Assembly (NCBI GenBank): GCA_905221615.1
Contig: CAJNDT010001225.1
Coordinates: 124,001-188,000 of the forward strand
DNA length: 64,000 nucleotides
From: Symbiodinium sp. CCMP2592
Lineage: Eukaryota > Sar > Dinophyceae > Suessiales > Symbiodiniaceae
Reading direction: 5' to 3'
The position numbers and the translations under genes were made by a program. This document shows positions 1-64,000 of this stretch, one piece after another. The stretch's first letter is position 1. The number at the start of each line of letters is the position of its first letter. The notes below the pieces were generated by a model. It had not been told where the DNA came from, searched no databases, and saw nothing but the letters and a program-made list of their open reading frames with translations.

Positions 1-451
1 ATTATGTACACATACACACATATGCATGTATGTATGTATGTATATATATATATACACATGACAAATCAGAAAGTTTGGAACATACGACATACCCTCAATG
101 TAGATTCAAAAGGAAGGGCAGCGCTAATCTTCCTAAGCCCTTGTTCTAGCTTTACAGCTTTATGGCTTCTACTGTAAGCCTCTTAGCCGAAGCTTCTTTC
201 ATAGGAACTAATGGGGCCCGAATATTGAGGGTTCAGACTTTAGGGTTTCAAGGTTTGTACGGGTTTGGGCTTGAAATTTAGATTTAAAGGCTTCAGGCTT
301 CATTGGAGCCTCTAGGCAGCTGGACTCGACCCCTCAAACCTGGCCCAAAGTGCTCGCAACAGAACCACGAGTGCAAGCTGGACTTGTAAAACGAAACCCC
401 TCTAAGAAGCCCCTTATAGTAGAAGCCGCAAAGTTGAAACATCCTTATCCT

Positions 452-563
452 TTAGAAGCTGCCTCCACCCTGTAATTGTGATTATAAGGACTATATTAGG
501 GCCCGATTATATTCCTATTATATCCCTATTATACCACGATTACAGGGTGGGGGCAGCTTCTAA
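452..563. mobile_element. TIR element, family I
   Basis: The ends are inverted copies of TTAGAAGCTGCC(C/T)CCACCC, with an AT-rich middle containing AGGGCCC and TATTCCTATTATA. Other copies lie at about 23116-23195, 31298-31401 and 31852-31962, with a half copy at 43257-43300. No coding capacity, so it is MITE-like. Confidence 0.7.
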
Positions 564-1144
564 CTTATCCTCATGACCTTAAGGCATAGTATAAGGGATC
601 CTAGCACGAATCTTCCTAAAGCCATGTTCCAACTTTCTGGCTTCTACTGTGACCCTAAACCTAAGCCCTAAACCCTAAACCGTAATTAGGGCCCCTGTAA
701 CACTGTACTATAATTATCATAAGGATTCCCAAGACAGTATAGGTAATTATTAAGGACCCTCATCCATTATAGTACTAAGCAGACCGGGAGCCCGGGACGT
801 TGCCTGTGCATTCCACAGCTTCGCACACAAGGCGTTGCTGCTCCTCGCTTCAGGTTAGTCTTGAGCTGGGCGAGCTTTCTGTACGTCCCCCAGGGCCTTT
901 GGGGTTAAGGGTTTAGGGCCATTAGGGCCTACCAAGCGTTTCGGGTTGAGGGTCAGGGTTTTTTTCCGGAGCATCTTCAGTATTGAGGTGTCTTAGCTTC
1001 GGATGCAGCGCAGCAACCCCAATCCTCGAAACCAAACCCCCGTGCGAAAAGGATACCTCGAACATTTGCTTCCGTTCCTTCTGAAACACTACATCTGAAG
1101 ACGATCCTTGTCAGCTTAACGGGGGCTGAACAAAAACAACATTG

Positions 1145-1240
1145 GCGCCTTAGTAATTAGACTTAGGGTTTTGGGGCCCTCGATACCATAGTTATAATAA
1201 GGAACCCTCTAAATAGTACAGGTGAATATTAAGGCCCCTA
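1145..1240. mobile_element. TIR element, family L
   Basis: The left end GGGCCTTAGTAATTAGA is matched by an inverted right end (AATATTAAGGCCCCTA), with an internal GTTATAATAAGGAACCC. Related copies: about 27845-27941, 33381-33485, 40549-40642, and degenerate ones near 690-770, 43166-43260 and 46480-46590. Confidence 0.6.
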
Positions 1241-1498
1241 AATAACAACATCCGAAGGCCTGGCTAGTTGATGAGCCCCTTCTAAGGCTTCAAGACCCTT
1301 TATAAACTTCATAGATGCCAAGCGGAACTGGCGTTGTCTTTGCTAATGCCTCGCAGCTCCACACCTGCACTTAACGGTTTAGGGGAAACCCTCTGAACCG
1401 CAAGGCTCTTAAAACAAAGCCCTCACACCAGACCCAAGCCACGTAAACTTCAACCCCTCAGCCCTAATGCTCAGAATCCTGAACCTTCCTATACTGAA

Positions 1499-1586
1499 CT
1501 TAGAACCCTAGCAAAAAATACAATTTTAGCTGTTTCTTAGGGATTATAATCACCAAAAATTGAGAATATTTCTAAGTACCCCTAAG
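1499..1586. mobile_element. CT...AG TIR element, introner family CA1, TSD CTTC
   Basis: The element runs from CTATACTGAACTTAGAA to TTTCTAAGTACCCCTAAG and is flanked on both sides by CTTC, a 4-bp target duplication. It is the same family as the intron at 42629-42727. No coding sequence is evident on either side. Confidence 0.8.
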
Positions 1587-2020
1587 CTTCCGGCCCCAAA
1601 GTCTATGCTTTGCTGATGAACGAGTGTACTCGAGCGTACGAGTAGAGGTTGAGGTTTGGGTTCGAGGTGCGGTCAGTTTTCTTCATGGTTTAAAGTTGTC
1701 AGATGGTCTTGAACATGTTTGACCAATCCTTATCTGTAGCATGCAGGCATTGACTGGGCTTCACGGCACGTAGCCTGATTCACTAAGTCATAACATGGTG
1801 GACTCGGAGAGCAGTCAGTCTATGTGATACTGACCTCCAGATTGCACGCAGGATTCTATACGGGACTGCACTATGTCGAGCGAAAGCGTTGTCCCGAGTA
1901 GGGAGAATAGGGTCTGGAGTCATCCATCTTGTTTGTCCGAATTGGGGAATGGATGGAGATGACGTCTTGACCTATCTCCCGCGAAAAATTACAAGCAGTA
2001 GTTGAGCATTCAGCAAACGC

Positions 2021-2644
2021 TCACGAATTCCTAATTGCCAGTGTCTCGCTCACACGCGCACAAATTCCACCGTCTTCGCCGAGCGCAAGTGTTCCACTTT
2101 GTGAGGGATGTTGTCCGTCGTCGCGTCGTTCGATCAGGAGTTGTGCTGGGAAAGGATAAGCATCCACCACCTTCAGCCCAACCGAAGCTCCACAAGCCTC
2201 CAAATCCCACTCTGTGTAAGGCCACGTCTGCTTCAGCGTGACTGCAATGCGGCCGTTTCCTCGGAGACTTGTCGTGGCACTTCCCAGGAAACCTTTCAGG
2301 AGGGTCTGATTTGCCTCGACATTGGGCTCGCCAGTGTGTGGGAAATTGAAGACCACCACATCGAAAGCTCCCGTGAGGGATGCTTCCGCCAGCCGCGTGG
2401 CATCAATATCAGTGAGACACCGCATGCCATCCTTGGCCAGTTGCAGTAGATGTTTCGCATCCCGCGGAGGTTCCTTCGAACATGCGCAGCAGTGCGCAGT
2501 GCCAAGGAGCCCCAACTTCACGGCCGTAGCAGCGAAGCTGAAATCGCCCTCGCCAACAAGCAGAACCCGATCGCGGGCAGTGAAAGGCAAGCGAGCTTGC
2601 CCCCGCACACGCTCCGGAAGAGCAGCTTTAGGGCTCGTCTTCAT
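2021..2644 (-). CDS. BMT5-like / DUF2431 rRNA (uridine-N3)-methyltransferase-like protein
   Basis: A 207-residue Rossmann-like methyltransferase of the BMT5-like (DUF2431) family. In yeast this family methylates a uridine of 25S rRNA. At residues 27-37 it carries the family hallmark LLVGEGDFSFA, a glycine-rich loop expected to bind S-adenosylmethionine. Near residue 95 is the second hallmark, DVVVFNFPHTG. The product is about the size of the catalytic domain alone. The last 40 or so residues do not resemble the family C-terminus, so the 3' end may include read-through into an intron or unalignable tail. The start is the first ATG of the frame. It lies 79 bases after the stop of the CCCH-RRM gene on the same strand, and a pyrimidine-rich stretch followed by AG in that gap could be a trans-splice acceptor (inference). 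Role: probably nucleolar rRNA modification, inferred from family only. Confidence 0.8.
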   Translation of the reverse strand: MKTSPKAALPERVRGQARLPFTARDRVLLVGEGDFSFAATAVKLGLLGTAHCCACSKEPPRDAKHLLQLAKDGMRCLTDIDATRLAEASLTGAFDVVVFNFPHTGEPNVEANQTLLKGFLGSATTSLRGNGRIAVTLKQTWPYTEWDLEACGASVGLKVVDAYPFPAQLLIERRDDGQHPSQSGTLALGEDGGICARVSETLAIRNS

Positions 2645-2722
2645 TGTACCTTCTATGTACCTTGGCTGTTTAAATTCAGGAAAGAAGCAAAGGCAGAGAA
2701 CGGGCTGCTTAAGCGTTACAGT

Positions 2723-3609
2723 TCAATGCAGGAACGAATTTCTCAACAATGGCAGGCGCATTGGCAACTCCGTCTTAAGCCGTATATCCCAGTGCGGGTG
2801 GTTGCTAGCCAAGGCATCAGCTGCACAGCATGCATCAGCAAATATCACGAAGGCGAAGCCGCGGCAACGATTGTCTAGGTCGGTCTTGACCTGCGTTTCT
2901 TTGTATACATTGCTCTTCGTTGTTAGCGAAGGGGCTTGGGGTTTAGGGTGCAGGGCAAACGAGAGACGAATGCTGGCACAACTACATAATTATGTTCGTA
3001 CCTCACAGAAGGCACCGGTATGTCAGAAGACGCGCCTGAATGCGCGAGACATACCCGAAGGACTTGAAGTAGGCCAAGATCTCGTTCTCCAGCAACAAGG
3101 GGTCCCCCGACTTTGGAAGATTCCGGACCACCAGGACATTTGCATCACGCTCTTGCTGTACATGCTGGAAGATACACTGGGAGCCATTTTTGCAGTGGCC
3201 CTTCTGGAACCACACGCAAATGCGTTTCTCTGAGGCAGCATCTCTGGTAACGGTTTGCACAGCAGGATGCTTGAATGGGCATCCGACACGGTAGCAGGCA
3301 GCTCCAAAGTGACAGTCAGGTGGCAGAACTTCAGACGGGTCATGTTCCACAGGGTGCGAGAATCCTGGGCTCTTGTTCAACTTACCACAATAGGGAATTT
3401 TAGGTAAAAAAACATACTGCTTCTTTATTAAAGCTCTATTCCTTAACAAGAACCCAGAATCGGCAGTCCGGTCTGTGGCACTTAACACCAAACCGGCAAG
3501 GTATCGGCTCGACCCCTTCCGGCGAATGGCCCAAAGGATGTTCGAACCAACAGTCGAGACGAGCGCATGCGGAGCCGAATCGGCACTGCACCTTGCCGGC
3601 CTGCGACAT
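2723..3609 (-). CDS. CCCH zinc-finger plus RRM RNA-binding protein, three exons
   Basis: Exons are 3609-3462, 3364-3036 and 2890-2723, giving a 214-residue protein. Fingers in order: CRFGSACARLDCWFEH (CX5CX4CX3H), CRFGVKCHRPDCRFSH, CHFGAACYRVGCPFKH and CVWFQKGHCKNGSQCIFQH (CX7CX5CX3H). An RRM follows, with RNP2 VLVVRNLP and RNP1 RGFAFVIF. Finger 2 and the RRM are each broken in the genomic frame and become intact only when introns are removed. Intron 1 (3461-3365) starts GA, ends AG before G, and is a 93-bp TIR element flanked by GATT. Intron 2 (3035-2891) is GC-AG, also followed by G, and is not an evident element. Phases are 1 and 0. The start ATG opens directly onto finger 1. Likely a post-transcriptional mRNA-binding regulator; the target is unknown. 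A second 3' exon after residue 200 cannot be excluded. Confidence 0.85.
3365..3457 (-). mobile_element. Introner element CA4 forming intron 1 of the CCCH-RRM gene
   Basis: A 93-bp element with inverted ends CTGGGCTCTTGTT / AACAAGAACCCAG, flanked by the 4-bp duplication AATC (GATT in the gene sense). The intron is exactly one TSD copy plus the element: it starts GA, ends AG, and the exon resumes with G. Removal rejoins the second CCCH finger in frame. I see no second copy of this family in the window. Confidence 0.9.
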
Positions 3610-3936
3610 GCTAGATGCTTTCAGGACAATGCCTTTTCACTCCAAGGGTAACCAATTTAAGGATGCAGCGGATTCAGGGTGTAGTGTTGAAGAAGCTTTT
3701 TGCGCGATATGCTGGGGCCAGATGGTCTGTCTGCCTTGTACGCTGAGGGCTCACCAAAGAGCCAGGCCCCTACGATGGCAAATGCTCCGGCATCTGGTGA
3801 AGTTACAACAGACTCGTTGCATAATGAACCCTACAGTTTAGGCCGTATCTAGGCACCGGAACTTCTGAACCAGGCGTTAAAAAGCTCGAGTTGGAGACAC
3901 TCAGCCTCAAACCCAACTCTTAAACCCCTAAACCGT

Positions 3937-3955
3937 CTCTGAGCCAAAAGGGCTG
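3937..3955 (-). other. Possible spliced-leader relic
   Basis: On the minus strand the sequence reads AGCCCTTTTGGCTCAGAG, against AGCCATTTTGGCTCAAG at the end of the known dinoflagellate spliced leader: one substitution and one inserted base. It lies about 330 bases upstream of the CCCH-RRM start on the same strand. It could be a relic of a reinserted processed mRNA or chance; the match is imperfect. Confidence 0.35.
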
Positions 3956-4570
3956 ACTCTGCAAGGATCGAGCTTGACTTCGCAGGCAAGACTGGGCGGG
4001 GTAAGGTTTAGGCTTGAGGGGCTTTGGGCTCTTTGGACTTAAGCTTCAAGGTCTATGTCGGGGTCGGAGAGATGCTAAGGGCGTATGGGGTTTAGGGTTT
4101 AGGGTCTACGGTTCAGGGTTGAGTTTTGAAGGTTTAGGGTTTGGGATGTAGGGCTTTATCACCTGAAAGAAAAGCGGGCCTTCTGAAACATGCTGCCTGA
4201 ACTTGATACTGGGGCCCGAGTCATTAAACAGGTGTCTTGCAAACTGCAGTGGCCAAGTAGTTATCATACGTTTACGCATTTCGGCAACAGCTTCTAAGCC
4301 TGGGGTCTGTCTCAAACTACCATGACCTATCGCGTTTTCCGACGTCCACAGGAACTCCATGTTCGGGCTTGGGTTAGGATTTGACAGTGCTATACCCTGA
4401 ACAAATTTTGATACATAAAACACCACTACGAGCATTTATTCAAGTACTTGGATCCTCACAACTTACCCGCCCTTAGAACCAGAATAGAACTCAAATTCTT
4501 ACTAATCCCCTTAAGCCTTAAGTTGTATTATAAGGAAAATGAAACACAATTCCTATGAGCAGTAAATCCA

Positions 4571-4697
4571 AGGGTAAAAGGAGGGACCCTTAATAAGGAC
4601 CCCTAGGTATATACCCTTAATATAGCTATTACATACCCATTATATAGCCCATCATAGGGTAGGGTCTCTATTAAAGCTCCCTCCTTTTCCCCTTTGA
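4571..4697. mobile_element. TIR element, family N
   Basis: Long inverted ends AAAAGGAGGGACCCTTAAT / ATTAAAGCTCCCTCCTTTT enclose ACCCCTAGGTATATACCC and a TATA-rich middle. Other copies: about 8755-8882 and 48150-48278. Confidence 0.75.
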
Positions 4698-4702
4698 GTA
4701 AA

Positions 4703-4799
4703 CTATACTGAACTTAGAACCCTAGCAAAAACTATAATTAGCTGTTTCTTAGGGATTATAATAAGCAAAAATTAAAAACTATTTCTAAGTACCCCTAAG
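4703..4799. mobile_element. CT...AG TIR element, introner family CA1, TSD TAAA
   Basis: Same family as 42629-42727. Flanked exactly by TAAA on both sides. It lies six bases from the end of the family N element, an insertion hot spot or a close double hit. Confidence 0.8.
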
Positions 4800-5119
4800 T
4801 AAAGACAATAAGCCTCAACTCACCAGGCGCCTCCTCCAAAGCTCCGGTGCCGTTGAAGATGTGATTGGGCGGCGCATCTGTCCGAGATTTTGGGCCAAGA
4901 TCTTCGGGCTTAGGGCTTTGGGCTTGTGTAGGTTTTCGATGTTAGGGCTTTTCGTAGGGCTTTGGGCTTGTGTAGGTTTTGATTTTAGGGCTTTTGGGGG
5001 GTTTAGGGTTCAATGGGCGCTGGGCTTGTCGGGCTTCTAGGATGTAGGGTTTAGGCTGGGATTGCTCCCGAGACAATCAATGCCAGTTGCGGTAGTCGTA
5101 CATGGGGCAAGCTCGATCA

Positions 5120-5224
5120 TGGGAGTTTCCGAAAAATGTGGGACCCTAATATAGTTCTCTAGATAGTAGGATCCTTATTATAACGACCCCAAAACCAGGT
5201 ACCCCTAATTATCGGAAACTCCCA
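5120..5224. mobile_element. TGGG...CCCA TIR element, family A, TSD CA
   Basis: Ends TGGGAGTTTCCGA / TCGGAAACTCCCA, with internal GGGACCCTAATATAG and GGATCCTTATTATAA. Flanked by CA on both sides, giving a 2-bp duplication. Confidence 0.8.
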
Positions 5225-5235
5225 CAGCTTCAGCT

Positions 5236-5460
5236 TTAAGGCTTTAAGCGCAAACCGGAATAAAAACCCAAACCGGCCGCCGGCGCGCCTTCGACTTGTA
5301 CAGCTACTCTTGGGCTGTCCTTGCCAGGGGCATTCCAAGCGGCCTTACTTCTCCGTTTGGATGTAAGTTGAAGAACAAGTAGACGTTCAGATGTCGGCAC
5401 ATATTCCAGGCCCGTCACCCCACCATTCCTCTCAGTGCTGCTGTCCCAACGGTTTAGCAA
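5236..5460 (-). CDS. Possible exon of an unrecognised protein
   Basis: An open minus-strand frame of 74 codons with coding-like composition, including GGVTGLEYVPTSERLLVLQL and a lysine/arginine-rich continuation. The hydrophobic pattern recalls a beta-propeller strand, but no motif is decisive. It abuts a family A element. No partner exon or splice border could be fixed, so treat it as an exon-like island. Confidence 0.3.
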   Translation of the reverse strand: MLNRWDSSTERNGGVTGLEYVPTSERLLVLQLTSKRRSKAAWNAPGKDSPRVAVQVEGAPAAGLGFYSGLRLKP

Positions 5461-5699
5461 CGATAGCTAGCCTGTAAGCATAACCCTGAACCTTAAACCC
5501 TTAACCGCCGAAGCCCTACTTTAAGCCGATAAGTGCCTGATGAAGACCCAGATGTTAGGGTTTAGCGGGTTTAGGCTTAGACATGGAAATGCAAACTTTA
5601 TCGAGAGTCCGGGGACTGTGTCCACAAAACGTGCTGGGAAGGACATTAAGACATCTGTTTAGCACCCTGAGTCATGGCAGCTCAAGGCGTGAGGAAATT

Positions 5700-5850
5700 C
5701 TGTGATATCTACTTTATATAGGTCGATGGTCTCTTTAGATGGGGTTTCTGCTTTAAGGGGCTGTATATAGGGATCCTTATTCTGGGCTCCTCCAAGGATA
5801 AGAGATCGTCGTCGTCGTCCTCGAAGGAGTACCTTTTCTTCAGATTGGCG
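5700..5850 (-). CDS. Possible acidic exon
   Basis: One minus frame reads NLKKRYSFEDDDDDLLSLEE, a lysine/acidic pattern typical of coding DNA, while a second frame is also open. It may belong to the same unknown gene as 5236-5460. No boundaries are assignable. Confidence 0.2.
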
Positions 5851-6545
5851 GCTCAGGGTGTAATAAAAACCCAACAGCCCGACATGCCTTCACTAACTCA
5901 AGGGGTAGACTTTGAACAAAACAATGCCCTCTTACTAGAATGTGGCGCATATGCCACACCATGAGGGTAAATATGCACTAGCAGCATGGACAAAGATGTT
6001 TATTCTCTTGTTGTCATGGACGACACTATACAAGGCAATTGGGAGCCTTTGGACCCGAAGTGTTACGGGTGTAGGGCTTCGGTGAAGCTTTGCATGGGCA
6101 CAGAAGTGACAATTCGTAATTCCATACAATATAGGGGCCTTAATAACTAAAATGAACAGGCTCTGCGGGTATAGTGTAGTGTAGTTACTCTAAGGAACCT
6201 TGAGGACTAACATTGGTAACTACTGTTATGGACTAAATCCTGCATGACCCTAAGGACTCTAAACTATGGGAACTATGGTATCTTGCTTATAAAGGGTAAT
6301 GCAGGATTTTGTCCATCAGCAGTATTTCTGAGCTTTCATGGGGATTTGACTGATGAGGACTCGTTTGAGAAGACTCAAATCTGGATACGATCGAACATGG
6401 TCTTGAGAGGGCCTCCTTGGATTACATACCAGCAACCCCACGGTATCCCCTGCGGTCTTTAGCATTGGGTGTTCTAGGGTAAAGCTGCGGTTGCGTGCAA
6501 AGGGCAGGTACAGAGAGGGGTTTGGGTTTCCAGGCTGACGGGTTT

Positions 6546-6725
6546 GGCGGACAGGTGGTATACCCTAAACCTCAAACAGCAAGCCCTAAACCCTAAACCT
6601 GAAACCCTAAACCTCAAACCCTAAAGCCCCAAACCTGGAACCCTAAAACCCTAAACCTTGAACCCTAAAGCCCTAAACCTTGAACCCTAAATTACTAAAA
6701 CCCTAAACCTTGAACCCTAAACCGT
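6546..6725 (+). repeat. Degenerate CCCTAAAC interstitial telomere-like array
   Basis: About twenty imperfect units alternating CCCTAAACC, CCTTGAACC and CCTCAAACC. Similar arrays are scattered through the window in both orientations. Confidence 0.8.
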
Positions 6726-6834
6726 TTACAGATCCTACCAGGGCGCTGCGTGTGAGCTGAGTTCCGCGATGTGCCGCGCAGGAGCTCGGGGGGCACCGAC
6801 AGCGCTGCATCCATGGGCTCTGACGAAGTCAATA

Positions 6835-6941
6835 CTACCTTAACCTACCAAAACCTACTTTTCTGTAGGGTCCCTATAAATTTCATATTAGGGTTTATAA
6901 TAAGAACCCTGCAAAAAAGTAGGGTTTGTTAGTTTAAGGTA
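6835..6941. mobile_element. TIR element, family E
   Basis: Ends TACCTTAACCTACCAAAACC and its inverse, with internal TAGGGTCCCTATAAATTTC. Other copies: 26269-26372, 34665-34769, 34868-34970, 38829-38926 and 48829-48933. A half copy is at 47250-47325 and a diverged one at 59704-59784. Confidence 0.75.
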
Positions 6942-7712
6942 AGGATTTATGGCTGAGGGGTTTGGGGCTTCAATCCCAAGCACTCAGCAAAGTTCTGAAT
7001 TGTTGTAAGCTGATTGCATCAGTCGCAATGATACTACTAGCAGATTTGTCAGGGCTGACGCAAAGTCTAAAACAACAAGCCCAAACCAGGACCAGGTGTG
7101 GTTTTTCAAGTCGGACTGCATTTGGGCCTTAGAAGTAAAGTCGTCCCCATAAGTCCGACATCCTTGGCTGTTATGCTTGGGACTCAAAATCAACCGGGCT
7201 CCTAGTCGAAGTAGTTGTTTCGGGGTTTAGGGTTCAGGGTGAGTTTTCTCAGAGTCGAGGCCTAGAGACCTACCCCTACGCTGTACAGAAGCGATTGGCT
7301 TCGGCACGACAAAATTTGCTGCCTACAGCGTTTTTCCACAAGAGGCGATCGACATCCCAAACCTGATGCATGCGTAGCACATTTACATACCTAAGCCCCG
7401 TACAAATTACCCCATAAACTCAGAACCCTGCAGTGCCAGTGCCCTACAGAAAAGAGAGGCTTCGGGTTAAGCATGTGCCCGGGACCCAACAGCCATATCA
7501 TAGGGCCCCACAAAAGCACATAAGCAAAAATTAGGATAGGGATGTCCCATATAAACCCCCTTAAAAGGAAGCCCCATAAACATAGGGATATCTCCATAAA
7601 ATGCTTATGCTTATGTGCTTTTCGGGTCCCTAATATCAGACCCTTTTGTAGCCGTCCAACGGTCTGGAGCTCTAGGGCCCCCCATGCAAGACCTAAATTT
7701 GAAAAGCCCGAG

Positions 7713-7857
7713 AACCTAAAACCCTAAACCCTAAACCCTAAACCCCCAAACCCCTAAACCCTAACCCTAAACCCCTAAACCCTAACCCTAAACCCCTCTA
7801 AACCCTAACCCTAAACCCGTAAACCCTAAACCCCTCAACCCCTAAACCCTAAACCTT
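7713..7857 (+). repeat. CCCTAAA interstitial telomere-like array
   Basis: Alternating CCCTAAA and CCCCTAAA units, about eighteen in total. Confidence 0.85.
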
Positions 7858-8754
7858 GGGTGCTGGCTATGAGCCCCAAGCAAGTCCCACCACTCCCTTG
7901 CAACGCCCTCTGGACTCCTCTTAAGCCGTTTCAAAAACAGGAACCCCAAGACTTGGGGTTAGAGCCACGGTTAAGGGTTGAGAGTTTAGGGTTTAAGTCA
8001 CAGGGACCCTTAAAGGGGGGGGGGTCCCGTATTATAGATATTCAGGCCCCCGACCCAACTCCCCCCTCCCCCCCTAAGCGTCCTTATGATTATAGACTTA
8101 TAGAGTAGCCAACGTCTCTTCTGACCCTTTCACGCTGCAGCCCTACAAACCCCTTATCGGCCCATGTAAAAATCTAAAACCTGCTGATATCACAGAATAA
8201 GACCAAAAACAACCTCCTCAATCCCTAATGATTAATAGTATGATCGTCCTTGGGCGTCAAGAAAGTCACCCTAAACCCTAAACCTGAAGAGAGAACACCC
8301 GAAAGGTACCTCAGCACCGACAGACGCAAGACCCTTGAAGTTAGGGTTTAGGCTTTGGGCTTCCATAAACCCTATACCTAGGCAAAAAAATACATATCCA
8401 GAATCCGCAAAAAGTCCAAACTGTAAGCCCAAAACCATGCAACAAATGTGGACTGATAAGTGAACCCCATCCCTTCATAGGGATTATACTGCCGTCGGGG
8501 GCACCGGAAAAAAACTCTGAAGTGACCTGGCCTCTCCCAAAGGATCTCGCATCCCAAGTATCTACAAAGCAGAAGCTACAACTTCAGAGTTAGAATCAAG
8601 AGAAGATACTAACATGGCTTTCGATCGTATACCCCATTAGAGTCCCACGCGCTTCTTGGGACCGTGACGGCATCTTGATGCGTTTGGATACGTAAGCCGC
8701 GCAGCCAGAAGATTTAAACTTACTCTGAGGCAAGACCCTGCCTAATTCCTAAAC

Positions 8755-8882
8755 TAAAAGGGGAAAAAGGAGGGACAATTAACAAGGACCCCTAGGTATA
8801 TACCCTTAATATAGCCATTATATTCCATTATATAGCCTGTTATAGGGTAGGGGTCCCCCTTAAGGTCCCTCCTTTTCCCTTT
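8755..8882. mobile_element. TIR element, family N
   Basis: Second copy of the 4571-4697 family, with the same AAAGGAGGGAC ends and ACCCCTAGGTATATACCC core. Confidence 0.7.
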
Positions 8883-8883
8883 G

Positions 8884-9208
8884 ATAAGCCTTCAACCCTC
8901 AACCTGGACCTTAATGCTCGAAGGATCCTATGCTGATACCTTTGCGGGGCATAATGATGCCTAGTATGGACAAACCTGAGAGTCGTTAGAGTTCCAGCCC
9001 AATTGCTTGCTCTCTCTTTTGGCACGGATCGCTGGCAACTTAGCGTCTCCACTAAATGGGCCAAACTTCCGTCTTCACTTGCGCCGGCCGACGGCATCCT
9101 AAATCTACTGCTGATGTGAATAACTCGGCATTGCGACACCGTGCGAACGTCAGAGCTGTGCTTCGGTTCTGGCGTGCGTAAACTGCAATGACTTGTCTGG
9201 TTTCCCAT
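8884..9208 (-). CDS. Possible hypothetical protein exon
   Basis: A minus-strand frame open for over 100 codons between a family N and a family A element. The upstream part has mixed composition (HISSRFRMPSAGASEDGSLA) rather than repeat-derived residues. No domain is recognised, and the C-terminal end runs into the family N element. It may be a real exon or chance. Confidence 0.25.
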
Positions 9209-9297
9209 ACTGAGCGTCCGACAACAGATAGAAACCCAACGAAAGCAAAGAGGTACCTACTCAGAACCCAGTGCTGCCTGCAGGTTCAACAGGAATA

Positions 9298-9400
9298 TGG
9301 GAGTTTCCGAAATTTGGGGTACCTTATTTAGGGGTCCTTATAATAAGGATCCTAGTATTTAGGGTACCATTTTAGGGTCCCCTACTTTCGGAAACTCCCA
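9298..9400. mobile_element. TIR element, family A, TSD TA
   Basis: TGGGAGTTTCCGA ends inverted at the right, flanked by TA on both sides. Confidence 0.8.
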
Positions 9401-9572
9401 TATCGGAGCCTGACTGCTTCGACTAGGGGCTTTCGGGGGGCATAGGGTGACCATGGTAGAACCCTTAAGTTCCTAAAGCATCTATAAATTAGGTACTGCC
9501 CCCCAATAGAGTAAGAGTCTATAATTGGGCTACTATGAAGGTCCTATATATCTGTGTTATGAGTACTATTCA

Positions 9573-9670
9573 CTGAGTTGTCCTTTTAAGCCCTTTGAAA
9601 ACTATTTACAATTATGGTTCTCTACAAAAAAACTAGGGGATTAAAACAAAGATCCCAAAGGACAACCCAG
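9573..9670. mobile_element. CT...AG TIR element, introner family CA2, TSD TTCA
   Basis: Ends CTGAGTTGTCCTTTTAAG and CAAAGGACAACCCAG, flanked by TTCA on both sides. The element at 42420-42516, an intron of the RCC1 gene, is the same family and close in sequence. No coding sequence is evident here. Confidence 0.85.
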
Positions 9671-9775
9671 TTCAACTATTACTGAGTGTTTGCCGGACCC
9701 AATCTATAAAGAAATCGTACCCGGAACTCAGATCTCCAAATTCCAGCCAAATCCCCCACACCTTCGGCAGTCATA

Positions 9776-9883
9776 TGGGTGGTCGTCAAAATTAGGGTCT
9801 CTTTTTGGGTACCCTAATTCATAGGTGCCGTATAAAAAAAAGAGGGGGTCCCAAAAAGGAACCCGAATATGGACAACCTTCCA
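9776..9883. mobile_element. Degenerate TIR element, family D
   Basis: The left end TGGGTGGTCGTCAAAATTAG is intact; the right end is eroded (GGACAACC). The internal CTTTTTGGGTACCCTAAT is typical of family D. Confidence 0.55.
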
Positions 9884-10117
9884 TATACGTCTATATACCA
9901 GAGCTGCAGCTGTCCTACGTTGAACTCCAAGAAACGCTTTCGTAAAACCCGTAAGGGCCAAATAACCAACTTATTTCAACAAGCTTGCTAATGAGTGCGA
10001 CTATCTAGGCCTCAAGCAAGTCAAAGGTGATCTGCTCAGCAACTAAGTGGTGTCCTCCTCGCAAAAAAGAGCTACCCGTATAAATCAAGCAGCAGGGTTT
10101 CATCACATCAGCTCAAC

Positions 10118-10218
10118 CTTAAGTAAGGTTATAAGTGCCCTTTTTGGGGTTATAAGTAATTATGAGCATAGTTACCTTATTTATAACCCTAGTTACTAAG
10201 TCCCATGATCCTTTAACT
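10118..10218. mobile_element. TIR element, family J, with local empty-site duplicate
   Basis: Related to the TACTTGGAGGATCATGGGAC / GTCCCATGATCCTTTAAGTA family. The flanks CATCACATCAGCTCAACC and TGTGAAAC...CCTGACCGAAT occur again, uninterrupted, at 10303-10349. Other copies: about 12636-12735, 24484-24570, 27222-27331, 34238-34357, 43368-43480, 47952-48074 and 49777-49882. Confidence 0.65.
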
Positions 10219-10349
10219 GTGAAACAATGACAGCGCCTGACCGAATAAAATTAGGGGTACCTCATTTTGGGATCCTTACTATGTAGGGTACCATATTAGG
10301 GTCATCACATCAGCTCAACCTGTGAAACCACGACAGCGCCTGACCGAAT

Positions 10350-12450
10350 CGTCGCGCAGAGACCTATGCACCCAGCCCTGGAGAAGGACTTCTGGCTCAG
10401 GCTATAGTATAACAAACCCCAAAATCCTATTCTAGTTACCAAGGCCCTTATATTATCATACCTTTATAGGTCCCTTGTAGTAGCCTTTATAGACCCCTTT
10501 AAAGGGCTCAGGGCTTGGAGCGGGATTGATTAAGTTAAGTACTTCCAAACGAAATAATTAAGAATTGAGGTAATTAGTTTTAGACTTACTTAGCTCAATG
10601 CTTATATACTTGGGTTAGTTCCAATCGTTCCAATCGTAATTAGCTGAATTTCTTAAGCAATGCTAGTGGAGCCCTGATTTGGTCAGGTGTTGCTGTAGGG
10701 CAGCCTGCAGCGCATGCTGCCCGACAGACCCCAGCTAGGCAGGACAGCTCTCAAGCGAAGTGTCTGCCATCGAGGAGAAAGCCTATTGCAAAGATACCGG
10801 GTGTGCCGCTCAAAAACCTAGACATTAGCTTCATATGACCCCTTCTTACCCTGGGACACAACCTCCAAAATGCTGAGTGCTCGGATCGCCAGGTAGGGCA
10901 AAGGCGGCATTGTAAGGAAGGCAAAGCACGGTAGAGGGTTGATTAGGGTTTAGGGTTGGGGGAGGGCTATCTTCACTCGAATCCGCAAAGTATACCTGAA
11001 GAATCAGGGGGCTTAGTAAGGCTGCTAGTAAGGTAGCCATAGTTTTATTTATCTACATACAACCCCAATCGGGGTACTCACAACATTACTTACTAAGTCC
11101 CCTCATCCTCCAAGCAGGTGTAGGTGTGAGGGAATATATTCTGCCACTACTGGAAGTTGCCCCGAAGGGACTATACCTACCGTCGCTGTCTCTGGGGTCG
11201 GACCTACTTGCGTGATATCATGCACTGACGGTCTGGGTCACTGAACCCTAATCATGCGCAATACGGAAACCTTCAAGCCCGAAAAACAAAAGCATGACCA
11301 GCGCAGTTGGAATTCTCAATGATAAGCTGGCGTCCTAGACAAATCCGTCACTCGGTTTAAGGGGCGGAGTTGTATCAGTCTTGATCAGTCAGGGTCCTAA
11401 TTCGAGGACCGAGATTTATGGGCTTGCGGCTTTTTTGGAGCCGCTTGAGCACTGAAACTTCAACTTAAACAGTTCACCATTAAACCCAAACCTCTAAACC
11501 CTTCAACCCTAAAGCCCTACTGTAAAGATCCCTAATTTCATCTTTGGAGCACGGCAGCCTTGCATTAGGCACTTCATTCCAGCTGCTCAGCAACCAGCGG
11601 CCTGCCCAAACCGAGACACCTTCCTGAGGGGCCATTTCCGCGCAGGCTTAGGTTTTCTTGGTCCTCGGGCTTTTAGGCTTTGGGTTTGGGCGTTTAGGGA
11701 TTCTGGGAATTTCGTTTTGGGGGTTCTATGGCTTTCCAGTACGGGATCAGGTGTTGGTTCAGATATGTCAAACGCGATAAACATTGCCTGAAAGATCTGC
11801 CGTCCTACCCTAACCCCCTATCGAACAAAAAACTAACCTTGCTAAGGACACAGAACATAAGGAACGCGTCATCCGCAGCCGTCAAAAAAGGCTCCTGATT
11901 GAGCATTTCGGTACACCCCAAAATGTTTTTGCACGAGAGTCAATTGAAGCCCTACAGTCCTCAACCGGCCCTACCACAATGAGAATCCTAATCCTAAACC
12001 CCAAAACGCCCAAATCCAAACCGAACTGCCCCGACTGATCGTTCCGGGATGCTGGCGCAGACTCAGAAGAAGCGGCTGTAGATGTCCTGCAATCCCGGCC
12101 TCAGCGTAGTAATGAAGGGGCTTCATAACTAAGCAATACCAGGATTTTAGGGCGTAGGCTTGAGGAGTTTTGTGTAAAGGATTTTAGCCCGATTTGAGTT
12201 GCAGAGCCGTAATTAGGGCATAGGTCCAGAGCAAGGAAATACCTTTGCGAAGTTCGTCGAAGTTCCTTACGAAGTGGCCCGCAGATGCCCCCTTAAAACA
12301 GGCAGACTGTTGCGGACCCACAAGGTTCAAAAAGCTCTGAATAAGATGGAACTGTACTTGAACTAAGCTCCCTGAACTCCGAACCCTGTAGACCGTCACA
12401 TAGGCGACGATCGGCCTCTACATCCTAAGCAAGTCGTCAGCATGGCGCCA
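10350..12450. other. Interval with no supportable gene
   Basis: Only short open frames containing telomere-like words are present. Degenerate family L-like and V-like element pieces and isolated CCCTAAA motifs are visible. A possible splice-like CAG followed by an open stretch near 11000 is too short to call. Confidence 0.5.
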
Positions 12451-12454
12451 ACTA

Positions 12455-12555
12455 CTGTTGATGATATAAATCCTGCACTACTTTAAGGGCCCTAAACTAT
12501 GGGATTTTTGGTACATTCCTTATTATGGGTAATGCAGCATTTATATCATCAACCG
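12455..12555. mobile_element. TA-flanked TIR element, family B
   Basis: Ends CTGTTGATGATATAAATCC / ATTTATATCATCAACCG, flanked by TA on both sides. Other copies: 15676-15776, 18861-18961, 22570-22648 (shortened), 30952-31039, 38297-38397, 43856-43956 and a diverged one at 6223-6322. Confidence 0.8.
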
Positions 12556-12865
12556 TAGGATCACTCCGTTCAGGCTACTTAGACTCTCACGAATAAACTC
12601 ATCAAGTCTCCACCCTGCTTGGAGGCCCAGAGGACTTAGTAAGTAGGTTATAAGTAGGGTTAGTGTTTAGGGTTTAGGGTTACTTATAACCCTAAATATA
12701 ACCTACTTGCTAAGTCCCCCGGACCTCCAAGTACACCCAGCCGCAGCCATGCAAATTCAAGAGCTCTGCTTGGGGGATGCAACTTGAGTTATGTCAGCAC
12801 TCAAGGTACAGGGTACTGTAGGAAGCTGATTAAGAAACCTTGGGCCTTTATTAGGGTTCCTTATA

Positions 12866-12968
12866 TGGGAGTTTCCGAAAATAGGGGTACCTCATTTTTG
12901 GGTCCTTATAATAAGGATCCTACTATTTAGGGTGCTATATTAGGGTCCCCTATTTTCGGCAACTCCCA
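12866..12968. mobile_element. TIR element, family A, TSD TA
   Basis: Intact TGGGAGTTTCCGA left end and slightly mutated right end (TTCGGCAACTCCCA), flanked by TA on both sides. Confidence 0.8.
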
Positions 12969-13212
12969 TATGAAGCCTGCTATTTCTGGGGGTTACAGGC
13001 CCAGGGTCTCTTGATCAGGTTCCTTCTTTAGCAGTCTGCGTCGATACCACCATAAAGGGAACTCCAGAAATTTGGAATAGGGTTTCAGGGTAGGATACCT
13101 TATAATTTACCATAGAAGGGTTTAGGATAACCATATTCCAACTTCTGGCTTCTACTTTAGAGGAGAGTGAAGGCGCCTTGGGTCGGATTCGAGCCATCGA
13201 CTGAGGTCGATA

Positions 13213-13376
13213 TGGGAGTTGCCGAGAATTAGGCGTACCCCATTTTGGGGGTCCTTACAATAAGGATCCTACTATTTAGAGTACTATATTGGGTCACTAT
13301 TTTGGGGGTCCTTACAATAAGGATCCTACTATCTGGGGTGCTATATTATTAGGTCCCCTAAGATCGGAAGCTCCCA
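13213..13376. mobile_element. TIR element, family A, with duplicated core
   Basis: The TIRs are mutated but recognisable. The core TTTTGGGGGTCCTTACAATA-AGGATCCTACTAT occurs twice in tandem, so the element is about 60 bp longer than its relatives. TA flanks both ends. Confidence 0.75.
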
Positions 13377-13860
13377 TATGGTGAGCTCGTGACAAGACTT
13401 GCACGGCCCGTTATTATGATTTGCGTCGCTGCCATGGGAAACCACTCGAGGTCAAAGGGTCCTAGGTCCAAGTGTGCAGTCCCGTTCGGTTCGGAACGTC
13501 TCCGCGAGATGAAGGCCAGATCTTTCTCCTTATTGTTGTCGTGGAAGCTCACGATGTCTTGACACGAGTAGTACTCCCCTGCATGCCTCAGCAGATTATC
13601 CATGGCACCGTGCACACTCACACGGCAACGAGTGCAAATGTCCAACGAAATATCTTCTGCATCGGCGAAGGAGGCCTGCCACATGGCCATACCAGTGGCC
13701 GCAATCTCTATTTTCTTACTTCTAGACGACTAGCCTCGAAGTGCATTCTACAGAACTCAAGCGCGCTCTCCTCCAAACACCCTGAAGTTTCTTTCCGGAG
13801 GTCGGACGCTCCGTAACGTACTAACAAGGCCTGGCGGCGAGTGTTGCAGCTACTCTCACA
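13358..13860 (-). CDS. Possible multi-exon hypothetical gene
   Basis: Minus-strand exon-like pieces. A stretch with DLRKETSGCLEESALEFCRM ends at a GTAAG-type donor near 13730. After an AG at about 13685 the frame continues as ASFADAEDISLDICTRCRVS and stays open for about 100 codons until it enters the family A element at 13376. A further open piece lies upstream at about 13860-14010. Amino-acid use looks coding; no domain is recognised. The exon model is tentative, and the family A element may have disrupted the 3' end. Confidence 0.35.
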
Positions 13861-14081
13861 ACACGCACGAAGTGGGCTGTTTCAGGGATTCCAACACCCA
13901 ACTCCGCAACCTCAAACTCGATGTCCCACAATTCGAAAAATGCTGCATCCACAGCCACAGCCAGTGAAACACTCCTGGGTTTTTTGTCGATGATGAAAAT
14001 CAGATTCCCAAGGAACACCCAGAAAACATACGGGACTCTCAGAGCCCTGAAATTAACACCTAAACCCCACACCCTCCCCTC

Positions 14082-14260
14082 ACCCTAAGCCCTCAACCCC
14101 AAACCCGAAACTCCGAACCCTAAACCCCAAACCCAACCCTGAACCCTAAGCCCTCAACCCTAAACCCTCAACCCTAAACCCCAAACTCCAAACCCTAAAC
14201 CCCCCCAAACCCTAAACCCCAAACTCCGACCCTATAAGCCCTGAACCCTAGACCCCAAAA
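14082..14260 (+). repeat. CCCTAAA-type array
   Basis: Imperfect CCCTAAACC, CCCTCAACC and CCCCAAACC units; followed after about 90 bases by an opposite-strand array. Confidence 0.8.
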
Positions 14261-14342
14261 TTACCGCGAGCCCTCCATGTGGCCCCAGGCAACCAGGGCA
14301 AAACTCCGGAGCGACCCTCCAGCGCCCCACGGAGCACCTCAT

Positions 14343-14625
14343 CGCACTTGAAGGATTGAGGGGACTTGGGTTAGGAGTTTATGGTTTAAGGATTTAGGGG
14401 TTTAGGGGATTCTGGGGTTTAGGGGGTTCATAGGGGTTTGGGGTTTATCGGGGTTTAGGGGTTTACAGGGGTTTAAGGGGTTTAGGGGTTATGGTTTAGG
14501 AGTTTTCTGGGTTTTGGGTTTAGGGGTTTGGGAGTTTAGGGTTTAGGGGATAAAGGGGTTTAGGGGGTTTAGGGGTTTAAGGGGTTTAAGGGTTTAAGGG
14601 GTTTAGGGGTTTAGGGTTGGGGGCT
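14343..14625 (-). repeat. TTTAGGGG-type array, opposite orientation
   Basis: GGGGTTTAGGGGTTTA units with length variation, oriented opposite to 14082-14260, so the two arrays converge. Confidence 0.8.
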
Positions 14626-15675
14626 TAACTTAGGTCAGTGTTGAAAACGGTTTAAGGCCGTGCAAGGCTTCTCGTGGTTTGTAGGGCTTTATATACAACA
14701 AGGCTGGAGTTTGGGCATGTTTTGGGCGTGGAGCTCATAGGGGTTGTAGGGGTTGCAAGGGTTCATGGAATTCCATAGGAGTCAACATGTTTGCTGAATG
14801 AGTTTTGTTGAAATCTCGGAGCCTTGCGGTGACGATTCGGTGTGTCCTGTTTAGGGTTGCAAGCAAGGGCAGGATTTGCAACGCAAGGATTTGGTTTCTC
14901 GATAAGCCTTCATCATTTCCGCAGAGGCGTCATAAGCACAAGACACCTCTTGAGGCAACTGCGCTTGCAGGATCACAGGACCTAGTATGTAGGCTGCAAC
15001 TGAACTTTACGATACTTACAACCCTACCCAGAACCGACTGACGAAATGGCACTGCTCTCTGACTTGCACCCCGAATCGCCTCAACAGTTAAAGCGAAGCC
15101 TAAACCGCAACGCGCAACCCTAAACCCGATATCTTCAATTTTCTCACTGTAGGTGGTCAGGTATGTGGTTTGATTTGAGTCCAACATTATTGCGTGATGA
15201 AGGGGTCTTCGCAAGTCGGTTACAAGCATTTGGCAAGGGATACTTAGGGTTGATAAGCGTTCCTTCCGGTTTTACAGTACACAGGGTGTATAGGGTTCTC
15301 GAGGGTCTTTTCTTTATCGATCGGGGGACTTAGTAAGAAGGTGCTGTTTGGCGGGTTTCAACGAGTCTGTCAGAAAGGGGGTCTTGGGGTCCAAGACCCT
15401 GCAGTGGCCGTGGCTCGTGGTCGTCACTGTTCATGACATACGCAGCAGGACTTATACCGTTTTGTGGGATTAAGAGCTGGGGGCCCTAAACCCTAAACCC
15501 CAAAACCAAAACCCAAAACCCTAAACCCTAAACCCCAAAACCCAAAACCCTAAACCCCGGGGGCTTCTTTTCGTTTAGGCCGTTTAGGCTTCTGAAAGTG
15601 GAAGTCGGTGGCTTGTATCCTCGAGGCGTTGGACCTGAGTGACGCCTACTTCAACTTGGGCTGCAACTCATACTA

Positions 15676-15776
15676 AGGTTGATGATATAAATCCTGCATT
15701 ACCTTAAGGACCCTGAACTATGGGAATTATGGTATATTCCTTACAAAGGGTAATGCAGGATTTCTATCATCAACCG
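15676..15776. mobile_element. TA-flanked TIR element, family B, absent from the paralogous site
   Basis: Sits between AACTCATAC-TA and TA-TCAACCTGAA downstream of membrane paralogue 1. The matching place downstream of paralogue 2 (about 19645-19665) reads AACTCATACTGCCAACCTGA with no element. Confidence 0.85.
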
Positions 15777-15865
15777 TATCAACCTGAAAGAAGACGCCAG
15801 AGTAGCACGGCAAGCACAACTGTATCGGTAACAGTATGGCCCAGGGAATACGAATGAGTGCAATA

Positions 15866-15976
15866 CTGGGCGTTGAAGTGACCAGGGAGAAAAAAGTATA
15901 GACTTTCATTTCAGAATAGTTCCTTTAAGGAGCAGGTGCCCAAACAAAGTATTTAAGTATGGTACTCCAAACCCAG
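15866..15976. mobile_element. CT...AG TIR element, introner family CA3
   Basis: CTGGGCGTTGAAG at the left and GTACTCCAAACCCAG at the right, with an internal AGGGAGAAAAAAGTATA shared with 20082-20181. Flanking bases do not form a clean 4-bp duplication. It lies downstream of paralogue 1; the matching region of paralogue 2 lacks it. Confidence 0.7.
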
Positions 15977-16092
15977 GGTGCGATTGCCCCAAAATCAGGC
16001 TACATGAAAAGCAGCTCTTCCACTTGCCCAAGTGGCAATGCATTGCGCAGGCAACAGCTATGCTAAATCTAACCCTGTATCCTTCAACTAGG

Positions 16093-16196
16093 TAGGGGCT
16101 TCCGAAAAAAGGGACCCTAATATAGTACTCTGAATAGTAGGATCCTGAGTATAAGGACCCCAAATAAGGTACCCCTACTTGTCGGAGAAACTCCCA
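16093..16196. mobile_element. TIR element, family A, TSD GG
   Basis: Left end mutated, right end CGGAGAAACTCCCA, flanked by GG on both sides. It lies 15 bases past the stop of membrane paralogue 1. Confidence 0.7.
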
Positions 16197-16211
16197 GGTA
16201 GGCTAGCTAAC

Positions 16212-18125
16212 TCAAGGGTCCCTGACCTGAGTGAAGAACAAGCTTCCATGCGCATACCGTTTAACCGCGAGCTGCTGTGTGCGAGAAGAAAGGAAAGCCT
16301 CAAACTCCATGATGTCGTGCTCCATGTAGCTTAAGCCAATCCTGTCGAGGTAAGCTACCTCCGCGGTCTGTGAAGCCCCGAGGCCACTGATCTTTCGAGC
16401 CTCTTGCCTTGCCCTTTCGCTGGCGAGCAGTTCCCAAGGCATCTTGCCTTCGCCCTTTCTGTTCTCAAAGTAAAAAATGTGAAGTACCTGGTGCAATTCG
16501 GCCGCCCGGTCCACGTTCTGCTTCCATTCCTCAAACCATTGACACCCCCAGGGGGCTCTGTACTGATTCTCGACGCAGCGGACTTCGGCATCCTGCAAAG
16601 CCTCGGCAAGTTCCTGCTCCCACTCGATGTCTCCTTGATGCTGCTTTATCAGCAGCCGCTGGCCCATTGCTTCGGCATCCGCTCTTTTGAAGGCAAGTGT
16701 CTGGTCATAGTTTTGGCACTCATCGGCACAGATTTCCACCACACTGAGGTATGTAGAGGCCGGTACAGGGCCATAGATTTGATGGCACCAGCACTTGCCA
16801 GAGGTCTCCGGGACGTCTGCATGTCGACCCAGGCCAGAAGCTGTGTCTGTCAAGAAGACACAAGCAAGTGAGAAGGTGTCCTCCTCAGTAACGCTTGAAA
16901 CTGCTTTGTCCCAAAGGTCGCTGTACTTACCAGGGAAAGATACAACGCAGTCAACAGCACTCTGGCTAATGTGTCCTGGGAAAGCCACACGGGCGGAAGC
17001 CAAGCCAAACCCTGACAACTCGGCAAGCTTCTGCAAAGTTTCCAGATTCATCGGCACGGTGCCCACCATGCCACTGAGCAAAAGCACGTTGAAGACTTGG
17101 AAGGACACGTCAAGCGTCACCAGTGTTCGTGGGGTTCTCCCGCTTTTTCCCATGAATGCGGACAGGCCAACAAAACTCAAAGCAGGGCCTAGCGGAACCA
17201 AGCAAGCGTTTGCGTAAAGGAGGCATGCCGTCCACCAAATGGAATCATGACTTCTTGATTGCCCCATAGCGCTGCTGGCTGCATGGCAGAGTGCCCAACA
17301 CTGGGTTGCCAAGACTGCAAAGCAGCAGCCAAAAAAAACGAGTACGCTTGGAATACTGAGTTTGCTCGGGCAAGTGGCCTGGCACATCCCATGGACGAAG
17401 CTCAGCATTAACACAGCAAGCGAACAAACACCAAGTGTTGTGAGAACGCCACACCATCGGGCAGTCCGGTGCCAGCCGAGAGCGCGTAGCTTGAGGATCG
17501 TCATATACAATTGCAGGATGTTGCAAAGGACCTCCCACCAAACCATTGATGCAAACTTTGCCAGCTCTCCCTGGATGAAGTCATCATTCCAAAGGTGCTC
17601 CAAGCTCTCATCGAACAGGGGCAGCGCCAAGCAACACATCGTGATGAAACTTAGAAGCTGCAGCGGGTTGCTTCTAGAGAACCGGTCAAGCCTGTGAACA
17701 AACATGCAGAGCCCAAAGCCAGTCACGATGGGTCGACAGATAGCATCGCAAACCAGATGGAAATCGACACGTGTCTCTGAAGACTTCTGATAATGAATCT
17801 TCTCCTCTTTCTCAAACCGGTCCCAGACGGCTCTCTCTGTGAAAGGAAGGTTCAAGGTGATACGGGCTAAGGTGTAGAAGGCCAGCGCCACCTTGGCTCG
17901 CCAACGCCATCTGGGCTGCTGTTCCAGATCCTCCAAATCCTTTCTCATGTCTGCCAAAGTGGTTCGTTTTCTCGAGGGCCGGGCAGAGGCCTCGTCACCT
18001 GAAGCCTGGACCAGCTGTACGCCTTGCTCGTTGCCACGTCTTAAAGCCAGCTCCACACCTTCCTGCCTCGAGGCGTGTTCGGTGGGCATCGCTCTGCTGC
18101 AGCCGGAGGAGGGTCTCAGAATCAC
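16212..18125 (-). CDS. Multi-pass membrane protein, paralogue 1
   Basis: An uninterrupted 637-codon frame; the family is unrecognised. The N-terminal 75 or so residues are charged, then about seven or eight hydrophobic segments span roughly residues 80-370 (for example VLVFFGCCFAVLATQCWALC and VSFQVFNVLLLSGMVGTV). The C-terminal 240 residues are soluble, with a charged, probably helical stretch rich in E, Q, R and W. The annotated ATG may not be the true start: paralogue 2 begins at the position of internal Met-13 (MPTEHAS). The gene has no intron at the site where paralogue 2 carries an introner (single TTTC at 16456-16459). Paralogue 2 lies about 1.8 kb upstream on the same strand; the C-terminal half is almost identical between the two while the N-terminal half has diverged. 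A receptor, channel or transporter role cannot be chosen. Confidence 0.8.
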   Translation of the reverse strand: MILRPSSGCSRAMPTEHASRQEGVELALRRGNEQGVQLVQASGDEASARPSRKRTTLADMRKDLEDLEQQPRWRWRAKVALAFYTLARITLNLPFTERAVWDRFEKEEKIHYQKSSETRVDFHLVCDAICRPIVTGFGLCMFVHRLDRFSRSNPLQLLSFITMCCLALPLFDESLEHLWNDDFIQGELAKFASMVWWEVLCNILQLYMTILKLRALGWHRTARWCGVLTTLGVCSLAVLMLSFVHGMCQATCPSKLSIPSVLVFFGCCFAVLATQCWALCHAASSAMGQSRSHDSIWWTACLLYANACLVPLGPALSFVGLSAFMGKSGRTPRTLVTLDVSFQVFNVLLLSGMVGTVPMNLETLQKLAELSGFGLASARVAFPGHISQSAVDCVVSFPGKYSDLWDKAVSSVTEEDTFSLACVFLTDTASGLGRHADVPETSGKCWCHQIYGPVPASTYLSVVEICADECQNYDQTLAFKRADAEAMGQRLLIKQHQGDIEWEQELAEALQDAEVRCVENQYRAPWGCQWFEEWKQNVDRAAELHQVLHIFYFENRKGEGKMPWELLASERARQEARKISGLGASQTAEVAYLDRIGLSYMEHDIMEFEAFLSSRTQQLAVKRYAHGSLFFTQVRDP

Positions 18126-18744
18126 CCTATCGCCGTCATCACGCTATCAGAAAAGTGATTGCAGACATACTATTCCTAATATTACTCGAACCACAGACAT
18201 CAGGAGCCTTAGCATAGCCGGTTTGAAATAGCGTGAAGTCTTGCATCGTGAGCAGTTCAGGTCGAGGCGGGTGGCATCCTAAGCGCCGACACTCGGACTA
18301 CACCATAGCCCCGTAACCCCAGGCCCCAAACCTCCCAGCCCCCAACGCGCCAAGTAATCCAAAAAACCCTACATCGCTCAATGCTGCGAAATTCGCAAGA
18401 TTCCTGCATCAGAATTTGGTTACTGTGGGGCATGAGGATGGAGTTTTGCGATTCTTATAAGGAACCCGAATGAAGGCCCAAGGTTTCTTAATCAGGTTCC
18501 TCCATTACATTAACCGACCCTTAGCCCTGATAGACGTGGAGTATTGAAGGGGAACTCTGACTCTTGAAGCGAAGGTCAAAACTGGGTTGGCCTTTAAACA
18601 CCCTGAAAAATATTTATATATAGGGTCCCTTATAAACCCAAACGGAAATAAACAAGTCCCAAAATCCAACCTAGGAAAGGTTCACAAAAACCTGACGACT
18701 TCGAGTCTCTTCTCACAGGGCTTTTAACATGGAGCCTTGGTTTT

Positions 18745-18964
18745 CTAGGATGCCCAGTAACCTAGGAACAAAAAGGGCTCCCTTGTTGGTATTGGGTAAC
18801 TTTATAAGGAATCTAGGACTACAAAAAGGGAATAAGGGTACTGCAATACTGGGCATCCTACTGTTGATGATATAAATCCTGCATTACCCATGATAAGGAA
18901 TATACCATTATTCCCATAGTTTAGGGTCCTTAAGGTAATGCAGGATTTATATCATCAGCCGTAG
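18745..18964. mobile_element. CT...AG element CA5 split by a nested family B element, TSD TTTT
   Basis: CA5 starts CTAGGATGCCCAG at 18745. Its terminal CATCCTAG is interrupted after TA by a family B element (18861-18961), which duplicated that TA; the final G is at 18964. TTTT flanks both ends of the reconstituted CA5 (18741-18744 and 18965-18968). This fixes the order: CA5 first, family B second. Confidence 0.9.
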
Positions 18965-19893
18965 TTTTAGGGTTTCGGAGACACCAGAGTCTCAGGCTAA
19001 AGCCCTAAACAGCCCTAGAACCCACACGCTAAATGATCCTAAGTCCTCAGCCCTGCATCAAGCCCGAAATCACCCTAACGCTTAAACCCGAAACAACGCC
19101 GAAACTTAAAGCCAAAGCTTAAACCCTAACGTGCAATAAGACATCTGCATTCGCGCACTTTAGGTGGAGCCTCCGGCATGATATGGGTCCGGTGTTTGGT
19201 GTTTGGGATAGATTAATATAGGGGCCTTCTTAATATAGGTAGTGTAGGGTGTTGGGGTATGCTATAGTATAAGTGTCATAAGGATTCATAGGGAACCCCG
19301 AAAATAGAACACGTAATTATTAGGGCCTCTGGATTGCTTGCAGGATCAAGGGACTTAGTAATTCGGTTATACATGTTTCCGAAGTTTGTTGTAGGCTCTA
19401 CAGGGTTTTATGCAGGTTTCAAAGGGCTCTCCAGGGCTTTCTGGATTTTTGGACATGTTTGGTGCTCTATTCGGAGGGTTTATCAGCAACCTAACACACT
19501 CTGTATCACAAAGGGGACCGAGTTGGGGTCTGGGTTTATGCCGTGGCTTAAGACTCTTAACGTTTGGTGTCAAGAGATTGGAGTTTACTTGCTAGAATTT
19601 GGAATTCGTGCTTTCCCCTGCGAGACGCCTGCTTCAACTAGAGCACAACTCATACTGCCAACCTGAACGAAGCAGCACGAGTAGAAACACAAGCACACGT
19701 GTATCGATCACAGTATCTAGTAGCCCCAAAGACAGAAAGTAGAATCATCTCTCCTATATATTTGGTCAATGTGGGAAGGCAGCAGCTAAGGTCTTTTTTT
19801 ATGTAAAATCAGCACCCAAATCCAACTGGGCAAGCTAGCCAACTTTGCAAATGCATTCCAGGCCACACACACATACTGTTTAACTGCGAACTG

Positions 19894-21749
19894 CTACGAG
19901 CGAGAAGAAAGAAGGAAGGCTTGAAACTCCGTGATATCGTGCTCCACATAGCTTAAGCCAATCCTGTCGAGGTAAGCTACCTCCGCAGTCTGCGAAACGC
20001 CGAGGCCACTGTTCTTTCGAGCCTCTTGCCTTGCCCTTTCGCTGGCGAGCAGTTCCCAAGGCATCTTGCCTTCGCCCTTTCCTGAGCTATTAAGTAACCA
20101 GGGAGAAAAAAGTATAAACTTTAATTTCATAAGGGTTCCTTTGAGAAAAAAAGTATTAAAGTATGGTACTCCAAAGCCCAGTTTCTGTTCTCAAAGTAGA
20201 AGATGTGAAGTACTTGGTGCAATTCGGCCGCCCGGTCCACGTTCTGCTTCCATTCCTCAAACCATTGACACCCCCAGGGGGCCCTGTATTGATTCTCGAC
20301 GCAGCGGACTTCGGCATCTTGCAAAGCCTCTGCAAGCTCCTGCTCCCACTCGATGTCTCCTTGATGCTGCTTTATCAGCAGCCGCTGGCCCATTGCTTCG
20401 GCATCCGCTCTTTTGAAGGCAAGTGTCCGGTCATAGTTTTGGGACTCGTCGGCACAGATTTCCACCACACTGAGGTATGTAGAGGCCGGTACAGGGCCAT
20501 AGATTTGATGGCACCAGCACTTGCCAGAGGTCTCCGGGACGTCTGCATGTCGACCCAAGCCAGAAGCTGTGTCTGTCAAGAAGACACAAGCAAGTGAGAA
20601 GGTGTCCTCCTCGGTAACGCTTGAAACTGCTTTGTCCCAAAGGTCGCTGTACTTGCCAGGGAAGGATACAACGCAGTCCTTCGCGCTCTGGCTAATGTGT
20701 CCTGGGAAAGCCACACGGGCGGAAGCCAAGCCAAACCCTGACAACTCGGCAAGCTTCTGCAAAGTTTCCAGATTCATCGGCACGGTGCCCACCATGCCAC
20801 TGAGCAAAAGCACATTGAAGACTTGGAAGGACACGTCAAGCGTCACCAGTGTCCGCGGGAATTCCGTATATTGACAGAAAGCCACAAAGCTGACAAAACT
20901 CCAAACTGGGCCTAGAGGGACCAGGCAAGCGTTTGCATACAGGAGACATGCCGTCCACCAAATGGGATCGTGACTTCTTGCTTGCCCCATAGCGCTGCTT
21001 GCTGCGCGGCATAGCGCCCAACACTGGATTGCCAAGACTGCAAAGGAGCAGCCAAAACAAGCGAATGTGCTTAGAAGCATGATTGTGCTGCGGACGATCA
21101 TTACCAATAAGGAGCTATAGAGGTGGGTCAGCAAGAGAACTGCAAGCGACGACACGCCAAGTGTTGTGAGAACGACGCAGGACCGGGCTGTCCGATGCCA
21201 GCCGAGAGCTCGCAGCTTGAGGATCGTCATATACACCTGCAGGACGTTGCAAAGGACCTCCCACACAAGGAAGGGTACCCCGCGCGGCAGGCTCGCCCGA
21301 AGTAAGATTCTGAATATGTGCTCCAGGATATCGTCGCCCAGGGGCATCGTGAGGCAACACATCGTGATTAAGCTCCACAGGTGCAGCGTGTTGCTTCTAG
21401 AGAACCGGTCCATCCTGCGGACAAATATGTAGAGCCCAAAGCCAGTCACGATGGGTCGAAAGATGGCGTCGCATACCTCGTGCAAATCTAAGGTACGGTA
21501 TCTTGATGCGTATAAAAGGATGCTAGCGATATGTGCCAAGGTGTAGAAGGCCAGCGTCACCTTTGCTCGCCAAAGCCATCGGGGCTTCTGTTCCAGATCC
21601 TCCAAATCCTGTCTCATTTCTGCCAGAGTGCTTCTTCTTCTCGAGGGGTGCGCAAAAGCCTCGTCATTTGGGGTTTGGACAAGCATCTGCCCGGCTCGTC
21701 TTAAGGCCAGCTCGACACTATCGTTCCTGGAGGCGTGGGCGGTGGGCAT
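19894..21749 (-). CDS. Multi-pass membrane protein, paralogue 2, split by an introner
   Basis: Exons 21749-20186 and 20081-19894 encode 583 residues. The order is the same as in paralogue 1: charged N-terminus, seven or eight membrane segments, and a soluble tail with EEWKQNVDRAAELHQVLHIF. Without splicing the frame ends soon after FYFENR. Removing 20185-20082 restores ENR-KGEGKMPWELLAS exactly as in paralogue 1. The intron starts GA, ends AG and is followed by G. The product stops at SSRS, because a base change created TAG where paralogue 1 continues for some 20 more residues, so the C-terminus is shorter. Function unknown. Confidence 0.8.
20082..20181 (-). mobile_element. Introner element CA3 forming the intron of membrane paralogue 2
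   Basis: A 100-bp element reading CTGGGCTTTGGAGTACC...AATAGCTCAG in the gene sense, flanked by GAAA duplicated (TTTC on the plus strand at 20078-20081 and 20182-20185). The intron is one GAAA copy plus the element. Paralogue 1 has a single GAAA and no element. Confidence 0.92.
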
Positions 21750-22220
21750 GGCTCTGCCGCAGCCGGAGGAGGTCTAAGAATCACCTTTTCGTTGTGATCT
21801 CCCTATCAGAACGCTGATGCAAAATATCTTCTACTCGAGCCATTGGCGTGACTGGCCTTAGCATAAGGCGATGTCAGATCATGTGCACTCCTAAAAGTGG
21901 AATTTACGACGGAGGCATCCTTGCGGGGCCTTGGTAGAGCTCAGGAATGTATGCACTATGAAGTATGTAACGTCTCAGGCCCGGAAGGAGGTCCCCAAAA
22001 TCCATAACACGGACGGTCATTTGGGGCCTAATTCCCGTGGGCACCAACGCTCATCAGCTATGGACCGCAAGCGCCCTACTATCGAGAGCATCAGGTTTTA
22101 GGCAACTCTGCTGAGGTTGGGGTTGTAAGAATCATATCTATATTTGCCTGACTTGACCTTTAAACTGTTCATCCTACCTGCGACATCCCCAAACCTCTTA
22201 AGTAGCCGATCTTTCATTCA

Positions 22221-22323
22221 TGGGTAGTTGTCAAAACTATGGTCCCTTTTTGGCTCCCTATTATAATATGGCACCTCATATTTAGGGTACGCAAAAAGGG
22301 ACCATAATTTCGACAACCACCCT
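22221..22323. mobile_element. TGGG...CCC TIR element, family D, TSD CA
   Basis: Ends TGGGTAGTTGTCAAAA and CGACAACCACCC, internal TCCCTTTTTGG, flanked by CA on both sides. Other copies: 25518-25617, 27556-27657, 29328-29403, 33593-33695 and 59550-59653, with a half copy at 24731-24772. Confidence 0.8.
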
Positions 22324-22780
22324 CATGGATCTGGGAGTCCCAGCCTGCGGGAAGGAGTTGTACGACCTGGGAGATCTCGTTTCAAGTTTAGGGTTCAGGG
22401 TGTAGGGTTTACCTGGGAGATCTCGTTTCAAGTTTAGGGTTTAGGGTTTATTTCAAGGTCAGGGTTTAAGGGGCATCAGTGCTGTGGGAATCAGAAGCAC
22501 CGGGATTCTCCGGGTTTACACCTTTGGGGCTTGAAACGGCTCTGGCGGTTTAGATCTTCCAGGTCGAAACGGTGGATGATATAAATCCTGCATTACCTTA
22601 GGGACCCTAAACTATGGGAATTATGGTATATTCCTTATATCATCAACCCTAAACCCCAAAACCCTATAGATCCCTTAAAGGAACCCCTTAAAGGTACCCT
22701 TACAGACCTGGGATCTTGAGGTCGACACGCCACAGAAAGCGTGTAAAACATCGGAGGGTCCAGGTTGAGGTCTCACCCTT

Positions 22781-22874
22781 TGGGAGTTTCCGATCACAAG
22801 GTACCCTAATACAGTAGTAGGATCCTTATTATAGGGACCCCAAATGAGGTACCCCTAATTTTCGGAAACTCCCG
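22781..22874. mobile_element. TIR element, family A, TSD TT
   Basis: TGGGAGTTTCCGA at the left and TTCGGAAACTCCCG at the right, flanked by TT. Confidence 0.75.
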
Positions 22875-23520
22875 TTTCCTGCTCAAGGAGGATTTTAGCT
22901 CTTGGGCTGTCGGGCTCTCTGTTAACAGTCGGGCTCTCTGGTCAACAGCTCACCGAGATGGAGAAATTCTGGGCTACTACATCCCCTGGCTAACGTCCGG
23001 GCGAGACCGTGGCCAAAGTGCACGTTGATACCGTGTATGCAACACGTTATACCTACTGAAGGGGCTCAAAAGACTTGGCGAGTAGCTTAGAAGTGGGCCT
23101 TGAATAAGGGTATACCTTAGAAGCTGCCCCCACCCTTATTAGGGCCCCATTATATTCCTATTATACCACTATTACAGGGTGGGGGCCCCTTCTAAGATAT
23201 ACCCAAGCAGGGTCCTTATGACCCACAGTTTTCATTGAGATACCTAGCCCCAATCCTCTACTGTAGAAGCTCTAGCCGAAAATCCTGTCTGTGGAGAAAT
23301 TCCTACAGAAACCTGGAACGTACATGTATACTGTCGTACTAGGTCCGCCAAGCCCATAATCAAAGCAGGGGTGGTCTTTCGGTGCTAGCTGCTAGCTAAT
23401 TACATCGCCGTAGTACATACGGTTTTTGCCCAGTACTCAATCACACCCTTAATCCTGTGTTCTAAACCCTACTTAAAGGATCATGGGAGGGGGACACGTT
23501 ACCCAAAAAGTCCTGCTCTG

Positions 23521-23724
23521 ACAGGTGGATCATGTCAGCCCTTTGTGCCCTCTAGAAGATCGACCCTTCAGGCACAGAGTCTCGAAACTATACTGAACTT
23601 AGAACCCTAGCAAAAATTACAATTTCAGCTGATTCTTAGGGATTTTGATAACCAAAATTTAAAAACATTTCTAAGTACCCCTCAGGCAACCTACGCAGAC
23701 CCTGGCCGCGAATCTGTAACCTGA
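23521..23724 (+). CDS. Possible exon pair split by a CA1 introner
   Basis: Plus-strand codons from about 23521 read GGSCQPFVPSRRSTLQAQSL, stop at the CA1 element, and continue in the same frame after 23685 as ATYADPGRESVT. The intervening intron would start GA and end AG, followed by G. No domain and no start codon are identified; the model depends on the introner rule. Confidence 0.3.
23588..23685 (+). mobile_element. CT...AG TIR element, introner family CA1
   Basis: CTATACTGAACTTAGAA at the left and TTTCTAAGTACCCCTCAG at the right. Flanks GAAA / GCAA differ by one base, suggesting an older insertion. Confidence 0.75.
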
Positions 23725-24204
23725 TCGCCACAGCTATGCATCCCGAGGCCTCATATGCCTAAATCCCGAGCCTAAACCCTAAGCAAAACCCTAAACCGAA
23801 AACCCCTAGGCCCTAGAAACCCTAAACCCGATTCTCAACTCTACAGTGTGCTATGGGACCTAAGAGAAACCAGTTTCCAACTTAAAGGCAGCATGCCGGA
23901 CCGCAAAACCCTAAACTCTGACCCCAAAACGGAACCCTTGACAAAGGCGCCACCATAGCCATAAAGTGCTAGCACACCTCCCAGGGCTACTGTTATTTAG
24001 GAGCCCGAAATGTTACCAATACTATGTCTAAACCCTACACCCTTTCACCCTATTCTACGCACTACATGTGCTATCTCGTTCAGGCATCGGCCGGGAGTGC
24101 TTTCGCAGCTGATGCATCAGAAGGGCAAGAGCCTGAACAGAGCTTTGGATAAGAGCTTACGGGGGGGCTTAGGATGTTCTGTCTGAGGGCTGCATTGCGG
24201 TTTC

Positions 24205-24220
24205 TAGCATTTTGGCTCAA
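24205..24220 (+). other. Spliced-leader relic
   Basis: TAGCATTTTGGCTCAA matches TAGCCATTTTGGCTCAA of the dinoflagellate spliced leader with a single base deleted. In this lineage, leader relics in genomic DNA mark mRNAs that were reverse-transcribed and reinserted. An ATG opening a 70-codon frame lies 47 bases downstream (24268-24480). Confidence 0.55.
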
Positions 24221-24267
24221 TTACAAGGTTTAGGAGCAAGGACAAGGCACCTGAGCAAGCACTTTTC

Positions 24268-24480
24268 ATGGCCGTAGCTGTTAAACGGGAAGATTTAAGC
24301 TGCTCCAACTATCGCCTGTTACAAGTGTTTAGAGTTTATAAAGCATTCAGGGTGAGCGGTTCTACAGTCCAAACCCTGAAGCTAAAAGCCCAAACCGCGA
24401 TTGTCAAAGGGCCTCCATTAGGTTCCGATTGCCGGGCCGCAGGCGCCAGACCCTGGCATGGTACTGTTTTGGGTTTTTAG
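24268..24480 (+). CDS. Possible retrocopy remnant downstream of a spliced-leader relic
   Basis: A 70-codon frame starting MAVAVKREDLSCSNYRLLQV, 47 bases after the leader-like sequence at 24205. The first 25 residues look coding; the rest blends into telomere-like DNA. Not recognised. Its interest rests on position, not on a domain. Confidence 0.25.
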   Translation: MAVAVKREDLSCSNYRLLQVFRVYKAFRVSGSTVQTLKLKAQTAIVKGPPLGSDCRAAGARPWHGTVLGF

Positions 24481-25044
24481 CGGATACTTGGAGGGTCGGG
24501 GTACCATAACACCAATTAGGGTCCCTCGTAGGGTACTTATAAGTCTACTTACTACCTACTTACTAAGTCCCCCGACCCTAAACCCTAAACCCTATACTAC
24601 CCTTATAGAGCCCTTTAAAGGAACCCTTAGAATCCCCTTTAAAGGAGCCCCCTACTTGCTAAGTCCCCCGACCCTCCAAGTAGGGTTGGCTTCGGGACTT
24701 CAAGGGGGCTTCGGCTGCGGCACTAATTATTGAGGGTACCCAAATAGGGACCCTAATTTTGAGAACCAGCCATTTGTCCCCGGGAATTTAGGGCTCGTGG
24801 CTCAGTGGTTCGTGATCCAGGGCTTGCTACTTCGAAGCTGGAGGGTTGCAGGCTTACGGAGCTTAATTTCAGCTTCGAAGCCACGGATCAGAGATTACGG
24901 CGTTTGGAATTTAGGGTCTAGGGTTCAGGGGCTAGTTGGCCTTGAGGCTCAGGCTTTTGAGAGCGTAAAACTTAGGATAAAGCTGAAACGAGGGCTTTGG
25001 GGCTTCGTGTTGGGCGCAGTCTCACCCTGAACCCTCAACTCTTC

Positions 25045-25122
25045 CTAAACCCTAAACCCTAAACCCTAAACACTAAACCCTAAACCCTAAACCCTAAACC
25101 CTAAACCCTAAACCCTAAACCG
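25045..25122 (+). repeat. Clean CCCTAAA telomere-type array
   Basis: About eleven nearly perfect CCCTAAA units. An opposite-strand array follows at 25213-25266 after about 90 bases. Confidence 0.9.
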
Positions 25123-25212
25123 GTTTCAAGGCTAAGGCTTTCGGCAACTCAAGGGTTGGGGGATTTTGGGGCTTCGGGGTTCCCGCCGTTGTAAGGAGCC
25201 TTGAAGGAACCC

Positions 25213-25266
25213 TTTGGGGTGGGGTTTAGGGTTTAGGGTTTAGGGTTTAGGGTTTAGGGTTTAGGG
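25213..25266 (-). repeat. Clean TTTAGGG telomere-type array
   Basis: Seven or eight TTTAGGG units, inverted relative to 25045-25122; ends in a G run. Confidence 0.9.
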
Positions 25267-25378
25267 GGGGGGGGTGGGTACGTGGCTGTGGCGCTTTCGG
25301 TTTAGGTTTTCCGGGGGTTCAGATTTGTGGCTTTCGGGCTGCAGGCCAGGACGAAACCCTACATACGAAGTCACGGTA

Positions 25379-25487
25379 CAGTAGAAGCCAGAAAGTTGAA
25401 GCATCATTATCCTCGTACCCTTAAGGCAAAGTACAGGGGATCCCAGCACTATCTTAAACCCATGCTCCAACTTTCTGGGATTCACTG
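25379..25487. mobile_element. TA-flanked TIR element, family K
   Basis: Ends CAGTAGAAGCCAGAAAGTTG and CCAACTTTCTGGGATTCACTG, flanked by TA. Other copies: 33062-33175, 34101-34213, 36905-37017 and 52949-53050; degenerate ones near 60-178, 580-655 and 13060-13155. Confidence 0.75.
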
Positions 25488-25517
25488 TAGGACCCGAGAC
25501 CCCTGTTCCAAAATCTA

Positions 25518-25617
25518 TGGGTGGTTGTCAAAAATTAGAGTCCCTTTTTGGGTACCCTAAATAATAACATACTGTAGTAGGGGCCCAAAAACGGACCCTA
25601 ATTTTGACAACCACCCA
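25518..25617. mobile_element. TIR element, family D, TSD TA
   Basis: TGGGTGGTTGTCAAAAATTA and its inverse, flanked by TA on both sides. Confidence 0.8.
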
Positions 25618-25801
25618 TATCCGCAGTTGGTGCAGATGTCGCGACAACACCTCCCAGCTTTCCAAGGAAGTGCTGTGATTTGAGGATGCCGTGGCCGCAC
25701 CAGGCTGAGAGAATGTAGAAACCTTAATAAGTAGAAGAAGGCTTCGGGGAGTAGTATCACATACTATAACAACGAACCCCCCCAAAACTGGTACTGGTAA
25801 T

Positions 25802-25906
25802 TGGAAAGTTTCCGAAAATGGGGGACCCTAATATAGTACCTTGAATAGAAGGATCGTTATTATAAGGACCCCAAAAGAAGGTACCCCGAATCTTCGGAAA
25901 CTCCCA
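25802..25906. mobile_element. TIR element, family A
   Basis: Left end mutated (TTGGAAAGTTTCCGA), right end TCTTCGGAAACTCCCA; the core is the standard one. Confidence 0.7.
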
Positions 25907-25928
25907 AATATTCAAGCACCTACATTAC

Positions 25929-26026
25929 TATGCTGAAAATAGAACCGTAGCAAAAATTGTTATTGTAGCTGTTTCTTAGGGATTATAGTCACCAAAAACT
26001 AAAAAATATTTCTAAGTACCCCTAAG
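25929..26026. mobile_element. CT...AG TIR element, introner family CA1, TSD TTAC
   Basis: Right flank TTAC. The left TTAC shares its C with the first base of the element (TTACTATGCTGAAA). The core is like the other CA1 copies. Confidence 0.7.
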
Positions 26027-26268
26027 TTACAGTGTCCTGGCGGGACTTCTAGTTTCAGCTGCTGCCCCCGCAGTGGAGCAGCTTACGCTGGGTCTAAAGG
26101 CACCCGCTAGAAAGCGGTTCAGAGCCCCTACCCTACGCTTTTTGAGGGTTTAGGGTTAAACTTTTTCGGAAAGCTTGAGTTCATGCATGACGCAACAAAG
26201 TCCACGCGTGCAACTCTTCAAGCTAGGGCGTGAGAGATCAGACTTGGGTATTGGGGGTAGAGTATAGT

Positions 26269-26372
26269 ATACCTTAACCTACCAAACCCTACTTTTTTGT
26301 AAGTTCTTAAAATAAAGCCTAATATGAAATTTATAGGGACCCTACAAAAAAGTAGGTTTTGGTAGGTGAATG
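26269..26372. mobile_element. TIR element, family E
   Basis: TACCTTAACCTACCAAACCC and inverse, with two AAAAAAGTAG arms. Confidence 0.75.
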
Positions 26373-27465
26373 TAGTTGTTTGAAGGAACCCTATGCCATG
26401 CCTGGTTTGCTGGTTGCCTAGTTCAGAGTTTGTTGCTTGGGGTTGCGGGCTTTAGGTTTGGAGCCTGCGAACCCCGAACACCCAACGCCCCAGGCCCATG
26501 AAAGCTGAACTATTCGTAGAGACGATCCTCTCAGGCACAAAAAAGGGAAAGCTACAATGCCCCAAAAGCCTACCCAGCCTATGCACCTCAGACCTCAATC
26601 CTAAACCCTAAGCCCAACGCCCCTCAATGGTGCAAGGGCGGCTTTTGCAGCACGACCACTTCGTAGTGGGGCGCCGGCTTAGGAGTCAGGGCCTGTCACG
26701 ATCAAACGACACAAAGTGTGAAAAAGGTTGGGCAGAGGTTTGGGGTTCAGGAGTCCAGGTGTTAAGAGCTCTAGGTTCGGGCTTCCGGGTTTTGGGCTTC
26801 GGGGTTTAGGGTTTAGCCGTTCAGGGCTCAGGGTCCAGCGCCAAGGTCCTCCACCCGAGATCCAACACCCGCCTAAAGCAATAATCTTGCGATGGACGAG
26901 TGTGGGGAAAGACTACGGGAATACGAATACGATTTCGGCTTCCCCCCTAACCGCCCAAACCCTAACAGTGAGTCCTGCACCCTAGATTATGCACCACTCC
27001 GGCTAGATGCTCAGGTCTAACCGGGTTGGCCTTTAAACACCCTGACAAATATTTATATATAGGGTCCCTTATAAACCCAAATAAGGAAAAACAAATTGTC
27101 CCAAAATCCAACCTAGTAACGGATCTGAAAGGTCTGCATGCGCCGGGCCGACATCACGATCGTGGCAGAGTCTCTGCTCGAGGCTTTGTGTTTCAGAAGG
27201 GCCGACCCTGGGTTGCCTACTTAAAGGATCATGAGACTTATTAACTAGGGTTATAATTAGGGTAACTATACTTATAACCCCAATTAGGGTACTTATAACC
27301 TCACTTACTAAGTCCCATGATCCTCCAAGTACTTGTCGGATATCATGGGGAACTAAAGGTTAACCTTTTTGGTTATATAGCGATATATAGGGACTATGCT
27401 ACCCAAAAAAGGTTAAAGGTTGCCTACTCTACTTCTAGGGTTGAGGTAGTTAAGGGACATCAGCT

Positions 27466-27730
27466 CTACCGAGAGCCGCCGCTGACAGCGGCACGTGTCA
27501 GCTGCCATGACGCTGCAATCAGGTGCGCCGCTTTTTCCGTTGCAGGGTCTCCCGGTGGGTGGTTGTCAAAATTATGGTGACTTTTTGGGTACCCGAAATA
27601 TTAGGTGCCGTACCATAATAAGGACCCAAAAAGGGACCCTAATTTTGACAACCACCCCGGTCAACCAAGCCTCTCCACTGACGGCTTGGCCCTTGAGAGG
27701 CGGTTCTTCACCGGAAGGCCTCACCAACGT
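27466..27730 (-). pseudogene. Coding-like stretch interrupted by a family D element
   Basis: Minus-strand codons read LVRPSGEEPPLKGQAVSGEA before the family D element (27657-27556). On its far side one frame continues as GRPCNGKSGAPDCSVMAADT if the element and one CCGG copy are removed. A second frame after the element (DPATEKAAHLIAASWQLTRA) is also open, so the true reading is unresolved. No motif is recognised. Confidence 0.3.
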
Positions 27731-27740
27731 AATATAGGGC

Positions 27741-27841
27741 CTACCTGTAGCGTAGCCGAAAAGGCCTGCCTTTTTAAGAAACTTTATACAGAAACCATAA
27801 TAAGGAACCCTAAAAAGGTAGGTCTTTGCGGCTGCAGGTAT
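27741..27841. mobile_element. TIR element, family W
   Basis: TACCTGTAGCGTAGCCGAAA at the left is inverted at the right (TTTGCGGCTGCAGGTA), with AAAAAGG(C/T) inner arms and a CCATAATAAGGAACCC core. Single copy here. Confidence 0.65.
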
Positions 27842-27947
27842 ACGGGCCTTTAGAATTAGAATAGGGTTTTGAGGCCCATTACACCATAGTTATAGTAAGG
27901 AACCCCCCCAAATAGCAGTTGGTAATTAGTTAGGCCCCTACACTAAG

Positions 27948-28276
27948 CTTGCGAGAGATGCTGTTGACCAAGGAGCGGAAATCAGAGCAAACGAGTGTTC
28001 TCAGCTGCTCTATCTTCCAGCTTCCCAGAGTGAACTCTAAGATACCCAGTAACCTAAGAATAAAAAGGCCTCTCTTTTTGGTATTGGGTAACTTTAAAAG
28101 GAACCTAGGACTACACAAAGGGAATAAGGGTACTACTGGGCATCCTAGGTGAGCTTGTACTGACCCCTGTTGAGGCAGAGGGCTTAGGATTCAGGGTCTG
28201 GGGTTTAAGGACGAGCAAAAACCTGGCAAGGGACTCATCGAACATCGAACAGACCCTCGAATCGTTCCACATCTAA
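27948..28276 (+). CDS. Exon pair of an unrecognised protein, split by introner CA5
   Basis: Exon 1 (about 27948-28029) reads ARDAVDQGAEIRANECSQLL then YLPASQ. Exon 2 from 28149 continues SELVLTPVEAEGLGF and stays open to a stop at 28274. The intervening 28030-28148 begins GTGA and ends AG before GTGA, and is a CA5 element between duplicated GTGA. The join is phase 1. Neither a start codon nor a domain was found, and the last 25 codons overlap telomere-like words, so exon 2 may end near 28190. Confidence 0.5.
28034..28148 (+). mobile_element. Introner element CA5 in the 28-kb exon pair, TSD GTGA
   Basis: Ends ACTCTAAGATACCCAG (slightly extended) and CTGGGCATCCTAG, flanked by GTGA on both sides; yields a GT-AG intron followed by G. 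Other copies: 18745-18964, 28829-28941, 33792-33903 and 40099-40211. Confidence 0.8.
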
Positions 28277-28468
28277 CTCGATCGCATCGATCGCGCCATG
28301 GCCACGGAATTTGATCTCGGTTAGCGGTGTAAGGCACCTGTCATCAGGCTCGTGCACACAAATGCCACTCAAACACTGAACCCGAAAGCTCTGAACTCTC
28401 ATCATCACATGGCTGTTTTCTGAACTCCTCCTAGCAGTCAACAGATGAGCCTCTAGAGTAAGAATCAC
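28235..28468 (-). CDS. Possible hypothetical exon
   Basis: A minus frame of 77 codons whose 3' part (LTEIKFRGHGAIDAIELDVE) has coding-like composition. It overlaps the end of the plus-strand exon pair, so at most one is fully right in the overlap. No domain recognised. Confidence 0.25.
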   Translation of the reverse strand: MILTLEAHLLTARRSSENSHVMMRVQSFRVQCLSGICVHEPDDRCLTPLTEIKFRGHGAIDAIELDVERFEGLFDVR

Positions 28469-28828
28469 CCAAACGAGAACCTAAGCTTGCCACCCAAAAG
28501 ACACTAAAACCTCAAAACACGCTGAAGTCTTAACACTTCGTATAGAAGGGTTCCTTTCAGGGCCCCTCTAATTGATCCATCCTTTAATTATCAGAGTTCC
28601 GATGCCTAAACCCGAAATCCCAAACCCTAAAAGCTAAACCCGAAACCCCAAACCCTTAAACCCTAAATCCCAAACACCTAAACCCTAAACCCCTGAAGCC
28701 CCTAAACCCTAAACCCCCCTAATCCATGGGGCTGCCTGGTTCGTCGTCTCCCGGAGGAAGGCAGTAGGAGCTTGCCCCATGTGTCTTCCCTGGGTTTAGG
28801 GCTTCGGCATCGGAACTCTGATAAATAT

Positions 28829-28941
28829 CTAGGATACCCAGTAACCTAAGAATAAAAAGGCCTCTCTTTTTGGTATTGGGGAACTTTATAAGGAACCTAG
28901 GACTACAAAAAAGGGAATAAGGGTACTACTGGGCATCCTAG
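28829..28941. mobile_element. CT...AG element, family CA5, TSD ATAT
   Basis: CTAGGATACCCAG...CTGGGCATCCTAG flanked exactly by ATAT on both sides; intergenic. It differs by only a few bases from 28034-28148 and 33792-33903. Confidence 0.85.
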
Positions 28942-29327
28942 ATATAGGATGGATTAATTAGAAGGGCCTGTTTAGGGGAGTTTAGGGCTTCGGGGTGTTT
29001 GGGCTTAGGGCTTAGGGGTGTTTGGGATTTAGGGCTTAGGGGTGTTTGGGGGTTTAGGGCTTAGGGATGGGGCGACTCACGGCTTGGGTCAGGGAAACCG
29101 GGTTCAGGGGCCGGCGCGGGGGTTTATGTAGAGCCTTTGGGGTCTAGGGCCCGGAACCCTAAACCCTAAACTCTGAACAACCCTAAACCCTAAACCCGGA
29201 ACCCTAAACCCTAAACTCTGAACCCTAAACTCTCGAGACTTCACTTAAGGGTTTTAATCGAAAGAAGGATGCCTGAACCCTAAATTCTCCCTAAACCCGG
29301 AAGCCGAAAAGGTCTGCAATCCTCAAG

Positions 29328-29403
29328 TGGGCGGTTGTCGAAATTATGGTCCCTTTTTGGGTATCCTGACCCAAAAAGGGACCCTAATCTTGACAACCAC
29401 CCA
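29328..29403. mobile_element. Short TIR element, family D, TSD AG
   Basis: TGGGCGGTTGTCGAAATTAT and inverse with most of the core deleted (76 bp), flanked by AG. Confidence 0.75.
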
Positions 29404-29439
29404 AGTGAACCCCGGAAACTTGGAACATGGATTTCGGGG

Positions 29440-29860
29440 AATAGTTAGCAGCCCGGAGGTCGGCTTTAGACCTGATGGTGCGGGTGGACGGTAAAGTCGT
29501 CTGCAAAGCCGATCAGAAAACGGTGGACTGCCTCCAGCCCGAAGACACGTATTAGGCGGTGAATCAGCCGTTCCGCAAGAACTGAGAAAAGCGTCGGCGC
29601 TAATTTGCAGCCCTGCTTGATTCCTGTAGTCGTCCAGCGTTGGCTCAGAGACGGCTGCGGCAGCTCTTACGCTTGTTTTTTGGGCGCAAAACTGTGGATC
29701 TATGGGGTGGGCCCAAACACTTCAAGCAGTACTTGGCGCAGAAGCTCAAGTCCTGAATTGTCAACTCCCCCAACCAGGGATTTCTTGTCGCGAGACTGTG
29801 TCAAAAGCCTGAGAGAGATCCAGGGCAAACATTGTTCCACCCACCAGTGCAGGTGGACAG
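29440..29860 (-). pseudogene. Decayed non-LTR reverse transcriptase fragment
   Basis: Minus-strand translation shows RT block A as FALDLSQAFDTVSR near 29780-29830. Block B is GIKQGCKLAPTLFSVLAERL and block C is FADDF (29490-29630). The FADD active-site box is present. Blocks A and B are in different frames with stops between them, so this is a dead fragment. It is unlike the element at 56562-59352 in these blocks, so a second retrotransposon lineage is represented. Confidence 0.8.
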
Positions 29861-30951
29861 AGTCCCCTTTCAGATCCGCCCTATTGGGTTTCGCAGATGA
29901 TTGGAGCCAGGATCCCTTATACTTGCCTTAAGAGCATGAGGATTACAATGGTTCAACTTTATGGCCTCCTAACCAGTGGTTTTGGGGGTTCCCTTGGCTC
30001 TTTAGCTCCTTACTTACTAGGGATTATCATCATCCCTGGCTCCTTAGCTCCCATAATACCAATGGTTAGCCTCTACTATGTACTTTCGAAACTCACGATC
30101 AAGGCGAACCCTGAATCCACACCTTCCCCCCCTCGGACCTTGGCTCCAAGATGCCTCTTAACTCAGCCATGAGGGCTAGGGGTCGAATTCACCAGGGACC
30201 TAAGAAGTACTCAGATATCCCAATACCCCGTAATTAAGGAATATAACTTACATTATAGGGGCCTTAGTAGTATGGTTTAAGGTATATTCCTTACTTAAGG
30301 GGTCTTGGGATCTCTGGGAAGGTCATACTCGGGTTGTGAGTACCCCAGATGACAGTTTAAGTTACAACCCTACTTCTAGCCTGCCAGCTAAGTCCACCGA
30401 GCCTCCAAGTATGTCCCAATACCCCAAGGCCGTAGACTCAGGCTTCTGCAACGCGCTGAACTACCCAGAGATAATATTAAGGCCTCTATAAGTAAAGGTA
30501 TATTCCTTCATTAAGGGGCATTGGGATCCCCGAGTAGATCCCCACACGTTTGCTAGCAATCCAGCCATGACTGGTGTCTTCCCTTTAAGTTTAGGGTTAA
30601 GGGCTCTTGGAAATCTCACCACAACCCCATAAAACCTTGCTTTTGCAGGACTTCTAAGGAAGTCATATTAAGGAAAACTACAGAAATAAGGTTTCTTAGG
30701 GTCCAGGCAAACCCTAAACCGTTTAGATTCAGAAGACTGCGGTTCTCACGGGAGTGAAGGCTTCATGCTCAGGTAAACCCTAGCCCCAAACAGGAAACCC
30801 CAAATTGAACTCTCAACTGAACTCGAAACCCTAAACTAAGCCCTAGACTAAACCCAAAAAACCTGATAGGTTTCTTTTATACATATAGTACAATGTGCCC
30901 CAAAACCCTCTTCTAATTATCAAGGAACCTACATTAAACCCTAGACTCTAA

Positions 30952-31039
30952 CGGTTGATGATATAAACCCTGCATTACCCATGATACGGAATGTACCATT
31001 ATTCCCATTAAGGTAATGCAGGATTTGTATCATCAACCG
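30952..31039. mobile_element. TIR element, family B
   Basis: CGGTTGATGATATAAACCC and GGATTTGTATCATCAACCG; core shortened by about 12 bp. Confidence 0.75.
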
Positions 31040-31297
31040 GATCAGCTCGAGGTCTGGAGAAAAGCATCGAACACTCTGTAAGGTCTGTATGGCTTGTCTT
31101 GGAGGATCATGGCTTGAGGCCACAAGGAAAACACAACGCCCTAAACCCATCAACCCTAAACCCTTAAGCAATTTCTTGCAGCCCATTTCTATCACCAGCC
31201 GAATGACCTCTGAAGCTTTGAGCAAGGCTCAACCTCCTACCTGAGGCCCGGACGCCGACCCACGCCCCGAACAAAACGGTTCTAGGGGTTTAGGGTT

Positions 31298-31401
31298 TAG
31301 AAGGGGGCCCCCACACTGTAACAGTGACTATAATAAGGATTGTATTAGGGCCCTATGATATTCCTATTATGTCACTATTAAAGGGTGGGGGCCCCTTCTA
31401 A
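31298..31401. mobile_element. TIR element, family I
   Basis: TTAGAAGGGGGCCCCCAC and inverse, with AGGGCCCTATGATATTCC in the core. Confidence 0.7.
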
Positions 31402-31851
31402 GGCTTCGGGTTTAGAGGGTTTAAGATTTTAGGGTTTGGGGCTTCAGGCCCTTTAGGGTTCAGGCTTCGGGTTTAGGGCTCGACCCCAAGAGGAAACAAT
31501 TCAAATTTGGACAATACGCCTGCCCTCTATCCTCCCCCCCCGCCGACATTCAGGCGCATACTGCGAACCAAAGATCTAAACCTCCAACGTAAGTGGTGAC
31601 TATAAGGCTTGATAAGGCTGACTCATTACGAATCAGACCCCTCTAGATTACAACGGACATCTGTCTGTCAGGCAACAGCCTTCAATTATCCAAAAGTTAC
31701 TCATCTCCCACATTCGCGACGCCCCTCTGAAATGCTACTCTTCCGTACTGACGTCTGAGGCCCTTGACGAAGGGAGGCGAGGCACCTGCAGCCCTTAGAG
31801 AACACACGCAATTCCGAGCGGCACGACCTTCAACATCCTTCAACCCTACAC

Positions 31852-31962
31852 CTTGGAAGCTGTCCCCACCCTGCAATAGTGACTCTAAGGATTACATAGG
31901 ATTATATTAGGGCCCTATTTTATGTTCCTATTATACCACTATTACAGGGTGGGGGCAGCTTC
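31852..31962. mobile_element. TIR element, family I
   Basis: TGGAAGCTGTCCCCACCC and inverse (GGGTGGGGGCAGCTTCAA). Confidence 0.7.
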
Positions 31963-32212
31963 AACTCTACACCCTAAGCCGAGGATCCAAAGCATGGTCC
32001 TTAAGTGATAGGCCAAACCGCAAACCCTCAATCCCTGTTGTCTTTTAAAGGTAGGGTAACTTTTCGGGGGATCCTTTACAGGGCCTGGGTGCTGAGCCCA
32101 GTCCCAGGGCGTCCGAACACCCAACTAGTAGAATTTAGGGTTTTGGGGTTTGGGAACTTGGGCGTGCTTAGTACACTGATCTTGCACAATTTTTGATCGA
32201 TGTGAAGACATT

Positions 32213-32216
32213 CGTG

Positions 32217-32250
<34 letters not shown>

Positions 32251-32293
32251 CATATAAATATTGAAATATATATATATATATATATACATATAT

Positions 32294-32334
<41 letters not shown>

Positions 32335-32460
32335 CGTACGTATGCATGTACGTATGTACGTACGTAAGTAGGTACTTAGGTACATAGGTATATATGTATG
32401 TATCGTTGTAAGTAAGTAAGTATGTATGAATGCATGCATGTATGTATGTATATGAGTATC
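32213..32460. repeat. TA / TATG / TACG microsatellite
   Basis: Pure TA runs grade into TGTATG, TACGTA and AAGTAAGT tetranucleotides over about 250 bp. Open frames here are repeat-derived (MYIYIYIY type) and not genes. Confidence 0.9.
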
Positions 32461-32491
32461 AGTATATCAGTATATCCACGTGAACGCATCC

Positions 32492-32690
32492 ATGCAACTT
32501 CTTCGCGAAGCCATCGCAGATGCCCGTCGTGTTTACGCCGGAGGTCTGCTTGTGAACGACCAGTTCCTTTGCGAAGAAAGCCGTTGTTGTTGTGGCGAGC
32601 CTGTCAAAACGAAGCAACAGGGCCACAATCCTCCCATGATGCCCACGCCAGAGGCGTTGGATGTCTTTGGCGGACTTGGTTTAGGGTCCG
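32492..32690 (+). CDS. Possible exon of a hypothetical protein
   Basis: Directly after the microsatellite a plus frame starts MQLLREAIADARRVYAGGLL, continues with a cysteine cluster (ESRCCCGEP), and loses coding character at TTTAGGGT before a family A element. Coding-like, unrecognised. Confidence 0.35.
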
Positions 32691-32717
32691 GGGTTCCGTC
32701 CACAAAATCCGACTATT

Positions 32718-32821
32718 TGGGAGTTTCCGAACATAGGGGACCCTAACATATATAGTACCCTAAATGGTAGGACCCTTATTATAAGGACCCCAAAGGTACC
32801 CCTAATTTTCGGAAACTGCCA
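32718..32821. mobile_element. TIR element, family A, TSD TT
   Basis: TGGGAGTTTCCGA...TTTTCGGAAACTGCCA flanked by TT. Confidence 0.8.
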
Positions 32822-32889
32822 TTTGAGCACTTTGTTGCACCTTGAGAAAAGGATCCTCGTTGCCAAAAACCCGGAGGGCCTTCAGGTCA

Positions 32890-33064
32890 AAAGATTTAGG
32901 GTTTAAGGTTCAGGGTTTAGGGTTTAGGGTTTAGAGTTTAGGGTTCAGGGTTTAGGGTTTAGGGTTTAGAGTTTAGGGTTTAGGGTTTAGAGTTTAGGGT
33001 TTAGGGTTTAGGGTTCAGGGTTTAGGGTTTAGGGTTTAGGGTTTAGAGTTTAGGGTTTAGGGTA
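32890..33064 (-). repeat. TTTAGGG telomere-type array
   Basis: About 24 units, mostly TTTAGGG with regularly interspersed TTTAGAG and TTCAGGG variants, suggesting internal amplification of a multi-unit block. Confidence 0.9.
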
Positions 33065-33380
33065 GAACCCTAGAAAGTTGGAACATGGATTCAGGATGAT
33101 TAGTGCTAGGATTCCCTCTACTTTACCTTAAGGGCCATGAGGATAATGGTGTTCCAATTTTCTGACTTCTACTGTAGGGCTGGGAGCAGGTTGAGCTCTG
33201 GTAATCTCGGTTTAGGCCTTACTTTAAGGTTTAAGTTTAAGTCGTGAAACCTGGTGTTTACGGCTAGAGGGTTTTAGGGTTAGGATTCTAAGGCTTTTGG
33301 GGGGTGAGGTCTTCAGGATTTGCGGTGTATGGCTTTAAGGCTTGGGTCCCCAAATCATGATTTAACCTGCAAGACCTTAT

Positions 33381-33485
33381 TGTAGGGGCCTTAGTAATTA
33401 GAATAGGGTTTTTGGGCCCATTATACTATGGTCATAATAAGGAACCCCCCCAGGATGGTATAGGCAATTCTTTAAGCCCCTGTAG
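33381..33485. mobile_element. TIR element, family L
   Basis: TAGGGGCCTTAGTAATTAGA with a matching inverted right end; core GGTCATAATAAGGAACCC. Confidence 0.65.
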
Positions 33486-33592
33486 TACACCCTGATCCTT
33501 AAGTCTTCAAGTAACCACAAACCCTTCACCGAGCCTGCAAATTCACAAGGTCCAGGGTTTGCCTAGACCACGAACCTGCCACCAACAACACC

Positions 33593-33695
33593 TGGGTAGT
33601 TGTCAAAATTAGGGTCCCTTTTTGGGTCCTTATTATAATACGGCACCTAATATTCAGGGTACCCAAAAAGGGACCACAATTTTGACAATCACCCA
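33593..33695. mobile_element. TIR element, family D
   Basis: TGGGTAGTTGTCAAAATTAG and inverse; core GGGTCCCTTTTTGGG. Confidence 0.75.
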
Positions 33696-33791
33696 CCTTC
33701 TATTGACTGCTTCGGGGATGCTGGTGGGCTTTCAACTTTAGCGTTTAGGTCTCAGGTTTGAGGTCGCACACTCCTGTCGGTTTTCACACAA

Positions 33792-33903
33792 CTAGGATAC
33801 CCAGTAACCTAAGAATAAAAAGGCCTCTCTTTTTGGTATTGGGTAACTTTATAAGGAACCTAGGACTACAAAAAGGGAATAGGGGTACTACTGGGCATCC
33901 TAG
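33792..33903. mobile_element. CT...AG element, family CA5, TSD ACAA
   Basis: CTAGGATACCCAG...CTGGGCATCCTAG flanked exactly by ACAA. Confidence 0.85.
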
Positions 33904-33907
33904 ACAA

Positions 33908-34099
33908 GGTCGGCGAAGGCTCAAGTTCCCAAGTAGTCGGTCTAAGTCGACGCACAGCAAGGTTCCAGTAGACCCGATGGAACAAGGAGCCCTCGGCATC
34001 TGAGGCGCCAGCAAGAAGCAATCGCAGAAGTCCAAATGTATCTTGAGCCTCAGGCGGTGTGGGGCAGCATAAGCTCCCCCAGAAGTCTTCAACTAACAT
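33908..34099 (-). CDS. Possible exon between two TIR elements
   Basis: The minus frame reads LVEDFWGSLCCPTPPEAQDT then FGLLRLLLAGASDAEGSLFH with coding-like composition. It lies exactly between a family K element (upstream) and a CA5 element (downstream). The CA5 duplication is TTGT in this sense, which does not give a usual donor at its first base, so the exon end is uncertain. Confidence 0.35.
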
Positions 34100-34579
34100 A
34101 CAGTAAACCCCATAAAGTTGGAAACCGGATTAAGGCCAAATAGTGCTGGGATTCCCTATGTATCAATCTTAAGGGTCGAGGCTATTGGGTTTCCAACTCT
34201 TGGGCTTCTACTGTAACCTACAGGAGTCGAGGAGCCTCTGGCTTACTTCAAGGATCATGGGACTTGGTAACTAGGGTTCTAATTAGGGTAACTATACTTA
34301 TATCTCCAATTAGGGTACTTATAACCTTACTTACTAAGTCCCATGATCCTTTAAGTAGACCCCAAACCCTAAACCCTATAGATCCCTTTTAAGGAACCCC
34401 TTATAACCTTACTATTACTAAGTCCCATGATCCTCCAAGTAGGGTTGCGAGATTTGGGTTTCAGGTGCAGGGCTGCGTGCTCAGGAGCTCGGGTTTCGGG
34501 AGCTGTAGCCTTGCGGGGGCAAAGCTTCGGGTGCGAAGGGGTCGGGTTTGGGGTTTAGGGATCTACTTTCCCTTATAGA

Positions 34580-34971
34580 TCCCTAAACCTAAAGGATCCC
34601 ATAAAGGAGCCCTTCAAGGGGAGGAGGCTCTTGCCGGGTAGTTCTTCCAATGTTTCAGAGGCTACTACCTTAAGCTAACAAACCCTACTTTTTTGCAGGT
34701 TCTTTTTGTAAACCCTGATATGGAATTTATAGGGACCCTACAAAAAAGTAGGCTTTGGTAGGTTACGGCAGGGATGATCCCTAAACCCTAAACCCTAAAG
34801 GATCCCATAAAAGAGCCCTTTAAGGGGAGGACGCTCTTGCAGGGTAGTTCTTCCCAATGTTTCAGGCTACCACCTTAAACTAACAAACCCTGTTTTTTGT
34901 AGCTTCTTGTTATAAACCCTACTATGGAATTTATAGGGACCCTACAAAGAAGTAGGCTTTGGTAGGTTACC
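34580..34971 (+). repeat. Two tandem ~195-bp units each carrying a family E element
   Basis: Units at about 34580-34770 and 34776-34971 share AAAGGATCCCATAAA, GGCTCTTGC/CGCTCTTGC, GTAGTTCTTCC and a complete family E element. Part of the unit recurs at 35283-35332. The element was amplified by segmental duplication here rather than by new insertion. Confidence 0.8.
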
Positions 34972-34975
34972 TATA

Positions 34976-35075
34976 GTCTCCATTGTAGTTCCTTTTTTGG
35001 TTAACCAGTTTTATGGTTAGGACCCTATAACAGAGATTTCGGTGAACCCAAAAAAGGAACCACGATGGAGACTAT
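34976..35075. mobile_element. TIR element, family S
   Basis: CTATAGTCTCCATTGTAGTT and its inverse (CCACGATGGAGACTATA) with inner GGTTCCTTTTTT-type arms; single copy. Confidence 0.65.
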
Positions 35076-35487
35076 ATGTAGGGTGTGTTCGACAACATCT
35101 CAAGTCTGCCCTCCAAATCCTGGCGCGTGGTCCCCAATGAACCCTTAAAGCCCAAATGGGAGTTTCCGGAAATTAGGGGTACCAAAATTTGGGACTCTTT
35201 AAGGGTTCCTTAAAGGGATCTATAAGGGTTCTATGTTCTATAAAGGTAGTATAGGGCCCCAAATTGGGGGATCTACTTGCCCTTATAGATCCCTAAACCC
35301 TAAAGGATCCCATAAAGGAGCCCAGCCTTTAAGGAACCCTACTAAGGCCCCAAATTAGGGGATCAACTTTCTAGATCCTCGTAAGCTTGGTTCGTCTGCT
35401 CTGTTCGAATAGTCCGTTTAACATCGGAAGAGATGACGTTCGCAGACTCCACATCATGACACGTTTCGGCTTGTACCCAGAGACTCC

Positions 35488-35586
35488 AATATCCCTTAAT
35501 TAAGGAATACTCCTTAAATCTTATTAGGGATCCTACTATAATTTAAGGTATACTCCTTAATTAAGGGGTACTGGAGTCTCTGGGTA
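35488..35586. mobile_element. TIR element, family M
   Basis: CCCAGAGACTCCAATATCCC and its inverse (GGTACTGGAGTCTCTGGG), inner TTAATTAAGGAATA arms, flanked by TA. Copies: 49049-49148 (right end lost) and about 30214-30320. Confidence 0.7.
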
Positions 35587-35681
35587 GTACATCGGCATCC
35601 TTGGTACGTACGAATTTCCGTGTGTACGGTCTCCAAAAGCAGCCAGTCCCTGGAGAGCTTTGGACTTCGATATTCTAGGGT

Positions 35682-35770
35682 AAACCCTAAACCGCTAAAC
35701 CCTAAACCCTAAACCCTAAACCCTAAACCCTAAACCCTAAACCCTATACCCCTAAACCCCTAAACCCTAA
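35682..35770 (+). repeat. CCCTAAA array
   Basis: About ten units, followed at 35830-35910 by a TTTAGGG array in the opposite orientation. Confidence 0.85.
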
Positions 35771-36143
35771 CCGTTTTGGCATGGTGTAGCAATCCGGAGC
35801 TTCAGGGAACAGTCGAGGCGGGAGGGCTCGGGGTTTGGGTTTTAGTTTAGGGTTTAGGGTTTAATGTTTAGGGTTGAGTTTAGGGTTTAAGGTTTAGGGT
35901 TTGGTCTGAAATCAAAAAACAAAACGCATAAATCTAACTTTCTAAGTTGAGAAACATATTCCTTCATTATATTAGTTTGTTCGTAATCTTTTATCCTCAA
36001 CTTGAATAGAAAAGGGGTTTTGGGTTTGGGTGTAGGGTTTGGGGTTTGTTTTGCAAGATTCCTTTGGGGTCCTGGGTGTAAAGCCTCGATGTGGGAATTG
36101 AATCTTGGGGCAAATCAGACTCCGGTGCATGCTTCAAGACTTT

Positions 36144-36241
36144 CTATACTGAACTTAGAACCCTAGCACAAACTATAATTCTAGCTGTCTCTTAAGGATT
36201 ATAATAACCACAAATTTAAACCTATTTCTAAGTACCCTAAG
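36144..36241. mobile_element. CT...AG TIR element, family CA1, inside a 34-bp direct repeat
   Basis: CTATACTGAACTTAGAAC...TTCTAAGTACCCTAAG. The flanks are imperfect 34-bp copies of each other (36109-36142 and 36241-36274, sharing GGCAAATCAG, CTCCGGTG and CAAGACTT) rather than a 4-bp duplication. Confidence 0.75.
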
Positions 36242-36708
36242 GCAAATCAGGCTCCGGTGAATGCTGCAAGACTTGAATGACGGTATGAAATGCTGATGAA
36301 GCTTGTTACAAGGCCCATGTCATGTCTCTTTTCATCGATGGTTTCGCCGAACTAACAGACCAGGCGAGGGGGCAGAAAGCCTGCCCTCACCGGGGTCGCA
36401 AGAAACATAATACGAAGACATTCAGAAACTAACTTGCTTGTCGAGTATTGTGGGGGAACCAGAGGTTAACCTTTGGGATTTGTAGGGGTTATAATACCCC
36501 AAAAGGGTTCAATGCTACCTACTCTACTACCAGGACCAAGATAACCAGAACCAGGACGATAAGACGGCGGTGCGAATCACCACCGGCAGCAAGACCAGAC
36601 TGAGAAAGCTAGAATGGGCAAGCACGCCCTAAACCCTAAACCGCCAAACCCTAAAACCCCAACCCCCAAACCGAAAAACTGAATCCCCAGCCTTGCCTGC
36701 CCCAGTGA

Positions 36709-36850
36709 CTTTCAGTTCGGTTTGGTCAGTGCAATCGGGTGCGACCCATACGAAAAACGCTGCTTCTTTCCTATCCGTGAACAACCTACACAAGGACTGA
36801 TTGAAGGCCGTAGAGTCGAGTTAGTAATAGGGTTTGGTGTGTAGGGATTT
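36709..36850 (+). CDS. Possible exon
   Basis: The plus frame reads SDFQFGLVSAIGCDPYEKRC then FFPIREQPTQGLIEGRRVEL, after a CCCCAG that could be an acceptor. Coding-like; no family recognised. Confidence 0.35.
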
Positions 36851-36904
36851 GGGCTTTTGGGTTTGCCAGGTCCTAAACTCTAAACCCAAAACTCTAAACC
36901 CCTA

Positions 36905-37017
36905 CAGTAGAAGCCAGAAAGTTGGAACATGGGTTTGGGAGGATTAGTGCTAGGATTCCCTCTACTTTACCTTAAAGGGATGAGGATAATGATGTTCCAA
37001 CTTTCTGGCTTCTGCTG
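36905..37017. mobile_element. TA-flanked TIR element, family K
   Basis: CAGTAGAAGCCAGAAAGTTG and its inverse, ending TTCTGGCTTCTGCTG, flanked by TA. Confidence 0.8.
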
Positions 37018-37131
37018 TAATCGTGACAGGGAGCATCTTGAAGATGAGGTTCTCGAGGATGTGCGCATCCTCAGAAATTTTCAGCTTGACACCCTCAGGG
37101 TTTAGGGTTTAGGGTTCCCTCATGAATCGGA

Positions 37132-37230
37132 GGCCTCAAAAGGTGGGATGAAGGTAGGTGGGATATTCCCAAATGAGAGTCCTTATAAAAGGGATCCTTG
37201 ATCCTACTCACATGTATCCCACCTTTTGAG
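37132..37230. mobile_element. TIR element, family T
   Basis: GAGGCCTCAAAAGGTGGGAT and its inverse (ATCCCACCTTTTGAGGCCTC) enclose a short AT/GGATCC core; single copy. Confidence 0.7.
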
Positions 37231-37745
37231 GCCTCCGGATGAAGTCTAACTAGAATATTGTTGAGCCGGCGTGCTGTAGTGTAAACAAACAAAGAAATAG
37301 ATAACTACATTTATTTACATATATATATATATATATATATTCTACTCGGTTCTATTCCATTTTATATAGATGAAACGGGGGCAATAACTACATACGAATC
37401 ATTCCGACCCCCGAAAGCAAAGCGTATAAGCTTTAAACCTCAACAAGCAAAAGAAGAGAGCTCAGGTCCTTGTTTTCTCACAGCGAATCCTAATGCCTAA
37501 ACCCCAGACCAAAAAGGCCCGAAATCTGGGTGCCTTTATCATAGTTCGAGTAGGGATGTGGGGTATGTTCTACTAGGACTATATTCGACTAGAAGGGGAT
37601 AGTGCTACCCAATATTGCGACCCTGCGTTAACAAGCTTCCTAAACCTTTAACTAACTCTCTTCTTCAACAACCGGGACCCAAAAAGATCAAACTTTCCAA
37701 GATAGAGCTAAGCTGCATCGTGAACTCTTTTATGTCCCCGGAGCC

Positions 37746-37919
37746 TCAATCCTCAACGCCCAACCACCTCCAAGGACCGAACACAAATTCTTCGCAGACG
37801 CCATGAAAGAATTTCTGAAAGAAACCCATCAGGGAAGCTTGCAACTCCCCTTGTCTCAGAGGCTCGGTAGGCATGTTGCCGTTGGGCCGCCACTCGTCAT
37901 GGCGCATGCCATTGAGCAC
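37746..37919 (-). CDS. Terminal exon of an unrecognised protein
   Basis: After a CAG acceptor followed by G, a minus frame of 57 codons reads VLNGMRHDEWRPNGNMPTEP, then LRQGELQASLMGFFQKFFHG, and ends EEFVFGPWRWLGVED and stop. Composition is clearly coding-like. Upstream on this strand is a TTTAGGG-type array (37930-38035), which would be intronic. No upstream exon was found. Confidence 0.5.
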   Translation of the reverse strand: MLNGMRHDEWRPNGNMPTEPLRQGELQASLMGFFQKFFHGVCEEFVFGPWRWLGVED

Positions 37920-37929
37920 CTGAACTGTT

Positions 37930-38035
37930 TCCCTAAACCCTAAACCTTATACCCTAAACCCTAAACCCTGTACCCTAAACCCTATACCCTAAACCCTATA
38001 CCCCAAACGCTAAACCCTATACCCCAAACCCTAAC
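37930..38035 (+). repeat. CCCTAAACCCTATAC array
   Basis: Alternating CCCTAAA and CCCTATA units directly upstream (minus sense) of the acceptor of the 37919 exon. Confidence 0.8.
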
Positions 38036-38296
38036 CTCTACGGATTGGACTTCAGGGGTCAGGGTCTCACAACAACCCTAAGCCCTGAACCCTCAACCCG
38101 ACCACCAAACCCCCAAACCTGTACAGTTACTTGCTGCCCCAATAAGCCACAGAAGCAAAAGGTTAGACTTTCCGATTCCTATTAAACTACATGAACCCAA
38201 AAAGCTTAAAGGTTGGGTATTGGGGATCTAAGATTAAGAAGGATCCTCAGTCTCTACAAGTTTGCACAGGGTGTTGTGATGTTTTGTGGTGCTCTA

Positions 38297-38397
38297 CTGT
38301 TGATGGTATAAGTCCTGCATTACCCATAAACAGGAATATACCATAATTCCCATAGTTTAGGGTCCTTAAGGTAATGCAGGATTTCTATCATCAACCG
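38297..38397. mobile_element. TIR element, family B, TSD TA
   Basis: CTGTTGATGGTATAAGTCC...TTTCTATCATCAACCG flanked by TA. Confidence 0.8.
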
Positions 38398-38680
38398 TAT
38401 CAGTTCACAAGGGTTTGTGGTAATTTTGGAAGTCTCTGATGGGAGGAGACAGAGCTCACAACGGTTCTGGGTACAGAGAGTGATTTTGAAGCGAAGCCGT
38501 GATGATTCACAAGCTACAAGGCCTCAGTCAAAGCTACAGTCTATCCCTTCACAGGCCCCTTGACACTTGAGCCTAAAGCCCTTTAGAACACGTGGCACTG
38601 CATACTGTGCAGTCTAGGAGTTAACGCCTTAGCCTTAGGGCCTTAGGACGAAGAGCCCAGTGCGCTATCAAACCAGAGGG

Positions 38681-38681
<1 letters not shown>

Positions 38682-38732
<51 letters not shown>

Positions 38733-38768
38733 TATGTGTATATATATATATATATGTGTATATATACA
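38682..38768. repeat. TA microsatellite
   Basis: TA dinucleotides with TGTA interruptions. A tRNA-like stretch borders it at 38615-38672 (minus). Confidence 0.9.
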
Positions 38769-38828
38769 TTAGGAAAACTGGAAGCACGCTCCGAACACAA
38801 GATGGCAAGCCTTACAACCTATACTTTT

Positions 38829-38926
38829 CCTGAACCTACCAAAACCTACTTTTTTGTAGGGTCCCTACCTATTAGGGTTTATAATCAGAACCTACAAAAA
38901 AGGTACGGTTTGGTAGTTTAAGGTAG
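38829..38926. mobile_element. TIR element, family E
   Basis: TGAACCTACCAAAACC and an inverse right end (GGTTTGGTAGTTTAAGGTA). Confidence 0.7.
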
Positions 38927-38939
38927 ACAAGCGGTTTAG

Positions 38940-39304
38940 GGATTGGGGTTTTGTGCCCCTTTCATAGATGCCCAACAGGCATTTCTCCAAGGCTTTCTCC
39001 TCGCCATACCGGATTGCCACTCGGATCGTTTTCGCCATTTCGGACTGCAAGCGTTCCGAATGCAGTATGAATGCATTCTGTGCTTTCTCAAGGGATTACA
39101 TTGTCCGAGCCATTCCTTTTCCGCGATCTTCGTGTTTTGTACCTGCTCATCCTTCTTTGAGCGCAAGCGGTCCACCACTTCTCGAGCTTTCGAACGGTAC
39201 CATTCTTCCGCTGGGTCCACGGACTCCACAGGCACATTGACGTTACGTTTCTGGCGATTGGCATCCTGAAGTTCTTTGGCTCGACAAGGAACGTCAGCCG
39301 ACAA
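38940..39304 (-). pseudogene. Charged coiled-coil-like protein fragment with a frame break
   Basis: The minus frame reads VESVDPAEEWYRSKAREVVD then RLRSKKDEQVQNTKIAEKEW. Near 39095 coding character moves to another frame (EKAQNAFILHSERLQSEMAK, then TIRVAIRYGEEKALEKCLLG) until about 38940. The two halves suit one helical, lysine/glutamate-rich protein with a 1- or 2-base indel or a very short intron between them. No family recognised. Confidence 0.5.
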
Positions 39305-39701
39305 ACATTAACTTCAGGGTCCCGAAACCCCAAACACCGAAATCCTGAACCCTAAGTTTGGGATAAGAAACATCACGAAACACTAACCACAAATTCCCCC
39401 AAAAGTTGGAAGCGGTCGGTGCCCTAGGGCTAAGAAGCATCACCAAACCCTAAGACGTACGGTCTGCCAAAGACCATCGCTGCGCCCTAAACCCCTTTAA
39501 CCCTGGAGCCCTCAAACCCAGAACTCTAAACCCTGAACCCTAAACCCTTTCAACCCTAGCACCCTCAACCCTAGAACCGAAAACCTTTGAACCCCATAGG
39601 CCCTAAACCCTGAACCCTCAAACCCAAGGGCCCTGATACCTGAAGCGTTGAACTTTTAGAGCCCTCAACCATAGGAGCCCTAAACCCTAGAACCCTACAT
39701 T

Positions 39702-39820
39702 GATGGGAGGCCAAGGGGGTTTAAGATTCTTGGGGTAGGGATTCCTTAAAATGAACCCTATTCTGGGAACCCTAATCCCTACTAAACCCCCATAGGCTGA
39801 AACCCCTTTTTGGCCTCCAA
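39702..39820. mobile_element. TIR element, family O
   Basis: TGGGAGGCCAA(G/A)(A/G)GGGG... and its inverse CCCCTTTTTGGCCTCC. The inner GGGTAGGGATTCCTTAA / GGAACCCTAATCCCTAC arms also pair. Second copy 50594-50709. Confidence 0.75.
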
Positions 39821-39907
39821 TGATACACCCCCCTAAAGCCTACACCAATCCTAGAACCGTGGCGGCTCGCAAACCTCAAAGCGTCAGACAATGATGCTCC
39901 ATGCTAA

Positions 39908-40045
39908 TGTCATAGGGATCCTAAGGGGTGTAGGGGGAGGGGGGGTAGGGGGCCTTAAGGTCCATAATAAGGACTAATAAGGCCTATTTAAGGAAATATA
40001 GTCCCCTACACCCCTCCCCCCTGCACCCCTAAGGATCCCTATGAA
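39908..40045. mobile_element. TIR element, family P, within a 14-bp direct repeat
   Basis: CATAGGGATCCTAAGGGGTG and its inverse; the arms are long and GGGGAGG/CCTCCCC rich. ATGCTCCATGCTAA occurs just outside both ends. Confidence 0.7.
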
Positions 40046-40098
40046 CAATGCTCCATGCTAAACTAGGTGTCGATTTCAACAATCCCCGAAATCCGTAT

Positions 40099-40211
40099 CT
40101 AGGATGCCCAGTAACCTAGGAATAGAAAGGGCTCCCTTTTTGGTATTGGGCACCTTTAAGGAGGAACCTAGGACGACAAAAAGGGAATACGGGTAATACT
40201 GGGCATCCTAG
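40099..40211. mobile_element. CT...AG element, family CA5, TSD GTAT/ATAT
   Basis: CTAGGATGCCCAG...CTGGGCATCCTAG; the flanks differ at one base. The core is slightly diverged from the other copies. Confidence 0.75.
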
Positions 40212-40679
40212 ATATTAAACAGAACAGCAAACTAAAACTGGTCTCGAATCGATACCTAGTGAAGCCTAGGAGTAAGCATGGAGGGATCCCTGTGAGCTTT
40301 TCTCTTTGAGCTAGCAACTCAGGGAGCCAGGAGGATCTAGTAGCTCTGATAGATTATTGAGGATAAAGGGCTTCAACATATTTGAAGGGACCCTGGTATC
40401 AACACAATATACCCACAGGGTGCATATAATATGGAACCCTCTGAGATAGTAGTAGGATCGTCTCGATAAGTGATAAGGGCCGCACTCCTTCAAGAAGGAT
40501 CTCCATTGCCTAAATCTCAAGGCCAGAATAACCTGAACCGACCTATTGTAGGGGCCGTAAAATTAGAATAGGGTTTTGGGGCCCATTATGCTATAAAAAA
40601 AGGAACCACCAAAGTAGAAAAGGTGAGTATAAAGGCTCCTATATCAACAAACTGAGATTCGGGCCCCCCGGTGTCTCCA

Positions 40680-40978
40680 ATCTCTCAGCCGCTCAAGCAC
40701 ATACTGCCGCGTTGTTGGGCCATAGGATGGATGTGCCTGAGACGACTCTCATGGAGCACAGGGGTCGGGGGTATAGACGGTTACAGCGATTCAGGACAAG
40801 GTTTTCTGGGGGATTTATCTGGCTTTTGTACGATAGAGGCCCAAGTAGGGGCCCTAGGAAGATCAACACAACCATCCGGATGTCTCTCCCTAAGAAGGCT
40901 CAGCTCATGTTATGTGTTGCGAGCAGGGTTCGTAGTATTCGAACGTTGAAAGATCCCTTTGGGTTAATGGAGGGATGA
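40680..40978 (+). CDS. Possible hypothetical exon
   Basis: The plus frame through MDVPETTLMEHRGRGYRRLQ and KINTTIRMSLPKKAQLMLCV stays open for nearly 100 codons with arginine-rich composition. Other frames are also partly open. Not recognised. Confidence 0.3.
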
Positions 40979-41165
40979 TGAGGGTGAGGGGTAGGTTGAG
41001 AGAACCCTAAACCCTAAACCCTGCTCTAGACTTTTGCCGCAGGGGACTCCCTGCTGTGTGCACTTTGGCACCTACGGTGCGCCTCGGCAACCAGGGCGAA
41101 TCCCTACGACTCGACGTAAAAGAGCCCATGAACTTAGGAATCACTTATTTGTTCCCTAAACCCTA

Positions 41166-41440
41166 AACCCTTATCAGTTTTTAAGCGTGATGAACTTAGT
41201 AAGTAGGTTATCTTAAACCCTTATCAGTTTTTTAAGGGTGATGAACTTAGTAAGTAGGTTATCTTAAACCCTTATCAGTTTTTAAGGGTGATGAACTTGG
41301 TAAGTAGGTTATCTTAAACCCTTATCAGTTTTTAAGGGTGATGAACTTAGTAAGTAGGTTATCTTAAACCCTTATCAGTTTTTAAGGGTGATGAACTTAG
41401 TAAGTAGGTTATCTTCCCTAAACCCTAAACCCTTATCAGC
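41166..41440 (+). repeat. 50-bp tandem repeat, about five units
   Basis: Unit: CTTAAACCCTTATCAGTTTT followed by TAAGGGTGATGAACTTAGTA and AGTAGGTTAT. Starts of the CCCTTATCAG word are at 41168, 41218, 41269, 41319, 41369 and 41430. The array ends at the stop codon of the RCC1 gene, so it is the 3' flank or 3' UTR. Confidence 0.9.
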
Positions 41441-41441
41441 T

Positions 41442-43124
41442 TTAAAAAATAATAACCTTATGTGATCGCTCGACAATGATCCCTGTCCATCCTGAGGGAT
41501 CTTTGAGCCCCCAGGTGACCACAGATCCATCACCTAGGATTGCAGCGAATGCTTCTCGAGAAGCTTGGATCTGCTGCACGTCTCGCAGATACTCCTGCAC
41601 TGCACTGCTGTCGCCACCATAATCAGCATGACCCCAGGTGACCACACTTCCATCGACCAGGAGTGCAGCAAATGCACGACTAGAAGCTTGGATCTGCCGC
41701 ACATTGGTCAGCTGATCCTGTACTGCAGTGCTGTTGCCACCGCAGTCGGCTTTGCCCCAGGTGACCACAGATCCATCGACTAGGAGTGCAGCAAACGCAA
41801 AGCAAGAAGCCTGGATCTGCTGCACATTCTTCAGCTGCTCCTGGACGGCACTGCTGTCGCTACCCCAGTCGGCTTTGCCCCAGGTGACCACAGCTCCATC
41901 ATCCAGGATTGCAGCAAAGGCATGAGCAGAAGCTTGGATCCGCTGCACATCTCGCAGCTGATCCGGTACCCCGCTGGTGTTGCTAGCATAGAAAAGCTTC
42001 CCCCAACTGACCACAGATCCATTGCCAAGGATTGCAGCGAATGCTCCTGCAGCAGCTTGGATCTGCCGCACATCTTGCAGCTGATCCCGTACCGCACTGC
42101 TGTCGCCACCATAGTTGGCATGACCCCAGCTGACCACAGATCCATCACCCAAGAGTGCAGCAAAGGCTTGATCAGCAGCTTGGATCTGCTGCACGTTCTT
42201 CAGCTGCTCCTGGATTTCTCGGCAGTCGCCACCATAGTTGGCATCACCCCAGGCGACCACAGATCCATCACCTAGGATTGCAGCGAATGCTTGCTGAGAA
42301 GCGTGGATCTGTTGCACGTCTTTTAGAGAATCCTTTACTGCACTGCTGTCGCCACCAGCATCAGCAGCACCCCAGGTGACCACAGATCCATCACCCCGGA
42401 GTGCTGCAAATGCACCAACCTGAGTTGTCCTTTTAAGCCCTTTGAAAACTATTTACAATTATGGTTCTCTACAGAATGCTAGGGGAAATTAAAAGAGAAC
42501 CCAAAGGACAACCCAGCAACAGAAGCTTGAATCTCCTTCACATTCTTCAACTCCTCCTGCACAGCACTGCTGTCGCCACCATAGTCGCCAGAGCCCCAGG
42601 TGACCACAGATCCATCGACTCGGAGTGCCTATACTGAACTTAGAACCCTAGCAACAATCATAATTTTAGCTGCTTCTTAGGAATTATAGAAGCCAAAAAT
42701 CAAAATGTATTTCTAAGTACGCCTAAGGTGCGGCAAAGGCAAAAGAAGCAGCCTGGATCTGCTGCACATTCTTCAGCTGCTCCTGTACGACACTGCCATC
42801 GCCACCAGAGAAGGCATCACCCCAGGTGACCACAGCTCCATCACTGAGGAGTGCGGCGAACGCATCCATTCCACCGGCTTGTCTGGTGGCTTTAATCAGG
42901 ACTTGGCTCACATGTAGGGTGAGCACATCTCCGCTCTTCAACTTCGCTTCTGTGATAGTTTTTGCTTCGTCAAGGACCTCTCCCGAAGAGTTCAGCAGCC
43001 TTCCTTTACCCGTGGCCAGAGCTCTTTGTGCACAATGTTTCAATGACTCAACAGATGCATGCGCCTCCACTTCCAATGACTCACTCCTTCCACTCAGCAG
43101 ATGCACGTGCAGACGAATCGGCAT
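41442..43124 (-). CDS. Ubiquitin-like domain plus ten-repeat RCC1-type protein, three exons
   Basis: Exons 43124-42732, 42628-42521 and 42419-41442 encode 492 residues. Residues 1-75 resemble a ubiquitin-like fold (start MPIRLHVHLLSGRSESLEVE; end LKSGDVLTLHV). From about residue 89 there are ten units of about 41 residues with the RCC1-type core AFAALLGDGSVVTWG followed by D.GGDSSAVQEQLKNVQQIQ, a repeat type common in dinoflagellate proteins. A 7-bladed propeller normally uses seven ~50-residue RCC1 units, so fold and partner are uncertain. Exon joins are phase 0 and preserve repeats 2 and 3 exactly. Both introns are introner elements (GC-AG and GT-AG, each followed by G). The unspliced frame stops just after ASFAFAA, so expression requires splicing. 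Possible roles (chromatin, GTPase regulation, ubiquitin adaptor) are inference only. Confidence 0.88.
42420..42516 (-). mobile_element. Introner element CA2 forming intron 2 of the RCC1-type gene
   Basis: A 97-bp element, CTGGGTTGTCCTTTGGG...TTAAAAGGACAACTCAG in the gene sense, between duplicated GTTG. The intron 42520-42420 is GT-AG and the exon resumes GTTGGTGCA, giving QAS-VGAFAA in repeat 3. A near-identical intergenic copy is at 9573-9670. Confidence 0.95.
42629..42727 (-). mobile_element. Introner element CA1 forming intron 1 of the RCC1-type gene
   Basis: A 99-bp element, CTTAGGCGTACTTAGAAAT...AGTTCAGTATAG in the gene sense, between duplicated GCAC. The intron 42731-42629 is GC-AG and the exon resumes GCACTCCGAG, restoring FAFAALRVDGSVVTWG in repeat 2. 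Six relatives are in the window. Confidence 0.95.
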
Positions 43125-43367
43125 GATGCTTCACAGGGTTCTCGTTGCTCGCAAAGCGTAAGACTTTAGGGGCCTTAATGATTATTAGAATAGGGTTTTG
43201 GAGCCCATTCTACGATAATTATAATAAGGAGCCCCCAAAAGAGTATTAGTATATATTTTAGAAGCTGCCCCCTACCCTGTAATAGTCACTATAACCCTTC
43301 TAAAGTATTGGTATATATCTATTTAAGCATCCCTGGGAGCCCCTTGGTGCTGCGGAATGCGGGTTAC

Positions 43368-43480
43368 TTGGAGGATCATGGGACTTAGTAAGTAAGGTTA
43401 TAAGTGCCCTAATTGGGGTTATAAGTATAGCTACGCTAATTATAACCCTAGTTACTAAGTCCCATGATCCTTTAAGTAGG
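43368..43480. mobile_element. TIR element, family J
   Basis: TACTTGGAGGATCATGGGAC and its inverse GTCCCATGATCCTTTAAGTA, with inner TTAGTAAGTAAGGTTATAAG / CTTATAACC-type arms. Confidence 0.75.
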
Positions 43481-43855
43481 GTTTGGGGTTTCGGGCTCAG
43501 CACTTTTGCGGTTGCAGTCTCGGCCTTCGAACTACAGGAGTTTCGTGCTCAGGCTTGGGTTTAGGGTTTAAGGTTCAGGGGTCAGGGTTTAGGGGTTTCG
43601 AACTGGCTTTAGCAGTTTGGGCGTTAGGGTTAACTACATAACTACCCAGACTTTGGACAAGGATCTAGTACTGGTACCGGTCCTCAGTGTTTCATGTGCC
43701 CGAGTTTTTTTGGACTATCGCGGTTAGAACGGGAGTTGGTGTCTGGGGGCCTCCGGTGGTTAGAATGCAAGCTCTGCGCGATTCGAGGCTGACCGTCCCT
43801 TTTTTAGGGTCGGAATAACTACAATACCAATATAGGGCTCCTTCTTATAGTGGTA

Positions 43856-43956
43856 CGGTTGACGAGATAAATCCTGCATTACCCATGACAAGGAAAGGTA
43901 CCGTTATTCCCATATATAGTTCCTTCAGGTAATGCAGGATTTATATCATCAACAGG
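43856..43956. mobile_element. TIR element, family B
   Basis: CGGTTGACGAGATAAATCC...TTTATATCATCAACAG; right flank mutated. Confidence 0.7.
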
Positions 43957-44474
43957 GACCCCAAAACCCTATTCTGACTATTAAGGCTGCCTCCTGCCTA
44001 TCGGATCGCAACGAACCCATGAAACGTACACGATCTCATGAGAACCCTTCTAGACAACCGTTGTGAGCTTCCAGGTTCGGGAGCGCGCAAAGCCGTCAGC
44101 TTCCAAGGTATATAGCCCAACAAAAACTCTCTCTCTCTCTCTGTCTCTGTCTCTCCCTCTCTCTATATATGTGCTTGCAAGGAGTAGGGATAGGGTTTTG
44201 GGTTTCTGTTAATGTAACTACAAAAAGGAACCCATCGGAAAATTATCGGGAATTGCCCAAGCCTCTATACTAACGATTACCCCTTGGCATTATGGTGGTG
44301 CTTCTTCTTGTTCGGTGTCTCTTGTGGGCCTGCCTTTTTAGGTGGCCCACCCTGCTACTGTACTTACCCAGAAGCTGCCCCCCCAACCCCCCGTCAGCCA
44401 AACCCAGCATCCCTAAGCTCGTCCATGGTTGGGGTAGTAACTATTGAAAATCGAAATTCTATTCCTTGTTGGGT

Positions 44475-44657
44475 TTAAGTACGCATAAACATGTAAAATG
44501 CTACAAGGTAAAGCTCCAACGCGCGAAACCCCGCACTCCGAAACACGGAACCCAGAATTGTCGGCGGCCAAGGAACGAGGAAGTCCTCCAGCTGCAATCT
44601 CTTCTGCCATGCCTGCGCTGCCTCGTGAGGGCTTAACATCTCGAGCTTCGAGCTCAT
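44475..44657 (-). CDS. Possible first exon
   Basis: Minus frame beginning MSSKLEMLSPHEAAQAWQKR then LQLEDFLVPWPPTIL, with clear coding character for about 35 codons. After a GG the frame continues with lower coding character, so a donor may lie near 44550. Unrecognised. Confidence 0.35.
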   Translation of the reverse strand: MSSKLEMLSPHEAAQAWQKRLQLEDFLVPWPPTILGSVFRSAGFRALELYLVAFYMFMRT

Positions 44658-45152
44658 TTAGGGTTAGGACTTAGGGTTTTAGGGTTTCGAAACCTCAAAA
44701 TGACACCGCAAAGTCGCCAACCCTAAACCCGCAGTTACATGCCGAAACTGCTACAAAACTCCACACCACCACAGAGCCTTAACGCCCTGAAGAGCCCTAG
44801 ACCTCAGAGGAACTTGCTAGCCCCACGAACACCTTATAAGAACCCTTTAAGAACTCTTCAAGACACCCGAAGCGCCCCAATTACACCGCTGGCAGTATAA
44901 AGACCCTCAAATCTAACCCTAAAAGCATCTGATGAAACCGAAACAACTTATGCCTTAAACCCTAGAACCCCCAACAACTCTAGTGACTCTAGTACCCCAA
45001 GAACCTAAGCCTTACAGAAGCCTAAATGTCCTACAGCCCTAAAGCTTCTGCACTAATATAGGGGCCTTGGTGGTATGTTATCGTATACTTGTCCCCCCAA
45101 AAACACTTCGGAGCTCATAGAGATAAACCCCTAACCTCTACACGCCCTAAAT

Positions 45153-45249
45153 GCACTGAACTTAGAACCCTAGCAAAAACTATAATTTTAGCTGTTTCTT
45201 AGGGATTATAATCACCAAAAATTCAAGCTTATTTCTAAGTACCCCTAAG
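45153..45249. mobile_element. CT...AG TIR element, family CA1, TSD AAAT
   Basis: The left end has lost the CT (starts GCACTGAACTTAGAACC); right end TTTCTAAGTACCCCTAAG; flanked exactly by AAAT. Intergenic. Confidence 0.75.
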
Positions 45250-45326
45250 AAATGCCTGGGTGTCGTCGCACCAGGGCTTTGGGAGGTGGCGGTCGAAGAC
45301 CGAGATTTCCTGGGACCCGCGGACCT

Positions 45327-45690
45327 GCTTGGAGGATCATGGGACTTAGTAAGTAAGGTTTAGGGTTCCCTTTAATAAGGGCACTATAGGGTTCCTTAAA
45401 GGGATCTATAGGGGTTCTATAATGGGGATCTGGGACTTAGTAAGTAAGGTTATAAGGGGTTCCTTAAGAGGGATCTATAGGGTTTAGGGTTTAGGGTCTA
45501 CTTAAAGGATCATGGGACTTAGTAAGTAAGGTTATAAGGGGTTCCCTAAGAGGGATCTGTAGGGTTTAGGGTTTAGGGTCTACTTAAAGGATCATGGGAC
45601 TTAGTAAGTAAGGTTATAAGTGCCCTAGTTGGGGTCATAAGTATAGTTACGCTAAAAATAACCCTAGTTACTAAGTCCCATGATCCAGTG
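45327..45690. repeat. Compound cluster of family J fragments
   Basis: At least four left ends (GGATCATGGGACTTAGTAAG or GGGACTTAGTAAGTAAGG) are stacked in tandem with TAGGGTTTAGGGTCTACTTA spacers. A single right end, CTAAGTCCCATGATCC, follows. Looks like serial duplication or repeated insertion at one point. Confidence 0.7.
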
Positions 45691-45709
45691 GGACCGGTAT
45701 CGAAACATG

Positions 45710-45905
45710 GCGGTTTTCTTTGAAAATAGGGGACCCTAATTTAGTACCCTAGCCTGGGGATCCAAAAACCTACCGTTTTAAGGGTCAGACCCTCTAATTA
45801 GGGGGTCATAACCTACTAGTTTGTAGGGTTTGGGGATACAGAAAATAGTCGGAATCTTATTATGAGGACCCCAAGATAAGGGTACCCCCCCCCAATTTTC
45901 CGAAA
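45710..45905. mobile_element. Family A element carrying an unrelated insertion
   Basis: The left part TTTGAAAATAGGGGACCCTA and right part GGTACCCCCCCCCAATTTTC belong to family A. Between them is about 90 bp with its own inverted words (CTGGGGATCCAAAAACCTAC / GTAGGGTTTGGGGATAC). Confidence 0.55.
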
Positions 45906-46204
45906 TAATAGTCTAGGGTTTAGGGCACTTCGTTGGGTACTGCACCCATACATACGGTAGCAGTCTATAATAGGGCTACTACTAAGGTCCGAATATAGCT
46001 AGATTGTGAATTTCATGTAACTATTACCCAGTGGGGGCAGTACCCAAGGAGTCTGCAAAGTTCGAAGATGCTTGTTATATGGAGCTGCTTCGTGTTTTGT
46101 CAATGGGCCTTAGCATGACTTTGAAACACAAAACGCGAAGTCGAGCAGACTTGTGAAGAGGGTTGTTTAGAGTTTAGAGTTTCTACAGGCTCTTTGGCTT
46201 AAGC

Positions 46205-46260
46205 TTTAGGGGGTTTAGGGTTTAGGGTTTAGGGTTTAGGGTTTAGGGTTTAGGGTTTGG
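46205..46260 (-). repeat. TTTAGGG array
   Basis: Seven perfect TTTAGGG units in a row. Confidence 0.9.
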
Positions 46261-46674
46261 GTAGTGTTTTGCAGGGCTCTCGGTCAGAACACACAATTGA
46301 CAGTGGCATTGGCAGGAATGTTGATGCCAGGACACCAACACTGTGACGTAGGGGCCTTAGAGATCATGAACACAACATGTTGGTTGTACTATAATACATG
46401 CATGAAAGGACGAACAAAGCCCTTTACATGTAGTTATTCAGACAAGAGTGTTCATGCTAACTGACTTTAGGGCGTGGGTTGTACTGGAGGGGCCTTAACA
46501 ACTTGAATGTGGTTTTCGGAAATCATATTATCCCATACTAACAAGAAGGAGCCCGAAATGAGTATAGGTCTTGAAACCATTTAGGCCCCAAGAAAACATG
46601 CCCCACAGGTTCCCCCGAACCCTCCTGCTGATGGGCAAGAGCCGGCAATACCATAAGGAGCCGGACTATGGAAA

Positions 46675-46780
46675 TGGGTAGCTCTCTAAAGTAAGATCCC
46701 TTCTTTAGGTTCTTGACATAACGTGGCACCCTTCTGAAAAAGAGCCTAATGGGGAGCATATTTTAGAGAGCTACCCAAGT
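46675..46780. mobile_element. TIR element, family U
   Basis: TGGGTAGCTCTCTAAA and its perfect inverse TTTAGAGAGCTACCCA; single copy, with ends of the TGGG...CCCA type. Confidence 0.7.
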
Positions 46781-46792
46781 TATCAGGTCTAC

Positions 46793-46935
46793 TTAGAAGA
46801 AAGATAATGCTATGAGCAGTAGGATTGATGTAGCCTGTGCAACCAGGATGAGCCCAACGCCAATAGACTTCTGAGTGGATCCACCACCACCGCCATTGCG
46901 GGACTGGTGGCGGCATCCTGTTCCGGCCCCTGGAT
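46793..46935 (-). CDS. Possible C-terminal exon with one membrane segment
   Basis: One minus frame reads CRHQSRNGGGGGSTQKSIGV then GLILVAQATSILLLIALSFF and stop. A glycine linker precedes a single hydrophobic segment at the extreme C-terminus, the layout of a tail-anchored or type-I protein end. Another frame is also open, so this is tentative. Confidence 0.3.
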
Positions 46936-47345
46936 CCGGCCCTAGAACAACTGTTCAGTATCAGCAAGTGACGTCTTTTGACGCGGGGGGGTTAAAGCTT
47001 CAGCCTCTGTTAATAACAGCGAAAGACTTCATTCGTTGAAGCCGCAACGAGAAGAGTTTCAGCATCTTAGTCTAAGTTTCGGCGTATAGAGTGTAGACAA
47101 TCTAAACCCTAAACCCGAAACATCCCTAAACCCTAAACCCCTAAACCCTAAACCCCTAAACCCTAAACCCCTATACCCTAAACCGCTTCAAAAGCGCTGC
47201 AAAGTACCCGCAGCTCTCCACCTAGCGCTGCAGGGCTTTGGGTTTCAGGTTTACCTATAAGTTTCATATTAGGGCTTTTGTTAAGACCCTACAAAAAAAG
47301 TAGGGTCTGGTAGGTTAAGGTAGGTCTTGTGGCTCCTGAAGTATA

Positions 47346-47448
47346 TGGGAGTTTCCGAAAATAGGGGACCCTAATACAGTACCCTAAATAACAGGATCCT
47401 TATTAAAAAGGACCTAAAGAAGGTACCCTTAATTTTCGGAAACTCCCA
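47346..47448. mobile_element. TIR element, family A, TSD TA
   Basis: Intact TGGGAGTTTCCGA ends; flanked by TATA on both sides. Confidence 0.85.
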
Positions 47449-47489
47449 TATAGCACCCCTGTACCCTACATTAAGGTCTAACGGTTTGC

Positions 47490-47580
47490 GTTGGACTGCA
47501 CCGCAGATCCCACTGTGAAACCCGGAATAAAGAAGTGAGGCCACCACTCCCATGCCGAGCCCGTAGCCTCCTCCGGTGAC
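47490..47580 (-). CDS. Possible short glycine-rich exon
   Basis: The minus frame reads VTGGGYGLGMGVVASLLYSG then FHSGICGAVQRKP. The GxGxGxG spacing resembles a glycine-zipper membrane segment, loosely like small mitochondrial inner-membrane proteins. Too short to assign. Confidence 0.2.
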
Positions 47581-47951
47581 GGTTTAGGGTCTGGGGTTGG
47601 GGTTTGCGTTTCAGGGTGTAGGGTTGGGATTCGGGGTTTCAGGGGTTTGGGCTTTAGGGTCGGGCGCTTGAGGGTTTAGGATATAGGAGCGAAGGCTTCA
47701 GAGCAAGATGAAGTGTCGAGGCAACTGAGGGCTTCACGGGTTCATGGGGTCTGGGATGCCGGCGCCGTAGGAGTAAGAGTCCGCGGTGTGTTCGGTCCAT
47801 TAGCCTCCGTAAATACTTGACTTTTATACTTTATATGCCAGGTTTTGAGGTGTTGAAGCATCTGTCCCCCACCAATGTCAGCAGAAACGGGAATGCAGCC
47901 GAATGTGGACCCAGCGTGTTCGGGTCATCTTTGTCCGCCACCCTCAACTCT

Positions 47952-48074
47952 ACTTGGAGGGTCGGGGGACTTAGTAACTGGCTATTTTAGGGACTTAGAA
48001 GTACCATAACCCCAATTAGGGTCCCTTTTAGGGTACTTACTACCTACTTACTAAGTCCCCCGACCCTCCAAGTA
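47952..48074. mobile_element. TIR element, family J
   Basis: TACTTGGAGGGTCGGGGGAC and its inverse GTCCCCCGACCCTCCAAGTA; a subfamily with GGGTCGGGGG in place of GGATCATGGG, also at 24484-24690. Confidence 0.75.
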
Positions 48075-48149
48075 ACCTTGGCCGTAAACCCTAAACCCAA
48101 ACCCAAACCCCACAGCCCCTGGCATGATGAGGACGGATCCCTGCAATTC

Positions 48150-48278
48150 AAAAGGGAAAGGAGGGACCCTTAATGGGGACCCCTACCCTATAATGGGGCT
48201 ATATAATGGGTATGTAATAGCTATCTTAAGGGTCTATACCTAGGGGTCCCCATTAAGGGTCCCTCCTTTCCCTTTGAG
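48150..48278. mobile_element. TIR element, family N
   Basis: CAAAAGGGAAAGGAGGGACC and its inverse; the arms extend about 45 bp each with few mismatches. Confidence 0.8.
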
Positions 48279-48484
48279 ACCCCTGTATTGAACAAGCTCA
48301 GGGATACAACCATATTGATGCGCTCTGTTTTGGCACTTGGCTGGCAACGTTAGGGGGTTTCGAATGGAACGAGCGTGAAGGGGGTGTCAGGATGAGGACA
48401 CAGGATGAGCGTGGAGGGTGGCGGATGATGAGGATGGGGACAGTAACCGCAGAATTTTACTTACTTTGGGGGGTTGAGGCAACC

Positions 48485-48716
48485 CCTCAACCCCTAAACC
48501 CTAAACCCTAGATCCTAAACCCTAAACCCTAGATCCTAAACCCTAAACCCTAGATCCTGAACCCTAAACCCTAGATCCTAAACCCTAAACCCTAGATCCT
48601 GAACCCTAAACCCTAGATCCTAAACCCTAAACCCTAGATCCTGAACCCTAAACCCTAGATCCTGAACCCTAAACCCTAGATCCTAAACCCTAAACCCTAG
48701 ATCCTAAACCCTAAAC
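48485..48716 (+). repeat. 21-bp repeat derived from telomere-type units
   Basis: About eleven copies of CCTAAACCCTAAACCCTAGAT (or CCTGAACCCTAAACCCTAGAT), a higher-order trimer of CCCTAAA with one unit mutated to CCCTAGAT. Confidence 0.9.
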
Positions 48717-48828
48717 AACAAAGGCGCGGCCCGAGCCTGGACCCGAGAGTTGCGGTAGCTCCGTGGTCAGCCGCCAGCCTCTGCAAGCGGCAGGCTGAGG
48801 AAGGGCTTAGGATGTAGGCATCGGGTTT

Positions 48829-48933
48829 TACCTTAACCTACCAAACCCTACTTTTTTGTAGGTTCTTAATAAAAACTCTAATATGAAATTTATAGGGACC
48901 CTACAAAAAAGTAGGTTTTAGTAGGTTAAGGTA
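48829..48933. mobile_element. TIR element, family E
   Basis: TTACCTTAACCTACCAAACC and its inverse, both with TTTTTTGTAGG arms. Confidence 0.8.
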
Positions 48934-49149
48934 GGCTTTAGGATTTAGGGTGTGGGGGTTTAGGACTTAGGGATACTTAGGGTGTAGGGCGTAGGGTTTT
49001 AGGGTTTCGGAGCCCCTGCCCTCTCGGCAGACGTAGCCAGACCGGCTGCCCAGAGACTCCAATACCCCTTAATTAAGGAATATACCTGAAATTATAGTAG
49101 GATCCCTAATAAGATTTAAGGAATATTCCTTAATTAAGGGATATTGGAG

Positions 49150-49531
49150 CCAAGCATTCCGGGCAGCAAATGCGCCTCTGTTTCGGGGAAGGGAAGACCT
49201 GGGTAGCCGCCAACCCATGTCGTTCATTTCCCTTTGCAAGCGCTGGTCGTTGCCGGAAGGAATCAGCGAGGTGGCGGTCCAACCGGAGCAAGCCGGCGAT
49301 GAACGATGGTAAAACACATGTGGGGTTGAACAGGAGGGCAGCTTTTGCCACGCAGTCTGTAAGTGCGTTAAGAGGGTGCCCAGAATGGCCACGAACGTGT
49401 TGCGCGCTGACACGGGTGCAGATCTGTTTCCATAAGTGGAGAAGCTCGTGAATATCATGTGGGTGACATGAGAAGAGGACCTGCTCTTCAAGGATCTGCA
49501 ACACAAAAGACATAGACCATTCTGAAGCCAC
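49150..49531 (-). pseudogene. Retrotransposon RNase H domain fragment
   Basis: The minus frame contains LWKQICTRVSAQHVRGHSGH followed by PLNALTDCVAKAA, matching the last RNase H motif (V.GH.GH..N..TD..A) of non-LTR elements. The upstream catalytic motifs are missing, and the 3' part is cut by a family M element near 49148. It is a fragment, not an active gene. Confidence 0.65.
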
Positions 49532-50295
49532 CTTTCTCCAGGAGTTCTTGACTCTCCTTAGGGTGTGGGGGTTTAGAATTTCGGGTGTAGGTCAAAGGTT
49601 TCAGGGTTCAGGGCTGTGCAAGTAGGGTTCCTACAAGGGCCTCTAAGGGTGTTTCAGGGATTGCGAGTGTAGTGCACGGTCATGGCTTAGGGTGAGGAGG
49701 TGATTAGGGTTTAGGGTTCCTACAAGCTTTTCTTTTCGGGTTCAAGGACTGTCGAGATGACCCAGTTTGGGGTGTACTTGGGACTAAGTAAGGTTGTAAG
49801 TACGTTAAATGGGGTTTAAGTAAGTATAAGTACAGTCACCTAGTTTATAACCCTAGTTACGAAGTCCCATGATCCTTGAAGTAAGAGTTTGGAGTTTGTG
49901 GTTTAGACTGGTCTGAGGGTTTAGGGTTTCGGGGCTGGGAAGGGTGAGGGCGTACTGTAGTCCCTTGATTTCAACAACCCCCTACCCCAAAAAAGGGAGT
50001 GCGTGTGTATCCATCAGGGCTTTACGGTTTGGCGTCTCTTCTGACAAGGAAAGCAATATCTGTTCCCACCATTCTCATTGTTACTATTGTTATGTCGCTG
50101 GGTTGTCATTTTGGGGCCCCCCAAAGCATTTACAAATAGGTACCTGTGTAGGCCCAGAAGGCAACGACAAAGTTTCCTAACGTGCCACCTAGATTGTGCA
50201 GGGCCCTTCAGACGCGAATCTAACAATAATATCAATAATCTCTGGAATATGATGGTTCTTGGTACTCTTGTTTGCTACAAATGGAAAACAGCTCA

Positions 50296-50407
50296 ACTCC
50301 TAAGACGACTAGGCAGAGAAAAGTATGGACGTTTTTCTTTGTCATATGGTTTCCTTCCAGCAACAGGTCCCCAAAAAAGCAGTAAAGTCTGGTACTCCAA
50401 CGCCCAG
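50296..50407. mobile_element. Diverged CT...AG element, family CA3
   Basis: Aligns with 15866-15976: AGAGAAAAGTATGGAC, CAACAGGTCCCCAAAAAA, and right end GGTACTCCAACGCCCAG. The left end is worn (CTCA then ACTCCTAAG); right flank CTCT. Confidence 0.55.
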
Positions 50408-50593
50408 CTCTAAAGGAACGAGGCTTTGGGTTGCTTTGGAGTGGAGGTCTCTGGTCTCTTCCTAAACCCTAAACTCGAAACCCTAAACCCTAAACCCTCT
50501 TGGTCTGGGCTTCTCATCGTTGAGCGCGCTGCGGCTCCAGGCTCGGGGATTTAGGGTTTCGATGTCAGGAGCGGATGCAACGCGCAGAGTTTA

Positions 50594-50709
50594 GGATGGG
50601 AGGCCAAAAGGGGGGTTTAAGATTCTTGGGGTAGGGATTCCTTAATATGAACCCTATTATGGGAACCCTAATCCCTACTAAACCCCCATATGCTAAAACC
50701 GGCCTCCTC
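50594..50709. mobile_element. TIR element, family O
   Basis: Second copy of the 39702-39820 family, with very similar core GGGTAGGGATTCCTTAATAT. Confidence 0.8.
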
Positions 50710-50915
50710 TGAGTTTAGGAATGAGGTGCTGGGGTTGACTTGTATTCGGGGGGAGGAGGTCTTGGTAAGACTGCGATTGTGGCTTCAGGGTCCCAAAACA
50801 CGCTGTAGGGATGGTCTGTTCGTGCACGCGGCCATGTTTTGTATATGTGTGTATGAAATTTTAGGGCCGTAATGATTGGAGGAAGGTGTTGGGAGTAGAG
50901 TCTAAGATACTTATA

Positions 50916-51019
50916 TGGGAGTTTCCCAAATATAGGGGTACCTTATTTTGCGGTCCTTATAATGAGGATCCGACCATTTAGAGTAACATATTGGGGTCCG
51001 CGATTTTCGGAAACTCCCA
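50916..51019. mobile_element. TIR element, family A, TSD TA
   Basis: TGGGAGTTTCCCAAA...TTTTCGGAAACTCCCA, flanked by TA. Confidence 0.8.
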
Positions 51020-52370
51020 TATGGTCTCTGGCTCACCATGCCCTTCCTTTCGGGCCTATGGACCACGTCAGTCATCAGCAAGATGCCTTACAGAACCAAT
51101 CCCGATCGCTGCCCAAAATCATTACAGTAAATCCTTAACCTAGAACAACTTGAACTTGAAGCCATGAATACGTTAAATACTCTAAACCCCGAACTCCAAC
51201 ACCCTTACCCTCAGAGTCCAAGGATTCAACTATCATAGATTCTTCCGTCCTAAAGAGAGTAAACGGGAAGTCATGTGTGGTCAACGCATACGCTAGTTGA
51301 GTCATGTACGCCTCGGAATGTTTCGAAACAGTATCCCGTCACAGTTACTATATCACTAGCTGTATTTAGCATATCCAATCTGCCCCAAATCCCCTATTCA
51401 AACTAGTCAGCCCCTATACTACAACTAGTACCTGGACCCTCAACCCGAAACCGTCATGGTTGCACAAAAGGCTTAGGGCAACCTCGACTCGCCAAAGCTT
51501 GCTGCCAAAGCTGATCCTCGAGCGCACGGAAGGGTGCTGAGGGTCTAGGGCTGTTTTTAATTTGGGGTTTTGAGGTTTTAGGGTTTGAGGTTTGGGGTTG
51601 TAGTGGCTTTATCGGACACGTGGTTCCAAACCCTTCTGTCTTCATGGGCACTATACCCGAGAATTCAGGAATCCTAACCTATTCTTCTATCGGTTCGGGT
51701 CCTATAGGGGGTTTGCAGAGGTCTACATAAACTTGGAATGCTTTACGGATATGCTTTCGTAGAGGTTTGGGGTTGAGGGTTCATGGGTTCACGACACAAA
51801 TTGAAGGATACAAAAGTAGATCAATGGCTGCCCGGCCTGACATGACCCCCTCAATTTCTAAAGCTGGCTCAAAATCACCGCGGTAGCTCTACCTAAACCC
51901 TGAAGAATCCCTAATCAAGCTCTTGCGATGTCTCACAATGTCTCACAAAACCCTATTATATAGGGGCCTCAGTAATTAGTCAAAACGGCTCAAAGGTGAG
52001 GACAAGGAGGTGAGGATATCCCATACAAGAATCCTAACATACGCCACAACCTTGACGAACTCAGATAAAAAGGCGACGAAACCCCAAACCCTATGCTTAT
52101 AGAAATTCTGAAGAAACCACATAAAGCTTTCCGCTCCCCAGGCCCATGATGTAGACCCGTCTAAAACAAGGCGTGCACGCACTGCTTGCTTGGAAGACCT
52201 TCAGTCTAAACACCCCTTGTTGAGCTCCACAATGCACTGAAGAACGCCCTATCAAACCCTAAACCCTAAAGTCTAAACACCCGAAACCCCAAAACTCTAA
52301 AACCCTAAACCGCAAACCCCTAAACTAGGCCCCCAAACCCCTAAACTCTGAAACCCTAAACCATACACCC
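51020..52370. other. Interval with little gene evidence
   Basis: Relatively few TIR elements. A short minus frame, APFRALEDQLWQQALASRGC (about 51470-51540), looks coding but has no fixed borders. Elsewhere I see only weak CCCTAAA words. Confidence 0.4.
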
Positions 52371-52519
52371 GCTTATGAAGCCAATCCACGGCCCCAAATC
52401 TTTGAGGCACGCGCAGACTCATCCAGCTGCTGGAGCAGGACGGCGATGATCTGAAAAGCTTCAGAATGTATTAAAGGCCTAAATACCTGAAGTAGGCTTT
52501 GGGCTAGATTGTGGTCAAT

Positions 52520-52522
<3 letters not shown>

Positions 52523-52560
<38 letters not shown>
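52523..52560. repeat. TC dinucleotide repeat
   Basis: About 18 TC units; a second, interrupted TC tract is at 44125-44165. Serine/leucine- or arginine/glutamate-rich open frames here are artefacts of the repeat. Confidence 0.95.
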
Positions 52561-52561
<1 letters not shown>

Positions 52562-52948
52562 CTGTCTGGCTTTGTCTCTCCATAAGCAAATACATGTGTA
52601 TTTGTATATATATATATATATATACACGCATGTGGGTGTGACGTTAGAGCAAGCGCTTCAACTGCTCAAAACCACAGACCCACGCATTAATTCTAATCTG
52701 AATGTCCAACGTTACAGACCCAAGACTCAAGAACTTAAATCCAAAGCATCCTTCTGGACTCCTAGGGTACTGTACCAAAAGATTCCCTAAAGCAATTCCG
52801 AGCGGAACCAAACGTCAAATCGGGAACCCAGGATGATGCAGAAAATTTCAACCTCAACGTAAGGGCCCTGACATTAGCATGCGTCTTCCACTCCCTATTC
52901 AAGGAGAGGGGTTACCTAATCAGGATCTGCTTAGACCCAAAACCCCTA

Positions 52949-53050
52949 CAGTAGAAGCCAGAAAGTTGGAATATCATTATCGTAACCCCTTTAAGGTAAA
53001 TTATACGGGATCCTACCATTAATCCATATTCCAACTTTCTGGAGTTCCCT
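52949..53050. mobile_element. TIR element, family K
   Basis: CAGTAGAAGCCAGAAAGTTG at the left; right end CCAACTTTCTGGAGTTCCCTA. Confidence 0.75.
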
Positions 53051-53339
53051 ATACATCGCCAAAAACCTCAAACAAGAGAAAACACACAGAAGGCCTGTAA
53101 ACCCAACGTCCCCAAAACACCTAACACCATATAAACCCAAAGCAATCCAACTACCAGGGCCACAGCGACAGATACTAATAAACATCAGCAAAAACAACAG
53201 GCTTATAACTCCCGGGTTGAATACCAAGGAAACTTTTTCTTTTTTTTGAGCTCCTTTTTCCTTAGAAAACTTTAGTATCCTGGGAACCCATATCCGAAAA
53301 TACTGAGCCCAAAGCCCTAGAATTATCCTTCTAGGGTTC

Positions 53340-53520
53340 AACCCTAAACCCTAAAACCCTAAAGCCCCCCTAAACCCTAAACCCTAAGCCCTAAACCCTA
53401 AACCAAAAACCCTAGACCCTAAGCCCAAAAACCCTAAAAACCTAGAGCCCCCCTTTAATAAAACCTAAACCCTAAGCCCTAAAACCCTAAAAGCCTAACG
53501 CGCTCCACGCCCTAAACGCC
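53340..53520 (+). repeat. Degenerate CCCTAAA array
   Basis: CCCTAAACCC mixed with CCCTAAGCCC and CCCTAAAACC; an opposite-strand array follows at 53585-53720. Confidence 0.8.
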
Positions 53521-53760
53521 TCTTGGTCCACCATTGCTGCCAGGGCTTGGACCCACTGCTGCCTGGCGGGAGACGGACTCTCCGACTGGTTTAGGGTTTA
53601 GTGTTCAAGGTTTAGGGTTTTAGGGTTTAGGGCTAGGGTTTAAGGTTTAGGGTTGTAAAGTTTAGGGTTTAGGCTTTAGAGCTTAAGGTTTAGGGAGGTT
53701 TAGGGTTTGAGTTTAGGGTACACCTACGTATCGCAAGAGAAAAAGAAGCAAATAGAATAT

Positions 53761-53890
53761 TGCTTCGGTTGCTGTTGCTGCTGTTGATGTTGTTGTTGTT
53801 GCTGCTGCTGCTAAGATTATTGCTGCCGCTGTTGCTGGCTCCGTTGTTGTCGCTGCTGCCGTTATTATTGCTGCTATTACCATTATTGGC
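53761..53890. repeat. GTT/GCT trinucleotide repeat
   Basis: About 40 mixed GTT, GCT and ATT triplets. On the minus strand it would encode an asparagine/serine run, but there is no flanking coding support. Confidence 0.9.
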
Positions 53891-54087
53891 CCCAACGTTG
53901 ACGTAAACGCGCGGAGACCGACATATCATTTATTCTGGTTTTTACAACTCATCTTACACTCGAAGTGGCGAAAATATCAGCGCAGCCCATGCTTCGTATA
54001 CGCATACATTGTCTATATTAGTTTCTATGATATATCCTGGACTTTGGACGTAAACGCGCGAAGACTGATGTGTCGTTTATTTTGATA

Positions 54088-54470
54088 TCAACGTGCGAAG
54101 ACCGACACAACGGGGTGTTGGTTGTGCGCAGTCTCATCTCGGTGACCCTCGGCCCGATCAGGTCCATTGTCAGGACCGGCAGAATCTGGCAGTCCGCCTG
54201 TGCCATCTGGCGGACCGGCAGAGGATTCATCCGGCATGAGGTCCTCGACAAACTCGATGGTGGGCACTTGTCCGGAGGCCCCTCCACCGAAACCCCAAAA
54301 CCCACCCTAAACCCTAAACCCTAGAGAAGAACCGGGCCCCCGGGACGGTTCTGTACCTCGGCTCCCTGAATGGAGACCAAGTAGTCTGGCTGGCAGAGCT
54401 CATGAAGTTCGTGGGACAGCCTTTGTACCTCAACGGAAGGCGGTTCGATGATGCGCCAGGCAATGCCACA
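54088..54470 (-). CDS. Possible two-exon 3' end of a hypothetical gene
   Basis: Minus frame pieces: IAWRIIEPPSVEVQRLSHEL with HELCQPDYLVSIQGAEVQN (about 54460-54330), then after a telomere-like spacer GGGASGQVPTIEFVEDLMPD with ESSAGPPDGTGGLPDSAGPD to a stop near 54090. Both are GC-rich with acidic/proline composition. The spacer would be an intron containing TTTAGGGTTTAGGG; exact borders are not fixed. Unrecognised. Confidence 0.4.
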
Positions 54471-54665
54471 TGTAGATAGATAGATAGATACATGGATAGA
54501 CCGTCAGATAGGTAGGTATATAGGTATAATAGCTAGATGGTAGATAGCTAGTTGCATGGACACATACATGGATAGCTAGGCGACCTAGGTACGTAATTAG
54601 TAGATCGGTAGACAGGTACGCAGATAGGTAGGTAGATAGGTAAGCAGTCAGCCAGACAGACAGAC
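54468..54665. repeat. Degenerate GATA/TAGG tetranucleotide repeat
   Basis: TAGATAGATAGATA grading into TAGGTAGG and CAGACAGA over about 200 bp. Confidence 0.9.
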
Positions 54666-56379
54666 AGAGCAAAGCAGTATGCTTTCCTGCTTATGGCCAC
54701 TTGGTGCATGCACGTTCATGTAACAACAAGGCATGACCTTGGGGTGCTGTAGGGCGAAAGAAAGTTTCAGAGGGCAGTCCTAGGGGGTTTAGAGTTTTAG
54801 GGTATGAGGGCTTTAGGGTTTGGGGTCTGGTTGCTAGTATCCCCATGCCCCATGCGCCCATAAGGACAGCCGGAAGAAACTCTGGCCATCATCGTCAGGA
54901 GCCCCCCATATTTATTGACCACGCCATACAAAACTATATGAAACATGAACCCTAAGAGTCTCTGCCTCAACGTTTCAACCCGGGATTAACAAAAGATAAC
55001 GTATCTTTGGAAGAGTTCTTGAACCCTAATGGAACGCCCTCTACGACCCCGTGCCTTACTCTCCCGACACGACAGCAGATCAACAGTCAAGCTTTCATGC
55101 CAAACCACCCCAACAAGAGTCAGGAGATTTGTAGACCCTCAACACTAAAATCCATGAAGACCTCGAAGTTTCAGAACCGGCACCCTACAAGGCAAGCAAG
55201 TCTGGAAGGCATCTGTCCACCGAAGGTGGCATAGGTCTCCTGGACCTCTGGAACTCGGCTTCTTCGGGCTTAGGTTTAGGGTTTAGGCCTTTTTTTTTCA
55301 GGGGTTTAGGCTTTAGGGCTTAGGGTTTAGGGTTTAGGGCTTAGAGTTCAGGGTTTAGGGCTTAGGGTTTAGGTTGAACGGCGAGGGCTTGGGATGAAGG
55401 GTTGGTTTTGGGGCCCATGGGCTTCAGCGGGGCTCCGTTACTACAGTCGGCTTGAGCGTGTGGAGGGGTGTTTCGGGGTTTATGACCGGCATCTGACTTG
55501 CGGCTGTATGAAGCTGGACAGCTACAAATTCCGGGGAGTTGACGGAGAGTGTGCATCGCAGGTAGTACTTTATCTAACAAAGTCTACAGGAACCATTGTT
55601 GATGGATGCCCCTTCTATCCTACCTTGTAACTTACACCCCCTACACCCGCAAGCAATTTTGTATCTGCAAGGCCTGATATCACCCATCAGCTTGATTACT
55701 GCTTTCATTGCACAAATCAAAGGGTCTCAGCAATAGAGGTTTTTGATGCACCCAACAACCTTAAACCCTAAACCCGACACTCTTGCCCTTAAGCTTAGCA
55801 TTGCACCATGCATGTGCTCGGATGAAAAAGATGTCGGAAAAAGCAGCGACCATACTTCCTTAACCTCACCAATCTCCCTTTAGCGGCTCCTGTGGACCGA
55901 ACTATAAAGCCCTTAGAACATGCCTACGAAAAGCAATGAAGCAACTTGTAAGGACCCTACTGTTCTGATCACGAACGATCGAAATCAGGCGCCTAAGCCC
56001 TCAATCCTCAACCCAACCCTAATTGTTTGAAGTACGATCGACGGAAATCAGCCCCCTGAACCCTACTACTAAGTCCCTGAACCTTAAACCCTAAACCCCC
56101 TGAGCCCTAATTACGAACGACCGAATCGGCCCCCTTTCCAACTCCCCTGCCGCCTCGGCCTCAAGATTCGCCGCGCCGGGCGCCTGCGAAGCGGGCAGTT
56201 GGGTCATAAGCATAGCCTCTTCTGGGGTTCAGGTTCTTTTCCCGCTTAAAGGGGTAAGGTTTGGGGTTCAGGTTCGGGATCTAGGGTAGTGTCTTCTCGG
56301 GTTCGTGGTTCAGAGGTTCAGGGTTTTGTTGATGAGCGTAGTGTCTTCTGGGGTTCGGTGTTTAGGGGGTTAGGGTTAA

Positions 56380-56560
56380 CAGTTTAGGGGTTTGGACTTT
56401 AGGGTTTAGGGTGTGGGGTTTAGGGTTTGGGTGTTTAGGGTTTAAAGGTTTAGGGTTCAGGGTTTAGGCTTACGTAGGGTTTCGGGTTTGTAGCGTCATG
56501 ATCTGCTTTTCGGGTGTTTGGGTTTAGGTTTAGGGTTTTGGGTTCAGGATTTAGGGTCTA
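56380..56560 (-). repeat. Degenerate TTTAGGG array bordering the retrotransposon
   Basis: GGGTTTAGG and GTTCAGG words run up to the point where reverse-transcriptase coding begins, so the element appears inserted in or joined to telomere-like DNA. Confidence 0.75.
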
Positions 56561-56561
56561 G

Positions 56562-59352
56562 GTGGGTTGGCTATGGCCCATGTGGCTGCGCATGGCATGG
56601 GGAGAAGCCGAACCCCTGCACTTCAAAGCCTCTATTGTCGGAGCTCTGCATAAGAAAGGCCCGGCTCACATTCCTGCAAATTTTCGGTCGATCGCCGTGC
56701 TCAATGGCGTGGCAAAGCTCTGGCACTCGCAGCTGAGGTCCACACTAGGTCAGGAGGTCATCGCCCACTATTTCCCTACCCAACTTGGTGGCAGGAAGGG
56801 AATAGATACTGGCCTCGCCCTGAGTGTCTTCCGGTCCGCTGTGGACCTGGCCTCCGTCCGCGGGCACTCATGGGCTGCATTGTTTGTTGACATTCAAGCC
56901 GCCTATTATGAAGCGGATCGACTCCTGCTCTTCCAAGGTCGTGATCTCGACTCTGCGTTGCAGGGGCTCCAGCTTCCCAGACATGTACACCGGCTTCTTC
57001 AAGATGGCGTGCTGACCGGGTTAGGAGTCCCCGAAGATCAGGTCGCACTCTTGCGAGACTGTGTTGAATGTTCCTTTTGGCGGACGGTCGGGCAACCGCA
57101 AGCGATCATTGCCAGCCGTGGGTCTCGGCCTGGCGATGGCTTGGCTGATGTCCTTTTTGGCGCCCTGTTTGCCGTGATCTTACAGTGCCTCCATCATGCC
57201 CTTCTTGCTGAGGACATTGTGCACATTGCCTCTGCTGATGCTCTGGGTCAGCCCGACGCCTCGCTGCAGATCGCGTGGGCAGATGATCTGTGTCTCCTTG
57301 TGGACTTCACTCGAGCCGCGTGGGCGGTCACGAAGCTCCGTCGGTTGTGTGCCATTGTGTTGCAGGTGTTTGAGGCCTTTCGTTTCCGGGTTAATCTTGG
57401 CCCTGGCAAAACTGAGGCCCTTGTCCACCTTCAAGGAGCTGGGGCCAATGCCGCCAGGAAAGAGCTTCTGTCGCCCGAACCTAAGCTCGACCTTCCTGAT
57501 GGCAGATCTATCAGAGTCGTCCCTGAATACAAGTACCTCGGCGTGGCACAACGTTGTCGTGACACCGGCCGTCGGGATATCGAGGCTGCAGCCGCTCGAG
57601 GAAATGCTATCTGGACCCAAGCAGCGGGGCTGGTCCTTTGAAGCTTGTGTGGCTGCAAGGGCGGACTCTTCCCGCAGCTTATTCCTCGCTTGCCACGACT
57701 CTTGCTCGCTCAGAGCGTGCCTGGGGCCCTCTTCATGGGTTTCTGGATAAGTGCCTCCGACAGCTGGTTGGGGCTTGGGATGCTGGTCACCATGTCGCCT
57801 CAGCCCAACTGCGAGCATGCACGGGTGTTTTGGATGTTGAGTGCGCCGTTATAGTTGCCCGGGTCCGTCTGTTATGTCGGATTGCCTCCGGACGGTCAAC
57901 TGAGGCCTTCGAACTCTTCCAAGCAAGCTGGGATCGAGGAGGTGAATGGGCCTCCTTGCTCGCTGAGGCCGCGCGTCGTGTCTGGCCTGCCTCTGGTCTC
58001 CCCGAGCTCCAGACAGGGGAGCCCACTCTCCTGGGGATGATACGGAGACACCTCAAGAAGCTCCTTTCGGCTTGTCGGAAAATTAGCCGCTCAGGCACTA
58101 TGCTTCTTGCCCTTCAACGAGCCTGGAAGAGTCACGAGAGCCCCACACCGAAGCGGGTCATTGGCCTTGCCTCCCCTCGGACATGTTCAGAATGTGGGGC
58201 GACACTGGCGTCGGCCCATGCCCTCGCGGCGCACATGCACAGGTTGCATGGCCGAGTAGCTTTGTGCACTCAATATACCCTCGGCACTGTCTGCCTGTGG
58301 TGTTTGACGGAATTCCACAATGCAGCCCGGCTCCGCTATCACCTGCTTCACACCCCTGAGTGCGAACATGGCCTCCGCTGTTGTGTTGGGCCGGTCTATG
58401 AGTATGGCTCTGGCACCAAACGGCGTGGCAAGCAAGGCCACGCGCGTGCACCAGTCTTTCGGATTTGTGGGCCTATGAACGCAACCGCAGCTCAACGTCT
58501 TGCTGCGGCTGAGGAAAGGTGCTGCACGGAGGCTGAGCTCTCGGCAGAGCTGAGTCTGCTTGCACCTGGGCCGGGCTTTGCCGATGGTGCTCGATCTTCG
58601 CCAGTTGTTCCCTTCCGGCGCAACTCTGTCAGTGCTCTTGGAGTTTCTCCGCCGGAGTCTGTTGAGGCTGGACCTCCGCCTTCCTTGCTCGTGCCGCCTA
58701 CAGCGTCTGCCGCCATGCCAGAGCCTTTCCCTCGTCCTGTACCTGCCCCCGTTGGGTCTCTCGGAGACTCGCTTGGACGGGACGCCCGGGATGTGACCTC
58801 GTCACCTCTCCCTCAGGCGTGTACCGCTTCGTTGAATTTTCTCCCGACTGTGAGACTTCTGTTTTGTCCTGTCGGTGGGAAGGTGTGCCACCTGCGATTT
58901 GGTGCTTGCCTGTTAGCTGGGCTGCTTGTTGGAGGGTGTTCCTGGTTGACACGCAGCATCCATGGTCGTCGGAAGTCTGGCGCCTCTCGGCCTTTTTACG
59001 CAAGGAGGAGCGTCCGACACCTTGCCCCGACCGGAGTGGCCCAGCTGGGTTTGGGCATTTTGCCTCGGGTCGCATTCTCTTCTTGCGGCGGATGCTTACT
59101 TTCTTGCATCTTCTCCGCCAGGTGAGGTACGGGGCCGTACTTTGGAGTGCGCAACCGCTCCCCGTTGCCTTTTGGGAGCTTCTGCGCCGTGCTTCGCCCA
59201 CTGCGGTAGGGACCTCGGCGGTTTCTGTGCTTGGCTTTGGCACAGTTTTCTGCCTGCCTGAGGTCGCTGCCCACGCCTTGGCCTTGCTGGCGGTGGGGCG
59301 CCTGTCTGGTGCTTCTCCGCGCCGTCTGGCCTTCCCTCACCAACTTCTGTAA
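56562..59352 (+). pseudogene. 5'-truncated non-LTR retrotransposon: reverse transcriptase plus zinc fingers
   Basis: Frame 1 (56562-57641, 359 residues) holds RT blocks in order: FRSIAVLNGVAKLW, AALFVDIQAAYYEADR (block A), SRGSRPGDGLADVLF (block B), QIAWADDLCLLV (block C with the catalytic DD), GKTEALVHLQG and EYKYLGV. Coding then shifts frame near 57625 and continues as GPLKLVWLQGRTLPAAYSSL (57638-59125, 495 residues). That part has two C2H2-like fingers, CSECGATLASAHALAAHMHR (CX2CX12HX4H) and CLWCLTEFHNAARLRYHLLH (CX2CX12HX2H). A third frame is better towards 59352. No endonuclease domain precedes the RT. Truncation plus two frame changes make this copy dead, though fresh-looking. GC-rich codons contrast with the AT-richer flanks. 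Confidence 0.85.
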
Positions 59353-59549
59353 GTTGCTGCCGAGTCGGTGGGTTCGCGGTTTGGTCCTCCCTCTTGCCGG
59401 CTCGTCTCGTTTCACCATGGTTTTGTGAGTTGCATGCAGGAGCAGTAAGTCTCCGCTTTTCCAGGACTGCTGGGTCTCCCAGTTTTTGGTCCGCCCTGTT
59501 TTAGCACGGGACTAGTACCCTTACGCTGCGAAGTGAAGTGAAGTCTAGG

Positions 59550-59653
59550 TGGGTGGTTGTCAAAATTAGGATCCCTTTTTGGGCCCTTAATATAATACGG
59601 CACCTACTATTTAGGGTACCTAAATGGGGGACCATAATTTTGACAACCACCCA
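59550..59653. mobile_element. TIR element, family D, TSD GG
   Basis: TGGGTGGTTGTCAAAATTAG and its inverse, flanked by GG, just after a GAAGTGAAGTGAAG tail at the end of the retrotransposon region. Confidence 0.8.
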
Positions 59654-59703
59654 GGTGGAGGCCAAGGCGAAGGATTGACCTTAAGTCCTTACCTCAACCC
59701 TGG

Positions 59704-59784
59704 ATAACCTACCTTTTTAAATTTAGGGTTCCTCATTATGATTTCCTTATATAAGTTATATAAGTCCTTAAAAAGGTAGGTTAC
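59704..59784. mobile_element. TIR element, diverged family E
   Basis: TAACCTACCTTTTTAAAT and its inverse, with a shortened core. Confidence 0.6.
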
Positions 59785-60039
59785 TTGGGGTTAAGGTAGC
59801 TGGAGGCGAATGCGAAGAGGCGGTTTGAGGGTTCCACTTCAGTGCCCGAGGCTTTGGTTCCTTGCGGCTCCGCACCCCCTGACCAGACCCGTCAGGAGAC
59901 CCTGAACCCTAAACCCTAGACCCTATACCCTAAGGAGACCCTGACACAACCCGAAACCCAGTACCCACGCTCGAAGCCCTGCTCGACGTTGCTGAAGCCG
60001 CTGAGTTCGAACATTGCGCGCGCAAACAGCGGACGCACA

Positions 60040-60256
60040 CCGCTAAACCCGATAAACCCGTTAAACCCGATAAACCCGATAAACCCGATAAACCCGATAT
60101 ACCCGGTAAACCCGGTAAACCCGGTAAACCCGATAGACCCGATAAACCCGATAAACCCGACAAACCCGATAAACCCGATAAGCCCGATAAACCCGATAAA
60201 CCCGATAAACCCGGTAAACCCGATAAACCCGGTAAACCCGGTAAACCCGGTGAACC
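60040..60256 (+). repeat. 9-bp minisatellite AAACCCGAT / AAACCCGGT
   Basis: About 23 units alternating GATAAACCC and GGTAAACCC. As protein it would read NPINPINP on plus and GLSGLSGLP on minus; the collagen-like frame is a by-product of the 9-bp unit. Confidence 0.95.
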
Positions 60257-62996
60257 TGATATCAGGGGCGCCCCCTCAACCCAAGGCCCCACCCTCGGAG
60301 TTCAAGATCTGTAAGGGTTGCGGTTTAGAAGGCAGGGGTGTCCCAGCAACCCAAGGCCCGACCCTCGGAGTTCAAGATTTGTAAGAGTTCTGATTAAAAA
60401 ACCAGGGGCGTCCAAGGCCCCACCCCCGGAGTTCAAGCTCACTAAGATGGGCGCTCCATCAGTCCAAGTCCTCATCCTCGGAGTTCAACATCTGTCAAAG
60501 CTTTGATTTAAGAATCAGGGGTGCTCCATCAGTCCAAAGCTCCACCCTCGGAGTTCAAGGATCTGTAAGTGTTCTGACTTAAAAATCAGGGGCGCCCTGC
60601 TCCATCAGAGTCCAAGGCCCCACCCTCGGAGTTCAAGATCTGTAAGGGTTGTGATTTAGAAATCAGGGGCGCCCCGCTCCATCAGAGTCCAAGGCCCCAC
60701 CCTCGGAGTTCAAGATTTGAAAGAGTTCTGATTAAAACAACCAGGGGCGTCCGAGGCCCCACCCCCGGAGTTCAAGCTCACTAAGAGGCGGTGATCTGAA
60801 AATCATGGGTGCTCCATCAGTCCAGGGCCTCCTCCTCGGAGTTCAACATCTGTCAAAGCTTTGCTTTAAGAATCAGGGGTGCCCATCAGTCCAAAACCCC
60901 ACCCTCGGAGTTCAAGGATCTGTAAGGGTTCTGATTTAAAAATCAGGGGCGCCCCGCTCCATCAGAGTCCAAGGCCCCGGAGTTCAAGATCTGTAAGGGT
61001 TGTGATTTAGAAATCAGGGGCGCCCCGCCCCATCAGAGTCCAAGGCCCCACCCTCGGAGTTCAAGATCTGTAAGGGTTGTGATTTAGAAATCAGGGGTGC
61101 CCCATCAACCCAAGGCCCGACCCTCGGAGTTCAAGATTTGTAAGAGTTCTGAAGAAAAACCAGTGGCGTCCATGGCCCCACCCCCGGAGGACAAGCTCAC
61201 TAAGAGGCGGTGATCTGAAAATCATGGGCGCTCCATCAGTCCAAGTCCTCATCCTCGGAGTTCAACATCTGTCAAAGCTTTGATTTCAGAATCAGGGGTG
61301 CCCCATCAGTCCAAAGCTCCACCCTCGAAGTTCAAGGATCTGTAAGGGTTCTGATTTAAAAATCAGGGGCGCCCCGCTCCATCAGAGTCCAAGGCCCCAC
61401 CCTCGGAGTTCAAGATCTGTAAGGGTTGTGATTTAGAAATCAGGGGTGCCCCAGCAACCCAAGGCCCGACCCTCGGAGTTCAAGCTTTGAAAGAGTTCTC
61501 ATTAAAAAAAAACATGGGCGTCCGAGGCCCCACCCCCGGAGTTCAAGCTCACTAAGAGGCGGTGATCTGAAAATCATAGGCGCTCCATCAGTCCAGGGCC
61601 TCCTCCTCGGAGTTCAACATCTGTCAAAGCTTTGATTTCAGAATCAGGGGTGCCCCATCAGTCCAAAGCCCCACCCTCGGAGTTCAAGGATCTGTAAGGG
61701 TTCTGATTTAAAAATCAGGGGCGCCCCGCTCCATCAGAGTCCAAAGCCCCACCCTCGGAGTTCAAGATCTGTAAGGGTTGGGATTTAGAAATCAGGGGCG
61801 CCCCGCCCCATCAGAGTCCAAGGCCCCACCCTCGGAGTTCAAGATCTGTAAGGGTTGTGATTTAGAAATCAGGGGTGCCCCATCAACCCAAGGCCCGACC
61901 CGGAGTTCAAGATTTGAAAAAGTTCTGATTAAAACAACCAGGGGCGTCCGAGGCCCCACCCCCGGAGTTCAAGCTCACTAAGAGGCGGTGATCTGGGTGA
62001 TCTGAAAATCATGGGCGCTCCATCAGTCCAGGGCCTCCTCCTCGGAGTTCAACATCTGTCAAAGCTTTGATTTAAGAATCAGGGGTGCCCCATCAGTCCA
62101 AAGCCCCACACTCGGAGTTCAAGGATCTGTAAGGGTTCTGATTTAAAAATCAGGGGCGCCCCGCTCCATCAGAGTCCAAGGCCCCACCCTCGGAGTTCAA
62201 GGTTTGAAAGAGTTCTGATTAAAACAGCCAGGGGTGTCCGAGGCCCCACCCCCGGAGTTCAAGCTCACTAAGAGGCAGAGATCTGAAAATCATGGGCGCT
62301 CCATCAGTCCAGGGCCTCCTCCTCCTCTTCAACATTTGTCAAAGCTTTGATTTAAGAATCAGGGGTGCCCCATCAGTCCAAAGCCCCACCCTCGGAGTTC
62401 AAGGATCTGTAAGGGTTCTGATTTAAAAATCAGGGGCGCCCCGCTCCATCAGAGTCCAAGGCCCCACCCTCGGAGTTCAAGATCTGTAAGGGTTGGGATT
62501 TAGAAATCAGGGGCGCCCCGCCCCATTAGAGTCCAAGGCCCCACCCTCGGAGTTCAAGATCTGTAAGGGTTGTGATTTAGAAATCAGGGGTGCCCCATCA
62601 ACCCAAGGCCCGACCCTCGGAGTTCAAGATTTGTAAGAGTTCTGAAGAAAAACCAGTGGCGTCCAAGGCCCCACCCCCGGAGGACAAGCTCACTAAGAGG
62701 CGGTGATCTGAAAATCATGGGCACTCCTCCATCAGTCCAGGGCCTCCTCCTCGGAGTTCAACATCTGTCAAAGCTTTGATTTAAGAATCAGGGGTGCCCC
62801 ATCAGTCCAAAGCCCCACCCTCGGAGTTCAAGGATCTGTAAGGGTTCTGATTTAAAAATCAGGGGCGCCCCGCTCCATCAGAGTCCAAGGCCCCACCCTC
62901 GGAGTTCAAGATCTGTAAGGGTTGGGATTTAGAAATCAGGGGCGCCCCGCCCAATCAGAGTCCAAGGCCCCACCCTCGGAGTTCAAGATCTGTAAG
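60257..62996 (+). repeat. Satellite array of ~60-80 bp monomers with higher-order structure
   Basis: Every monomer carries CTCGGAGTTCAA, a variable GATCTGTAAGGGTT, a short palindrome such as CTGATTTAAAAATCAG or GATTTAGAAATC, then GGGGCGCCCC or GGGGTGCCCC and a CATCAG(A)GTCCAAGGCCCCA segment. A marker monomer, GAGGCGGTGATCTGAAAATC, recurs at about 60785, 61204, 61556, 61982, 62272 and 62697, giving blocks near 420 bp with some shortened to 290-350. No gene; open frames are repeat-derived. Confidence 0.95.
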
Positions 62997-63096
62997 NNNN
63001 NNNNNNNNNNNNNNNNNNNNNNNNNNNNNNNNNNNNNNNNNNNNNNNNNNNNNNNNNNNNNNNNNNNNNNNNNNNNNNNNNNNNNNNNNNNNNNNN
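62997..63096. other. Assembly gap (100 N)
   Basis: Exactly 100 N inside the satellite array. The round number suggests a placeholder of unknown true length, as expected when an array cannot be assembled. Confidence 0.99.
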
Positions 63097-63310
63097 AAAT
63101 CGGTAATACTGGTCCTTAGGGTTCCTGATGAGTAGCAAATTTAGAATTAGCAATACTTTTCCTTAGGTTTCCCTATTACTGTCAGTATAGCAGCATTAGT
63201 AATACTATTCCTTAGGGTCCTTTGTGTCAGTGTAGCAGAGTTAGATATACTTTTCCCTAGGGTTCCCCATGGTAAGTATAGCAGAATTAGTAACACTATT
63301 CCTTAGGGTT
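63097..63310 (+). repeat. Degenerate ~50-bp tandem repeat after the gap
   Basis: Five imperfect units around GTAATACTATTCCTTAGGGT followed by TCC and a variable stretch ending TATAGCAGAATTA. Unrelated in sequence to the satellite before the gap. Confidence 0.8.
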
Positions 63311-64000
63311 CCTTACTACAATTACAGCACATTCCTCAGACTTCCTTGTTATCGCTACATTACACTATGCCTCTTCGCCCGACACCTGGCCCAGATTGCT
63401 GGCTCACTGGGGCATTCCCGAGGACCGCTGGGGTTTCAGAGTTCGTTCAAACCCGCTTTTTTTTTCAGGGGGATTGAAGGTTTCAGCGCTTTGGGGTTTA
63501 GGTTTCAGCTATTGTGGGGGGATTGAATTTTAAGGTTTAGGGTGTATGGGGTTTCAATCCAGTGTGGCTGCGTGTCCTACATCGGCTGTTCAGGTGAACA
63601 AGGTCTTGCTAGGCTTATGGTGGAGGTTCGGGTCTGGAAACGGCGTAAACCATAACCTAGGGCCTATACCGCGCACCTCGGGAAAAAAGCAGAGGTTTCG
63701 ATTGGGAGCTTCGCATTGAGATCGAGTGCTCTCTCTTAGTTTTAGTCGCTGGCCCTCTGTTCTCTGTCTTCTCCCTATACCCCTGCTGAACCGGTCTTTG
63801 GCGCCGGGTTCCTCCAGCACGGCAGCCTCGATAATTGGCGGTAGTTCCGAAGCCCCGAACCTTAGTTTAGGGTGTCGGGTTTCATTGGTTCAGGGTTCAG
63901 GGGTTAGTATGAATGTTCAGGGTTTAGGGTTGAGGTTTCCTGCTGAAAAAAAGATCAAGGTGGTCTATAGGAGCCCTCTTCTAATCCAGAAGCGGCCCTA

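Follow-up and report, generated by a model that had tools for sequence, protein, structure and literature searches.

Introner elements have been reported from Suessiales genomes (PMC10522408, PMC11114475), and Roy et al. 2023, as summarised in PMC11453091, found dinoflagellate introners on a large scale, with 12,253 introns of Polarella glacialis arising from recent insertion. The same article puts introns with GC-AG or GA-AG borders at 25-74% in Symbiodiniaceae. The closest described system is that of Symbiodinium microadriaticum, a probable congener of the source of our DNA, for which the mechanism considered here is already published (PMC9860276). According to the legend of Fig. 2B in that article, its introners have terminal inverted repeats and a 4-bp target site duplication; the element carries the 3' splice site and the duplication supplies the 5' splice site. 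The elements described here share the 4-bp duplications and the inverted repeats, and would share this division of the splice sites, a likeness drawn from the published description. The passages of PMC9860276 that deal with the S. microadriaticum introners contain no comparison of first-base G between coding and non-coding copies.

A further likeness is found in Amoebophrya A25 and A120, where inverted repeats and direct repeats of 3-5 nt at the exon-intron borders go together with transposon-like spread and no internal transposase (PMC7789003). However, more than 60% of Amoebophrya introns are not GT-AG and few are GC-AG or GA-AG (PMC7789003), whereas all seven coding insertions described below fit G...AG|G. 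The ends also differ, being TTA in A25, TAT in A120 and CT...AG here. Introners are likewise known from Micromonas and Aureococcus, and some of these have duplications and inverted repeats (PMC7789003, PMC9860276). The Aureococcus example in Fig. 2F of PMC9860276, likened here by its description, has both splice sites in the element and an 8-bp duplication.

We propose, with a probability of about 0.9, that the CT...AG elements in the window (the whole 64-kb stretch of DNA analysed) are introners, that is, short DNA-transposon-like elements without genes, with CT...AG inverted-repeat ends and 4-bp duplications, which are predicted to be spliced out and selected for a G. The predicted intron would consist of the first duplicate and the element, and would be taken out by the spliceosome. 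Its donor would be the GA, GC or GT opening the duplicate and its acceptor the AG closing the element, and the exon would resume at the G of the second duplicate. Removal of this unit would leave the mRNA unchanged. An exonic insertion whose sense duplication does not begin with G would offer no G...AG intron in that register and would be selected out; non-coding copies could retain any duplication.

Element families in the window

A script was run over the whole window to find inverted-repeat elements bordered by duplications, and positions 1-60000 were also inspected by reading. CT...AG ends with 4-bp duplications occur in several families, designated D18 (~98 bp), E (112), F1 (97), G (93), H (100) and I (101). 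Other families have GGG...CCC ends with 4-bp duplications, and one family is often flanked by TA. CT...AG is one class among several, with 22 pairs against 45 for GG...CC in terminal-dinucleotide scans of the window whose output is dominated by AT-rich repeats and other families. Candidates at 46684 and 39921 were dropped as CT...AG family members because their inverted repeats reach further outward.

The elements, at 93-113 bp, have the short length, inverted-repeat ends and target duplication of MITEs, although the D18 inverted repeat is imperfect (8/14). Dispersed near-identical copies, a mark of introners, exist for D18, and E is likewise repeated across the genome. The first 24 bases of D18 match exactly at 2685 sites in the genome searched (1,098,105,373 bases, 5383 contigs), 1384 of them forward and 1301 reverse, against 0 for a reversed-pattern control. 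The genome-wide copy test covered D18 and, by longer patterns, E and one GGG...CCC family. The following copies in the window have flanks that do not score as coding, or are doubtful.

1489..1586, plus strand: D18-family copy, exact duplication CTTC, score not coding
4703..4799, plus strand: D18-family copy, exact duplication TAAA, score not coding
9573..9670, plus strand: F1-family copy, exact duplication TTCA, score not coding
28037..28148, plus strand: E-family copy, perhaps the GTGA case discussed below, flanks not flush
28829..28941, plus strand: E-family copy, exact duplication ATAT, score not coding
29969..30069, plus strand: I-family copy, duplication CCTC, score not coding
33792..33903, plus strand: E-family copy, exact duplication ACAA, score not coding

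An earlier, sequence-only reading of this DNA had listed a varied set of intergenic duplications, most of which hold. Those at 1489, 4703, 9573, 28829 and 33792 are exact, as is AAAT at 45153, where the element start is eroded. The claimed TTAC at 25928 is off by one (ATTA/TTAC), and a nested element interrupts TTTT at 18745. The diverged D18 copies at 25928 and 45153, scored apart from the 50-copy sample described below, are not coding.

The same reading had named five genic insertions with G-first duplications. Four of these stand (GCAC, GTTG, GAAA and GATT), and the fifth, GTGA, is not supported. At 28037-28148, the one site that might be meant, the flanks (left GTGAACT, right GTGAGCT) are not flush, and one side does not score as coding (scores +4.1 left, -3.0 right). 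Nor did a scripted window search, for spacings of 50-400 bases, turn up any CT...AG pair bordered by flush GTGA or TCAC. The copies at 28037 and 29969 were both rejected as genic insertions on flank scoring.

Insertions in coding sequence

The coding sequence of three minus-strand genes is interrupted by four CT...AG elements, each flanked by an exact 4-bp duplication. In all three host genes the frame is regained once the element and one duplicate are cut out in silico. Read in the sense of the gene, the duplications are GATT, GAAA, GTTG and GCAC, so that the first letter is always G. The elements and the features around them are as follows.

2891..3035, minus strand: GC...AG|G intron in the CCCH-RRM gene that hosts element G, placed by hand to complete the RRM
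3361..3461, minus strand: element G (3365-3457, 93 bp) with its duplications, CTGGGTTCTTGT ends, AATC (sense GATT), interrupting a CCCH zinc finger
20078..20185, minus strand: element H (20082-20181, 100 bp) with its duplications, TTTC (sense GAAA), in a host gene of unknown family
41445..43130, minus strand: host gene with a ubiquitin-like domain and RCC1 repeats, a single open frame after removal of both the F1 and the D18 element
42416..42520, minus strand: element F1 (42420-42516, 97 bp) with its duplications, CAAC (sense GTTG), RCC1-repeat frame regained
42625..42731, minus strand: D18-family element (42629-42727, 99 bp) with its duplications, GTGC (sense GCAC), RCC1-repeat frame regained

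Removal of element G improves the zf-CCCH_2 match from E 9.6e-4 in the unhealed sequence to 7.7e-12 (Pfam), and the best stretch (residues 37-54) spans the join. When the CCCH-RRM frame was restored, the intron at 2891-3035 was taken out in the same step, and RRM_1 then matches across that join with E 4.9e-9 (Pfam). Element G is counted as coding on the zinc-finger evidence because the codon score for its locus picked the wrong strand (2.2). For element H, an empty site is present in a tandem paralogue at 16215-18143, with identical peptide across the site; host and paralogue are identical at 472 of 613 aligned positions. The other coding cases were checked by restored frames and domains.

Outside the window, D18 was followed in a sample of 50 copies, made up of the first 45 genome copies in list order (5 + 40 loci) and the 5 exact window copies. 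Both flanks received a codon-usage score trained on 65 long open frames, with codons touching the duplication omitted, and a copy was called coding if both flanks were coding in one shared frame with a score >4. Four copies pass (scores 8.2, 6.3, 5.9 and 4.3), namely the window copy at 42629 and the loci L078, L001 and L003, whose sense duplications are GCAC, GACA, GCTA and GAAG. Thus three of the 45 non-window copies are coding, and G comes first in all three. L001 lies inside a TMEM144 domain that runs across the join (Pfam, E 3.5e-25), and L078 inside an Ion_trans domain that also does so (E 5.9e-6, 26.1 bits against a cut-off of 25); a Pfam search with L003 gave no match. Single codon scores are not proof: when 2000 random points were scored in the presumed non-coding part of the window, the highest value, 7.05, lay above all but one of the four coding D18 copies. 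Of these points, 99.5% score below ~3.5; the stretches excluded from this background were picked by eye.

The E family has no coding copy among the 7 scored. In a comparison within the retrieved sequence, 3 of 20 copies from CT...AG families score >4, against none of the 49 scored (of 50) from families without terminal AG, the best of which, a GGG...CCC copy, reaches 2.7; duplication length was taken as 2 for six of these families. Locus L090 was rejected as genic, since its 138-codon open frame lacks a coding score. An unguided scan for 4-bp repeats of whatever sequence, with coding sequence on both sides, returned 71,510 pairs, apparently nearly all noise, and was abandoned.

First base of the duplication in coding and non-coding copies

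The sequence-only reading had expected an excess of G in genes over other copies, and in this small sample the excess is clear. G is first in 7/7 coding insertions, whereas 26 non-coding copies whose duplications are exact have it at 11 of their 52 strand-ends (Fisher p = 9e-5). If G were drawn at its coding-sequence frequency of 0.28, the probability of 7/7 would be 1.3e-4. Four of the seven cases come from the original finding itself; the three independent ones alone give p = 0.02 with the coding G frequency and p = 0.014 by Fisher's test. The start dinucleotide is GA in four cases, GC in two and GT in one. The non-coding set was compiled by hand (19 D18 copies and 7 others). A D18 copy was dropped if it lacked an exact duplication or had a tail match <7/10, and an E or H copy if it lacked an exact duplication; 25928, 45153 and L005 2714 were also dropped. 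The pattern is well supported: the earlier claim stands in four cases out of five, and three independent cases join them.

The stronger form of the claim, that G is found only in genes, does not hold. Of the 2685 D18 copies in the genome, 567 have a duplication that begins with G when read on one strand and 564 when read on the opposite strand (~21%), and 46 of the 50 sampled copies are not clearly coding. C is first in 305 and 180. At position -1 the 46 sample copies not scored as coding have C 13 times and G once. This excess of G over C extends to copies that did not score as coding, so D18 target preference accounts for part of the G pattern. The D18 excess looks largely like a preference of that family, to which insertions into untranslated RNA may contribute.

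This leads to the alternative that first-base G reflects a target preference of the transposase throughout, and not selection through splicing. The elements would still be introns, and the G would say little about them. The genome-wide D18 excess favours such a preference, but a G-first share of 21% per strand is far below 7/7, three of the coding insertions are not D18 but F1, G and H elements, and the E family has no excess at position -1 (447 vs 446). We therefore consider it improbable that preference alone accounts for the coding insertions, and selection for a usable donor is the better explanation. The GGG...CCC family also has little bias at position -1 (116 vs 92, p = 0.11). D18, which occurs in exons, has a preference, E with its identical CT...AG ends has none at position -1, and the GGG...CCC family has no clear bias there. 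That the target preference of an introner family such as D18 favours usable splice donors is nevertheless a rather unlikely reading. If a D18-like preference did hold across families, insertion-site choice itself might be tuned to harmless introns.

Splice register and orientation

The proposed division of the splice signals, with donor and following G taken from the duplication and AG from the element, is consistent with 7/7 coding insertions, as the sequence-only reading had suggested. A donor in the duplication and an acceptor AG in the element are allowed in every case. All registers inside the duplication give an identical mRNA, so that any cut there would look the same and the register is not fixable from sequence. 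Splicing of the elements, and its exact register, are what we infer from these features.

The accompanying suggestion that either orientation can splice finds no support. Relative to their genes, the coding D18 copies all point the same way (4/4), but with so few cases, and with genome counts that do not decide the matter, a bias is not proven either. G-first duplications are nearly equal in number on the two strands, whereas C-first duplications are unequal (p = 1.5e-8), and strand symmetry of the duplication is unusable as a test of orientation bias because of this difference.

Discussion

Our analysis is an independent test, made on raw sequence, of intron birth from mobile DNA. In the mechanism proposed here, whether an exonic insertion is tolerated would be decided by the landing site, which is a matter of chance. 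To the published principle we add a test that sets coding copies directly against non-coding ones inside one genome, and a hint that the landing preference of one family already suits usable donors.

The elements might instead be unspliced, the three window genes being pseudogenes freshly broken by insertion. The lengths of element plus duplicate (97, 104, 101, 103, 103, 103 and 105 bp) do break the frame in 6/7 cases, as this account would have it. However, the remainder of every host gene is open over long stretches, one otherwise open gene carries two elements, and the neighbouring GC-AG intron is needed to complete the RRM. Random disruption would also not predict G in 7/7. Loss of gene function is thus a very unlikely explanation, and splicing of the elements as introns remains our preferred reading.

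Least likely of all are introners of the Amoebophrya type, in which pairing of the inverted repeats, and not G...AG, would set the intron and the borders would vary freely: RNA folding beats shuffled sequences for four of five elements (z -3.2 for F1, -3.9 for G, -2.0 for H and -4.4 for E), but the coding D18 copy barely does so (z -1.0) and yet is inserted in the same manner, the published repeats begin with TTA or TAT and not CT (PMC7789003), and G first in 7/7 points to ordinary splice signals.

Other element families in the window

The CT...AG elements share the window with other kinds of element:

9299-9399, 27557-27657, 47347-47447 and others: two families, both with 4-bp duplications and termini of the form GGG...CCC
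12457-12553, 15678-15774, 38299-38395 and others: an often TA-flanked family with GTTGATGATATAAATCC-like ends

In the fetched sequence data, none of the scored copies of the two GGG...CCC families had a coding score (the codon-usage score of both flanks of the insertion) above 4. TA is present at both flanks in five of the eight copies listed of the other family, as in Tc1/mariner-like elements, a putative superfamily assignment.

The element at 18745-18964, which belongs to the CT...AG-ended family E and has an outer duplication of TTTT, hosts near its right end a second element, which belongs to a TA-flanked family. As judged by eye, this is a nested insertion of the second element inside the first. 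The copy of D18, another CT...AG-ended family, at 36144-36241 is flanked by an imperfect repeat of ~38 bp (by eye) in place of the 4-bp duplication, which suggests a later rearrangement.

Paralogues and repeat arrays

Two long paralogous reading frames form a tandem pair:

16215-18143: first reading frame
20130-21773: second reading frame

They are identical at 472 of 613 aligned positions, and neither has a Pfam match. A tandem array with a unit of ~50 bp (by eye), which includes CCTTATCAGTTTTTAAGGGTGATGAACTTAGTAAGTAGGTTATC, occupies 41170-41420. Many CCCTAAA/TTTAGGG arrays, some in one orientation and some in the other, are interspersed throughout the window, no closer than 120 kb to either contig end.
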